A DNA stretch of 64,000 nt from Branchiostoma floridae (taxonomy: Eukaryota > Chordata > Leptocardii > Amphioxiformes > Branchiostomatidae). The position numbers and the translations under genes are program-made. The stretch lies in contig NC_049987.1 in NCBI RefSeq assembly GCF_000003815.2, forward strand, positions 6,441,781 through 6,505,780, in the 5' to 3' direction. A model generated the notes under the pieces. It saw only the letters and a program-made list of their open reading frames with translations. It was not told the origin of the DNA and ran no database searches. Below are positions 1 through 64,000 of the stretch, one piece after another. Numbering within the stretch: the first letter of the stretch is position 1; each line of letters begins with the position of its first letter.

Positions 1-165
1 ATTATGCGATGGACATTTTGACGAGACACGTAACGCAAATTGAATTAAATTGGCATTTCAAGGTGTTTGTGAAATCAATCTCAGCTGCGTTGGTCCTTTT
101 TCATCCCTACTTAAAATTCCGAGTCAATCTGATGACATTCCATTCTTTTCCTCTTAATCGTACAG

Positions 166-3100
166 ACCACAAGAACCAGTCTATGTTGATCACGTAAGTA
201 TATATTTACATGTTTGTCGATTTTTAGCCAGTCATCTCATATGCATGAGCAGGGCCCACAAAACCTTACAAAGGATTGCCGATTGGGGGAGGGATGCAGC
301 GTTGACATGTATCACTGACCGATAGGTTTTCGCTGGACACAAATATTTGTATTTTGTAATAACATCATACAACACTGTTTGACCACAGCGGCGAGTCTGG
401 TGCTGGTAAGACTGAGAACACGAAGAAGGTTATCTCCTACTTCGCCCAGGTCGCTGCCATGGGTGGTCCTAAGAAGGCTGAAGATGAGAAGAAGATCACC
501 CTTGAGGACCAGATCGTGCAGACTAACCCCGTTCTGGAGTCCTTCGGTAACGCCAAGACCGTCAGGAACAACAACTCCTCCCGTTTCGTAAGTACATATG
601 CCACAATCAGGGAGGCAATGTCGACCGCCTCCGATCAAACATCCTTTCTAATTATGTTCTAGCGCATCGTAAACGGGTCTATTTATCATTTTTGTCATCG
701 TTAAGTTCCAATCACATCGTCATATACAAACGGATGCAATTCTTGACTGCGATATGCAGTGTTTGGATCATGTACTGTGATGTTGTAACAAAACCACATT
801 TTTCTTACCGGTATGCCTGCTAACGTTTCGGCAGTCAATCAACTGTCTCTATTTGAGGGTAATTGTAAATACTGCACTTAACACAAAGTAACATGGCTGC
901 AATTACGACATCCGAAATGCGACTGACTCATCCGTTATGTTCCAGGGTAAATTCATCAGGATCCACTTCAACACCAAGGGCAAGTTGGCTGGAGCCGACA
1001 TCGAGTCCTGTACGTATACAACTTATAATAAAACACTTTAGATTTGGTTTTATCTTTTTCGCTCTTTACCTTTGTTAGTAACGCAATGCATTTTATCANN
1101 NNNNNNNNNNNNNNNNNNNNNNNNNNNNNNNNNNNNNNNNNNNNNNNNNNNNNNNNNNNNNNNNNNNNNNNNNNNNNNNNNNNNNNNNNNNNNNNNNNTT
1201 TGGAACCGTCTTGCTTCATCCAGATCTGCTGGAGAAGGTGCGTGTGATTGAACAGCTGCCTGGTATGGAGCGTGGCTACCATATCTTCTACCAGCTGCTG
1301 TCAGGTGGCTTGAAAGAGGTCACAAGTAAGTATACGTCTATGAACGTTTCAAGAACGTCTCGAAGTGAGTTCGGCACACACGTCGTTCAGTAGTCATAGA
1401 GGATAATGTGAAAGTAATAGAAGACGTACCGTACGACAGATTATTCCAAAGCCTCGCCGAACATATCATATGAGGAGCCATTGAGGCAGCCTATAAACAA
1501 CGAATCTTTCTAATCATACATTACAGAAATGTTGATGGTGAATGAAGATGCCCACGAGTACAAGTTCTTGGAAAAGGGTGAGAAGACGATCAAGAACGTG
1601 GACGACAAGGAGGAGATGGTGTTGACGGACGAGGCCTTCGACGTGCTGGGCTTCACACAAGATGAGAAGACGAACATTTACAAGCTCACGGGAGGTCTGT
1701 GCCACTTCGGTAACATTAAGTTCAAGTCCAAGCCGAGGGAGGAGCAAGCCGAGTGCGATGGCACCGAGGGTAAGTTTCAATTTGAGTATATCATTATTTA
1801 AGTCGAAGAGATACATTTTGCTAAAGTACTCTTGCTGCTAACCATGAGACCAACTACTCTCGAACTGACAAGAACGACAACTCAAGGGAGCGAGCGCTAG
1901 CTAATCTTGTTTATATTCAATCTCTACTCAGCTGCCGACAAGATGTGCTTCCTGTACGGCCTCAACAGCGGTGAGCTGCAGAAGGGTCTGCTCAAGCCCA
2001 GGGTAAAGGTCGGCAACGAGTGGGTGTCAAAGGGCCAAAATTGCAACCAGTGCAGCTACGCCGTCAGTGCCCTGTCTAAGGGTGTGTTCGACAGGATCTT
2101 CAAGTTCCTGGTCAAGCGTTGTAACGACACCCTGGACACCAAGATGAAGAGGGAAAACTTCATTGGTGTACTGGATATTGCCGGCTTCGAGATCTTCGAC
2201 GTAAATATAATTTCTTAGATAATGCGCCACATTGAACATTTAGGCAAATATGTCTAACATTGATATGGCAATCGCAATGGAAAGTACAATAACTGGTTAA
2301 AGTCAGGCATGCTTAGGAGAGAAGTACCAAGAACGAAACATCTTTTTTGTCAGTACTGAAGCTACAATACGTTATAGCAGGTAAACGTTAACAATTCACG
2401 GAAGGGCACGTGTGGTACAAAACAATTAACCAACTTGATGGTGTTTCAATCTTCATAACAATCATATTTTCTCCATAGTTCAACAGCTTTGATCAGCTCT
2501 GCATCAACTACACCAACGAGAAGCTGCAGCAGTTCTTCAACCACCACATGTTCGTTCAGGAGCAGGAGGAGTACAAAATTGAAGGAATCGAGTGGGAGAC
2601 CATCGATTTCGGTATGGACTTGGCCAAGACTCTCGCCCTGATCGAGAAGGTGAGTAGAGGACTGATTACCGCACAATTGCATCAGTGTGAAATTGATTCT
2701 TTGTACAACTTGTGCAAGAAAATATTTTTCTTCCGGCTATGTATCTGTGAATGTGACGATTTTTCTCCATTTCAAGCCCCTGGGTATCCTGGCCATTCTG
2801 GAGGAGCAGACTATGTTCCCCAAGTCCAGCGACAAGACCTTCATCGACAAGCTGAAGGACCAGCACTTGGGCAAGCACACGAGCTTCCTAAAGCCAAAGA
2901 AGCCCAAGATCCCCAAGTACGAGGGTCACTTCGATCTAGCTCACTACGCCGGTAACGTTACCTACAACATCTGCGGCTGGCTGGAGAAGAACAAGGACCC
3001 CATGAACGAGACTGTGGTCGGCTGCTTCAAGAGGTCCTCAAATGAGCTCCTGCATGAACTCTATGCAGACTTTATGACTGCAGAGGATCAAGGTTAGTAC

Positions 3101-6100
3101 TGTCTTCTCTGCCCGGACAGGTTTGTCAACTTGACGCCACTGATGTCTGTTCTTGACCTCCTCGAGTCTAAGCCTCCACGCAACAGACTCAAGCCAGGCT
3201 CGAAATGCTCTTCGCCGCTGTAGGGGTGGCTGGCCAGTGCAGGCCGGGGGAGTTCTTACGGGGTTAGGTTAAATTTCGTCTCGCTGGCGGTGTAAACTCC
3301 AAATTCCGGCTACAAGCTTTAGCGGCGAAATCTCAAAGGGCAGCTAATCAGACAGGCTGACAGATGCAGGTCGGTGCCTAAGCACACTGGGCGGTGCCTA
3401 AGCACACTGGGCCAGGTAAATCACCTCAAAGNNNNNNNNNNNNNNNNNNNNNNNNNNNNNNNNNNNNNNNNNNNNNNNNNNNNNNNNNNNNNNNNNNNNN
3501 NNNNNNNNNNNNNNNNNNNNNNNNNNNNNNNNNNNNNNNNNNNNNNNNNNNNNNNNNNNNNNNNNNNNNNNNNNNNNNNNNNNNNNNNNNNNNNNNNNNN
3601 NNNNNNNNNNNNNNNNNNNNNNNNNNNNNNNNNNNNNNNNNNNNNNNNNNNNNNNNNNNNNNNNNNNNNNNNNNNNNNNNNNNNNNNNNNNNNNNNNNNN
3701 NNNNNNNNNNNNNNNNNNNNNNNNNNGTAACAGTAAGCAAACTCGTGCGACATGCGAATCGATTCTTGGAAACTAACACAGTCCTAAACTCCTGTGACAT
3801 CAGACTTTATTTTCGGTCTGTATATAGGTCCAACTGTCTAGGTTGACGGCCACTCTGCACACCACATACCCGCACTTCGTGCATTGTCTGATCCCCAATG
3901 AGTTGAAGACGGCTGGTCTCTTGGACGCCCCGTTGGTTTTGCACCAGCTGACTTGTAACGGTGTACTTGAGGGTATCCGTATCTGTCAGAAGGGCTTCCC
4001 CAACAAGATGGTCTTCAGGTAAGAATTCTTTGATGATTCTGCCTTGCTACGGTAGCGTACATGTGTTCAATTGTAAGGAACAATGGACATCAATGCAACT
4101 CAATAAGCAGAGGCATTATAATTTGTCGTCACCAATATGACATATAAACTATTTGCAATCTTCAACAGGGAGTTCAGGCAGCGCTACAAGCCCGTGGATC
4201 CGGTCTTAGCCAAGGAGATTGAGGAAGACCGTGAGTGCTGTGTCAAGCTCTTGGAAAAGTCCGGCCTTCCTAAAGAGGGCTATGGTGTCGGCAAGACCAA
4301 GATTTTCTTCAAGGCCGGTCAAGTCGCCCACCTTGAGGACATCCGTGACGCCAAGTTGGCTGTCATCATTACTATCATTCAGCAGCGTCTCCGAGGAAAG
4401 CTTCAGCGCCGTGCGTACGAAGTACTCAAGGATCAGAGGTAAACAAAAATAATTCACAACGTACGATTCACAAAACACCATCATTTCCAGCAAACCCACT
4501 AGACAAACCCGCCCCATCCATTTGACAAGGTATGTTGACAACCTAAGACGTAGGTGCGGCTGCAGAGAAACGCGAACCGGAGAATTATCATCACTCAGAT
4601 GAGAACTATGCGCCGGTGAAAAAAGGGCCCCGTTTTAAAAACCATAGATACGAGACCAATGGCAGTGCACGATTATGTTACACAGGGACTACAAGAAATC
4701 TTGAAGCATTCAAGCCGTTAACAAGACAGTTTTAATATCCATCTATCCTTATGATTTCCGAGGCAACTTGCCTTTCGGCTCAATGTTATCTGATAAATAC
4801 ATGTATACCTTATCGTAGGGCTGCCCTGAAGATGCTGCAGCGTAACGTCCGTAACTGGATGACCCTGCGCAACTGGGACTGGTGGAAGCTGTTCTGCACC
4901 ATCAAGCCTCTGCTGTCTCAGTCCCGAGCAGATGAGGAGCTCCGCGCTAAGGAGGAGGAGCTGGGCGAGCTTAAGGAGGAAGTGGAGAAGGAGGAGACCA
5001 CTATGGCCGAAATCCAACAGAAGCTAACTGTGGTCGAGCAGGAGAAGAATGAACTCGCTGCTCAACTGTCTTCGGTTAGTATACAGACAGGTTACCATCA
5101 ATTGCTGTGCGGTCTGTAATAGTACCGTATCGAAGTTATTGCTAAGAAAAGGTAATGTAAGGATATGGAATATTGCAAATATGAATATCCACGATAAACC
5201 TTAATCTTAGTTTCTTATATATGCCGGTAGCTGTTAAAATGTACGAATAATATTATCGGTCATTAGTTGAAACTGAGTACTACTATTAGTCAGAGTAGTA
5301 GACGGTATAAGTCAAAGTAATAGAAAACCCCTGAAGCTTGTTAAGATGTGAAAATGAATATATGATATTCCAACATATCTTTCATATCACAGGAACAAAC
5401 CAACACGGGTGACATCGCCGACAGGGCTGAGAACCTGATCAAGAACAAGGCGGACCTGGAGCAGAAGATTGTTGACTACAAGGCACTCCTTCAAGACGAA
5501 GAAGCTAGGAATTCTACGCTCAGCGCTGGAAAGCGTAAGGTAAGCTGTCGGGGACGCAATATTCGATCTTCTTCTTCGTCGTGTCATCACTACACTTTTC
5601 TGATCCAGTACTCAAAACACTCCCTTCCTCTGGGGGTCAAAGCAATAGTCGATGACATATCATGTAAACGTTTAATGATCAACGAGATATGTTCAGTCAA
5701 AAAAAGCATGCGATGAGGTGCAATGAATCATCTGTTGGTTGGAAATAAAGCATACTTTGTGTGACACGTTTGAAATAGACTTTTTGTCAGTGACGTCATT
5801 TTACCTGGCAGATTGAAGGAGAAGTCGACAATCTGAAGAAGGACCTGGAGGAGCTGGAGAAGACTCTGCAGAAGGTGGAGAAGGAGACACGCGGTGTGGA
5901 GAACAGGGTTCGCACTACCTCTGAGGAGCTGGCAGCCCAGGAGGACCAGATCGCCAAGCTGTCCAAGGAGAAGGCTAAGCTGGAACAGCTCAATGCCGTA
6001 AGTTGTAACCGATCAGTATTCTGTTACCAAGGAAACCATGGGTAGCATACGCAAACTACCATGGTTTGGACACAGAAAGTGGTTATCGTTAATAGAATTC

Positions 6101-9100
6101 TATAAGTAAAACTAACTTCCATGTAGAATAACGAAGTAATTTCAAAGTTTGCGTTGACGAAGTATGAGGCAATTTTCTGAATGCCCCACTGTAAGTTGCT
6201 CTGAGATCAATGCTTATTTTGACCTATCCTCACATCAGTTTTAACATCCCTACAGACCACCTTGGAGGATCTGCAGAAGGAGGAGGACAAGGTCAACAGC
6301 CTCAGCAAGCTCAAGGCCAAGCTCGAGCAGCAACTGGATGATGTAAGTATTAAAATTCAATGCAATAACTCACAGAAAACCACGAATTTAAGGTTATCAT
6401 ATTCGCAAGGTGTGTATATTGTGTCAACAAACAATATCTAGCTGTATTCAAACAGTTCATTCAAGATTACTCATAGTCTTGTAATTTTCTAATGCCACGC
6501 ACTTAGCTCGAAGAGAACCTGGATCGCGAGAAGAAGGCACGTGCCGAGGCCGAGAGGCTAAAGAGGAAGTTGGAGGGTGACCTGAAGGCCTCGCAGGAGA
6601 CTTTGGGAGGTCTGGAGAACGAGAAGGCCGACCTGGAGGAGCGCATCAAGAAGTAAGATCCCCTCGAAACGTTCATGAAAACAGAAGTGGAATTGCTACA
6701 TTTACACTGTCCCTTAGTTCGGACGCACCAGGAAAATTTTACTAAGACAATAATACCCTCCTTATTTCCGTCTGTGCTAAACAGGAAGGAGTTTGAGATC
6801 AAGGGACTCGAGGCTAAGCTGGAGGACGAGCAGGGTCTTGTAACCTCTCTGCAGAAGAAGATCAAGGAACTGCAGGGCCGCATCGCGCAGCTTGAGCAGG
6901 AGCTTGAGGCCGAGAGGAACGCCCGTGCCAAGGTCGATAAGCAGAGGGCTGACCTGGCTCGTGAGCTCGAGGATCTGGGAGACCGTCTGGAAGAGGCCGG
7001 TGGTGCCACCGCCGCCCAGGCTGAGGTCAACAAGAAGCGCGAAGTCGAGCTGCAGAAACTCCGCCGCGAGCTGGAGGAGTCCAACATGCAGCATGAGGCC
7101 ACCGTCGCTGCCCTCCGAAAGAAGCTGTCCGACGCTAGCTCTGAGCTGGGCGAGCAGGTAGAGAACCTGCAGCGCGTCAAGGCTAAGCTGGAGAAAGAGA
7201 AGACCACTCTCAAGATGGAGGTCGATGACCTGGCCACCAACGTCGAGGCCATCACCAAGGGCAAGATAAACGTGGAGAAGGCTAACCGTGGCCTCGAGGA
7301 GCAGATTGCCGAGTCCAACGTCAAGATCGAAGAGTCCGGCAGGCAGATCCAGGAACTTACGTCCTTGAAGTCCCGCTTTGAGACCGAGAATAATGAGATC
7401 AGTCGCCAGCTCGAGGAGTCCGAGAGCCAGTGCAGCCAGTTGGGCCGTGCCAAGAGTATGCTCAACCAGCAGCTCGAGGAGCTGAAGCGCCAGCTTGAGG
7501 AGGAGACCAAGGCCAAGAACCACCTGGCTCACCAGCTGCGTGCTGCCCAGCATGACTGCGACACCCTGAAGGTTCAGCTGGAAGAGGAGCAGGAAGGCAA
7601 GGCTGAGATCCAGCGTGCCCTGTCCAAGGCTAACACAGAGGTCACTGCCTGGCGTGCCAAGTATGAGTCCGACGCCATCCAGCGCGCAGAGGAACTGGAA
7701 GATGCCAAGAAGAAGCTGGCTGCCCGTCTTCAGGATGCTGAGGAACAGGTGGAGGCTGCCAATGCCAAGTGCAGTTCTCTGGAGAAGGCCAAGAACAGGC
7801 TCGCCGGTGAGGTCGAGGATCTCATGATCGACGTTGAGCGGGCCAATGCCGCGGCAGCCCAGCTGGAAAAGAGGCAGCGTCTAATTGACAAGCAGATCGC
7901 CGAGTGGAAAACAAAATGCGAAGAAATTGGTGCGGAGCTGGAGACCTCTACCAAGGAGGCTCGTGCCTATGCCAACGAGCTGTACAAGCTGAAGGGACAG
8001 TATGAGGAAACCATGGAGGCTCTTGAAAACCTGAAGAAGGATAACAAGTCTCTGCATGGTACGGAAGCGTTCAATGTTGCTTTTGTGAGAAAGATTAGAC
8101 GTTGTTATTTGTTGTTCATAATAAATGTGGACAATGAATGAGAATAGAAATGATTTTTATAGCATACAAATGTCATCTTGAACTAGACATGATGATGAAA
8201 TGGTTCAATCTGCTAATAACGCCCTATTCTTTGACGACTTCTTGAAGACGAAATCCACGAGCTAACCGACCAGCTTGGCGAGAGTGGTAAGAACGTCCAT
8301 GAGCTCGAGAAGGCCAAGAAGCGTCTGGAGGTAGAAAAGGAAGAACTACAGACCGGCCTGGAGGAGGCAGAGGGTGCACTGGAAGTCGAGGAGGGCAAGG
8401 TTTTGCGTGTCCAGCTCGAATTGTCTCAGCTCAAGGCTGATATCGACCGCAGGCTGGCCGAGAAGGACGAAGAATTTGAAAATACACGGTAAGCAAATCC
8501 CTCTGTTAAGATACGTTTGATCATTGTTTTGTCGATGACTTGTTTTCTGCTAAAATTTGTCATGTGTGTATTTTTGTTATTCTTGATCTTCAAACTCAAT
8601 CTTAAGGTATTTTTGTGATTAAAATCATTAATGTTAGGAAGAACCACCAGAGGGCATTGGATGCCCTGCAGACCACCCTGGACGTGGAGGCCAAGGGAAG
8701 GAACGAGGCTGTCAGGGCCAGGAAGAAGCTGGAGGCCGATTCCAATGAGGTCGAGGCTGCTCTCGAAAACGCTACCAAGGCCAACAACGAGGCCAGGAAG
8801 ACCATCAACAAGCTCCAGAACCAGATCCAGGAAGTTCAGGCCCAGATTGACGACGAGCAGAGGGCACGTGAGGAGGCCCGCGAGCATCTCGCCATGTCTG
8901 AACGCCGCTCAAACATGTTGACGGCTGAGCTGGAAGAGCTTCGCAATGCCCACGACCAGGCCGAGAGGGCCCGCAAGATGACCGAGGCCGAGCTTGTGGA
9001 GTCTTCCGACCGCGTTGGCGAGCTGTCCGCTCAGAACACTTCCCTGGCCGGCCACAAGAGGAAGCTCGAGGGTGAGATCCAGACCCTGCAGGCTGAGCTG

Positions 9101-10333
9101 GACGAGGTTATGGCTGAGCACAGGCAGACCGAGGAGAAGGCAAAGAAGGCCATTGCTGATGTAAGTTATCTATAGGAGAAGGCAAAGAAGGCCATTGCTG
9201 ATGTAAGTTATCTATATTTCTCTGTACGCCTATTGATTATTTCCAACACCACCGTATCTGTTTATGGGTATGAATATGTATGTATGTATGTATGTCTTAA
9301 GTTGGTTATTACGTTTGTGTTATAATTCATATTCATATCAAACAGGCCTCCCGCATCTCAGAAGACCTGCGACAGGAGCAGGAACACACCGCTCACATCG
9401 AGAAGAGTAAGAAGAACCTGGAAGCCTCCATCAAGGACCTGCAGAGGAGACTGGACGAGGCTGAGGCTATTGCGATGAAGGGTGGCAAGCGCGCACTGCA
9501 GAAGCTGGAAGCCAAGGTACCTATGACTTAGTACCGGTTTACTTTGCATTTGGCCAATTTCTCTTTGACGAACTCAGTATGTAACAGCTTAAAGTTTAAG
9601 TGACTGAGAGAAATTGCCTTTCGTTTTACTAACACAGGTGCGTGACCTGGAGTCAGAACTCGACACTGAGCAGAGGCGCCACCAGGAGACCCTGAAGAAC
9701 CTGAGGAAGAATGAGCGCCGTCTCAAGGAGTTGAGCTTCCAGGCCGACGAGGACCGCAAGAAGGAGGAGCGCATGCAGGAGATGGTCGAGAAGCTGCAGC
9801 TGAAGATCAAGACTTACAAGAGACAAGTGGAGGATGCTGTATGTTATCAATATCATTTCAACGCATATTATCTATTTTTTCTAATAGGCTGCTGATACAG
9901 GTAGTGTCCATTAATTGCAACATTTATAGGGAAGCAGTTTAACTGGTCAAGAAAATAAATATTTTACTATAAATCAGCTACATAATACTGTAGTGCAATG
10001 ACAAGTTTTCTGTCGTATGCACCGATTTACAGGAGGAACAAGCCAACGTTAACCTGGCGAAGTGGCGCAAGACCCAACACGATCTGGAGGATGCCCAGGA
10101 GAGAGCCGAGATGGCCGAGTCCGCCCTGGGCAAGATGCGCGCCCAGCACCGCTCTGCAGTAAGTCTTTAGACTTGGCCTTTTCTATTGTTCCAAATTTCT
10201 ATAGGACATTGAGTTACATGTAAGGGAATGCGGAATTTCAAGACGTTTCCTCCATTTTTGTCATTAATTTTTTTGCTTCCAACCTTGAAACTGATGACTT
10301 TGTCATGCCTTTTTCTTTCACCAGCACAAGTAG
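166..10333 (+). CDS. MHC-1: sarcomeric myosin heavy chain, 5'-partial
   Basis: This is an actin-based motor of the thick filament, with an ATPase head, light-chain-binding neck and coiled-coil rod. The window opens in intron 3, so coding exons 1-3 are missing. Exons by conserved GT-AG sites and phase: 166-193, 389-587, 946-1009, 1224-1325, 1527-1769, 1932-2200, 2479-2649, 2777-3092, (exon 12 lost in an N gap), 3828-4018, 4169-4438, 4819-5074, 5393-5539, 5812-5997, 6256-6342, 6507-6652, 6785-8058, 8248-8488, 8638-9160, 9346-9516, 9638-9838, 10033-10158, 10325-10333. The P-loop GESGAGKT, switch I NNNSSRF, switch [10 protein letters not shown] and [11 protein letters not shown] are all present. 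Odd points: FVRC reads FVHC in exon 13; exon 22 ends in a duplicated splice donor; the tail ends RSAHK rather than RSASGKK. The frame is open throughout the visible exons. The family call is certain; exact ends rest on splice consensus and paralogue comparison. Confidence 0.93.
1099..1198. other. Assembly gap (100 N) in MHC-1 intron 6
   Basis: A run of exactly 100 N interrupts intron 6, 25 bases before exon 7. A round 100 usually denotes unknown length. The sequence left of the gap runs on directly across the point where MHC-3 and MHC-4 carry a LINE-like insertion, so MHC-1 lacks that insertion. Confidence 0.98.
3372..3411. repeat. 20-bp tandem duplication in MHC-1 intron 11
   Basis: The block beginning CGGTGCCTAAGCACACTGGG is present twice, at 3372-3391 and 3392-3411. 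MHC-3 and MHC-4 have it once. It lies just left of the 295-N gap, so either a real slippage event or an assembly artefact is possible. Confidence 0.85.
3432..3726. other. Assembly gap (295 N) hiding MHC-1 exon 12 (loop 2)
   Basis: Flanking sequence aligns to MHC-3 just before 39105 and at about 39400, so the gap covers the exon matching 39277-39353. That exon encodes the Gly/Lys-rich loop 2 of the actin-binding face. Its absence from MHC-1 is therefore a gap and not evidence of exon loss. Confidence 0.9.
9133..9216 (+). repeat. 42-bp tandem duplication copying the exon 22 splice donor
   Basis: Positions 9133-9174 and 9175-9216 are identical. Each copy holds the last 28 nt of exon 22 (EKAKKAIAD) plus GTAAGTTATCTATA. 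The proximal donor at 9161 gives the conserved 523-nt exon. The distal donor at 9203 would read GTA AGT TAT CTA and then a TAG stop. None of the other three genes has this duplication. Confidence 0.95.
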
Positions 10334-10456
10334 GGAACCCGACTCCGTCCGCTGTAGACCATGGCAAAATAAGTAACCAACTGTACAAGGCCAAAATCCA
10401 GTACTTCCGTTCTGTGTGATTAGTTCACTGTCCCAGCGATGTGCCGCCTCTGGGGG

Positions 10457-10504
10457 CCCCAACGCACGCACTCGTTTTACTGACACAGCACCTAGAAGGG
10501 AGTG
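10457..10504 (+). promoter_or_regulatory. Conserved 3' UTR element, MHC-1 copy
   Basis: The core CCCCAACGCACGCACT, then TTTACTGACACAGCA, ends in GGGAGTG. The same order is found after MHC-2 (27177-27223) and MHC-3 (45885-45931), although the surrounding 3' UTR of MHC-1 has diverged. Selective retention suggests an RNA-level function such as stability, localisation or a regulatory binding site, but this is inference. Confidence 0.5.
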
Positions 10505-11000
10505 TCGCTGGGGGAGGTATTGAACTGATTCTACAGGATATAGTAATCTATCAAGCCACCATGGTTAGCTGAGGTTTACAGAAGACCGTTGTCTTATGTA
10601 TTGTTACCTATTTTTAAGTCTTGTGCGTTTGTGAAACATCTAAATACAAAGTAACAACAGCCAAGTTATCTGTACGAGCATACAACGTCAAACCGCATTT
10701 GTTTTCGTTCACGTCTGTACATGTGCTCTTTGTCCAGTAAAATCATTGATAAATACGGTAAAAGCTATCAGAATTATGCAAAAATAGTAAATACACGGAT
10801 TTGGGATTGGGATGGAAGACAGGAAGCCCCTCTCAGCCCTTAATGTCAACCGTCGATCAGTTGACCGTGGAATTATATCCGGGAAGGCAATGGTGTATAT
10901 GTACGTGTATCTCTTCCGGGACCACTAAGTAGTCTTAGAGATGCGTTTGAGAAATGTATGGTTTGTGACGTGTATGGTTGCTTCGTTGCATTTGATACTG

Positions 11001-11006
11001 ATTAAA
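11001..11006 (+). terminator. Poly(A) signal ATTAAA, MHC-1
   Basis: ATTAAA lies 12 nt before a 10-A run (11018-11027), inside a block conserved after all three complete 3' ends. ATTAAA is the commonest variant of AATAAA. Confidence 0.6.
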
Positions 11007-11029
11007 CTTCTTTGAACAAAAAAAAAAGA

Positions 11030-14000
11030 TGTGTCAGATCCAACCGCTTGTTTCCTACTGAAGCGTACATATCGGATATTGCTAGTCTCTACCAGACTCC
11101 AGCCAGGCCGAATAGTAATTTGGTACTTTTGCCAAGTTAGGAATGAAAGCATTGTAAGAGTTAATTGGCCGCGTGATAACTGGATAGACTACAAAAGTCT
11201 GACAGAAATCCCATGGCAACTTATTTGTCCCTGTTTGGCCAGCTGACACGTAGGCTTGAAGACTATGGTATTGCATGGTTGATAGAAAACAGTACTCTTG
11301 AGGTATCAGGTACATTGATATCTAAAACCATCCAACATCTAAAACCTGTGAATGGAAGCTTAATCCTACCCACCTTTAATATAGAACTTGTAAAGCTTTG
11401 TGACTAAACGTGCCTGCAATTAGAATAGAGAGAGAGAGTAAAGAGGCAGTGCCTAATGTAAACGTTGGCCTAGGCGTAGGAGAGGCGATGAAGTATGAAA
11501 CAGTGGAAGCAATATATAGATATGAACATTGTCGATATAAGTCGAAACAAGAAAACTTTTCAAAGCGGTAGAGCCATTTAAACACATGTGACCAACGATC
11601 AAGACCATTACGTGAACGTTTATAACCTTAGGCAAGCGGTATAAAGAAGCAGCCACCTACTTACTGAGAAGGCTGACTAACCTACCACGACCAAAGAGCT
11701 TGTACATAGACAAGAAATAAACAGATCTGCGAGCTTTTGATATCAAGAGGACAAACGTAAAAACAAATCGAATACTCACTACAGTTATCCTACCATGTCC
11801 AAAAGGTCCATGTCCAAGTCTTATGCAGCTTCCATAAATGACGAAAGCACAAGAGCTTATTGTGTAATGAAGGCTTTAGTTGCATAAAACAACCCTTCGC
11901 AAGTCCTTAAACCTTACAATCTGGGTTTGCCCGTGCCAAATGTAAGAGAAAACTAGGGATCAATAATATGATCTTATTGTAGATGTAGTGCAATTGCATT
12001 AGTCCTTATCGTCGAAAATGTCTATGACAACGCTGAAATGCACCTTAAGCAAACTGAAGTATAGCTGCAAAGCACTAACCGCATGAAACAGAAAATAAGT
12101 CTGTTCTATCAGACGACAACCATGAAAAGTGCCCTTACGCTCATTTGAACTTCAACTTAATGAGACTAAGTCGTTTACAAATACCTTGCGTTGTTCAACA
12201 TGTACAATAATATACAGTAGTACAATTGTCCATATCTACAGAAATATGCAAATTATGTGTTAAGCTACTGTTATCAGTGCTTTACACAAAGGCACCGAAA
12301 ACAGACGGTAGGAGACCAAAAAATTGATGATACAGCGAATAGTATTCAGGAAGCGTTTTCAGCAAATATCAACTTTCCGCTCAGGATCATACAATCCAAG
12401 GCTGGACGAAAATATAAAGACTTGCTCAGTCTAACATTGATAATGTCGGCTGATAAACTCTCCCATTCAGGGACCTAAGAAAGACATTCGAATTATCTAG
12501 TTTCATAACATATAGGTTAATAAAGCCAACGAATGTATGTTAAACTACCTTCTCAACTAAACTCAATTGGATACAACGAAAACGGTACATACCTCGAAAC
12601 TGCAATGTCTTCGTAGATGTCCTCGTCATCAATGCCGCGTGAAAGCTGCCACCAAGGCAGATCGCAATCGCTGTAACTGTCTTTTGTCCACTGTACGACG
12701 GTATATCCTGCTGTAGCTCATCTCCATCAAGTATAAGTCCTGGTGGATCCCAAATATTCTGCCATCCTGCATGGGCGTATCATGGACGTTAAAATCGACC
12801 ATCAGATAATAAGCCAGTTCTTGATAGCCAAGAAAGGCAACTTGTCGACGTCACATAATGGTCATCAGCATATGTCTTAATGGCTATTGGGTTACAAATA
12901 GACATTTTTAGGTCACAAAGTATGCCTACATCAGCTATAAACGACCTAGAAGGACACAAGCTTAAAATCATTGACACGCGCATTACCTTGAACTCCTGAC
13001 ATTCATTACTTCTAACCATTCTGTTTGAAAGCGTAGCAATTACTTGTTATTGTAGTCATCGGAGAATATAGAAGCTATAAGAGGGCAACGGAATAGTAAG
13101 TATGAATAACCAGCTGCAGAGAAGGGATATAGTTGAGAAAACAAAACGATTCACCAAAGACTAGTATAGGGAAGGCTCATGAAACAAAATGAAAAAAAGT
13201 CACCATTCATCATCTCTTCAACTTTCATTAAATGTGGATATGTATCGCTCTGCCTGATGTTGCAAAAGTATTGGTAAGTCTTGTTTTGATTTTCTTTTAT
13301 CACAATTAATGCTGTTAGACACGAAATAAAGTCCATGTGCAACAACATAATGACACCATTTTTGGAGAACCTAAAAAAGTTTTCGTCTAAATCTAGCATT
13401 GAATTTGGTCTAGCTATGCAAAAACGTGTTACCTGTCACTCACGCAGTGTCAGTTACAAATGATCAGCAAATACCAGCATCCACCAATCACGCCTCACTT
13501 CTCTATTTTCGGGACGATAACTTTGATGGATTTAAGAAATAAGGCAACTGCGATATTCCATCTTATACCTTTTTTTCTTGTAACAATAATTTGTTGGCTC
13601 CTTTGCACGAAAACTCGCATGGTAGGATAACATACTTTAGCGCACATTAAAACTTTCCATGACAGTGGCTGCGAGACAAGGTGACACATTGATCAACGTT
13701 ATTCGTATGTTTTAAAACTATAGCGCAAGGCGGGAAGAAAAGTAAACAACATATAATCAACCTACAATTGCAAAGTTAAGAAATACAGATGGTTGTTCCT
13801 TGCATTTATGTCTACAGCTGAAGAACGATCTCTACCCGCCATCGCATCTGTCTTAAACGGAAAAGTTATAAATAAACGTGACATAAGCAAGGGCGTTGTA
13901 TCATATTATTTGTAAACTTACAACAACCTCTTAAGATTTTTGTACTTACAACGGCTTTTTGGTATAAACTCGTCTCATCTTTAAACTTCGCTGTGATTCT

Positions 14001-14674
14001 CACGGATGATAATGAAAGAGAAAAGTCAAGTGCGGATGGAAGTCAGAGAGAAGAGGGGCTTGACGCGCTCCTACTCCATACCCTGTGAGATATGCGAGGA
14101 CTGGGTAGAAAAGAATGCGATGTATTTGTCTTGACAGAAAAATGCGATATATGTTTTCCTGGCCGACTTGTATGTTGTTCTTGCCTTACTGGATGTTTTT
14201 TCTAGCCGGCTATTTTTGAGGGTATGTGCATTTCTGGCGACTCACTTTTGATGGAAATCTGTCAGCTGCAGAAGTGATCAGTACACTTCACACATCACGT
14301 CTTCCTGGAGCTCGTTGGTGAAAGTTGTCTGTACACTTAAGTTAGATATAACCTTTTAGACACTCATTCACTTTCCCTTGTCACAAAGTAAAAAGGTTAC
14401 ATTAGTTTTTTAAAAATGTCTTTCTTTGAAAATGGAAGCGATTTTAGTCGCCATCAGTAGTTACCTTGGTTTAGGCAAAACGCAACTTGACTTTCGATAA
14501 CGAAACACAAACAATGAACATCACAGAATATGAAGTCTGAATATCTTAAACACACTTTTTTGTCAGTTATTGTAAAAGAAAGCAAATCCCCCTCGTTTCC
14601 TTTTTCTAATGCTTCAGCAGAACTGTATACTCTACACCTGTTACTCTGCGTCATCTGCCGTCAAAATCTGAGGT
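11030..14674. other. MHC-1/MHC-2 intergenic spacer, no gene seen
   Basis: No open frame over about 90 codons, no domain signature, and no RNA gene that I can recognise. It shares no obvious similarity with the other two spacers beyond the poly(A) block to its left. A short GA repeat lies near 11428. A small hairpin-like AGTCT-CTACC-AGACT lies near 11083-11097. The base composition is AT-rich with many short homopolymers. Confidence 0.6.
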
Positions 14675-14831
14675 CCAATGGCAATTCTGTGTTGTACGCT
14701 ATCCATCAATCAGGAGGCGAGACGTGGAACATTAGCATTGGCCTTGCAGAATACCATGAATGCGATTACTTCACGCCGTTATAAACGCCCCCAACTCTCT
14801 AGTTTCTACTCCGACAGCTTCTGATCGAAAG
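14675..14831 (+). promoter_or_regulatory. Core promoter and leader exon of MHC-2
   Basis: CCAAT at 14675-14679, TATAAA at 14780-14785 followed by a GC-rich stretch, then the sequence CTACTCCGACAGC shared with MHC-3 and MHC-4. This ends in CGAAAG followed by a GTAGAG splice donor at 14832. The start site is expected near 14810, giving a leader exon of only about 20-25 nt. A pyrimidine-rich acceptor ending at 15237 would join it to the exon with the start codon. Confidence 0.65.
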
Positions 14832-15299
14832 GTAGAGATCACGCTATCTTTCCATGTAGATGCTTTGGATTCTAGGATAGAGAATTCTTTGTTTGCTTTT
14901 ACCACCAGCCTATATTCTCTTCTCAAAGCCATGGTTATTCTATGTATGTGACATAGTTGTTAAAGGAATTACGTTTCAGTTTATTTTGCAAAACGTAAGT
15001 AGTTATAACTGATAGCATACTTTGTGAAGGGAAAGGGGACAAGAAGGGCGGTAGGCTGACTCAAAGCTTTGTGGAGATAGGAAAAGGCCTCCAGACTTAA
15101 GCGCTGTGTGAGAACTTTTGTTTCTATACAAAGTTACCTAATGATTTTGAATATCGTTGTTATGAAATTCATGATCGATTTTTTTTTCGTCCTGTAGCTG
15201 TAGCTCGTCGGACTCATCTTCTGTCTCTCCCGTTCAGCAGCCCAGTCGGCGTGCCACTCCTTCCTTCTGTGTCTGTAGCCAAGAGGAACCTGAGCCAAG

Positions 15300-18200
15300 A
15301 TGCCGCCCAAGCAGGACAAGATTTCCGACGACCCTCGGGTCTACATCTTCGGTGACACCAAGTTGCTGATGGAGCTCCGCTCCGCGCCTTTCGACCCCAA
15401 GAAGAACGTCTGGGCTCCCGATGACAAGGAGGTGTTCATCGCTGTGGAGATCAAGGAGGAGAAGGGCGACAAGTGCACGGTCCAGCTGCCTAAGGGCCAA
15501 GTAAGTATAGGCTCCCTACCAAGGTCATTGATACGGTCAATAATGCAGCTAAATCAACATCTATGAACTTGGACTTGCGGAATACGGCTTTTGGGGCTCA
15601 TATGGCATATAACTCCGAGAAACTATAAGCTTTTTGATTGCATAGCAGACAGAGTCCACTTGTCTTCAGCTCCTTGCAACAACATCGAAGAAAAAGTAAC
15701 TATTTTAACATTTGTAGGCTGAAGGTAGCAACATTGCAGTAAAGACATGTCCACATACCACAAATATTGCTGGTCAGATCAGGTTCAGTATTTCCGCTGA
15801 GGTCCGAATAACCATTGACCCCAAAATAGCGGGAAGTGACCCGATAGCCAGCGGGGCATGTAACTGCTCAACTGTCTTTAGCACCATCAAATAAAGACTC
15901 CCACTCTATCAAAAAATAAAGCAGAAATGAATTCGTAAGTCCAGTATACTGAAAAGTTTAAACTCTAAATTTACCTTATCATTCTATGTGTCGGAACCAT
16001 GGAGAATATTAAAGGTAAATCTCATTGGAAAATTAAAGCACGACTTGAATCAATCTAGTTGCTTTACTTTTATACTTACTTAGTCGCTTGCTTCTGTCGA
16101 TATCTCTTGACAATCAACGGGTCTACATAAACTAAACACATCTTACTTTGTCTTTATCCGACAGACCAAGGATTTCCCCAAGGACAAGCTTGTCATGATG
16201 AACCCCTCCAAGTTCGTCTGCTGCGAGGACATGGCCAACATGACCTACCTGAACGACGCCTCTGTGCTGGCGACCCTCAGGGACCGCTATGCCAATGGCA
16301 TGATCTACGTAAGTGGTAACTTTAAACCCAAAGTTTTGAGCAATCCAAAGTTCGACTTATCAAAAAGAATCGCCATTTGATTTGTTTGCTTTATTTTTCA
16401 TTTGACGACTTGAGAGCAATCACTGATGTTGACGAGAATGTTCAAATACATCTATTATCGAAGAATGATCATGAGAAACCATCAGAAATGTATAAAACCA
16501 AGAAAAACCATCAGAAATGTATAAAATAACTGTCGCGTGAGTATATTTCACGTGTGAAGCATCTCGTAAAGACCTCTTCTGAACTGACACTTCAAAGGTT
16601 GCCATTGGTCCACACTTAGCAGCCAGACGAAAGGGCGATGAGATTATGGACGATGGAATACCCTCTAGGGCGACTGCACCTCATGACGTCTTCGGAAAGA
16701 TCTATTTGATAAAGTCATAAATAGACAGCAACTTGTACCTCTCTCTTAAAAAATACAGACATGAATAAACAACAATTTGTGGGATATTTAACTTAACTAC
16801 AACAAAGGAAGAAATACAACTTCAACGTGGATTTTAGTTGAATTTCCGTCGTCAAATTACTTCCGTGCGAAGGCAATGTGTAAAAAAATATTTCTGCCAG
16901 CACTGGATTCCGAAAGTGACAAATTGCTTCAATGTTGGCTTTTTTTGTTGCAATGCGATCGCGTTTGAAACATCAGTGAAATGAGAATAAAGTAACTAAG
17001 TGACACGTGCATTGGCATGGATCAGACTTCATGTGAAGTAATTTGCACATGTATTGCTTGAATGTTCCATTGTATTAAAGGTCACAAAGACATCCCCTTC
17101 ATGTAACTAATGGTCATGTTATCTACCTGGAAATAACAATTTTCTTTGCTGTTGCCGCTTCCCCTATTACAGACCTACTCTGGATTGTTCTGCGTCGTGA
17201 TCAACCCCTTCAGGCGCCTCCCCCTCTACACAGAGGAGGTTGTGGGCATGTACCGTGGCAAGAGGCGTCAGGAGATGCCGCCTCACTTGTTCTCTGTGGC
17301 TGACAACGCCTACCAGAACATGTTGGTCGGTAAGTGAAACCGAATTGTGTTCTTGGAAACAAATGCAAACTCAAATTACAACAATAAGCAAAAATAATGC
17401 TCTATGCACCGTGTAACTTGTAATATAATATAACCGTAATCATTTCCTTTCTTTCTCTTTGCAGACAAGGTGAACCAGTCTATGTTGATCACGTAAGTAA
17501 GGCTCCTTATCATACTTCATTTTATTCTGTATCATCCCGAAAACTGGCAAGACACCATATCTGTGATAAGATACACTTGTTGCAAGTACTAATTATCTAC
17601 TTTACTATTTGACCACAGCGGCGAGTCTGGTGCTGGTAAGACTGAGAACACGAAGAAGGTTATCTCCTACTTCGCCCTGGTCGCTGCCATTGGTGGTCCC
17701 AAGAAGGCTGAAGATGAGAAGAAGATCACCCTTGAGGACCAGATCGTGCAGACTAACCCCGTTCTGGAGTCCTTCGGTAATGCCAAGACCGTCAGGAACA
17801 ACAACTCCTCCCGTTTCGTAAGAAATGCTTCATCCTTTTCTTCCCAATTTTTTCATACTTAAACTTGCCATTGTCTCGGGTCGATATCGCATTAAAACAA
17901 AACAAAAGAACTGCAAATGTAACAAAAGCTTTATCCTCCAGGGTAAATTCATCAGGATCCACTTCAACACAAAGGGCAAGTTGGCTGGTGCCGACATCGA
18001 GTCTTGTGAGTATTCAATTGAATATCATCATAGACATCAAAGCGTCACTTCCAAATAAATATCTGTGATATAATGAACTCATTCATCTACCCTGTATTGC
18101 TTTATTCCTCAAATACTTATATGGCGTCGTGTAACGATCAGCAACTGTTGTTTCACCCAGATCTGTTGGAGAAGGTGCGTGTGATTGAGCAGCTGCCTGG

Positions 18201-21200
18201 TATGGAGCGTGGCTACCACATCTTCTACCAGCTGCTGTCAAGTGGCTTGAAAGAAGTCACAAGTAAGTGGGCATGTGGCAATAAACCTTTTCAAAGTGTC
18301 AACATATACGACTGAAAGATGAAAGCGATGACCATTATTCGTTCATTCCATTGTCACTGCATATGACACCATGAAGTTTCAAGCGGATATTGGAATGGAT
18401 GATCCTAACGTATTCTGAATTCCGGGGTGTTCTGGAAGCAGTCAAATATAAAAAATGCCCTCTTCCAGAGTAGCTATGCGTTTATGATACCAACCATCAC
18501 ATGGACAATAATGCACTAAACCTATCATCATAATCACTACTACATGTATACGAGTATACCGAACTAGAAGGTTGTGAACTGTTTGTATTGAATTTTCACA
18601 GAGATGCTCATGGTCAGCGACGATGCTCACGAGTATCGCTTCTTGGAAAAGGGCGAGAAGACCATTAAGAACGTGGACGACAAGGAGGAGATGGTGTTGA
18701 CGGACGAGGCCTTCGATGTCCTGGGCTTCACCCAAGATGAGAAGACGAACATCTACAAACTCACGGGAGGTCTGTGCCACTTCGGTAACATGAAGTTCAA
18801 GGCCAAGCCCAGGGAGGAGCAGGCAGAAATGGACGGCACCGAGGGTGAGTTTCAGTCTAAGTATAAAGTCGTAACTCCATGAACATGTAATAAAATACCA
18901 CCTGATACGAACAGGCAAAGGTATTGATACAAAGATAATCTGCTGATCGAGTGTTTTTTTTCTGATCTTGGTTACGTGTCTTGCATGTTGTACTGCATAG
19001 TGAACTCATGGTGATTTCAATCATTTTGCAGCCTGCGACAAGTTCTCTTTCCTGTACGGCCTCAACAGTGGTGAGCTGCAGAAGGGTCTGCTCAAGCCCA
19101 GGGTAAAAGTCGGCAACGAGTGGGTGGCAAAGGGCCAGAACTGCAACCAGTGCATCTACGCCGTCGGTGCCCTTGCTAAGGGTGTGTTCGACAGGCTCTT
19201 CAAGTTCCTGGTCAAGCGTTGTAACGACACCCTGGACACGAAGATGAAGAGGGATAACTTCATTGGTGTGCTGGATATTGCCGGCTTCGAGATCTTTGAC
19301 GTAAGTTCATATGGACATAAGATTTTGTGACGTAGACCTTCTTGGAATTATGCATTTCAAATCAATTACATCGTGGATATAACTTAAAACGCAAAATGGT
19401 CATAGCAGATTTTAAGGTCATGTCATTCTATTTCCATAGTTCAACAGCTTTGATCAGCTTTGCATCAACTACACCAACGAGAAGCTGCAGCAGTTCTTCA
19501 ACCACCACATGTTCGTGGAAGAGCAGGATGAGTACAAAAGGGAGGGAATCGAATGGGAGACCATTGACTTCGGTATGGACTTGGCCAAGACTCTCGCCCT
19601 GATCGAGAAGGTGAGTAGAAGGTGTATTTAAGGGACACCATGTATTTAACTGAATGAAGTCATTCATGTTCTCGCTGTGCGTGTTACAACTAACATCTGA
19701 CACCTATATTGCTCGTGTTATCAGCCCCTGGGTATCCTGGCCATTCTGGAGGAGCAGACTATGTTCCCCAAGTCCAGCGACAAGACCTTCATCGACAAGC
19801 TGAAGGACCAGCACTTGGGCAAGCATCCTAGCTTTCTGAAGCCGAAGAAGCCCAAGATCCCCAAGTACGAGGGTCACTTCGATCTGGCTCACTACGCCGG
19901 TAACGTTACCTACAACATCTGCGGCTGGCTGGAGAAGAACAAGGACCCCATGAACGAGACTGTGGTCGGCTGCTTCAAGAGGGCCACAAATGAGCTCCTG
20001 AAGGATCTCTATGCAGACTTCATGACTGCAGAGGATCAAGGTTAGTGCGTTCTTTCTACAAAAAGTACAATGGAAGGTTTGTGTGATAAGATTAGCTGCA
20101 CCCCTCGAATCTTATCACACAACAGTTAAGCCCTGGTGAACGTGAGCTTTCAGTGCCACACATTTTACAATTCATTTATAACGGTTATTTTTCCTTAATA
20201 CATTTGTTAAAAGTTTTATTGAAACGCTACAATCACGCCGACTAGTTTTAACCTAACAACGGTGCGGGCATGATTCTATCCGTCGAAGACATCGGGATTT
20301 TAACACAAGGTGAAACCCCAAACCAAGTCTTCTAATCAGCGCATTGGTAATCAATCCTTGTAGTATTGAACATCTGACGTCGGAACGGTAACTCATTCAC
20401 GCTTTTCTACCCTCCTAGCTGCTGCCCAGAAGAAGGGTGGTGGTGGTGGCAAAGGAAAGAAGGGTGGAGCATTCCAGACCGCCTCTGCAACCCACAGGGT
20501 ACATACAATATATGCCTCGTCATAAGAAAATAACATAAACATGAAATACCGAGATTGCATACACAACATGTCCGTAAATTCTATCAGCCTTGTTCAAACT
20601 TTCGCCATATCCCTTTTATTATGCTATGTGATGTTCTACGGTGTAGATAGTTAACTACATCTTACGTCTTTCTTACGAAAGTCGCTGTCGTTCTATTTTG
20701 ACAAGATTGTTTTGTATGTTTCATTTGTACAATCGTGTTATACTACCACTTTGTATGATACGTCTGACAACACCAAGTAACGTTTAAAAGGGACTAAAGC
20801 TGTTTTCCGTTTCCTTGGCTACAGGAGCAGCTGGCTAGGCTGATGGCCACTCTGCACACCACATACCCCCACTTCGTGCGTTGTCTGATCCCCAACGAGT
20901 TGAAGACGGCAGGCATTCTGGACAACCCGTTGGTTATGCACCAGCTGACTTGTAACGGTGTACTCGAGGGTATCCGTATCTGTCAGAAGGGCTTCCCCAA
21001 CAAGATGGTCTTCAGGTACGGCTTCTTTTCTCCATTATTTTGCTAATTTAGCCACTGTAGAGTTTACATGAAACCATTGATCACAGCTTCACTTGTGAAA
21101 GAGAATATTTATACTTTGAATTCTACCAAACAACAACAACACCACCAATAATTTCCATCACAGGGAGTTCAGGCAGCGCTACAAGCCCGTCGACCCAGTC

Positions 21201-23232
21201 CTGGCGAAGGAAATTGAGGACGACCGTGAGTGCTGTGTCAAGCTCTTGGAAAAGTCCGGTTTGGCAAGTAATCAGTACGGTGTTGGTACAACCAAGATTT
21301 TCTTCAAGGCCGGCCAAGTCGCCCACCTTGAGGACATCCGTGACGCCAAGCTGGCTGTCATCATTACTGTCATTCAGCAGCGTCTCCGAGGAAAGCTTCA
21401 GCGCCGTGCGTACGAAGTACTCAAGGAGCAGAGGTAAACAAAAATACTTTAGAATACACGATACACCAAACACCATCATTTCACAGACAATCACGCTAGA
21501 CAAACCCGCCCCATCCATTTGACAAGGCATGATGTCAATGTAACACGTAGATCCGGCTACAGAAAAACGCGAACCCGAGAATTATCATCATTTATGCGCC
21601 GGTGAAAAACGGTCCTGTTTTAAAAACCATACTTACGAGACCAATGGCAGTGCAAGATTATGTTACACGGGGACTAAAAAAACCTTCAACATTCAAGCCG
21701 TTAACAAGACAGGTTTAATACCCATTAGTAAATAGTCTCCCAAACTATCCTTATGATTTCCGAGGCAACTTGCCTTCCGGCTCAATGTTTTCTCACAAAT
21801 ATACATTATCGTAGGGCTGCCCTGAAGATGTTGCAGCGTAACGTCCGTAACTGGATGACCCTGCGCAACTGGGACTGGTGGAAGCTGTTCTGCACCATCA
21901 AGCCTCTGCTGTCTCAGTCCCGGGCAGATGAGGAGCTCCGTGCTAAGGAGGAGGAACTGACCGAGCTTAAGGAGGAAGTGGAGAGGGAGGAGACCACTAT
22001 GGCCGAAATCCAGCAGAAGCTGACTGTGGTCGAGCAGGAAAAGAATGAACTCGCTGCTCAACTGTCTTCTGTAAGTATCGACACATCTTACCAATTCAAA
22101 TTGTACTAGCACCGAAGCTAGGGGCTAAGAAGATAACCAATATCATGCTAATGTTACGAATTGGTAACGTTTGAAATACGAAATACGTAAAATAATTGCC
22201 TTTTTTCGACTGGAGCAGTCATTGATGGCGAACGTAGTAGTAGGTTTGATAACAAAATTGCAACAAATCTATCTGATGTACTTCGATTCACAGGAACAAA
22301 CCAACACTGGTGACATCGCCGACAGGGCTGAGAACCTCATCAGGAACAAGGCGGACATGGAGCAGAAGATTATTGACTACAAGACACTCCTTCAAGACGA
22401 AGAAGCTAAGAATTCTACACTCAGTGCTGGAAAGCGTAAGGTAAACATTACTTTACCTATCAATGGCTTTAATGGCTGGAAATATCATTGAGAATTGTAC
22501 GACAATATTAAAAAGATAGATGTTCTGTATCTTGTGAAAATCTTGCTTCTCATACGACTTTCCTCATTAACGTATCGTTCATCGGATAGATTGAAGGAGA
22601 GGTGGACAACCTGAAGAAGGACCTGGAGGAGCTGGAGAAGACTCTGCAGAAGGTGGAGAAGGAGACACGCGGTGTGGAGAACAGGGTTCGCACCACCTCT
22701 GAGGAGCTGGCAGCCCAGGAGGATCAGATCGCCAAGCTGTCCAAGGAGAAGGCTAAGCTGGAACAGCTCAATGCTGTACGTAAAACTTTCTACAGATTCT
22801 CCATATGTTCTCATTACAAGTCTACTTACCAAAGCATTCATTACATGCCTACTTACCAAAGCACGACTATGGCAAACTCTGATCACAGAATGCTACAGTT
22901 TTGTAGTTCATAACGGTCCACGATTTACGCCCACGTTTCCTTTAAGACATCTGCGAATACTCATTTTGTTTATTTGAAATGAATGCAGACAACCTTGGAA
23001 GACCTGCAGAAGGAGGAAGACAAGGTCAACAACCTCAGCAAGCTCAAGGCCAAGCTCGAGCAGCAACTGGATGACGTAAGTAATGCTTTGGTTTATTTAA
23101 ATCAGAAATATTGATATTACTGTACCATAAGCTGATACATTCATTCCTTCATGTCTTAGCCAAAAGATAAAACAATGACCGAATTTTTTTTCGAACTGAG
23201 ACCTTATCTACCCCTTCTTAACGCTTTCTCTT

Positions 23233-23265
<33 letters not shown>

Positions 23266-26200
23266 GCTGGAGGAGAACCTGGATCGCGAGAAGAAGGCGC
23301 GTGCCGAAGCCGAGAGGCTGAAGAGGAAGCTGGAAGGTGACCTGAAGGCAGCACAGGAGACTTTGGGAGGTCTGGAGAACGAGAAGGCCGATCTGGAGGA
23401 GCGCATCAAGAAGTATGCTCTAGTTTGTCCAATACTAACTAGCAAAGATATGTATCAACCTAAATTACAAACGGGGTTATCTTTCCTTCCCACCCTATCT
23501 TTCCCATCCTATAATATAAGGTTATATTCTAGTTCGAAAATTTTCAAAAGACATATATGAAAAAAAGTTATCAAATATAATCAAAAGCTTGTTCATGAGT
23601 CATTCGCATGATGTTTCTTCATTATGTCATTATGATACACTTTGCTATTTCTGTTTGACAGGAAGGAGTTTGAGATCAAGGGCCTTGAGGCTAAGCTGGA
23701 GGACGAGCAGGGTCTTGTCACCACTCTGCAGAAGAAGATCAAGGAACTGCAGGGCCGCATCGAGGAGCTTGAGCAGGAGCTCGAGGCCGAGAGGAACGCC
23801 CGTGCCAAGGTCGATAAGCAGAGGGCTGACCTGGCTCGTGAGCTCGAGGATCTGGGAGACCGTCTGGAGGAGGCCGGTGGTGCCACCGCCGCCCAGGCTG
23901 AGGTCAACAAGAAGCGCGAAATTGAGCTACAGAAACTCCGCCGCGAGCTGGAGGAGTCCAACATGCAGCATGAGGCCACCGTCGCTGCCCTCAGGAAGAA
24001 GCTGTCTGACGCCACTGCTGAGCTGGGCGAGCAGGTGGAGACTCTGCAGCGCGTCAAGGCTAAGCTGGAGAAGGAGAAGACCACCCTCAAGATGGAGGTC
24101 GATGACCTGGCCACCAATGTCGAGGCCATCTCAAAGGGCAAGTTGAACGTGGAGAAGGCTAACCGTTCCCTCGAGGAGCAGATTGCCGAGTCCAACGTCA
24201 AGATCGAGGAGTCAGGCAGGATGATCCAGGAACTTACGTCCTTGAAGTCACGCCTGGAGACCGAGAACTCCGAGATTAGCCGCCAGCTCGAGGAGTCCGA
24301 GAGCCAGTGCAGCCAGTTGGGCCGCGCCAAGAGCATGCTTAACCAGCAGCTCGAGGAGCTGAAGCGCCAGCTTGAGGAGGAGACCAAGGCCAAGAACCAC
24401 CTGGCTCACCAGCTGCGCGCTGCCCAGCATGACTGCGACACCCTGAAGGTTCAGCTGGAAGAGGAACAGGAAGGCAAGGCTGAGATCCAGCGTGCTCTGT
24501 CCAAGGCTAACACAGAGGTCACTGCTTGGCGTGCAAAGTACGAATCCGACGCCATTCAGCGCGCCGAGGAGCTGGAAGATGCTAAGAAGAAGCTGGCTGC
24601 CCGTCTGCAGGACGCTGAGGAACAGGTGGAGGCCGCCAATGCCAAGTGCAGCTCTCTGGAGAAGGCCAAGAACAGGCTCGCCGGTGAGGTCGAGGACGAG
24701 GACTCATGATCGATGTTGAGCGGGCCAATGCAGCAGCTGCTCAGCTGGAGAAGAAGCAGCGTCTGGTTGACAAGCAAATCGCCGAGTGGAAGACCAAGTG
24801 CGAGGAAATTGGTGCTGAGCTGGAGACCTCTACCAAGGAGGCTCGTGCCTATGCCAACGAGCTGTACAAGCTGAAGGGACAGTATGAGGAGACCATGGAT
24901 GCCCTGGAGAGCCTCAAGAAGGAGAACAAGGGTCTGCACGGTAAGTAATTTAAAATTCATGTTTACTGACGTTTGTTCTTGCCATTTATACTTCATAAGC
25001 TGTTACTTGTAACGTTTCATCTTAGCACTCTTTTAACATTTTTTCTGTTTATAGACGAGATACACGATTTGACCGATCAGCTTGGTGAGGGTGGTAAGAA
25101 CGTCCACGAACTCGAGAAGGCCAAGAAGCGCCTGGAGGTAGAGAAGGAGGAACTGCAGACCGCCCTCGAGGAGGCAGAGGGTGCTCTAGAAGTAGAGGAG
25201 GGCAAGGTTCTGCGTGTCCAGCTCGAGTTGTCTCAGCTCAAGGCTGATATCGACCGCAGGCTGGCCGAGAAGGACGAAGAGTTCGAGAACACACGGTAGG
25301 TTGTCTCCGGAGAGCTACGATGCTTTTACAACAACAAAAATTATCCATATTAGCTGTGAAACAAAAGTGCAGTGCACTGATGTAAGTAAGTATGATGTTT
25401 ACAAAGAAAACGCTCATGTTACAGGAAGAACCACCAGAGGGCCTTGGATGCCTTGCAGACTACCCTGGACGTGGAGGCCAAGGGAAGGAACGAGGCTGTC
25501 AGGGCCAAAAAGAAGCTGGAGGCCGATTCAAATGAGGTTGAGGCCGCTCTAGAAAACGCTTCCAAGGCTAACAACGAGGCCAGGAAGACCATCAACAAGC
25601 TCCAGAACCAGATCCAGGAAGTCCAGGCCACAATCGACGACGAACAGAGGGCACGTGAGGAGGCCCGCGAGCATCTCGCCATGTCTGAACGCCGCTCTAA
25701 CATGTTGACGGCTGAGCTCGAAGAGCTCCGCAATGCCCACGACCAGGCCGAGAGGGCCCGCAAGATGACCGAGGCCGAGCTTGTGGAGTCTTCCGACCGC
25801 GTTGGCGAGCTGTCCGCTCAGAACACCTCCCTGGCCGGTCACAAGAGGAAGTTGGAGGGTGAGATCCAGACCCTGCAGGCTGAGCTGGATGAGGTTATGT
25901 CTGAGCACAGGCAGACCGAAGAGAAGGCAAAGAAGGCCATTGCTGATGTAAGTAAATCTTTGCCAAAAAAAGTGATACTCATTCTGTGCATTTGTTTTAA
26001 TACTCTTACATTCATTTATACCCTTGTTTATATCGTGTTATACAATTTTTCCATTGTGTTTAACAATTCTTTGTTTCTTGAATAGGCCTCACGCATTGCC
26101 GAGGACCTGCGCCAGGAGCAGGAACACACCGCTCACATCGAGAAGAGTAAGAAGAATCTGGAAGCCTCCATCAAGGACCTGCAGAGGAGACTGGACGAGG

Positions 26201-27053
26201 CTGAGGCTATTGCGATGAAGGGTGGCAAGCGCGCACTGCAGAAGCTGGAGGCCAAGGTGCCTATTGTATCTTAGTACCGGTTTACTTTGCATATGGCCAA
26301 TTTCTCTTAGACGAACTCAGTTTGTAACAGCTTAAAATCTAAGGGATTAAGAGAAATCGCCTTTCATTTCACTAACACAGGTTCGTGACCTGGAGTCAGA
26401 ACTCGACACTGAGCAGAGGCGCCACCAGGATACCCTGAAGAACCTGAGGAAGAATGAGCGCCGTCTCAAGGAGCTGAGCTTCCAGGCCGACGAGGACCGC
26501 AAGAAGGAGGAGCGCATGCAGGAGATGGTCGAGAAGCTGCAACTGAAGATCAAGACTTACAAGAGACAAGTGGAGGATGCTGTACGTCACCATTTTTTCA
26601 ACATCATTACAACGCGTATTCTCTACATTTTGTCATCAGTGATATCGATACAAGAATTATCAATTTTCGCTATGTATATCCATTTACAGGAGGAGCAGGC
26701 CAACGTTAACCTTGCGAAGTGGCGCAAGACCCAGCACGATCTGGAGGATGCCCAGGAGAGAGCCGAGATGGCCGAGTCCGCCCTGGGCAAGATGCGCGCC
26801 CAGCACCGCTCTGCCTCTGTAAGACATTACCGAATTGTCCTTTCCGCGCAAAACAGTTGGAATAGTACACTATCATAAAGCGATTAACTTCAGTCGATGC
26901 CATTTCATTTCTACGCCTGGACGAGTGCTACCTCAGTACAATTGGCACGAACTGAAAAGTACTCCGCTTATTATCACTAAAATGACCAAATGCTTACACC
27001 CGTCTTCCTACTGACATGTCCTTGTTCTTTCTCTGTTCCAGGGCAAGAAGTAG
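15300..27053 (+). CDS. MHC-2: sarcomeric myosin heavy chain, frameshifted in exon 20
   Basis: Same role and 26-exon plan as MHC-3. Exons: 15300-15500, 16165-16308, 17173-17329, 17465-17492, 17619-17817, 17942-18005, 18161-18262, 18602-18844, 19032-19300, 19440-19610, 19725-20040, 20419-20498, 20825-21015, 21164-21433, 21815-22070, 22294-22440, 22590-22775, 22989-23075, 23267-23412, 23662-24940, 25055-25295, 25425-25947, 26086-26256, 26381-26581, 26690-26818, 27042-27053. The start is GAGCCAAGATG, as in MHC-3 and MHC-4. Exon 12 has one extra codon in loop 2. Exon 20 is 1279 nt instead of 1274. This +5 change leads to TGA at 24707-24709, so translation as printed stops after 1434 residues and loses most of the light meromyosin. 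All exons after it are still open in the original frame, so this is a recent lesion or an assembly error. MHC-2 is the most divergent copy in the head and in introns 3-13. Confidence 0.9.
20079..20122. repeat. Perfect 15-bp inverted repeat in MHC-2 intron 11
   Basis: TTGTGTGATAAGATT (20079-20093) is followed after a 14-nt loop by its exact reverse complement (20108-20122). The paralogous introns have no counterpart. It is too short for a typical microRNA precursor. It may be a small foldback remnant. Confidence 0.8.
23236..23265. repeat. (TA)n microsatellite abutting the 3' splice site of MHC-2 intron 18
   Basis: The intron ends CTTTTATATGTATA followed by uninterrupted TA repeats and then AG at 23266. 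MHC-3 has simply CTCTTTTATAG here. The expansion pushes the pyrimidine tract about 30 nt upstream of the acceptor. Confidence 0.85.
24692..24709 (+). other. Frameshift and premature stop site in MHC-2 exon 20
   Basis: GAGGAC is present twice (24692-24697 and 24698-24703) and the next C of CTCATGATC is missing, a net +5 nt against MHC-1, -3 and -4. The reading becomes E-D-E-D-S-stop. A 6-bp duplication plus a 1-bp loss can come from slippage, or from a faulty join between near-identical reads of a tandem array. Confidence 0.93.
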
Positions 27054-27176
27054 AGCGTTGACTGCCCCCCCCCCCCCCATCTGTAGAATGTAGAACACAC
27101 AGTCGACTACAGAGACCCAGTATGCTTCAACGGTGCTCTTGATGCCCCCCTTACCGGCAGCACTCCCGTTCGGGAG

Positions 27177-27223
27177 CCCCAACGCACGCACTTCTTTACT
27201 GACACAGCAACCAAGTGGGAGTG
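27177..27223 (+). promoter_or_regulatory. Conserved 3' UTR element, MHC-2 copy
   Basis: Same core as in MHC-1 and MHC-3. In MHC-2 and MHC-3 it is preceded by CTCCCGTTCGGGAG, a 5-bp stem with a four-base loop. The upstream CACTCCC can also pair with the closing GGGAGTG. Confidence 0.5.
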
Positions 27224-27692
27224 AGGCTGGGTAAGTGGTTATCGAGTCATCCGATGTGAAACTAAACGTTAGATAGCCATTTTTAAACATAAATTAACAC
27301 CGAATAAGTCAATTTGTCGCTATACAAAACATTTCACTGTCTACGAGCGCTATTGTGTACATGTACACACTTTCACACTTGGCGAACATCCTTGTCATTG
27401 TTTCTACAATATCTGTTAAGATCGATATGTGCAGCTCGTTAAGTTCATGCAATGACCCCTAGTTAAGAAGAAAAGATGCCGCAATTTCCGAAACTCACCA
27501 AGAATTTGGGACTGACGCCGATAAGAACTTGTGCCAGCCCAATATTCGACGCAATCGACACTTTAGACGAGGATGAAATAAAAATATATATTGTATCTGT
27601 ATCTCTTCCGGGACCACTAAGTAGTCTTAGAGATGCGTTTGAGAAATGTATGGTTTGTGACGTGTATGGTTGCTTCGTTACATTTGATACTG

Positions 27693-27698
27693 ATTAAA
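27693..27698 (+). terminator. Poly(A) signal ATTAAA, MHC-2
   Basis: ATTAAA followed by CTTCTTTGAAC and an A-run, identical in placement to MHC-1 and MHC-3. Confidence 0.6.
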
Positions 27699-27715
27699 CT
27701 TCTTTGAACAAAAAA

Positions 27716-28197
27716 ACTCAACTTTGTTCGGTACTTTTCATGTTTGATCATTATGCTTAAGTTGAGGGATATTGAAATCCTGCATCTGTTCCTAGTGTAT
27801 CCTTCAACTAAAGACATACATTAAAATTTATCGTCGCGTGATATTCTTATTGACATTTGGCAGCAATGATTGACATAAAAGCCAAGTGCTAATCCAGAGT
27901 CAAGACCTAAGTTATCCACTGAGCCGTTTTGGTCTATAATGAGCTCGAGAGCAGCTGCACAGCGGGGAGTCAGTCGGATCTACGATCTCATCATAAAGCC
28001 CAAAGCAAACTAACGTCCATTGACGCTACTGCCATGCAATCAATGTAGGAATTTACCAGTTAATGATATCCACTTGTGTGGCGTCGATGGCTTCGTGGTT
28101 AGGCTAGCACACACCTGTACGATTGCTGGTAGCAACTGACTTAACGGGACATTATTCTTTCGATAAAGTCGACAGAACTTACCCTATCCAAATGCCT
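27716..28197. other. MHC-2/MHC-3 spacer, first part
   Basis: Alignable with 46412-46905 downstream of MHC-3 and therefore part of the duplicated unit. No gene seen. A short stretch near 28082-28110 recalls the 5' half of a tRNA-derived SINE and is shared with 46797-46825, but no B box follows it. Confidence 0.6.
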
Positions 28198-28201
28198 TTA
28201 A

Positions 28202-29166
28202 CCCTCAAACCACCGTAGCTTTTTTGTGACGTAGATTACCGTATGGGGTCAAAACTGACCCCAAAACGTTTTGTACAAATACAGTTTTTTGTGAGACTAT
28301 TTTTGTGATATGTATATATGTATAGTTTCATTAATCTATGTAGGGCAGTCTGACATGATTAGGTGAGAATACTTCTAGTTCATTATCATAATTTATGCAA
28401 AAGATCATGAGGACCACATTTTGTACCAATGCTATTCAGACCGGGAAGGAGGTTTTTTGATGCCCGTACCAAGTTCAATGCCATGTAGCGCCTGAATGGC
28501 TTATGCTAGGGCCACCAAACTTGGTAACTTTTAAATAAAAATGTTGAAAGCAAACATTTTCAGTGAACAAAGTATGTTCATCATTTCTCATGCTGACATG
28601 GCAACGAAATTCTGACAGACATATTTATTACGAAATTTTCTAATTTTGTATTAGAAATTTAAGTTTTAAGGTTTTCTTAGCAAATAACAGTTGTTTATCA
28701 CATCTTATGAAATTCAACGTAAATTTCATGACTCAATATTCATAACTTAGGCTAATTTGATGACGTCATCAGCCAAAATCCAAGATGGCGGCCGAGATTA
28801 CATAAATGACGTCATAATGTCGTCATATAACTTGATAATGGCACAAAAGTTGTTACAATAATTTTGGCTTACAAGTACGTCATTCTCTGAAAATTTCGTG
28901 ATCCTACAATAAGTAGTTTAGGTGTGAGTCGCAAAAGTTTGTTTAAAAAATGCTGGGGTCAGTTTTGACCCCACTGGACCATGCATAAACTTTCTAGGAT
29001 AACTTAATCAACAATGAGCCAATCTCGGTAAAAACGTATAAGAAGTTATAGGACATATATACAAACAAACTTATGAAAGGAAATTTGTTTTCGACCAGAA
29101 ATACCATAATGGAACACATCGATATACGCCTGGGGTCAGTTTTGACCCCATACGGTGGTTTGAGGG
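28202..29166. mobile_element. 965-bp piggyBac-like non-autonomous element
   Basis: The ends are perfect 16-bp inverted repeats, CCCTCAAACCACCGTA, directly flanked by TTAA (28198-28201 and 29167-29170). TTAA duplication with CCC...GGG termini is the hallmark of the piggyBac superfamily. The paralogous spacer after MHC-3 (near 46897-46910) lacks the whole element, which gives an empty site. Three copies of a GGGGTCA...TGACCCC palindrome lie inside (28245-28262, 28955-28972, 29132-29149). There is no transposase frame. Two TGACGTCA sites (28761-28768, 28807-28814) and a CAAGATGGCGGCC motif lie in the interior. Confidence 0.88.
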
Positions 29167-29410
29167 TTAAGACTTTTCATTGAAGAAAATCCATCAGTGT
29201 TAGGCCTGAGGACAAATCACGAATGTTCTTGGACTTTGTAACATCACAATTATGCAGATAATAGAAAATAAATGAATAATGACGTGATTGACGTCGGTTG
29301 GGAAACCACAGGCGGTAGCTACGCTACGGTCTCTGTCTTGCAATACCGCGCCGCAAAACAACTTGATAAACAAGAGTTCGTAGACCTTATACCTCCATGA
29401 AATATCCAGA

Positions 29411-29452
29411 GCGTGTGTGTGTGTGGGGGGGGGGTGTTGTGTGGTGGTGGGG
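29411..29452. repeat. GT/G-rich low-complexity tract
   Basis: A (GT)n run grades into a run of ten or more G and then G-rich triplets. It could form G-quadruplex structure. It sits at the left edge of sequence that is absent from the MHC-3/4 spacer. Confidence 0.7.
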
Positions 29453-29527
29453 TTTTGTGTGGGACATGGGTAATTGTTAATGAGGGAGGAAAGAAGAGGA
29501 ACTTTGGTAAGTGTTTAAGGGGCACGT

Positions 29528-29662
29528 AAGACCCACAGAAAGATCAAGGAGGCAATCCACATCCAGCTGGAGGGAGCGAAGCTGAACCGCAACGAGGGTT
29601 GGGAGCTCCCCAAGTCCTACCTACCCCCTCTCCGCAAGGAGGCGGGTGGAGGGGGCAGATGA
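29528..29662 (+). pseudogene. Relic of a retroelement 3' coding end (GIY-YIG-like tail)
   Basis: About 44 open codons end in TGA, with the pattern RKIKEAIHI, then LNRNEGWELP, then LRKEA. This resembles the C-terminal end of GIY-YIG endonuclease modules attached to reverse transcriptases, as in Penelope-like elements (KEAIxI...LNRDxG). The upstream part is lost. It lies in a segment (about 29400-30455) with no counterpart in the MHC-3/4 spacer. The family is recognised from the motif only. Confidence 0.4.
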
Positions 29663-30316
29663 TCTATGCAAGATGGCCAGATAGACACATATAACGTTAG
29701 AGACCATACATACTGTCCCAGACAGACTAAACCATTTGTTAACAAAGGGGGTTACAATGGTATCACACAATATCTTCATAAATCATGCTAAAAATCCTCA
29801 TTAGCATACATGCATATACGTGTGTACATCTTTGCCTAAGCTACGTGCATGCCAAAAATGGTGCCAATATGTCGTTCATTTCTTCAATTATTCTCATTAG
29901 AATGCCTCTGCAGTTCCGAAATGAAATGTTAGGGGCTCAAACTTGTCACAAGATGTTCTGATGCCACAAGCTACCTTCCACTTAAACGTCAAGACATCAT
30001 GTCCGGTACAGGAAATACATTAAAACAACTACTGTGATAAAATATTCTAATCAATTAATCAAATTACCTGCTAATTTGCATAATTCATATTTCATTTTAT
30101 ACATCATTGAGTATTGTACATCAACCTACCTACATGCCAAAAATCATGAAAAGACATTATTCCTTTCTTGAGTTACTAGTATCCTCCTCGGAAGATTTTG
30201 GCAACAATGCCCCTGCAATTCCAAAACTAGCCACTAATGGGCCCAAACTAATGTAAATTAGTTCAGAGCACAATTACTACCTATCTACCTTGTGCAGAAG
30301 TTAGGTGTGACGGATC

Positions 30317-30415
30317 GTTCGGTGTAATATAACCAGCTGCTGCCGCGCCGCGTGCCTGCGAAGCTGGTGTGTTACGCCGAACGGCGGTTATACCGGATAT
30401 GTAGATACAGATACA
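30317..30415. repeat. Hairpin-bearing short interspersed repeat
   Basis: A left arm (30317-30338) and a right arm (30362-30382) form an imperfect 21-bp inverted repeat around a GC-rich loop. A GATACAGATACAGAT tail follows. It is absent from the paralogous spacer. It looks like the 3' end of a mobile element, but I cannot assign a family. Confidence 0.5.
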
Positions 30416-30455
30416 GATATCACCCCATAAATCATCGCAAACGTTTTGCAATGTA

Positions 30456-31720
30456 AACGGTTTGGGAATTGGGACTTAGGCCTAAGGGGCCTTACTGACG
30501 TCGCTTTAGATCCCGAAAGTGCTTCCAGTGTAGCTACCGATAATGGTGCTAATACGCAGATTAGAGGCTATCGCTAATTTAAAGACTGGACTTAAAGGAT
30601 CAGTGAGACATGTCCGATGGGAAAAGACCAGAGACTACCGAGAGTCCTTATCGGTACGTGTGGTCAAGCGGGATATGTGAACAGAGGTAGGCATTAACCA
30701 CCATAATGAACAAAACCACGAGTACGAAAGTAAGAAAAATCTCACATGAAGGGCGCTACGGGCAACCCAGGAAATATATGAGTTAAATTTAGACAACAAT
30801 GTACGTCATCAATCCACCGTAACAAAACTAAGAATCAGTTCTCACAAATTGCGAATCGAATCAGAAAGACATAACCACGCTCTTTTGTTACATGTGACCT
30901 GTGCTTAGCCCAGTGGGGCAAAAATGTACAATTGTATTCAAACATTAAACACAGTGCTCTTTCACACCTCATCTCGAACAGTTTAAGCGTTAGAATGTGA
31001 AACATTATCTACGATAAGAAAATCCTGATCATTAATTTCAGGAGGATCACCAGAAGCTTTAACGCCAAATCCTTTGTTGAGCGCAAGAAAATCTTTTAGT
31101 CCAGCGAACCATATCCACATCCCCCCTTAACACCCACGGTCTAATGATATATGTTCTCTGGAAACCATTTCCGTTGTGTGCACTGCTAAGATAAACAAAA
31201 GTTGCGCGTAAATAGCCTTGCAGCTGTGGGCACTAATCAGTTATATCTGCCCTTGCAAATTCCTACTTCCGAAAGGTATTTCGTTTCCACATATTTCGCA
31301 GAATCGTCTATTCTGCAAGTTCCTCTTTTCAGCTTAAGTGACATTTTCTCAATTTAGAGCATTTTTTTCTGCGATTTTGTGGAACATTTGCGAGGTACAT
31401 AGTCTATTGAACATTATCTGGTATCAGCAACAGATATAACCGGCAAAAACCTACTACTCCAGCCTTCGAAAAAAAGGACGGCTTGTCCATACTATCCTAC
31501 AACATGGGTATACAAGTACCTTGTGAATCATTCTCAGTAATCTTGCAAAGATACTATAAGGAATCATCTCTGCGAGGTTTCTTTTGACTTAAAAAGAGTA
31601 ACTGTCTGCGCAGACTTCTGTTCAATGACAATATATAAAAGTAAAAACCTTACTGGTGAAAGTTCAGGCAGCAAGTGTCTTTAGACAGCAGTCGATATAC
31701 AGTAATTGATTTTCCTGATA
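30456..31720. other. MHC-2/MHC-3 spacer, middle part
   Basis: Alignable with 47523-48660 in the next spacer, apart from about 180 bp near 30770-30975 that is replaced there by a (TA)n tract. No gene or RNA signature was seen. Confidence 0.55.
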
Positions 31721-31721
31721 C

Positions 31722-31855
31722 AAATAATAATAATTTATTTATTTGCAAATCCATGCCCGTAGGCTAATTGCAATGATACAGACAGTGAAAAGTAACAAGT
31801 GTCTATTCTAAATACACACACGTCAGCTATCTATGTACATGCTTACAGCTTTGAG
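31722..31855 (-). mobile_element. LINE/SINE-like 3' tail, inserted in reverse
   Basis: On the bottom strand the segment ends in an A/T-rich AAATAAATAAATTATTATT-type tail, typical of non-LTR retroelement 3' ends. The MHC-3/4 spacer runs straight across the corresponding point near 48670, so this is an insertion. The family is not identified. Confidence 0.5.
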
Positions 31856-32351
31856 ATTTTGTGTTCTTTTTGTCTTTTGTTTGCATATCTATACAGTACA
31901 GCGATCGCTATAATCCATACGTCTAACATAACATATTTATCAACGCCGTAACAAGAGGCCAGCGGCGGTCTATCACCCCTATCCTCTCCTGTCATCGCAA
32001 CGGTATTTCATATGTACGGCGGTAAGTCAAAAAGCAGTTGTGATATCCAAAAGACTACGCCTGGCGCCTTGAGAGAAAATGATTTCGTTTTTGTTGAACA
32101 ATGACAACAGTATTTCAGTTTTAAGTTAAGCCCTCAAAACGTGAGTTTATAATTATGCGCTTGTTTCCGGCTTAGGTCCGGAACTTTTAAATTGACCCTC
32201 CTGTTCTGTAGCCACGTAAAGTTAGGCTCTGGCTTTAACTGTTAGACACATAGAGTGACGTTTGTACTCACAGCCTTGGCATCGGTGGGGAAGATGGTGA
32301 TGATGGCCTTGTTGGCTCTCGCGGCGTCCTTGTCCTACAAGGACCTGTAGA

Positions 32352-32570
32352 TTGTGGGGTGACCTAACATCGTGCAGCCTGGATCCCGGGGATCTCTTTT
32401 CCGTTCGTCTGCAATCAAAAGCCGTTCCTCTTCTCAAAGGCGGCTCTTGTGCGTCTAATGCGGCAAAGGTAGAGACAGCTATGACGAGTCGTCCAGGCTG
32501 CGGGGCGAGAAGGAATGCCATGGGAATGGTGATCAACAACCTGGAATGTTATCTTAACCCGTTCTCCTAG
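32352..32570 (+). pseudogene. Unrecognised ORF-like relic upstream of MHC-3
   Basis: A 72-codon open stretch closes at TAG (32568-32570). The paralogue upstream of MHC-4 stays open to codon 123. The frame continues beyond the stop in matching sequence up to a TGA at about 32698. I do not recognise the product. The opposite strand is also largely open (32222-32539). A bottom-strand GTGAGT donor-like site lies at 32266-32271. It could be a fragment of an old mobile-element or host exon carried along in the duplicated unit. Confidence 0.3.
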
Positions 32571-33096
32571 AAAAGGACAGAGGTTATTGTCCAAGGCGCC
32601 CTACTAATTGAGTATAAACCTAAAAGCGGTCTCTTTTTTCGAGCTGAATCAGAATTTGATTCTATAGATTTATCTAATAAAGCTCAAGATTTGTTTTGAG
32701 TATCTCACATTTAAGTCGATTCTAAAGAACTTCGATCCACAAGGCATCGCCATCGAATATGTGAATCTTCTTTCTTCAAACCAGCTTAAAAACAGAAACT
32801 GACACAGCATGCAAAAATTTGTCCCGAAGTATTCGACAAACGCATGCTGCCATTCCCAATCTTCGCGATCAAGACAAGAAAACGTGGGTTTCATTTTCCT
32901 TACTTCTGAAAAAAAATCGACGACTCCTTGTCGCTGTAAGCACTGTAAATGAGAGCGTGCTGACATTTTCCCTCTATAAATACGTAATTCCAGTCATTCC
33001 CACTTTCAGCCTCGGCTCCTCGTAATGCACCTGTCCGTCAAATTAACGTCATGCTCGGCAATCCCTGAATAGACAAACCTTGCAACTATCTCCCAA

Positions 33097-33231
33097 CCAA
33101 TCACAGCTCGCGCTAACTAAAGAAAAACAGCAGACGACCAGAATTCCACGAATGTGATTACACTGGCTATTTACGCTGATATAAAGGCGCCCACTCATTC
33201 CGACACTACTCCGACAGCCTTTGACCGAAAG
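33097..33231 (+). promoter_or_regulatory. Core promoter and leader exon of MHC-3
   Basis: CCAAT at 33097-33101, TATAAA at 33180-33185 followed by GGCGCCC, a probable start near 33205-33210, and a short leader ending CGAAAG before a GTAGAG donor at 33232. The best acceptor, with a long pyrimidine tract, ends at 33717. A leader intron of about 486 bp then separates it from the coding exon. A near-MEF2 or second TATA-like CTATAAATAC lies upstream near 32963-32978. Confidence 0.68.
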
Positions 33232-33612
33232 GTAGAGACTATATTGTATTGCTTACTGCTTCTTTTTATGCCTGAGTAGACAATTATTGTATCTTTCGTT
33301 GCACGAAGTAGAGTTTAGACAATCATCTCTTATAACGTGTTGTTATGTTCTGTGATACTTTAATCGCATGGTAAAACATCGTCTGAGTTAGATCTTGAGG
33401 TTTTAGCAAACGTTCGTACCGCTCGAACGCAAGGAAGGGTCAGGGAGAGCATGAGGATTGGAGTGGGAGGGGGATTAAGGGGGCAGACACAATTTGTAGG
33501 GAGGCTGTTAGCTTGTAGTCCAGAGACAAGCTTTCCGTTTAGGATAGATGTGCGAAATCTTTGTCTGATTTTTTCGCTCAGGGGTTTTCATCCGAAATTA
33601 GGTCAGCAAAAA

Positions 33613-33622
33613 TTATTTTTAG
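33613..33622 (-). promoter_or_regulatory. Candidate MEF2 site in MHC-3 leader intron
   Basis: TTATTTTTAG is the reverse complement of CTAAAAATAA and fits the MEF2 consensus YTAWWWWTAR exactly. MEF2 factors drive muscle genes in animals. The MHC-4 counterpart reads TTATTCTTAG, one base off. Chance occurrence cannot be excluded in AT-rich introns. Confidence 0.45.
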
Positions 33623-33774
33623 AATCTGCATTCATCTGTCTCTTCCCGTGGCTCCCATTTCGCATGCCTTGCAGGACCTAGAGCTGTAGCTCATCTTCTC
33701 TCGTCTATCCTGTGCAGCCCTGTCGGCGTGCCACTCCTTCCTGCAGTAGCAAAGTCTGAGGAACCAGAGCCAAG

Positions 33775-36700
33775 ATGCCGCCCAAGCAAGACAAGATATC
33801 CGACGACCCTCGGGTCTACATCTACGGTGACACCAAGTTGCTGATGGAGCTCCGCTCCGCACCGTACGATCCCAAGAAGAACGTCTGGATCCCCGATGAT
33901 AAAGAATGCTTCATCGCTGTGGAAGTCAAGGAAGAGAAGGGCGACAAGGCCGTGGTCCAGCTTCCCAAGGGCGCCGTAAGTACAAAATTCACTTATAAGT
34001 GTCACTTCGTCAGATTCGTTGCAATTTGAACATTCTTCAACTTTTTACGAATGTACAATAACCAACTTATTTTCTTTTAACGTTCTGTAGACCAAGGATG
34101 TTCCCAAGGACAAGCTTGTCATGATGAACCCCTCCAAGTTCGTCTGCTGCGAGGACATGGCCAACATGACCTACCTGAACGACGCCTCTGTGCTGGCGAC
34201 CCTCAGGGACCGTTATGCCAACGGCATGATCTACGTAAGTAGTGACTTTAAACATAAAGTTTTGAGCAATCCGAAGTTCTACTAATCAAAAGGAATCGCC
34301 ATTTGGTTTTATTTTTCAATTGAAGACTTGATCGAGAACCATCACTGATGTTGACGAGAATATTCAAATACATCTATTATCGAAGAATGCTCATGAAATG
34401 GGACCAAGAGAAAGCATTAAAAACGTTTATAATAAACTATCTGCCGCCTGAGGATATTTCTCACAAAATAATCTTTGATAAAAACACTAGCATGCAATGA
34501 CAAACATCTCGTGAAACCTCTTTTGAACTGCAAAGCAATTTTCACATGTTTTTCTTGAAAAGAAATCTCCTTTGTACTCAAGGTCAACACTCAAGTTTAA
34601 AAATATCCACTCCAGCATGTAACTAATGTACATATTATCTACCTGCAATAACAATTTTCTTTGCTGTTGCCGCTTCCCCTACTTCAGATACTATTTTTTT
34701 AAATATGGCTGCGTTTTCAAAAACTACAAGATGATGCGACTATTAGTAAATTCGCCTCGAGTGATTCCATTTATACATTTGATGGGTGGACCTAAATGTT
34801 TTGACAGGGAGTATGGTTTCTGCTAACACAACAATTACAAAAATGCAAACAACTTGGATCGAACTACAAAAGATAGCAATGGGGAACGAGGAAACTTTCA
34901 GGCATTTAACCTCGGCCCAGTTGGTACAAGCGCAGTGTTTTCGCGTGTTTCATAGTGTTTGGTGTCTAGTGGTGCTCGTTAGTCAGAAGTGACGCTGAAA
35001 GAAAGTGCGAAACGCTGAGAAAAAACACGCAAAACAAGTTGGATCAAACAAATGTCTGAACATTATGTAAGTAACGCCATGCGCGTTACATGCGAAACCA
35101 TGCATTCTGGGGACATCTGTTGGTGTGTCGTATAACATTCAGCTGCTTTGTCATGTAAAATGTTGCCGCAGATCGTAAGCTCAAACGCGCTATTAATGAC
35201 TCACGCAAAACTTATATTGGCTTGACTCCGTTCGTTAACTCATTGGTTTCTCAAGCCATAACAGTTCTCTTTCTCCTACAACAGACCTACTCCGGGTTGT
35301 TCTGCGTCGTGATCAACCCCTTCAGGCGCCTTCCTCTCTACACAGAGGAGGTTGTTGGCATGTACCGTGGCAAGAGGCGTCAGGAAGTGCCGCCTCACTT
35401 GTTCTCTGTGGCTGACAACGCCTATCAGAATATGCTGATCGGTAAGGTCATTTCGAATTCTTGCCTTTAATCGATTGTTGACGAGAAGCAATATATGGAT
35501 GAAACAACAACGTTTTCTTATTCTATCGTTCAGATTATGCGATGGACATTTTGACGAGACAAGTAACGCAAATTGAATTAAATTGGCATTTCAAGGTGTT
35601 TGTGAAATCAATCTCAGCTGCATTGGTCCTTTTTCATCCCTACTTAAAATTCCGAGTCAATCTGATGACATTCCATTCTTTTCCTCTTAATCGTGTAGAC
35701 CACAAGAACCAGTCTATGTTGATCACGTAAGTATCTATTTACATGTTTGTCGATTTTTAGCCAGTCATCTCATATGCATGAGCAGGGCCCACAAAACCTT
35801 ACAAAGGATTGCCGATTGGGGGAGGGATGCAGCGTTGACATGTATCACTGACCGATAGGTTAGTTTTCGCTGGACACAAATATTTGTATTTTGTAATAAC
35901 ATCATACAACACTGTTTGACCACAGCGGCGAGTCTGGTGCTGGTAAGACTGAGAACACGAAGAAGGTTATCTCCTACTTCGCCCAGGTCGCTGCCATGGG
36001 TGGTCCCAAGAAGGCTGAAGATGAGAAGAAGATCACCCTTGAGGACCAGATCGTGCAGACTAACCCCGTTCTGGAGTCCTTCGGTAACGCCAAGACCGTC
36101 AGGAACAACAACTCCTCCCGTTTCGTACGTACATATGTCACAATCAGTGAGGCGATGTCGACCGCCTCCGATTAAACATCCTTTCTAATTATGTTCTAGC
36201 GCATCGTAAACGGGTCTATTTATCATTTTTGTCATCGTTAAGTTCCAATCTCATAGCCATAGACAGACTGATGCAATTCTTGACTGCGATATGCAGTGTT
36301 TGGATCATGAACTGTGATGTTGTAACAAAAACACATTTTCCTTACCGGTATGCCTGCTAACGTTTCGGCAGTCAATCAACTGTCTCCATTAGAGGGTAAT
36401 TGTAAATACTGCCTTTAACACAAAGTAACATGGCTGCAATTACGACATCCGAAATTTAACTTATTCATCCGTTATGTTCCAGGGTAAATTTATCAGGATC
36501 CATTTCAACACCAAGGGCAAGTTGGCTGGTGCCGATATCGAGTCATGTACGTATACAACTTATAATAAAACACTTTAGATTTGGTTTTATCTTTTTCACT
36601 CTTTACCTTTGTTTGTTTGCTTGTTTGAACCTTTATTCATTCATGAGAAGCTCAAATCGGCCAGCAGGCCGCTTTTCATTGATGTCATAAGGGAGGTCAG

Positions 36701-39700
36701 GGTCATATGAAATATAAAACAGATACAGATTACATTGAGTACTATTAGATTCATCAACCTATATCACTACACATACATGGTACAAAACATATAGGACGCA
36801 ATACATTTTATCATTATTTTGTTTGGTATTAATCCACCGTTTTATATGAAGTTTGGAACCGTCTTGCCTCATTCAGATCTGCTGGAGAAGGTGCGTGTGA
36901 TTGAACAGCTGCCTGGTATGGAGCGTGGCTACCATATCTTCTACCAGCTGCTGTCAGGTGGCATGAAAGAGGTCACGAGTAAGTACACGTCTGTGAACGT
37001 TTCAAGAACGTCTCGAAGTGAGTTTGGCACGTACGTCATTCTGTAGTCATAGGAGATAATGTGAAAGTAATAGAAGACGTACCGTACGATAGATTATTCC
37101 AAAGCCTCGCCGAACATATCATATGAAGAGCCATTGAGGCAGCCTATAAACAACGACGTTTTCTTATCATACATTACAGAAATGTTGATGGTGAATGAAG
37201 ATGCCCACGAGTACAAGTTCTTGGAAAAGGGTGAGAAGACGATTAAGAACGTGGACGACAAGGAGGAGATGGTGTTGACGGACGAGGCCTTCGACGTGCT
37301 GGGCTTCACCCAAGATGAGAAGACGAACATTTACAAGCTCACGGGAGGTCTGTGCCACTTCGGTAACATTAAGTTCAAGTCCAAGCCGAGGGAGGAGCAA
37401 GCCGAGTGCGATGGCACCGAGTGTAAGTTTCAATTTGAGTATATCATTATTAAAGTCGCAGAGATACATTTTGCTTAAGTACTCTTGCTGCTAACCATGA
37501 GACCAACTACTCTCGAACTGACAAGAACCACAACTCAAGGGGGCGAGCGCTAGCTAATGTTGTGCATATTCAATCTTTACTCAGCTGCCGACAAGATGTG
37601 CTTCCTGTACGGCCTCAACAGCGGTGAGCTGCAGAAGGGTCTGCTCAAGCCCAGGGTAAAGGTCGGCAACGAGTGGGTGTCAAAGGGCCAAAATTGCAAC
37701 CAGTGCAGCTACGCCGTCAGTGCCCTGGCTAAGGGTGTGTTCGACAGGATCTTCAAGTTCCTGGTCAAGCGTTGTAACGACACCTTGGACACCAAGATGA
37801 AGAGGGAAAACTTCATTGGTGTACTGGATATTGCCGGCTTCGAGATCTTCGACGTAAATATAATTTCTTAGATAATGCGCCACATTGAACATTTAGGAAA
37901 AGGCAAATATGTCTAACATTGATATGACAATCGCAATGGAAAGTACAATAACTGGTTAAAGTCAGGCATGCTTAGGAGAGAAGTACCAAGAACGAAACAT
38001 ATTTTTGCCAGTACTGAAGCTACAATACGTTATAGAAGATAAACGTTAACAGTTCATGGAAGGGCACGTGTGGTACAAAACAATTAACCAACTCGATGGT
38101 GTTTCAATCTTCATAACAATGACATTTTCTCCATAGTTCAACAGCTTTGATCAGCTCTGCATCAACTACACCAACGAGAAGCTGCAGCAGTTCTTCAACC
38201 ACCACATGTTCGTTCAGGAGCAGGAGGAGTACAAAATTGAAGGAATCGAGTGGGAGACCATCGATTTCGGTATGGACTTGGCCAAGACTCTCGCCCTGAT
38301 CGAGAAGGTGAGTAGAGGACTGATTACCGCACAATTGCATCAATGTGAAATAGATTTCTTGTACAATTTGTGCAAGACAATATTTTTCTTCCGGCTATGT
38401 ATCTGTGAATGTGACGATTTTTCTCCATTTCAAGCCCCTGGGTATCCTGGCCATTCTGGAGGAGCAGACTATGTTCCCCAAGTCCAGCGACAAGACCTTC
38501 ATCGACAAGCTGAAGGACCAGCACTTGGGCAAGCACACTAGCTTCCTGAAGCCAAAGAAGCCCAAGATCCCCAAGTACGAGGGTCACTTCGATTTGGCTC
38601 ACTACGCCGGTAACGTTACCTACAACATCTGTGGCTGGCTGGAGAAGAACAAGGACCCCATGAACGAGACTGTGGTCGGCTGCTTCAAGAGGTCCGCAAA
38701 TGAGCTCCTGCATGACCTCTATGCAGACTTCATGACTGCAGAGGATCAAGGTTAGTGCTGTCTTTCTTTGCACGAACAGGTTTGTCAACTCGACGCCACT
38801 GATGTCTTTTCTTGACCTCCTCGTGTCTAAGCCTCCACGCAACAGACTCGAGAGCCTGGGTATCATACCATCGAGGAGCTCGAGATGCTCTTCGGTGCTG
38901 TAGGGGTGGCTGGCCCGTGCAGTTAATTAGTGCAGGCCGTGGGAGTTCTTACGGGGTTAGGTTAAATTTCGTCTCGCTGGCGGTGTAAACTCCAAATTCC
39001 GGCTACAAGCTTTACCGGCGAAATCTCAAAGGGCAGCTAATCAGACAGGCTGACAGATGCAGGTCGGTGCCTAAGCACACTGGGCCGGGTAAATCACCTC
39101 AAAGCCGACCAGCGGAGAATGGTACCCAGTCTAAACAGACTCCTGAGTAACGCTAACGTTTTATTCGGATTTTTGTGCGTAATCATACAATTAAATCCAA
39201 GCTCGGCTGATACAAATACGGCTTTATCTTAAACGTTCGAAATAGCTACTCATGCACATGTTTCTACCCTCTGTAGCTGCTGCCCAGAAGAAGTCAGGTG
39301 GTGGCGGAAAGAAAAAGGGAGGCGCTCTCCAAACCGCCTCTGCAACTCACAGGGTAAAAACAATTGACATTTTACACATGAATTTCAAAACTCTACAAGG
39401 TAACAGTAAGCAAACTCGTGCGACATGCGAATCGATTCTTTGAAACTAACACAGTCCTAAACTTCTCTGACATCTGACTTTATTCTCTGTCTGTATATAG
39501 GACCAACTGTCTAGGCTGATGGCCACTCTGCACACCACATACCCCCACTTCGTGCGTTGTCTGATCCCCAATGAGTTGAAGACGGCTGGTCTCTTGGACG
39601 CCCCGTTGGTTTTGCACCAGCTGACTTGTAACGGTGTACTTGAGGGTATCCGTATCTGTCAGAAGGGCTTCCCCAACAAGATGGTCTTCAAGTAAGAATT

Positions 39701-42700
39701 CTTTGATGATTCTGCCTTGCTACGGTAGCGTACATCTGTTCAATTGTAAGGAACAATGGACATCAATGCAACTCAATAAGCAGAGGCATTATAATTTGTC
39801 GTCACCCATATGACATATAAACTATTTGCAATCTTCAACAGGGAGTTCAGGCAGCGCTACAAGCCCGTCGACCCGGTCTTAGCCAAGGAGATTGAGGAAG
39901 ACCGTGAGTGCTGTGTCAAGCTCTTGGAAAAGTCCGGCCTTTCTAAAGATGGCTATGGTGTCGGCAAGACCAAGATTTTCTTCAAGGCCGGTCAAGTCGC
40001 CCACCTTGAGGACATCCGTGACGCCAAGCTGGCTGTCATCATTACTATCATTCAGCAGCGTCTCCGAGGAAAGCTTCAGCGCCGTGCGTACGAAGTACTC
40101 AAGGATCAGAGGTAAACAAAAATAATTCACAACGTACGATTCACAAAACACCATCATTTCCAGCAAACCCGCTAGACAAACCCGCCCCATCCATTTAACA
40201 AGGTATGTTGACAACCTAAGACGTAGGTGCGGCTACAGAGAAACGCGAACCGGAGAATTATCATCACTCAGCTGAGAACTATGCGCCGGTGAAAAACGGC
40301 CCCGTTTTAAAAACCATAGATACGAGACCAATGGCAGTGCACGATTATGTTACACAGGGACTACAAGAAATCTTGCAGCATTCAAGCCGTTAACAAGACA
40401 GTTTTAATATCCATTAGTGTCTCAAACTATCCTTATGATTTCCGAGGCAACTTGCCTTTCGGCTCAATGTTATCTGATAAATACATGTATACCTTATCGT
40501 AGGGCTGCCCTGAAGATGCTGCAGCGTAACGTCCGTAACTGGATGACCCTGCGCAACTGGGACTGGTGGAAGCTGTTCTGCACCATCAAGCCTCTGCTGT
40601 CTCAGTCCCGGGCAGATGAGGAGCTCCGCGCTAAGGAGGAGGAGCTGGGCGAGCTTAAGGAGGAAGTGGAGAAGGAGGAGACCACTATGGCCGAAATCCA
40701 ACAGAAACTGACTGTGGTCGAGCAGGAAAAGAATGAACTCGCTGCTCAACTATCTTCTGTACGTATCGACACATCTTTCCACCAATTGCTATTCAAATTG
40801 CACTAGCACGAAGGCTAGGGCGAAAGAAGATACCCAATATTATGCTGATGTTACGAAATGGTAACGTTTGAAATACGAAATATGTAAAATAATTGCCTTT
40901 TTCGACTGGAGCAGTCATTAATAGCGAACGTAGTAGTAGGTATAATTACAAAATCTGCTGCAAAGCCCTAGAAATTGCAACAAATCTGACTGATGTACTT
41001 CTATTCACAGGAACAAACCAACACTGGTGACATCGCCGATAGGGCTGAGAACCTCATCAAGAACAAGGCGGACCTGGAGCAGAAGATTGTTGACTACAAG
41101 GGACTCCTTCAAGACGAAGAAGCTAAGAATTCTACGCTCAGCGCTGGAAAGCGTAAGGTAAGCAGTACCTTACCTATCAAATACATGTAATAGGAAATAT
41201 CACTGCGGCGATTTCGTAATAGAGTAACGTTGTTTATTGTAAGAAAATAAGATAAAAGTTCTGTATCTTGCGATCTTGCTTCTCACAACATTTTCCTCAT
41301 TAATATTATTCACATCGGGCAGATTGAAGGAGAGGTGGACAACCTGAAGAAGGACCTTGAGGAGCTGGAGAAGACTTTGCAGAAGGTGGAGAAGGAGACA
41401 CGCGGTGTGGAGAACAGGGTTCGCACCACCTCTGAGGAGCTGGCAGCCCAGGAGGACCAGGTCGCCAAGCTGTCCAAGGAGAAGGCTAAGCTGGAACAGC
41501 TCAATGCCGTACGTATGTCTACTTGCCAAAGCACGACTATGGCAAACTCTAGTCACAGAATGCTGCAGTTTTGTAGTTCAAAACAGTCCAAGATTGCGCC
41601 CACGTTTCCTTTTAAACATCTGCGAATACTCATTTTGTGTATTTGAAATGAATGTAGACAACCTTGGAGGACCTGCAGAAGGAGGAAGACAAGGTCAACA
41701 ACCTCAGCAAGCTCAAGGCCAAGCTCGAGCAGCAACTGGATGACGTAAGTAAGCTTTGCTTTATTTAAATTATAAATATTGATATTACCGTACCATAAGC
41801 TGATATTTTCATTTCTTAGCCAAAAGATAAAAAATGGCCCAGTTTTTTTTTTAAATAGAGACCTTATCTACCCCTTCTTAACACTTTCTCTTTTATAGCT
41901 GGAGGAGAACCTGGATCGCGAGAAGAAGGCACGTGCCGAAGCCGAGAGGCTGAAGAGGAAGCTGGAGGGTGACCTGAAGGCTGCACAGGAGACTTTGGGA
42001 GGTCTGGAGAACGAAAAGGCCGATCTGGAGGAGCGCATCAAGAAGTATGCTCTAGTTTGTCCAATACTAACTAGCAAAGATATATATCAACCTACATTAC
42101 AAACGGGGTTATATTTCCTTCCCATCCTATCTTTCCCACCCTATAGTACTAAGTTATATTCACGTTCGAAACCCCCCTCGAAAGACAGATGAAAATAAGT
42201 TAGCAAATATAAGCAAAAGCTTGATCGTGATCATGTCATTATGATAAACTGCTATTTCTGTTTAACAGGAAGGAATTTGAGATCAAGGGCCTTGAGGCTA
42301 AGCTGGAGGACGAGCAGGGTCTTGTCACCTCTCTGCAAAAGAAGATCAAGGAACTGCAGGGTCGCATCGAGGAGCTTGAGCAGGAGCTCGAGGCCGAGAG
42401 GAACGCCCGTGCCAAGGTCGATAAGCAGAGGGCTGACCTGGCTCGTGAGCTCGAGGATCTGGGAGACCGTCTGGAGGAGGCCGGTGGTGCCACCGCCGCC
42501 CAGGCTGAGGTCAACAAGAAGCGCGAAATTGAGCTGCAGAAACTCCGCCGCGAGCTGGAGGAGTCCAACATGCAGCATGAGGCCACCGTCGCTGCCCTAA
42601 GGAAGAAGCTGTCTGACGCCACTGCTGAGTTGGGCGAGCAGGTGGAGACTCTGCAGCGCGTCAAGGCTAAGCTGGAGAAGGAGAAGACCACCCTCAAGAT

Positions 42701-45700
42701 GGAGGTCGATGACCTGGCCACCAACGTCGAGGCCATCTCAAAGGGCAAGTTGAACGTGGAGAAGGCTAACCGTTCCCTCGAGGAGCAGATCGCCGAGTCC
42801 AACGTCAAGATCGAGGAGTCCGGCAGGCAGATCCAGGAACTTACGTCATTAAAGTCCCGCTTTGAGACCGAGAATAATGAGACCAGCCGCCAGCTCGAAG
42901 AGTCCGAGAGCCAGTGCAGCCAGTTGGGCCGTGCCAAGAGCATGCTCAACCAGCAGCTCGAGGAGCTGAAGCGCCAGCTTGAGGAGGAGACCAAGGCCAA
43001 GAACCACCTGGCTCACCAGCTGCGTGCTGCCCAGCATGACTGCGACACTCTGAAGGTTCAGCTGGAAGAGGAGCAGGAAGGCAAGGCCGAGATCCAGCGT
43101 GCCCTGTCCAAGGCTAACACAGAGGTCACTGCCTGGCGTGCAAAGTACGAATCCGACGCCATTCAGCGCGCCGAAGAGCTGGAAGATGCCAAGAAGAAGT
43201 TGGCTGCACGTCTGCAGGATGCTGAGGAACAGGTCGAGGCCGCCAATGCAAAGTGCAGCTCTCTAGAGAAGGCCAAGAACAGGCTCGCCGGTGAGGTTGA
43301 GGACCTCATGATCGACGTTGAGCGGGCTAATGGTGCAGCAGCTCAGCTGGAGAAGAAACAGCGTCTGGTTGACAAGCAAATCGCCGAATGGAAGACCAAG
43401 TGCGAGGAGATTGGTGCTGAGTTGGAGACCTCTACCAAGGAGGCTCGTGCCTACGCCAACGAGCTGTACAAGCTGAAGGGACAGTATGAGGAGACCATGG
43501 ATGCCCTGGAGAGCCTCAAGAAGGAGAACAAGGGTCTGCATGGTAAGTAATTTAAAACTCATTTTTACTGACGTTTGTTCTCGCCATTTATACTTCATAA
43601 GCTGTTTTATCTTAGCGCTCTTTTAAATTTTTTTTCTGTTTATAGACGAGATTCACGATTTGACCGACCAGCTTGGTGAGGGTGGCAAGAACGTCCACGA
43701 ACTCGAGAAGGCCAAGAAGCGTCTGGAGGTAGAGAAGGAGGAACTGCAGACCGCCCTCGAGGAGGCAGAGGGTGCACTGGAAGTAGAGGAGGGCAAGGTT
43801 CTGCGTGTCCAGCTCGAGTTGTCTCAGCTCAAGGCTGACATTGACCGCAGGCTGGCCGAGAAGGACGAAGAGTTCGAGAACACAAGGTAGGTTGTCTCTG
43901 AAGAGCTATGATGCTTTTACAACAAATAATGACCCATATCAGCTGTGAAACAAAAGTGCAGTCCACTGATGTAAGGAAGTATGATGTTTACAAAGAAAAC
44001 GTTCATGTTACAGGAAGAACCACCAGAGGGCATTGGATGCCTTGCAGACTACCCTGGACGTTGAGGCTAAGGGAAGGAATGAGGCTGTCAGGGCCAAGAA
44101 GAAGCTGGAGGCCGATTCAAATGAGGTTGAGGCCGCTCTAGAAAACGCTTCCAAGGCTAACAACGAGGCCAGGAAGACAATCAACAAGCTCCAGAACCAG
44201 ATCCAGGAGGTTCAGGCCACAATTGATGACGAACAGAGGGCACGTGAGGAGGCCCGCGAGCATCTCGCCATGTCTGAGCGCCGCTCCAACATGCTGACCG
44301 CAGAACTCGAAGAGCTCCGCAACGGCTATGACCAGGCAGAGAGGGCCCGCAAGATGACCGAGGCCGAGCTTGTGGAGTCTTCAGACCGCGTTGGCGAGCT
44401 GTCTGCACAGAACACCTCCCTTGCCGGCCACAAGAGGAAGCTGGAGGGTGAGATCCAGACCCTGCAGGCTGAGTTGGATGAGGTTATGTCTGAGCACAGG
44501 CAGACCGAAGAGAAGGCAAAGAAGGCCATTTCTGATGTAAGTAAATCTTAGCACAAAAAAGTGATATTGGTTCTGTGCATTTGTTTGCTCTTACGTTTAT
44601 TTATACTCTTGTTAACGTCATGTTATACATTTTCTCCATTGTGTTTAACATTTCTTTGTTTCTTGAATAGGCCTCCCGCATTGCCGAGGACCTGCGCCAG
44701 GAGCAGGAACACACCGCTCACATCGAGAAGAGTAAGAAGAACCTGGAAGCCTCCATCAAGGACCTGCAGAGGAGACTGGACGAGGCTGAGGCTATTGCGA
44801 TGAAGGGTGGCAAGCGCGCACTGCAGAAGCTGGAGGCCAAGGTACCTATTACTTAGTACCCGTTATTTTGCATATGGGCAATTCCTCTTTGATGAACTCA
44901 GTATGAAACAGCTTAAAACTTATTGTGGTTGATTGAGAGAAATCGCCTTTTGTTTCACTAACACAGGTGCGTGACTTGGAGTCAGAACTCGACACTGAGC
45001 AGAGGCGCCACCAGGAGACCCTGAAGAACCTGAGGAAGAATGAGCGCCGTCTCAAGGAGTTGAGCTTCCAGGCCGACGAGGACCGCAAGAAGGAGGAGCG
45101 CATGCAGGAGATGGTCGAGAAGCTGCAACTGAAGATCAAGACTTACAAGAGACAAGTGGAGGATGCTGTACGTCACCATTTTTTCAACATCATTACAACG
45201 CGTATCCTCTACATTTTCTCATCAGTGATATTGATACAAGAACTACTTCCTTGCAATATATACGGACAAGCGGTGTAAGTGGTGTAGTAGCAAATGATCA
45301 ACATCGATCATGATTCATTGTGATACATTTATCAATTTTCGCCATGTTTATTCATTTACAGGAGGAGCAGGCCAACGTTAACCTGGCTAAGTGGCGCAAG
45401 ACCCAGCACGATCTGGAGGATGCCCAGGAGAGAGCCGAGATGGCCGAGTCCGCCCTGGGCAAGATGCGCGCCCAGCACCGCTCTGCCTCTGTAAGACATT
45501 ATCGAATTGTTCTTTCCGCGCAAAACAGTTGGAATAGTACACTATCATCAAGCAATTAACTTCAGTTGATGCCATTTCATTTCTACGCCTGGAAGATTGC
45601 TACCTCAGAACAATTGGCACGAGCTAAAATGCATATGAATGTTAATTCCTTTGAAAAGTACCACGTTTATCACTAAAATGATGAAATGCTTACGCCCGTC

Positions 45701-45749
45701 TTCCTACTGACATGTCCTCCTTCTTTCTCTGTTACAGGGCAAGAAGTAA
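33775..45749 (+). CDS. MHC-3: sarcomeric myosin heavy chain, complete and intact
   Basis: Muscle thick-filament motor protein, predicted 1934 residues, a typical full length. Exons: 33775-33975, 34091-34234, 35285-35441, 35699-35726, 35926-36124, 36483-36546, 36877-36978, 37180-37422, 37585-37853, 38137-38307, 38435-38750, 39277-39353, 39501-39691, 39842-40111, 40503-40758, 41011-41157, 41323-41508, 41658-41744, 41899-42044, 42269-43542, 43646-43886, 44014-44536, 44671-44841, 44967-45167, 45362-45490, 45738-45749. All junctions are GT-AG and keep frame. Domains by residue: SH3-like N-terminus about 30-80; P-loop 178-185; switch I 237-243; switch II 461-469; loop 2 about 635-650; SH2 and SH1 cysteines 700 and 710; IQ about 790-802; head-rod proline 841; coiled-coil rod 842 to about 1925; short tail ending RSASGKK. 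The start ATG follows GAGCCAAG and opens the conserved [13 protein letters not shown]. No lesions seen. MHC-3 serves as the reference for the other three copies. Confidence 0.96.
34621..34688 (+). other. Stranded gene-2-type intron end inside MHC-3 intron 2
   Basis: This stretch matches the last 70 bases of MHC-2 intron 2 (about 17105-17172), including the pyrimidine-rich GCTGTTGCCGCTTCCCCTA and the CAG acceptor. In MHC-3 the sequence after CAG (34685-34687) is not exon 3. The real exon begins 600 bp further on at 35285, behind a different intron end shared with MHC-4. It marks an old recombination join and is a potential decoy acceptor. Confidence 0.8.
35927..36124 (+). other. Nucleotide-binding exon of MHC-3: P-loop, loop 1, switch I
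   Basis: Exon 5 encodes GESGAGKT (35927-35950), which cradles the ATP phosphates, then loop 1 with [11 protein letters not shown], then switch I NNNSSRF at the exon end (36104-36124). Equivalent exons are 389-587, 17619-17817 and 53385-53583. MHC-1, -3 and -4 are near-identical here. MHC-2 has two changes ahead of loop 1 (LVAAIGG against QVAAMGG), a region that tunes ADP release in other myosins. Confidence 0.92.
36611..36795 (-). mobile_element. LINE/SINE-like insertion in MHC-3 intron 6
   Basis: On the bottom strand it ends in a (CAAA)n-like tail, marked on the top strand by TTTGTTTGCTTGTTTG. MHC-4 has the same insertion at about 54049-54238. MHC-1 is continuous across the site (near 1076-1082). 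It therefore inserted after the MHC-1 lineage separated at this locus. The family is not identified. Confidence 0.55.
37827..37853 (+). other. Switch II of MHC-3
   Basis: DIAGFEIFD closes exon 9. Its glycine and glutamate sense the gamma-phosphate and couple hydrolysis to the relay helix that starts in exon 10. The same nine residues end exon 9 in MHC-1 (to 2200), MHC-2 (to 19300) and MHC-4 (to 55296). Confidence 0.92.
38765..39115. repeat. Shared insert-like block in intron 11 of MHC-1, -3 and -4
   Basis: A block of about 330 bp sits between exons 11 and 12 in MHC-3, at 56222-56560 in MHC-4, and at 3105-3431 in MHC-1 (where it is cut by the gap and lacks a short internal piece). MHC-2 has unrelated sequence here. 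Its GC-rich, non-intron-like texture suggests an old insertion, but I see no terminal repeats. Confidence 0.45.
39277..39353 (+). other. Loop 2 exon of MHC-3
   Basis: A 77-nt exon encodes [18 protein letters not shown], the flexible, lysine-rich actin-binding loop 2. MHC-4 (56739-56815) is the same. MHC-2 (20419-20498) has an 80-nt version with a longer glycine run and [12 protein letters not shown]-1 has lost this exon to the assembly gap. Loop 2 charge affects actin affinity in myosin II generally. Confidence 0.88.
39501..39691 (+). other. Actin-interface and SH2/SH1 exon of MHC-3
   Basis: Exon 13 runs from the helix with [10 protein letters not shown] to [18 protein letters not shown], holding the reactive cysteines SH2 (700) and SH1 (710) of the force-transmitting helix. 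MHC-2 and MHC-4 keep all key residues. MHC-1 (3828-4018) has histidine for the conserved arginine of FVRC. Confidence 0.9.
39842..40758 (+). other. Converter and lever arm of MHC-3 (exons 14-15)
   Basis: Exon 14 (39842-40111) holds the converter and an exact IQ motif ([11 protein letters not shown]) for essential light chain. Exon 15 (40503-40758) holds the regulatory light chain site with NWDWWKLF and the proline that starts the rod. MHC-4 changes the IQ region to [11 protein letters not shown] followed by [10 protein letters not shown]. The swap starts within exon 14 and includes its next introns. Confidence 0.85.
42269..43542 (+). other. Giant rod exon 20 of MHC-3
   Basis: A 1274-nt exon codes for about 425 residues of uninterrupted heptad coiled coil spanning late S2 and early light meromyosin. 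It is also 1274 nt in MHC-1 (6785-8058) and MHC-4 (59332-60605). The 1279 nt in MHC-2 (23662-24940) reveals its frameshift. Strong G/C at third positions contrasts with AT-rich introns. Confidence 0.92.
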
Positions 45750-45884
45750 AGCGTTCACTGGCCACCAACCCCCACCCCCACCCCCTGGCTGTAGAATGTA
45801 GAAGACACAGTCGACTACAGAGACCCAGTATGGTTCATCGGTGCTCCTGATGCCCCCCTTACCGGCAGCACTCCCGTTCGGGAG

Positions 45885-45931
45885 CCCCAACGCACGCACT
45901 TCTTTACTGACACAGCAACCAAGTGGGAGTG
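45885..45931 (+). promoter_or_regulatory. Conserved 3' UTR element, MHC-3 copy
   Basis: Nearly identical to the MHC-2 copy, with the preceding CTCCCGTTCGGGAG stem-loop. The MHC-4 counterpart lies beyond the window. Confidence 0.5.
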
Positions 45932-46390
45932 AGGCCGATTGAAGTGGTCATCGAGTTCTCCGATGTGAAACTAAACCGTATATCGCCATGTTAGAACATA
46001 TTTCAACACTAAATAAGTCAATTTGTCGCTATTTAAAACCTGTCACTGTACCCAATCCAAACGTGGCTAACACCCTTGTCATGAGTCATTAAGGTTATGT
46101 TTCTACAATATCTGTTAGGTTCGACATCTGCAGCTCGTTAAGTTCATGCAATGACCCCTAGTTAAAAAGAAAAGCTGACGCAATTTCAGAAACTCACCAA
46201 GAATTTGGGACTGGCGCCGATAAGAACTTGTGCCAGCCCAGTATTCGACGCAATCGACATTTGGACGAGGATGAAATAAGAATATATATTGTATCTGTAT
46301 CTCTTCCGGGACCACTAAGTAGTCTTAGAGATGCTTTTGATGAATGTATGGTTTGTGACGTGTATGGTTGCTTCGTTGCATTTGATAATG

Positions 46391-46396
46391 ATTAAA
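46391..46396 (+). terminator. Poly(A) signal ATTAAA, MHC-3
   Basis: Same block and spacing as in MHC-1 and MHC-2. Confidence 0.6.
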
Positions 46397-46411
46397 CTTC
46401 TTTGAACAAAA

Positions 46412-47842
46412 AGTCAACTTTCTTCGGTACTTTTATGTCCATTCCATGTTTGATCGATCATAATGCTTACGTATACGTAGAGGGATATTGAAATCCTGCA
46501 TCTGTTCCTAGTGTATCCTGCAACTGAAGAAATACATTGAAATATATAGTCGCATGATATCCTAATTGATAATTGGCAGGACTGACTGACATAAAAGCAA
46601 AGTGCTAATCCAGAGTCAAGACCTAAGTTATCCCCTGAGCCGTTTTGGTCTGTAATGAGCTCGAGAGAAGCTGACAGCGGGGAGCCAGTCGGATCTACGA
46701 TCTCATCATAAGGGCCAAACTAACGACCAATTACGCTACTGCTATGCAATCAATGTACGAATGTACCAGTTAAAGATATCCAGTTGTGTGGCGTCGATGG
46801 TTTAGCGGTTAGGCTATCGCACACCAGTACTGGTAGCAACTGACGGGACGTTATTCTCTTGTTAAAGGCGACGCAACTTCCCTTACTCCATCCAGATGAC
46901 TTTGATACTTTATTGAAGAAAATCCATTAGTGATAGGCCTGAGGACAAATAACTAATCTTCTTGGACTTTTTAACATTACAGTTATGCAGATAATAGAAT
47001 ATTAATGGATACGTGACGTGACTGACGTCGGTTGGGAAACCACAGGCGGTAGCAACATGGAAGGAGAAGGTCTCCGCCTTGCAATGCCGCGCCGAAAACA
47101 ACATGAACATGCCCCTGAAGCTATAGAACAACCTGTATCTTAAATCCTTTTAAACTAGCCCTCTGTGGTATTTTACATTTCCATTAGAGGCTGAGACCGC
47201 TGGGCAACCAAATAGGTCACTAAACATTTGGTATGTTTTGTTGTCTTTTACACCTTACTTTTGTATGGTGCATCATATTCGGATTGTGAAATTAATGGCT
47301 ACGCAAACTTCATTTGGGCGGACACAACGGTTTTAAGCGGTCGCCGTCTAAAGCTTAGGTCCCGTTTCTGAAACGGGATCCGGCCGGGATGTTTGCGGAA
47401 ACGAAAAAATGAAACTGTTTACAAAGGCATATACACAAACTATGCTCCTGACTATTTTTTAAGCTCTGTGTTTTGTGCCTTTCTTATCATTTTTTTCGTT
47501 TCCGAAAGTTACCCGGCCGGGCCCCGGGTTGGGAATTGGGACCTAGGCATTGGGGGCATTACTGACGTCGCTTTAGATCCCGAAAGTACTTCCAGTGTAG
47601 CTACCGATACCGATTGGTGCTGATACGCAGATTAGAGGCTATCGCTAATTTAAAGACTGGACTTAGAGGATCAGTGAGACATGTCCGATGGGAAAAGACC
47701 AGAGACTACCGAGAGTCCTTATCGGTACGTGCGGTCAAGCGGGATATGTGAACAGAGGTAGGCATTAACCAACATAGTGAACAAAACTACGAGTACAAAA
47801 GTACGAGAAATCGTAGTGTGCTACGGGCAACCGAGGAATTAA

Positions 47843-47909
<67 letters not shown>

Positions 47910-49717
47910 AGTTTAAGCGTTAGAATGTGAAACATAATCTACGATAAGAAAATCCCGATCATTAATTTCACGAGGATCACCAGAAGCTAAAGTGGCTTTA
48001 ACGCCAAATCCTTTGTTGAGCGCAGGAGAATCATTAATCATTGTATCCATATCAACATCCCCCATTAACACCCACGGTCTAATGATGCATGTTCTCTGGA
48101 AACCCTTTCCGTTGTGTGCACTGCTAAGATAAACAAAAGCCGCCCGTAATTAGCCGTGCAGCTGTGGCCACTAATCGGCTATATTTGCCCTCGCAAATTC
48201 CTACTTCCGAAAGGTATTTCGTTTCCGCATATTTCGCAGAATCGTCTATTCTGCAAGTTCGTCTTTTCTGCTTAAGTGACATTTTCTCAATTTAGAGCAT
48301 TTTCTTCTGTGATTTAGGTATATAGTCTATTGAACATAATCTAGTATCAGCAAGAGATATAAACGGAAAAAACTACTTACTACTCCTGCCTTCGAAAAGA
48401 GAACGGCTTATCCATACTATCCCACTACATGGATATATGAGTACCATTCTCAGTAGCCTTGTGAATGGGATTCGTTCAACGATACTATAAGGAATCAACT
48501 CTGCGAGGTTTCTTTGGACCTAAAAAGACTTGCGGTCTCTGTAGAGTTCTGTTCAATGACAACATATAACATTATCAACCTTACTAAAAGCTTCGCTCGT
48601 AAAAGTTCGGAACCAAGTGACTTTACTTTAGACAGTACTAGACAAATCTACAGAAATTGATTTTCCTGAAGCAGATACAGCTTTTCAGCTTTTGTCTTCT
48701 TTTTGTCCTTATTTTAAATAAATACTTCTGCAAAATTACTAAAAAAAAGTTACTGCCAACCGAAGTGATTAAGTTGATGAGGACGCCAAAACCAAATTTG
48801 GTAAACTATGGCATAAATGCGTTCTACCCCCATCGCGACTTCGGAACGAAAAAAGACCGGCAAACAAACAACCTCCGCCAATGGCGGGGCTGTGGCTATT
48901 TTAGAGTTATTTGCTGTGTAAACTTTAGCATGACAATGACAAGGATCGATGGGATGTGAGTTTATCTTTCCACATCAAAGAAGATGATAAGAGGGAAAAG
49001 AACGGGAAATCTGCCTCACAAATATACTTTTTTATTAGAGCCTACACCGCATTGCACATATATATACTTAACGTGTATATTTACCTAACTATTAGCCAGG
49101 AGGTGTTATTCAACAAAACAGAATGTCCTTGCATGCTTTCAGTGTCAGTGAGTGACTGAAGTTGACGAATCCGCTGAAGAGAAGGAACTACAAACATATG
49201 TATACAGTACATCGATCGCTATTATTCATTTCTCTAACAATATGGAACCACATACATATCTTTACAGTACAGCGATCGCTATAATCCATACGTCTAACAT
49301 AACATATTTATCAACGCCGTAACAAGAGGCCAACGGCGGTCAATCACCCCAATCCTCTCCTGTCATTGCAACGGTATTTCATATATACGGCGGTAATTCA
49401 AAAAGCAGCTGTGATATCCAAAAGACTTCGCCTTGAGAGAAAATGATTTCATTTTTGTTGAACAATGACAACAGTATTTAGTTTTAAGTTAAGCCCTCAA
49501 AACGTGAGTTATGCCCTTGTTTTCGGCTTAGATCCGGAACTTTTGAATTGACCCTCCTGTTCTGTAGCCACGTAACGTTAGGCTCTGGCTTTAACTGTTA
49601 CACATATAGACGTTTGTACTCACAGCTTCTGGCCTTGACCTCGGTGGGGAAGATGGTGGTCATGGCCTTGTCGGTTCTCGCGGCGTCCTTGCCCTACAAA
49701 CCCCGGGCATTCTTCCT
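46412..49717. other. MHC-3/MHC-4 intergenic spacer
   Basis: Paralogue of the MHC-2/3 spacer. Matching pieces are 46412-46905 (27716-28197), 46906-47120 (29167-29400), 47523-48660 (30457-31720) and about 49240 onward (31860 onward). It lacks the piggyBac-like element, the retroelement relic and the 31722 insertion. It has about 500 bp of its own near 48721-49200. At 49200-49290 an imperfect tandem duplication repeats ACAGTACAKCGATCGCTAT. No gene recognised. Confidence 0.6.
47846..47907. repeat. (TA)31 microsatellite
   Basis: 62 bp of pure TA. In the paralogous spacer this position holds about 180 bp of ordinary sequence (about 30775-30975), so the repeat sits exactly on a deletion or replacement breakpoint. 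Confidence 0.95.
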
Positions 49718-50089
49718 GTGACCTGTAGATTATGGGGTGACCTAACATCGTGCAGCCTGGATATCGGGGATCTCTTTTCCGCTCGTCTGCAATCAAAAGC
49801 CGTTCCTCTTCTCAAAGGATACCCTGAAGGCGGCTCTTGTGCGTCCAATGCGGCAAAGGTAGAGACAGCTATGACGAGTCGTCCAGGCTGCGGGTCGAGA
49901 AGGAATGCCATGGGAATGGTGATCAACAGCCTGGAATGTTTTCTTAACCCGTTCTCCACGAAAAGGACAGAGGTTATTGACCAAGGCGCCCTACTAATTG
50001 AGTATAAAACTAAAAGCGGTCTCTTTTTTCGAGCTGAATCAGAATTTGATTCTATAAATTTATCTAATAAAGCTCAAGATTTGTTTTGA
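49718..50089 (+). other. Unrecognised 123-codon open frame upstream of MHC-4
   Basis: It is open from an ATG at 49718 to TGA at 50089 and collinear with the interrupted copy at 32352. The two differ by an in-frame 12-nt indel (KGYPEGG against KGG) and by a stop in the other copy. The opposite strand is also open over 49660-49959. I recognise no domain. It may be a mobile-element or host exon fragment and is not a proven gene. Confidence 0.25.
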
Positions 50090-50432
50090 GTATCTCACAT
50101 TTAAGTCGATTCTAAAGAGCTTCGACCCCAAGGCATCGTCATCGGATATGTGAATCTTCTTTCCATTTCAAGCCAGCTTAGAAACAAAAACTGACACAGC
50201 ATGCAAAAATTTGTCCCGAAGTAGTCAACAAATGCATGTTCCCAATCTTCGCGATCAAGACAAGATAACGTGGGTTCCATTTTCCTAACTTCTGAAAAGA
50301 AATCGACGACTCCTTGTCGCTGTAAGCACTATAAATGAGAGCGTGCTGACATTTTTCTTCTATAAATACGTAATTCCAGTCACTCCCACCCCCAGCCTCC
50401 CTGAAGAGCCAAACCTTGCAACTATCTCCCAG

Positions 50433-50559
50433 CCAATCACAGCTCGCGCTAAAAAAACCAGACGAGCAGAATTCCACGAATGTGATTACACTTGCTATTT
50501 ACGCTGATATAAAGGCGCCCACCCATTCCGACACTATTCCGACAGCTTTTGACCGAAAG
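50433..50559 (+). promoter_or_regulatory. Core promoter and leader exon of MHC-4
   Basis: CCAAT at 50433-50437, TATAAA at 50508-50513 with GGCGCCC behind it, and the shared leader ending CGAAAG before a GTAGAC donor at 50560. The acceptor at 51013 would give a leader intron of about 454 bp. Layout and spacing are as in MHC-3. Confidence 0.68.
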
Positions 50560-51070
50560 GTAGACGGCTTGTATTGCTTACTGCTTCTGTTTATGTATTG
50601 TATCTTTCGTTGCACGAAGTAGCGTTTAGACAATCATCTCTTTTAAAGTGTTGTAATGTTATGTGATTTTATCGCATGCTAAAACAGTCGTCTGAGTTAG
50701 AGGTTTTAGCAAACGCTCGTACCGCTCGAACGGAAGGAAGGGGCAGAGAGAGCATGAGAATTGGAGTGGGAGGGGAAATAAGGGGACAGACACTATTTGT
50801 AGGGAGGCTGTTTGCTTGTAGTTCTGAGACAAGCTTTCCGTTTAGGATTGATGTGCGAAATTTTTGCCCGATCTCAGGGGTTTCCATCCGAAATTAGGTC
50901 AGCACAAATTATTCTTAGAATCTGCATTCATCTGTCCCTTCCCGTGGCTCCCATCTCTCATGCCTTGCAGGACCTAGAGCTGTAGCTCATCTTCTCTCGT
51001 CTCTCCTGTGCAGCCCTGTCGGCGTGCCACTCCTTCCTGCAGTAGCAAAGTCTGAGGAACCAGAGCCAAG

Positions 51071-54000
51071 ATGCCGCCCAAGCAAGACAAGATATCCGAC
51101 GACCCTCGGGTCTACATCTACGGTGACACCAAGTTGCTGATGGAGCTCCGCTCCGCACCGTACGACGCCAAGAAGAACGTCTGGATCCCCGATGATAAAG
51201 ATTGCTACATCGCTGTGGAGGTCAAGGAAGAGAAGGGCGACAAGGTCGTGGTCCAGCTTCCCAAGGGCGCCGTAAGTACAAAATTCACTTTAAAGTGTCA
51301 CTTCGTCAGATTCGTTGCAATTTGAACATTCTTCAACTTTTTACGAATGTACAATAACCAATTTATTTCTTTTTTAACGTTCTGTAGACCAAGGATGTTC
51401 CCAAGGACAAGCTTGTCATGATGAACCCCTCCAAGTTCGTCTGCTGCGAGGACATGGCCAACATGACCTACCTGAACGACGCCTCTGTGCTGGCGACCCT
51501 CAGGGACCGTTATGCCAACGGCATGATCTACGTAAGTAGTGACTTTAAACATAAAGTTTTGACTACTCCGAAGTTCGACTTATCAAAAAGAATCGCCATT
51601 TGGTTTTATTTTTCAATTGAAGACTTGATCGAAAGCAATCACTGATGTTGACGAGAATATTCAAATACATCTCTTATCGAAGAATGCTCATTAATTGGGA
51701 CCAAGAGAAAGCATTAAAAATGTTTATAATAAACTATCTGCCGCCTGAGGATATTTCTCACAAAATAATCTTTGATAAAAACACTAGCATGCAATGACAA
51801 ACATCTCGTGAAACCTCTAGTGGTGCTCGTTAGTCAGAAGTGACGCTGAAAGAAAGTGCGAAACGCTGAGAAAAAAACACGCAAAACAAGTTGGATCAAA
51901 CAAATGTCTGAACATTATGTAAGTAAGGCCATGTGCGTTACATGCACACCCAAAGGCATTCTGGGGACATCTGTTGGTGTGCCGTGTAACATTCAGCTGC
52001 TTTGTCATGTAACATGTTGCCGCAGATCCTAAGCAACGGTTCTGTCACAATTTCGCTGAAAATCCTATGTGACTGCACCAATAACACCAGGAAGAGCTAG
52101 AAACGCATTGTGGATCCACGCGACCATGTCTCATTATGGCAATGGTGTCAATCACTGTTGGTACAAGGCGCGGGCCGCTCGCGTCATCAAAAACGGGAAA
52201 AGACAAACACGCGACATTTGGTAAACAGCAGCTGGGCACGCGCTCTGGGGAGGCTACTTCAAAAGGGATACGAACCTGTCAATCTGACGTCAGCTAACAA
52301 AGCAGGAATGCGAGGGGGGGACGTCAAACTGGGATAGACCACTGGGAAAACATTACAATACAAGGAAAGATAAAATGATAGGCCGTGACCAAAATGGACG
52401 TACCGTTTATATCGTCGGATTTCAGAAAAGCTATGACAGAATCGACCGTTGGAAAATGTTGCCCGCAAAGATGGATGTTAGACTACACATGCACTGTTGT
52501 CCCAAGAATGACCTCAACTTGCTGTACATCGTAACTTCAAGTATACATGCGTCCAGGTCCTTAAACTGCACATTCCTCGCCTGATAGTTCATTGACATAA
52601 ACCATTTTATTAAACACGAAAAGAACAAAAAATACATTCAAACGCGCTATTAATGACTAACGCAAAACTTGTATTGGCTTGACTCCGTTCGTTAACTCAT
52701 TAGTTTCTCAAGCCATAACAGTTCTCTTTCTCCTACAACAGACCTACTCCGGGTTGTTCTGCGTCGTGATCAACCCCTTCAGGCGCCTCCCTCTCTACAC
52801 AGAGGAGGTTGTGGGCATGTACCGTGGCAAGAGGCGTCAGGAAGTGCCGCCTCACTTGTTCTCTGTGGCTGACAACGCCTATCAGAACATGTTGATCGGT
52901 AAGGTCATTTCGAATTCTTGCCTTTAATCGATTGTTGACGACAAACAGTGTAGATGATTGAAACAACAACGGTTTCTTATTCTATCGTTCATATTATGCG
53001 ATGGACATTTTGACGAGAGACGTAACGCAAATTGAACTAAATTGGCATTTCAAGGTGTTTGTGAAATCAACCTCAGCTGCGTTGGTCCTTTTTCATTCCT
53101 ACTTAAAATTCCGAGTCAATCTGACGACATTCCATTCTTTTCCTCTTAATCGTGCAGACCACAAGAACCAGTCTATGTTGATCACGTAAGTATCTATTTC
53201 CGTGTTTGTCGATTTTTAGCCAGTCATCTCATATGCATGAGCAGGGCCCACAAAACCTTACAAAGGAATGCCAGTTGGGGGAGGGATGCAGCGTTGACAT
53301 GTATCACTGACCGATAGGTTAGTTTTCGCTGGACACAAATATTTGTATTTTGTAATAACATCATACAACACTGTTTGACCACAGCGGCGAGTCTGGTGCT
53401 GGTAAGACTGAGAACACGAAGAAGGTTATCTCCTACTTCGCCCAGGTCGCTGCCATGGGTGGTCCCAAGAAGGCTGAAGATGAGAAGAAGATCACCCTTG
53501 AGGACCAGATCGTGCAGACTAACCCCGTTCTGGAGTCCTTCGGTAACGCCAAGACCGTCAGGAACAACAACTCCTCCCGTTTCGTAAGTACATATGTCAC
53601 AATCAGTGAGGCGATGTCGACCGCCTCCGATTAAACATCCTTTCTAATTAATATGTTCTAGCGCATCGTAAACGGGTCTATTTATCATTTTTGACATCGT
53701 TAAGTTTCAATCACATAGCCATAGACAGACTGATGCAATTCTTGACTGCGATAAAATCATATGCAGTGTTTGGATCATGAACTGTGTAACAAAAACACAT
53801 TTTCCTTACCGGTATGCCTGCTAACGTTTCGGCAGTCAATCAACTGTCTCTATTTGACACAAAGTAACATGGCTGCAATTACGACATCCGAAATTTAACT
53901 TATTCATCCGTTATGTTCCAGGGTAAATTCATCAGGATCCACTTCAACACCAAGGGCAAGTTGGCTGGTGCCGACATCGAGTCCTGTACGTATACAACTT

Positions 54001-57000
54001 ATAATAAAACACTTTAGATTTGGTTTTATCTTTTTCACTCTTTACCTTTGTTTGTTTGTTTGTTTGTTTGAACCTTTATTTATTCATTAGAAGCTCAAAT
54101 CGACCAGCAGGCCGCTTTTCATTGAGATCATGAGGGAGGTCAGGGTAATATGAAATATAATACAGATACAGATTACATTGAGTACTATTAGATTCATCAA
54201 CCTATATCACTACACATACATGGTACAAAACACATAGGACGCAATACATTTTATCATTATTTTGTTTGGTATTAATCCACCGTTTTATATGAAGTTTGGA
54301 ACCGTCTTGCCTCATTCAGATCTGCTGGAGAAGGTGCGTGTGATTGAACAGCTGCCTGGTATGGAGCGTGGCTACCATATCTTCTATCAGCTGCTGTCAA
54401 ATGGCATGAAAGAGGTCACAAGTAAGTATACGTCTGTGAACGTTTCAAGAACGTTTAGAAGTGAGTTCGGCACGTACGTCATTCTGTAGTCATAGGAGAT
54501 AATGTGAAAGTACTAGAAGACGTACCGTACGATAGATTATTCCAAAGCCTCGCCGAACATATCATATGAAGAGCCATTGAGGCAGCCTATAAACAACGAC
54601 GTTTTCTAATCATACATTACAGAAATGTTGATGGTGAATGAAGATGCCCACGAGTACAAGTTCTTGGAAAAGGGTGAGAAGACGATCAAGAACGTGGACG
54701 ACAAGGAGGAGATGCAGTTGACGGACGAGGCCTTCGACGTATTGGGCTTCACCCAAGATGAGAAGACGAACATCTACAAGCTCACGGGAGGTCTGTGCCA
54801 CTTCGGTAACATTAAGTTCAAGTCCAAGCCGAGGGAGGAGCAAGCCGAGTGCGATGGCACCGAGTGTAAGTTTCAATTTGAGTATATCATTATTTAAGTC
54901 GAAGAGATACATTTTGCTTAAGTACTCTTGCTGCTAACCATGAGACCAACTACTCTCGAACTGACAAGAACCACAACTCAAGGGAGCGAGCGCTAGCTAA
55001 TGTTGTGCATATTCAATCTCTACTCAGCTGCCGACAAGATGTGCTTCCTGTACGGCCTCAACAGCGGTGAGCTGCAGAAGGGTCTTCTCAAGCCAAGGGT
55101 AAAGGTCGGCAACGAGTGGGTGTCAAAGGGCCAAAATTGCAACCAGTGCAGCTACGCCGTCAGTGCCCTGGCTAAGGGTGTGTTCGACAGGATCTTCAAG
55201 TTCCTGGTCAAGCGTTGTAACGACACCCTGGACACCAAGATGAAGAGGGAAAACTTCATTGGTGTACTGGATATTGCCGGCTTCGAGATCTTCGACGTAA
55301 ATATAATTTCTTAGATAATGCGCCACATTGAACATTTAGGAAAAGGCAAATATGTCTAACATTGATATGACAATCGCAATGGAAAGTACAATAACTGGTT
55401 AAAGTCAGGCATGCTTATTAGATAAGTACCAAGAACGAAACATATTTTTTGTCAGTACTGAAGCTACAATACGTTATAGCACGCGCAGATAAACGTTAAC
55501 AGTTCATGGAAGGGCACGTGTGGTACAAAACAATTAACCAACTTGATGGTGTTTCAAATGTTAATAACAATCATATTTTCTCCATAGTTCAACAGCTTTG
55601 ATCAGCTCTGCATCAACTACACCAACGAGAAGCTGCAGCAGTTCTTCAACCACCACATGTTCGTTCAGGAGCAGGAGGAGTACAAAATTGAAGGAATCGA
55701 GTGGGAGACCATCGATTTCGGTATGGACTTGGCCAAGACTCTCGCCCTGATCGAGAAGGTGAGTAGAGGACTGATTACCGCACACTTGCATCAATGTGAA
55801 ATAGATTTCTTGTACAATTTGTGCAAGACAATATTTTTCTTCCGGCTATGTATCTGTGAATGTGACAATTTCTCTCCATTTCCAGCCCCTGGGTATCCTG
55901 GCCATTCTGGAGGAGCAGACTATGTTCCCCAAGTCCAGCGACAAGACCTTCATCGACAAGCTGAAGGACCAGCACTTGGGCAAGCACACTAGCTTCCTGA
56001 AGCCAAAGAAGCCCAAGATCCCCAAGTACGAGGGTCACTTCGATTTGGCTCACTACGCCGGTAACGTTACTTACAACATCTGCGGCTGGCTGGAGAAGAA
56101 CAAGGACCCCATGAACGAGACTGTGGTCGGCTGCTTCAAGAGGTCCGCAAATGAGCTCCTGCATGACCTCTATGCAGACTTCATGACTGCAGAGGATCAA
56201 GGTTAGTGCTGTCTTTCTTTGCACGAACAAGTTTGTCAACTCGACGCCACTGATGTCTTTTCTTGACCTCCTCGTGTCTAAGCCTCCACGCAACAGACTC
56301 GAGAGCCTGGGTACCATACCATAGAGGAGCTCGAGATGCTCTTCGGTGCTGTAGGGGTGGCTGGCCCGTGCAGTTAATTAGTGCAGGCCGGGGGAGTTCT
56401 TACGGAGTTAGGTTAAATTTCGTCTCGCTGGCGGCGTAAACTCCAAATGCCGGCTACAAGCTTTAGTGGCGAAATCTCTAAGGGTAGCTAATCAGACAGG
56501 CTGACAGATGCAGGTCGGTGCCTAAACACAATGGGCCGGGTAAATCACCTCAAAGTCGACCAGCGGAGAATGGTACCCAGTCTAAACAGACTCCTGAGTA
56601 ACGCTAACGTTTTATTCGGAATTTTGTGCGTAATCATACAATTAAATCCATGCTCGGCTGATTATGCTGTGGTACAAATACGGCTTTATCTTAAACGTTC
56701 AAAATAGCTACTCATGGACATGTTTCTACCCTCTGTAGCTGCTGCCCAGAAGAAGTCAGGTGGTGGCGGAAAGAAAAAGGGAGGCGCTCTCCAAACCGCC
56801 TCTGCAACTCACAGGGTAAAAACAATTGACATTTTACCCATGAATTTCAAAACTCAAGGTAACAGTAAGCAAAGTCGTGCCACATACGAATCGATTCTTT
56901 GAAACTAACACAGTCCTAAACTCCTCTAACATCTTCTTTATTCTCTGTCTGTATATAGGACCAACTGTCTAGGCTGATGGCCACTCTGCACACCACATAC

Positions 57001-60000
57001 CCGCACTTCGTGCGTTGTCTGATCCCCAATGAGTTGAAGACGGCTGGTCTCTTGGACGCCCCGTTGGTTTTGCACCAGCTGACTTGTAACGGTGTACTCG
57101 AGGGTATCCGTATCTGTCAGAAGGGCTTCCCCAACAAGATGGTCTTCAAGTAAGACTTCTTTGATGATTCTGCCTTGCTACGGTAGTGTGTTCAATTTTA
57201 AGAAAAAGATTCGGCATCAATGCAACTCAAAAAGCAGAGGCATAATAATTTGTCGTCATTAATGTGACATATCAACTATTTGCAATCTTCAACAGGGAGT
57301 TCAGGCAGCGCTACAAGCCCGTGGACCCGGTCTTAGCCAAGGAGATTGAGGACGACCGTGAGTGCTGTGTCAAGCTCTTGGAAAAGTCCGGCCTTGCTAG
57401 CGATGGCTATGGTGTCGGCAAGACCAAGATTTTCTTCAAGGCCGGCCAAGTCGCCCACCTTGAGGACATCCGTGACGCCAAGCTGGCTGTCATCATCACT
57501 GTCATCCAGCAGCGCATCAGAGGCAGACTGCAACGTGTTGAGTATGAGCGCCTCAAGGATCAGAGGTACTGTATCAAATCTCTCATTACCACAATAGCTC
57601 TGGTCAGATATCTACACAGAATGTTAGGAAGCCTACTAAAATGCATGTGGACGCATGACTTTTCTTCTCTTTTGTGAGATATAAAAAATATTAGTGTTAT
57701 GAGTCAAACGACTAGTTTCGCAGTTTTGTAACAGAAATCGTTCTCCGATCGCAGGGCTGCCCTGAAGATGCTGCAGCGTAACGTCCGTAACTGGATGACC
57801 CTGCGCAACTGGGACTGGTGGAAGCTGTTCTGCACCATCAAGCCTCTGCTGTCTCAGTCTCGGGCAGATGAGGAGCTCCGCAATAAGGAGGAGGAGCTGA
57901 CCGAGCTTAAGGAGGATATGGAGAAGGAAGAGACCACCATGGCTGACATCCAGCAGAAGTTGACTGTGGTCGAGCAGGAGAAGAATGAACTCGCCGCTCA
58001 ACTGTCTGCGGTTAGTACTGAGAAAATGTTACCATCAATTGCTGTGCAGTCTGAACTAGTGCCCTCGCTGGGGGATAATGGTAAGAAGTAGAAACTTCAG
58101 GATAAGAAACAATATACATTTTCTAGTGTTTGACCATTCAGCATATTCATACTCGTTTGAACCCAATTGACAGGAACAAACCAACACGGGTGACATCGCC
58201 GACAGGGCCGAGAACCTCATCAAGAATAAGGCGGACATGGAGCAGAAGATTATTGACTACAAGGAACTTCTGCAGGAGGAAGAGTCTAAGAACTCCCAGC
58301 TCGGTGCCGCTAAGCGCAAGGTACGTTTCATCCCTTGTGTTTCAGTCACAAGAACCGGTGTAAATCATGCATTCCAGATATTACAACCACGAAACACTTT
58401 CATTCAAATATTAGATAACAGTGAAGATAACTGAGAACGGGTTCGTTTCGCTAAAACAGGTTGAGGGAGAGGTGGACAACCTGAAGAAGGACCTGGAGGA
58501 GATGGAGAAGACTCTGCAGAAGGTGGAGAAGGAGACACGCGGTGTGGAGAACAGGGTTCGCACCACCTCTGAGGAGCTGGCAGCCCAGGAGGACCAGATC
58601 GCCAAACTGTCCAAGGAGAAGGCTAAGCTGGAACAGCTCAATGCCGTACGTATGCCTACTTGACAAAGAACTGTTATGGCAAACTCTGATCTCCGAATGC
58701 TACAGTTTTGTAGTTCAAAATAGTTCAAGAAAACGTTCATATTTTATATAAAACTAGATTAACAGAGTAAAGCAATAGCTGTGAATACTCATTATCTTCA
58801 TTTGAAATTAATACAGACCACCTTGGAGGATCTGCAGAAGGAGGAGGACAAGGTCAACAACCTCAGCAAGCTCAAGGCCAAGCTCGAACAGAACTTGGAT
58901 GACGTAAGTAATGCTTTGCTTCTTTTGTTATTACCTTGCTAAAAGCTGAGAATTAAGAGCTAATATAACAAGCCCGTTGTTTTGTTTCCAACTACCTTCC
59001 CCATCGTCTTTAAATCTGAACTAATCGCTTTCTCTTATCTTTATCTAGCTGGAGGAGAACCTGGATCGCGAGAAGAAGGCGCGTGCCGAAGCCGAGAGGC
59101 TGAAGAGGAAGCTGGAGGGTGACCTGAAGGCCGCACAGGAGACTTTGGGAGGTCTGGAGAACGAGAAGGCCGACCTGGAGGAGCGCATCAAGAAGTATGA
59201 AATTATTTTTGCTGTTCTAAACTATCAAAGAGTACAAAAATAGAAATATAGACAAAAACTTAAATACTGGTTTATATTTCATTCCGAGATTTTTAAACCT
59301 TCGCTTATATCTCTTTCCCTGCTTCCGACAGGAAGGAGTTTGAGATCAAGGGCCTTGAGGCTAAGCTGGAGGACGAGCAGGGTCTTGTCACCTCTCTGCA
59401 GAAGAAGATCAAGGAACTGCAGGGCCGCATCGAGGAGCTTGAGCAGGAGCTTGAGGCCGAGAGGAACGCCCGTGCCAAGGTCGATAAGCAGAGGGCTGAC
59501 CTGGCTCGTGAGCTCGAGGATCTGGGAGACCGTCTGGAGGAGGCCGGTGGTGCCACCGCCGCTCAGGCTGAGGTCAACAAGAAGCGCGAAATTGAGCTGC
59601 AGAAACTCCGCCGCGAGCTGGAGGAGTCCAACATGCAGCATGAGGCCACCGTCGCTGCCCTCAGGAAGAAGCTGACCGACGCTAGCTCTGAGCTGGGCGA
59701 GCAGGTGGAGACTCTGCAGCGCGTCAAGGCTAAGCTGGAGAAGGAGAAGACCACCCTCAAGATGGAGGTCGATGACCTGGCCACCAATGTCGAGGCCATC
59801 TCAAAGGGCAAGTTGAACGTGGAGAAGGCAAACCGTTCCCTCGAGGAGCAGATCGCCGAGTCCAACGTCAAGATCGAGGAGTCCGGCAGGCAGATCCAGG
59901 AACTTACGTCATTAAAGTCCCGCTTTGAGACCGAGAATAATGAGACCAGCCGCCAGCTCGAAGAGTCCGAGAGCCAGTGCAGCCAGTTGGGCCGTGCCAA

Positions 60001-63000
60001 GAGCATGCTCAACCAGCAGCTCGAGGAGCTGAAGCGCCAGCTTGAGGAGGAGACCAAGGCCAAGAACCACCTGTCTCACCAGCTCCGTGCTGCCCAGCAT
60101 GACTGCGACACCCTGAAGGTTCAGCTGGAAGAGGAGCAGGAAGGCAAGGCCGAGATCCAGCGTGCCCTGTCCAAGGCTAACACAGAGGTCACTGCCTGGC
60201 GTGCCAAGTATGAGTCCGACGCCATCCAGCGCGCCGAGGAGCTGGAAGATGCCAAGAAGAAGCTGGCTGCCCGTCTGCAGGATGCTGAGGAACAGGTGGA
60301 GGCCGCCAATGCCAAGTGCAGCTCTCTGGAGAAGGCCAAGAACAGGCTCGCCGGTGAGGTCGAGGACCTCATGATCGACGTTGAGCGGGCCAATGCTGCT
60401 GCAGCTCAGCTAGAGAAGAAGCAGCGTCTGGTTGACAAGCAGATTGGCGAGTGGAAGACCAAGTGCGAGGAGATCGGTGCTGAGCTGGAGACCTCAACTA
60501 AGGAGGCTCGTGCCTACGCCAACGAGCTGTATAAGCTGAAGGGACAGTATGAGGAAACCATGGAGGCCCTGGAATCGCTCAAGAAGGAGAACAAGACTCT
60601 ACATGGTAAAACGAGTTTTTGTTGCTAGCTTCCTTTCTTACAATTTTGTGATATCTTCCTGTAATTCTTCCATAAGCCGTGATTATAGACTACATAAATC
60701 ATTACATGGAAGTTCGATCTTTCGAACTTAAATAATGGACCGATCTCGAGGCCCCGTCCCCTGTTCGATCATGTTCTATTTCGAACAACTCCGTCAAAAA
60801 CAGCGCTTGTCGGACAGAACTGGCCGCCGACACTATTAAGCTAATAATAGCGACTTACTTCGGTTTAACTTTTTTCAGCCACGAAATCTCAGAACGGGCC
60901 GAAAAAATTGCGCTGCCTTTTTTGTTGAGGGCTACATCCACTGGGTACAGTCATTTGATGATACGGCTGATACAGGTGCGGTAAGGGCGTTATAATGTAG
61001 CCATAGTGGCAGCGGGAGGCACCGCATAGCATCATCTTGATGGTGATGAGGAGTGCCCAGTTTCTGACATGCGGTCCATGCACGTGGAAACCAGGGTACA
61101 TAAATCTGTGACAGGGTTTCTACTGCATTTGTAGCATGCATAACAGCTGCATGCATGCTCATGACAAAAACGAACACGATGGTCAAATGTGGCCCAAAAG
61201 TTTCCATTCGAACGCAGAGTATCGGGTTACCGGGGCTCCCGCGCGGTCCCCGCGGAGGGCTGACGGTGACTGAAACATCTTCTACAAGATCGTGATAGTT
61301 AGAAAAGCAACCCCTCGCACGTTTCTCGTCGATATTAAATGAAAACTGGCAGTATGTATACGTCAAATCTTACCGTGTACGTGTGCTGCACAGTTTTGTC
61401 TCAATGTTTTCTGAAATCTGCCTAGTTGGTTGATTAAGAAAGGGTGTTTGGTGGACAAAAAAAAACAAATACCATATTTAGATTGGTCCTAAATTTGACT
61501 GAAAATCCAATTTATTTATATCATATAAGTAATGATTGTAAGATCAAACTTTCTGTCTTAGGAATTTTTCAACTTGTACTTAGAACTATTTTTACAGCCA
61601 AGATAAGGTCAAAAAATCTGCTTTTTCACACTTAAAGACTCATAATTAAAAAATGCATCCATATTTCAAAAATCCCTAAGACACAAATCTGGAGATATTA
61701 GTTGTCGACAATGTAAGTCCTGAAAGAGTTGATTTGCACGCGTTTGGTAAGCGATCTAAATACCATGTTTGGTCGTATGTCGAGTCGCGCTGATAGGGAC
61801 ATGGAGTAATTGATACCGCCGCAAACAAGTGTTGTAATATTCAAGGACACCAATAACGACGCCAGCAGCTTTGTTACATGTCACATGTTCCAAACTAAGC
61901 GGCAGCAAAACTAAGCTTGCCAGATAACGTCTTATATTTATGAAAATGTTTGTTTTTCTTCTGACGTACGGCACCCAGGAAAACAAGGGCTTTTTCTGCG
62001 TGTTTACTGTAACAACCTGCAGGTGACCGCGGATGACCTCCAATAGAACGCCCGTTCTGTTCGATTACGTCATTTGGAACACGATTCGTGTTCTAAATCC
62101 CCACATAGAAGTCTGGAAATTTTGGGGCCAAATTTTACCATCGTGGAAATTGAGAGAAAAAGCAGTTCGGGCACTCGTAGAGAAGAAGCTTGTACTAAAC
62201 GCCAGCTAACAGGACCCTTCTACAAAGTCAGCAAGTGCAGAGTCCCGTGCCTTATACATACCCTGCTCTACACATGCATTCAGCCCATCAACAATATATA
62301 TATATATATATATATAATGCTAAACAGTGGCTCTGCCTCCCAAAACAGCTACACTAGGTGGATGTAGTCTTCAACAAAGAATAGCATTGCAATTTTTCTT
62401 TGGCCATTTCTGTCCCACTGCGGCTGTTTTTGACGGAGGTGTTCGAAATAGAACAGGGGGTTCTACCTGGTTCTATTTGTTCGATATGGCATTCGATCGG
62501 GATCGATCCATTATTGGTTAAGGGATTCTAATATTAAAAACTCTTCAGATGAAATCCACGAACTGACCGACCAACTTGGCGAGGGCGGCAAGACAGTCCA
62601 CGAACTCGAGAAGGCCAAGAAGCGCATGGAGGTAGAGAAGGAGGAACTGCAGACCGCCCTCGAGGAGGCAGAGGGTGCACTGGAAGTAGAGGAGGGCAAA
62701 GTTCTGCGTGTCCAGCTCGAGTTGTCTCAGCTGAAGGCTGATATCGACCGCAGGCTGGCCGAGAAGGACGAGGAGTTTGAGAACACACGGTAAGCATTCC
62801 TTTTTCGATGGAATTTCTGTCATGATTTATTATAAAGTTCAGGTTAGTCCCTTACACAATAACAAATCATTGATAAAATAGCACAACGAAGGAGGCTGAC
62901 ACTTTTATTATAAAATTCGTCATATTTCCTCATCGTCATTGCAGCAAGAATCACCAGAGGGCCTTGGATGCCCTGCAGACTACCCTGGACGTGGAGGCCA

Positions 63001-64000
63001 AGGGAAGGAACGAGGCTGTCAGGGCCAAGAAGAAGCTAGAGGGCGATGTGAATGAGGTCGAGGCCGCTCTAGAAAACGCTTCCAAGGCCAACAACGAGGC
63101 CAGGAAGACCATCAACAAGCTCCAGAACCAGATCCAGGAAGTCCAGGCCACAATCGACGACGAACAGAGGGCACGTGAGGAGGCCCGCGAGCATCTCGCC
63201 ATGTCTGAGCGCCGCTCCAACATGCTGACCGCAGAGCTCGAAGAGCTCCGCAATGGCCTTGACCAGGCCGAGAGGGCCCGCAAGATGACCGAGGCCGAGC
63301 TTGTGGAGTCTTCCGACCGCGTTGGCGAGCTGTCTGCACAGAACACCTCCCTGGCCGGCCACAAGAGGAAGCTGGAGGGTGAGATAGGAACCCTGCAGGC
63401 CGAGCTGGATGAGGTTATGTCTGAGCACAGGCAGACCGAGGAGAAGGCAAAGAAGGCCATTTCTGATGTAAGTAAATCTTTGCTCAAAAAGTGATACTCA
63501 TTCTGTGCATTTGTTTACTTTATCTTTATTCTTGTTTACGTCGTGTTATATATATTTTCTCCATTGTGTTTAACATTTCTTTGTTTCTTGAATAGGCCTC
63601 CCGCATTGCCGAGGACCTGCGCCAGGAGCAGGAACACACCGCTCACATCGAGAAGAGTAAGAAGAACATCGAAGCTGCGATCAAGGACCTGCAGAGGAGA
63701 CTGGACGAGGCTGAGGCTATTGCGATGAAGGGTGGCAAGCGCGCACTGCAGAAGCTGGAGGCCAAGGTGTCTATTGTATCTTAGTAACCGTTTATTTTGC
63801 ATATGGGCAATTTCTCTTTGACGAACTCAATATGGAACAGTTTTAAATTTAGGTGATTGAGAGAAATCGCCTTTTGTTTCACTAACACAGGTGCGTGACC
63901 TGGAGTCAGAACTCGACACTGAGCAGAGGCGCCACCAGGAGACCCTGAAGAACCTGAGGAAGAACGAGCGCCGTCTCAAGGAGCTGAGCTTCCAGGCCGA
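51071..64000 (+). CDS. MHC-4: sarcomeric myosin heavy chain, 3'-partial
   Basis: Same motor and exon plan, running off the window in exon 24. Exons: 51071-51271, 51388-51531, 52742-52898, 53158-53185, 53385-53583, 53922-53985, 54320-54421, 54623-54865, 55028-55296, 55588-55758, 55886-56201, 56739-56815, 56959-57149, 57296-57565, 57755-58010, 58174-58320, 58460-58645, 58817-58903, 59049-59194, 59332-60605, 62549-62789, 62945-63467, 63596-63766, 63891 to the edge. All exon lengths equal those of MHC-3 and no stop interrupts about 1857 residues. Head exons 1-13 are nearly those of MHC-3. The end of exon 14 and exons 15-16 differ most ([38 protein letters not shown]). Intron 20 is 1943 bp because of a mobile-element insertion. 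Only the last residues of the rod and the tail are missing. Confidence 0.95.
52034..52640. mobile_element. About 600-bp insertion in MHC-4 intron 2, unclassified
   Basis: MHC-3 reads GCAGATCGTAAGC and then TCAAACGCGCTATTAATGAC without a break. MHC-4 has about 600 bp between the same two anchors. No terminal repeats or domain were recognised, so a mobile origin is inferred only from the presence/absence pattern. Confidence 0.45.
54049..54238 (-). mobile_element. LINE/SINE-like insertion in MHC-4 intron 6
   Basis: Orthologous in position to the MHC-3 insertion at 36611-36795, with a longer TTTG microsatellite at its left edge. Confidence 0.55.
60732..62517. mobile_element. 1.8-kb DNA element with long inverted repeats in MHC-4 intron 20
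   Basis: The left arm (from 60732 to about 61210) and the right arm (from about 62085 to 62517) are imperfect reverse complements over several hundred bases. Shared landmarks are ATAATGGAYCGATC, TTCTATTTCGAACA, CTCCGTCAAAAACAGC, CTACATCCAC and CACGATGGT. TTAA flanks both sides (60728-60731 and 62518-62521). The homologous introns of MHC-1, -2 and -3 are 102-189 bp, about what remains here once the element is set aside. No transposase frame was seen. It could be a foldback-type or long-TIR piggyBac-like non-autonomous element. Confidence 0.75.

Follow-up and report, generated by a model that had tools for sequence, protein, structure and literature searches.

The window analysed here, 64,000 nucleotides of the Branchiostoma floridae contig NC_049987.1, contains four sarcomeric myosin heavy chain (MHC) genes, all on the forward strand and part of a tandem array that comprises nine forward copies and at least three inverted copies on the parent contig. 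In the order of the array, MHC-1 to MHC-4 are G5, G6, G7 and G8 (Table 1); the intron numbers, taken over from the first-pass annotation, are coding-exon numbers. Exon 11 matches the myosin motor domain (PF00063, 95.8 bits, cut-off 33.3) and exon 20 the myosin tail (PF01576, 218.6 bits, cut-off 38.1), with Myosin-4 and Myosin-7 as the best PDB matches of the latter; exons 14 and 15, searched singly against the Pfam profiles, scored under the cut-offs. Rfam (gathering threshold) and tRNA scans across the window gave no matches, and two intergenic reading frames near 49.6-50.1 kb are without Pfam match. A conserved element at the 3' end, folded as RNA, had z values of -0.97, -2.73 and -1.07 in MHC-1, MHC-2 and MHC-3 and of -0.50 on the reverse strand of the MHC-1 element, so that a structure is not supported. 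Runs of N are present in MHC-1 (1099-1198 and 3432-3726), and three further runs, one of them 2,134 N long, lie between the upstream neighbour G4 and the window; positions 3727-64000 contain none. All results refer to one assembly, one individual and one species.

Table 1. Genes, junctions and repeated segments in the window
Feature	Position	Strand	Remarks
MHC-1 (G5)	1..10158	+	exons 4-25; 5' end beyond the window; exon 12 within N run
MHC-2 (G6)	15300..26818	+	exons 1-25; motor-half introns resemble G4, tail introns MHC-3
MHC-3 (G7)	33775..45490	+	presumed hybrid gene, exons 1-25
MHC-4 (G8)	51071..64000	+	exons 1-24, truncated by the window end
MHC-1 switch, exon 15	5011..5023	+	left MHC-3-like, right G4-like
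Tandem unit, first copy	21164..40043	+	MHC-2 exon 14 to MHC-3 exon 14
MHC-3 upstream and motor segment, putatively homogenised with MHC-4	31899..39727	+	4.2% noncoding divergence vs 10.4% elsewhere in the unit
MHC-3 putative crossover junction	39968..40043	+	75 bp in exon 14; left MHC-4-like, right MHC-2-like
Tandem unit, second copy	39968..57565	+	MHC-3 exon 14 to MHC-4 exon 14
MHC-3 exon 16	41011..41157	+	candidate exon-confined conversion
Exon 20 (MHC-4 coordinates; same exon in all four genes)	59332..60605	+	partners change within the exon
MHC-4 exon 22 switch region	62945..63467	+	G9-like to MHC-3-like; mosaic within the exon

The first-pass annotation had noticed that the partners of the introns switch along the array, and our comparison, in which local alignments were scored against shuffles (z) and cross-checked by BLAST at E<1e-3, confirms this observation. 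Introns 3-13 are alike in MHC-3 and MHC-4 (91-98%), and those of MHC-1 (introns 4-13) are 88-99% identical to both, whereas MHC-2 is unrelated, with scores no better than background (z about 0 to 2): None of its 11 introns from 3 to 13 matches MHC-3 or MHC-4 by BLAST, and its identity to MHC-3 drops to about 0.3 just past the splice consensus. Intron 2 of MHC-2 is partly related, over its first 164-241 bp (76-84%) and in a 73-bp piece to MHC-3. At intron 14, MHC-1, MHC-2 and MHC-3 are 89-98% identical and MHC-4 is unrelated. From there on, MHC-2 and MHC-3 form a pair (introns 15-22 and 24, 85-95%), MHC-1 partly matches MHC-4 in intron 15 (71%, z 10, a single 36-bp BLAST piece), and all four genes are alike in intron 23 (86-91%). 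MHC-4 joins the pair at introns 17 (79%) and 22 (90-94%) as described, but a weak similarity at intron 18 (82%, z 6-7) had been overlooked. Likewise, MHC-1 had been said to stand apart at introns 17-22 and 24-25, but it does not do so wholly at intron 24, where the local alignments reach 75-79% (z 7-15) and BLAST finds no match; intron 24 of MHC-4, which extends past the window, was excluded. Of the proposed switch points, those at exon 14 and near intron 2 are confirmed, whereas the one at intron 16 has to be moved to exon 15, where MHC-1 switches, and intron 23 forms an island and is no switch point. Among MHC-1, MHC-3 and MHC-4, the site type switches 89 times as compared to 137 expected, a number as low as this being reached in 0 of 10,000 permutations. 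The groups of genes with related introns, {1,3,4}, {1,2,3} and {2,3,4}, are mutually incompatible and not all clades of any one tree, and no single topology therefore fits the introns. Repeated gene conversion or unequal crossing-over had been suggested in place of one duplication history; as outlined below, we find both, and they can be distinguished. The intergenic DNA shows the same partner pattern, a point that had escaped the first-pass annotation: It falls into two families, {3-4, 4-5, 5-6} and {6-7, 7-8, 8-9} in the G numbering, with a coverage of 54-100% inside a family and of 4-8% across families.

The exons appear homogenised even between unrelated introns, a further aspect that had been missed. 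If they are flanked by unalignable introns, their divergence at fourfold sites is only about 12-21%. Summed over the 90 exon-pair cells in which both flanking introns are related, fourfold divergence is 7.7% (198/2567) and intron divergence 7.8%, as compared to a fourfold divergence of 20.7% (3121/15069) in the 489 cells with both flanking introns unrelated (17.3% without G1 and G2). Simulated introns were recognised in every trial at 30% divergence and in 88% of the trials at 40%. Moreover, fourfold divergence is uneven among exons in 26 out of 34 gene pairs with unrelated introns, but in only one out of ten with related introns. A candidate for a transfer confined to an exon is exon 16 of MHC-3, which differs at 3 out of 147 positions from G3, at 5 from MHC-1, at 6 from G4 and at 8 from its tail partner MHC-2, and which lies between introns unrelated to G3, G4 and MHC-1 (z 2.1 or less). 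A run of 14 concordant third positions in MHC-1 and MHC-3 starts in exon 16 and reaches exon 17 (global P 0.0002). We rejected the idea that exon 16 of MHC-1 had been newly converted: The gene follows G4 there at five of six sites, and the transfer would thus concern MHC-3 and the G3/G4/MHC-1 lineage. In exon 20, the 24 informative sites show 5 partner switches instead of the 11.9 expected (P 0.0008), and partners also switch inside exon 22.

Taken at fourfold sites, the pattern points to conversion confined to exons. The rival idea is that the exons merely look young due to strong selection on synonymous sites. Codon use is indeed biased in MHC-3 (GC3 0.76; CTG in 106 of 174 CTN codons), and fourfold divergence climbs little with the divergence of related introns: For intron divergences of 0-3, 3-6, 6-10, 10-14 and 14-20%, it is 6.8, 5.4, 7.5, 11.2 and 9.8%, respectively, and it stays below the introns in G3/G4 (4.2 vs 11.5%) and G4/G6 (9.1 vs 13.9%). 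The match between fourfold sites and introns is thus only an aggregate one, and this leaves room for constraint on fourfold sites. On the other hand, the two values agree closely in most related pairs (4.0 vs 4.1% in MHC-3/MHC-4, 10.5 vs 9.6% in MHC-2/MHC-3, and 4.0 vs 4.0% in MHC-1/MHC-3), and in G4/MHC-1 fourfold divergence (42/421, 10.0%) even exceeds that of the introns (4.3%), the opposite of what codon selection predicts. Divergence ranging from 0 to 63% among the 299 unrelated-intron cells with at least 20 sites, as well as the partner switches within exons 20 and 22, also speak against selection, and we regard it as the less probable explanation, with perhaps a modest chance of being correct.

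MHC-3 resembles MHC-4 in its upstream flank and motor half and MHC-2 in lever, rod and downstream flank. The change occurs in exon 14, at a site which we take to be the end of the converter and the first IQ motif: Within this exon, 18 of 19 diagnostic sites are MHC-4-like before and 19 of 20 MHC-2-like after the junction, and none of 100,000 permutations was as extreme. Over exons 13-17, the corresponding numbers are 31/33 and 55/65, the remaining 10 of the 65 sites past the break being MHC-4-like, which counts against the hybrid reading. At the junction, MHC-2 and MHC-4 share an exact run of 74 bp. The junction is carried by both MHC-1 and MHC-3, and the two have exon 14 variants in common (positions 57, 104, 150 and 205) that are absent from MHC-2 and MHC-4. 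To either side of it lie the two copies of a tandem unit. The first copy aligns with 39842-57565 as a colinear chain of 8 BLAST pieces with unaligned stretches between them, and the alignment includes the intergenic DNA, with a coverage of 65% for the spacer between MHC-2 and MHC-3 and of 82% for that between MHC-3 and MHC-4. Noncoding divergence of the copies is about 10% each in introns 14-24 (190/1850), the 3' flank (156/1528) and intron 13 (14/144). MHC-3 thus shows the direct repeat of the unit that is expected of a product of unequal crossing-over (NAHR), and also the polarity of a duplication product, in that its 5' half is of the downstream parent's type, as is the flank before it, while its 3' half and the flank behind it are of the type of the upstream parent; this downstream flank is, however, also 91% like that of MHC-4, itself a presumed hybrid. 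The flanks on either side and the intergenic DNA change partners along with the gene, and MHC-3 is therefore best read as an unequal-crossover product.

What had not been recognised previously is that the switch of MHC-3 appears as one event in the comparisons with MHC-2 and with MHC-4. Both switches fall into the same 75-bp interval, as a single crossover would demand, whereas independent events would coincide there only by chance. MHC-3 might instead have been made by gene conversion without unequal crossing-over, a process that is evident elsewhere in the array, but this would require the conversion of half a gene together with intergenic DNA, and the ends of two independent tracts would have to coincide within 75 bp of exon 14. 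We consider such an origin quite improbable. A crossover alone is insufficient as well, since divergence along the unit is uneven: A two-rate model places a 7.8-kb segment of lower divergence over the upstream region and motor half of MHC-3 (Table 1), with an lnL gain of 70 (largest coarse gain in 300 permutations, 14) and boundaries within 2 lnL at 31712-31929 and 39405-39753. Accordingly low values are found in introns 3-12 (85/2555), as compared both to introns 14-24 (Fisher P 1e-20) and to intron 13 (P 0.0006). Because the low divergence is bounded on both sides inside a more diverged duplicate, as expected of gene conversion, we read the 5' halves of MHC-3 and MHC-4 as having been homogenised later than the duplication of the unit.

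A different explanation fits MHC-1 better. Its flanks are 97.3% (1479 aligned) and 95.7% (732 aligned) identical to those of G4, whereas its introns 4-13 are 94-96% identical to MHC-3, MHC-4 and G9. Over exons 13-18, 39 of 40 diagnostic sites are MHC-3-like before and 18 of 21 G4-like after the switch. The right edge of the foreign segment lies in the gapless exon 15 and the left edge within the 2,134-N gap; the placement of the gap-bounded pieces (window 1-1098 and 1199-3431, and a 728-bp piece upstream) rests on scaffolding. With G4-like flanks around a foreign motor half, MHC-1 is probably a copy of G4 that received most of its motor half by conversion. An origin purely by crossover between MHC-3 and G4 was rejected: Such an origin would have left a further MHC-2-like gene between G4 and MHC-1, but none is present, and the piece upstream is closer to G4 (95.7%, 732 aligned) than to MHC-2 (84.9%, 747 aligned).

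Judged from its sequence, G4, just outside the window, is a second presumed hybrid, of MHC-2 and G3, with the join in exon 15; a 354-bp match of its upstream flank to G3 (93.5%) counts against this. A third hybrid, of G9 and MHC-2/3 and joined around exon 22, is probably MHC-4: Its 5' part and seven of its eight introns 14-21 are related to G9, and intron 22 and the downstream flank to MHC-2/MHC-3. In exon 21, 16 of 17 sites are G9-like, and in exon 23, 16 of 16 are MHC-3-like. The junction is blurred, with exons 19-20 mixed (best break over exons 19-23: 64/120 G9-like before, 36/49 MHC-3-like after; permutation P 0.017), and the upstream flank does not discriminate, G7, G8 and G9 all being alike there. 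All three presumed crossover hybrids, G4, MHC-3 and, less sharply, MHC-4, have the polarity of duplication products in both flanks. Of the four switch points mapped, three are in exons 14-15, where motor and lever meet, yet we do not claim a recombination hot spot, since the switches of G4 and MHC-1 may both be forced into the last shared exon before the unrelated intron 15.

Near-identical copies or two haplotypes might also have been misjoined in the assembly. The N runs in and upstream of MHC-1 would fit this idea, as would the exact 74-bp match at the junction, a frame-shifting 5-bp insertion in MHC-2, and 5' halves that are 3-5% diverged, since allelic divergence in amphioxus is of similar size. 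However, the sequence from 3727 onwards is gapless, the unit copies differ by about 10% over their first 10.7 kb and in intron 13, the exon 14 junction is present in two genes that share variants found in neither presumed parent, and further presumed hybrids with this polarity occur, joined at other exons. The idea that two haplotypes had been placed one after the other was rejected, no gene pair among the four being alike throughout. An artefact is thus very improbable. A single duplication history, with introns that decayed unevenly or are under constraint, deserves hardly any credence: Intron 23 could be a constrained element, but the incompatible groups and the collapse of MHC-2/MHC-3 identity at the splice consensus contradict it.

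In our opinion, it is highly likely that unequal crossing-over inside exons together with gene conversion has shaped the array, and that MHC-3 is a hybrid. The partner switches, repeated units, junctions and divergence contrasts can be read directly in the sequence; from them we infer the order of events and the meiotic mechanism. (i) Misaligned chromosomes would cross over within homologous exons of the tandem array, and each such duplication would leave a hybrid between the parents, the downstream parent contributing the 5' half with its flank and the upstream parent the 3' half with its flank. In this way, a crossover in exon 14 would have given rise to MHC-3, with its MHC-4-like motor and MHC-2-like lever and rod. 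(ii) Gene conversion would later have made the 5' halves of MHC-3 and MHC-4 alike and given MHC-1 most of its present motor half. (iii) Single exons may have been transferred repeatedly between copies despite introns diverged beyond recognition, and conversion would stop at the exon edges owing to intron heterology.

Such a process is already known from other animals, and the amphioxus array is a clean new example. In the L/M opsins and other mosaic tandem paralogues, conversion or hybrids have arisen between duplicated neighbours; these are other genes, without an exchange of motor and rod. The closest precedent that we found is MYH3C of the threespine stickleback, again tandem sarcomeric MHC genes with a duplicated unit, of about 17.6 kb, for which a preprint describes highly similar expanded copies varying in number among populations and ascribes the first duplication to microhomology-mediated replication (PMC12776057). 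As compared to that account, the amphioxus array differs in that the introns of the parents are unrelated at the join, the switches are exonic, and head and rod derive from different paralogues. A cluster of at least 12 MYH genes has been reported on scaffold_192 of B. floridae, with no synteny to vertebrates (PMC3869912); with nine forward and at least three inverted copies on one contig, it is probably the same array. The terms "gene conversion" and "concerted" do not occur in the main text of that paper, and recombination within the amphioxus myosin cluster was not found among the titles of the matches listed in an open-access literature search. A possible one-exon conversion in an amphioxus tandem cluster, regarded as uncertain by its authors, has been described from the first-exon identity of MRF2a and MRF2b (PMC7530620). 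It concerns one exon of two genes, whereas the MHC array offers many exons of nine genes, with the introns as internal comparison.

It is tempting to speculate, although we consider this rather doubtful, that the array is a natural shuffler of heads and rods: With introns of the paralogues diverged too far for recombination, crossovers and conversions would be confined to the conserved exons and would repeatedly yield functional myosins with new combinations of motor and rod. If so, the exons would evolve in concert and the introns freely. The array provides an unusually legible record of the growth of a tandem family, with junctions located to within tens of bases and parents beside their presumed hybrids. 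The divergence of the introns, an internal yardstick, allows crossover to be told from long conversion and from conversion of exons only. Whether based on whole genes or on exons, trees of such arrays depict no single history, and the copies may be far older than their synonymous divergence suggests.

The intron relationships of the four tandem sarcomeric myosin heavy chain genes, MHC-1 to MHC-4, change along the genes, and no single tree can contain all the groups so formed as clades. The first-pass annotation had proposed such switching of partners, and the measured intron identities reproduced its list nearly point for point, with small corrections: MHC-1, -3 and -4 group together in introns 3-13 (numbered as the coding exons), with MHC-2 at background; MHC-1, -2 and -3 do so in intron 14; MHC-2 is paired with MHC-3 in introns 15-22 and 24, with MHC-4 added at introns 17 and 22; and intron 23 is similar across all four. 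Along the 5' half, the types of variants shared among MHC-1, -3 and -4 are clustered (89 switches against 137 expected; 0/10,000 permutations as low), with the maximum chi-square break at 39698.

Spliced-alignment models of the four myosin II heavy chain genes and the junction in MHC-3 (window positions)
Feature	Position	Strand	Basis
MHC-1	exons 4-25, left end cut by window	+	spliced alignment
MHC-2	15300-26818	+	spliced alignment
MHC-3	33775-45490	+	spliced alignment
MHC-4	51071 to window end	+	spliced alignment
MHC-3 exon 14 junction interval	39968-40043		diagnostic sites

The window (C9:6441781-6505780) and 180 kb of flanks hold nine forward genes, G1 to G9 (MHC-1 to -4 being G5 to G8), and at least three inverted ones past G9 (C9:6534653, 6561963 and 6595156; exon-20 pieces matched at 67-81%). 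This gene number agrees with the Branchiostoma floridae MYH cluster of at least 12 genes reported in PMC3869912. On another contig, a second heavy chain group at C5:18082148-18176473 comprises six matches, each about 610 bp long (73-74%), and a lone match lies at C5:5984092. Pfam searches placed exon 11 in the myosin head and exon 20 in the myosin tail, both above cut-off; neither exon 14 nor exon 15, searched singly, reached it. The top-scoring PDB matches of exon 20 were Myosin-4 and Myosin-7. Three copies show local peculiarities. In MHC-2, exon 20 bears 5 inserted bp that the other copies lack (24662-24733), after which the shifted reading frame soon ends; this is either a genuine mutation that disables the gene or an error in the sequence. 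In MHC-1, a perfect 42-bp tandem duplication (9132-9216) covers the 3' end of exon 22 together with the splice donor, so that two donors stand in succession. At 1,943 bp, intron 20 of MHC-4 is longer than its counterparts in MHC-1, -2 and -3 (103-189 bp); within it lie inverted repeats of 54 bp (87%), at 60772-60825 and 62402-62455, and a DNA transposon has probably inserted here.

On sequence grounds, MHC-3 is best read as the product of unequal crossing-over. In its exon 14, 18 of 19 sites that distinguish the candidate parents are MHC-4-like up to position 126 and 19 of 20 MHC-2-like from position 201; over exons 13-17, 31/33 are MHC-4-like before the break and 55/65 MHC-2-like after it. 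Judged from translations, the switch lies near what we take to be the converter end, ahead of the presumed first IQ, so that the motor on one side and the lever and rod on the other would have different paralogues as their sources. A single eight-piece colinear chain aligns the stretch between exon 14 of MHC-2 and exon 14 of MHC-3 with the next stretch, which runs on to exon 14 of MHC-4; intergenic DNA is included (65% and 82% of it aligned in the two copies). A single unequal crossover would yield both this repeated unit and the coincidence of both MHC-3 switches, but does not predict the low divergence values in mid-unit. Noncoding divergence between the unit copies is 190/1850 in introns 14-24, 156/1528 in the 3' flank, 166/2138 in 30000-33000, 43/682 in 33001-33774, 30/722 in introns 1-2, 85/2555 in introns 3-12 and 14/144 in intron 13. 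It amounts to 4.2% in 31899-39727 and 10.4% elsewhere (lnL gain 70; largest gain in 300 permutations, on a coarser grid, 14), and in this segment MHC-3 and MHC-4 are homogenised by conversion, which would have followed the duplication of the unit. The upstream regions of MHC-2 and MHC-3 are mostly unrelated apart from a 73% island about 460-640 bp before the start codons (14747-14838 and 33139-33238), possibly a shared promoter element.

Across the array, motor-half introns group G4 with G6 (86%, 11/11 introns) and G5, G7, G8 and G9 together (94-96%), introns 15-21 form the groups G3/G4/G5, G6/G7 and G8/G9, and the intergenic DNA falls into two families. G4, next upstream of MHC-1, is G6-like in its motor half and upstream flank (86.5%, 1833 aligned; 354 bp also matched by G3) and G3-like in its rod and the flank that follows it (91.0%, 1190 aligned); the affinity changes within exon 15 (38/42 sites G6-like before, 27/31 G3-like after; 0/20,000 permutations). 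MHC-4 resembles G9 in its 5' part and G7/G6 in its 3' end and downstream flank, the switch around exon 22 being blurred (P 0.017). These patterns of flanks and halves give the polarity of duplication products in all three genes read as crossover hybrids, G4, MHC-3 and MHC-4. A ~130-bp element, 94-97% alike and ending with ATTAAA and an A run, lies downstream of MHC-1, -2 and -3 (10896-11024, 27587-27716, 46285-46412), the DNA around the MHC-1 copy being unrelated to the surroundings of the other two. Each of the nine forward genes, G4 included, has a downstream counterpart of the G4-side piece (80-96%, or within longer G3/G5 matches), and the element is probably a conserved 3' UTR end.

MHC-1, judged by its sequence affinities, is probably a G4 copy carrying a conversion tract. 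Its tail (introns 15-21, 96.5%) and both flanks (97.3% and 95.7%) are G4-like, introns 4-13 match MHC-3, MHC-4 and G9, and intron 14 is 98% identical to MHC-3 and 85% to G4. The right edge of the tract lies in gapless sequence in exon 15 (39/40 sites MHC-3-like before, 18/21 G4-like after), the left edge in a 2,134-N run directly upstream of the window (C9:6439647-6441780) that conceals exons 1-3; the gap-bounded pieces here are window 1-1098, 1199-3431 and a 728-bp upstream piece. A pure crossover model of MHC-1 predicted an additional MHC-2-like gene upstream, and no such gene lies there.

This kind of event is already known from stickleback MYH3C, and our array is a further case. In that report (PMC12776057), event kind and gene family are the same, the intermediate copies have the same polarity and the unit length is similar; what the present array adds is that the parents' introns are unrelated, that its junctions are exon-bounded and sit where motor and rod meet, and that introns are usable as an internal comparison.

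In that comparison, MHC-2 and MHC-3 differ at 56/491 fourfold sites (11.4%) in exons 14-25, against 10.3% in introns, and at 29/250 (11.6%) in exons 1-13, although introns 3-13 are unalignable. Among the nine genes, after 137 exon-by-gene-pair comparisons had been dropped, fourfold divergence was 7.7% against 7.8% in the introns where the flanking introns are related (90 comparisons), an agreement that is an aggregate figure only, and 20.7% where they are unrelated (489; 17.3% without G1 and G2). In simulation, introns were recognised always at 30% divergence, in 88% of trials at 40% and in 24% at 50%. For intron-divergence bins of 0-3, 3-6, 6-10, 10-14 and 14-20%, fourfold divergence was 6.8, 5.4, 7.5, 11.2 and 9.8%. 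Fourfold divergence is uneven among exons in 26/34 pairs with unrelated introns but in 1/10 with related ones. Runs of third positions point to candidate tracts between MHC-1 and MHC-3 in exon 16 (global P 0.0002) and between MHC-3 and MHC-4 in exon 20 (P 0.0104), the remaining gene pairs in this test giving P 0.27 or more, and partners switch inside exons 20 (P 0.0008) and 22 (P 0.0097). MHC-3 exon 16 differs at 3/147 bases from G3 and at 8 from MHC-2, its partner in the tail, and its adjoining introns are unrelated to those of G3. Pair by pair, fourfold and intron values are close in most cases. Selection on codons may add to the low exon divergence: the fourfold value falls short of the intron value in G3/G4 (4.2 vs 11.5%) and G4/G6 (9.1 vs 13.9%), and these deficits would allow for some constraint at fourfold sites. 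As a replacement for exon-confined conversion, however, synonymous selection seems unlikely, the fourfold excess in G4/MHC-1 (10.0 vs 4.3%) being the expected result of transfers from other copies that are confined to exons. The best reading is conversion limited to exons and halted by diverged introns; the exons and introns of this array keep different time.
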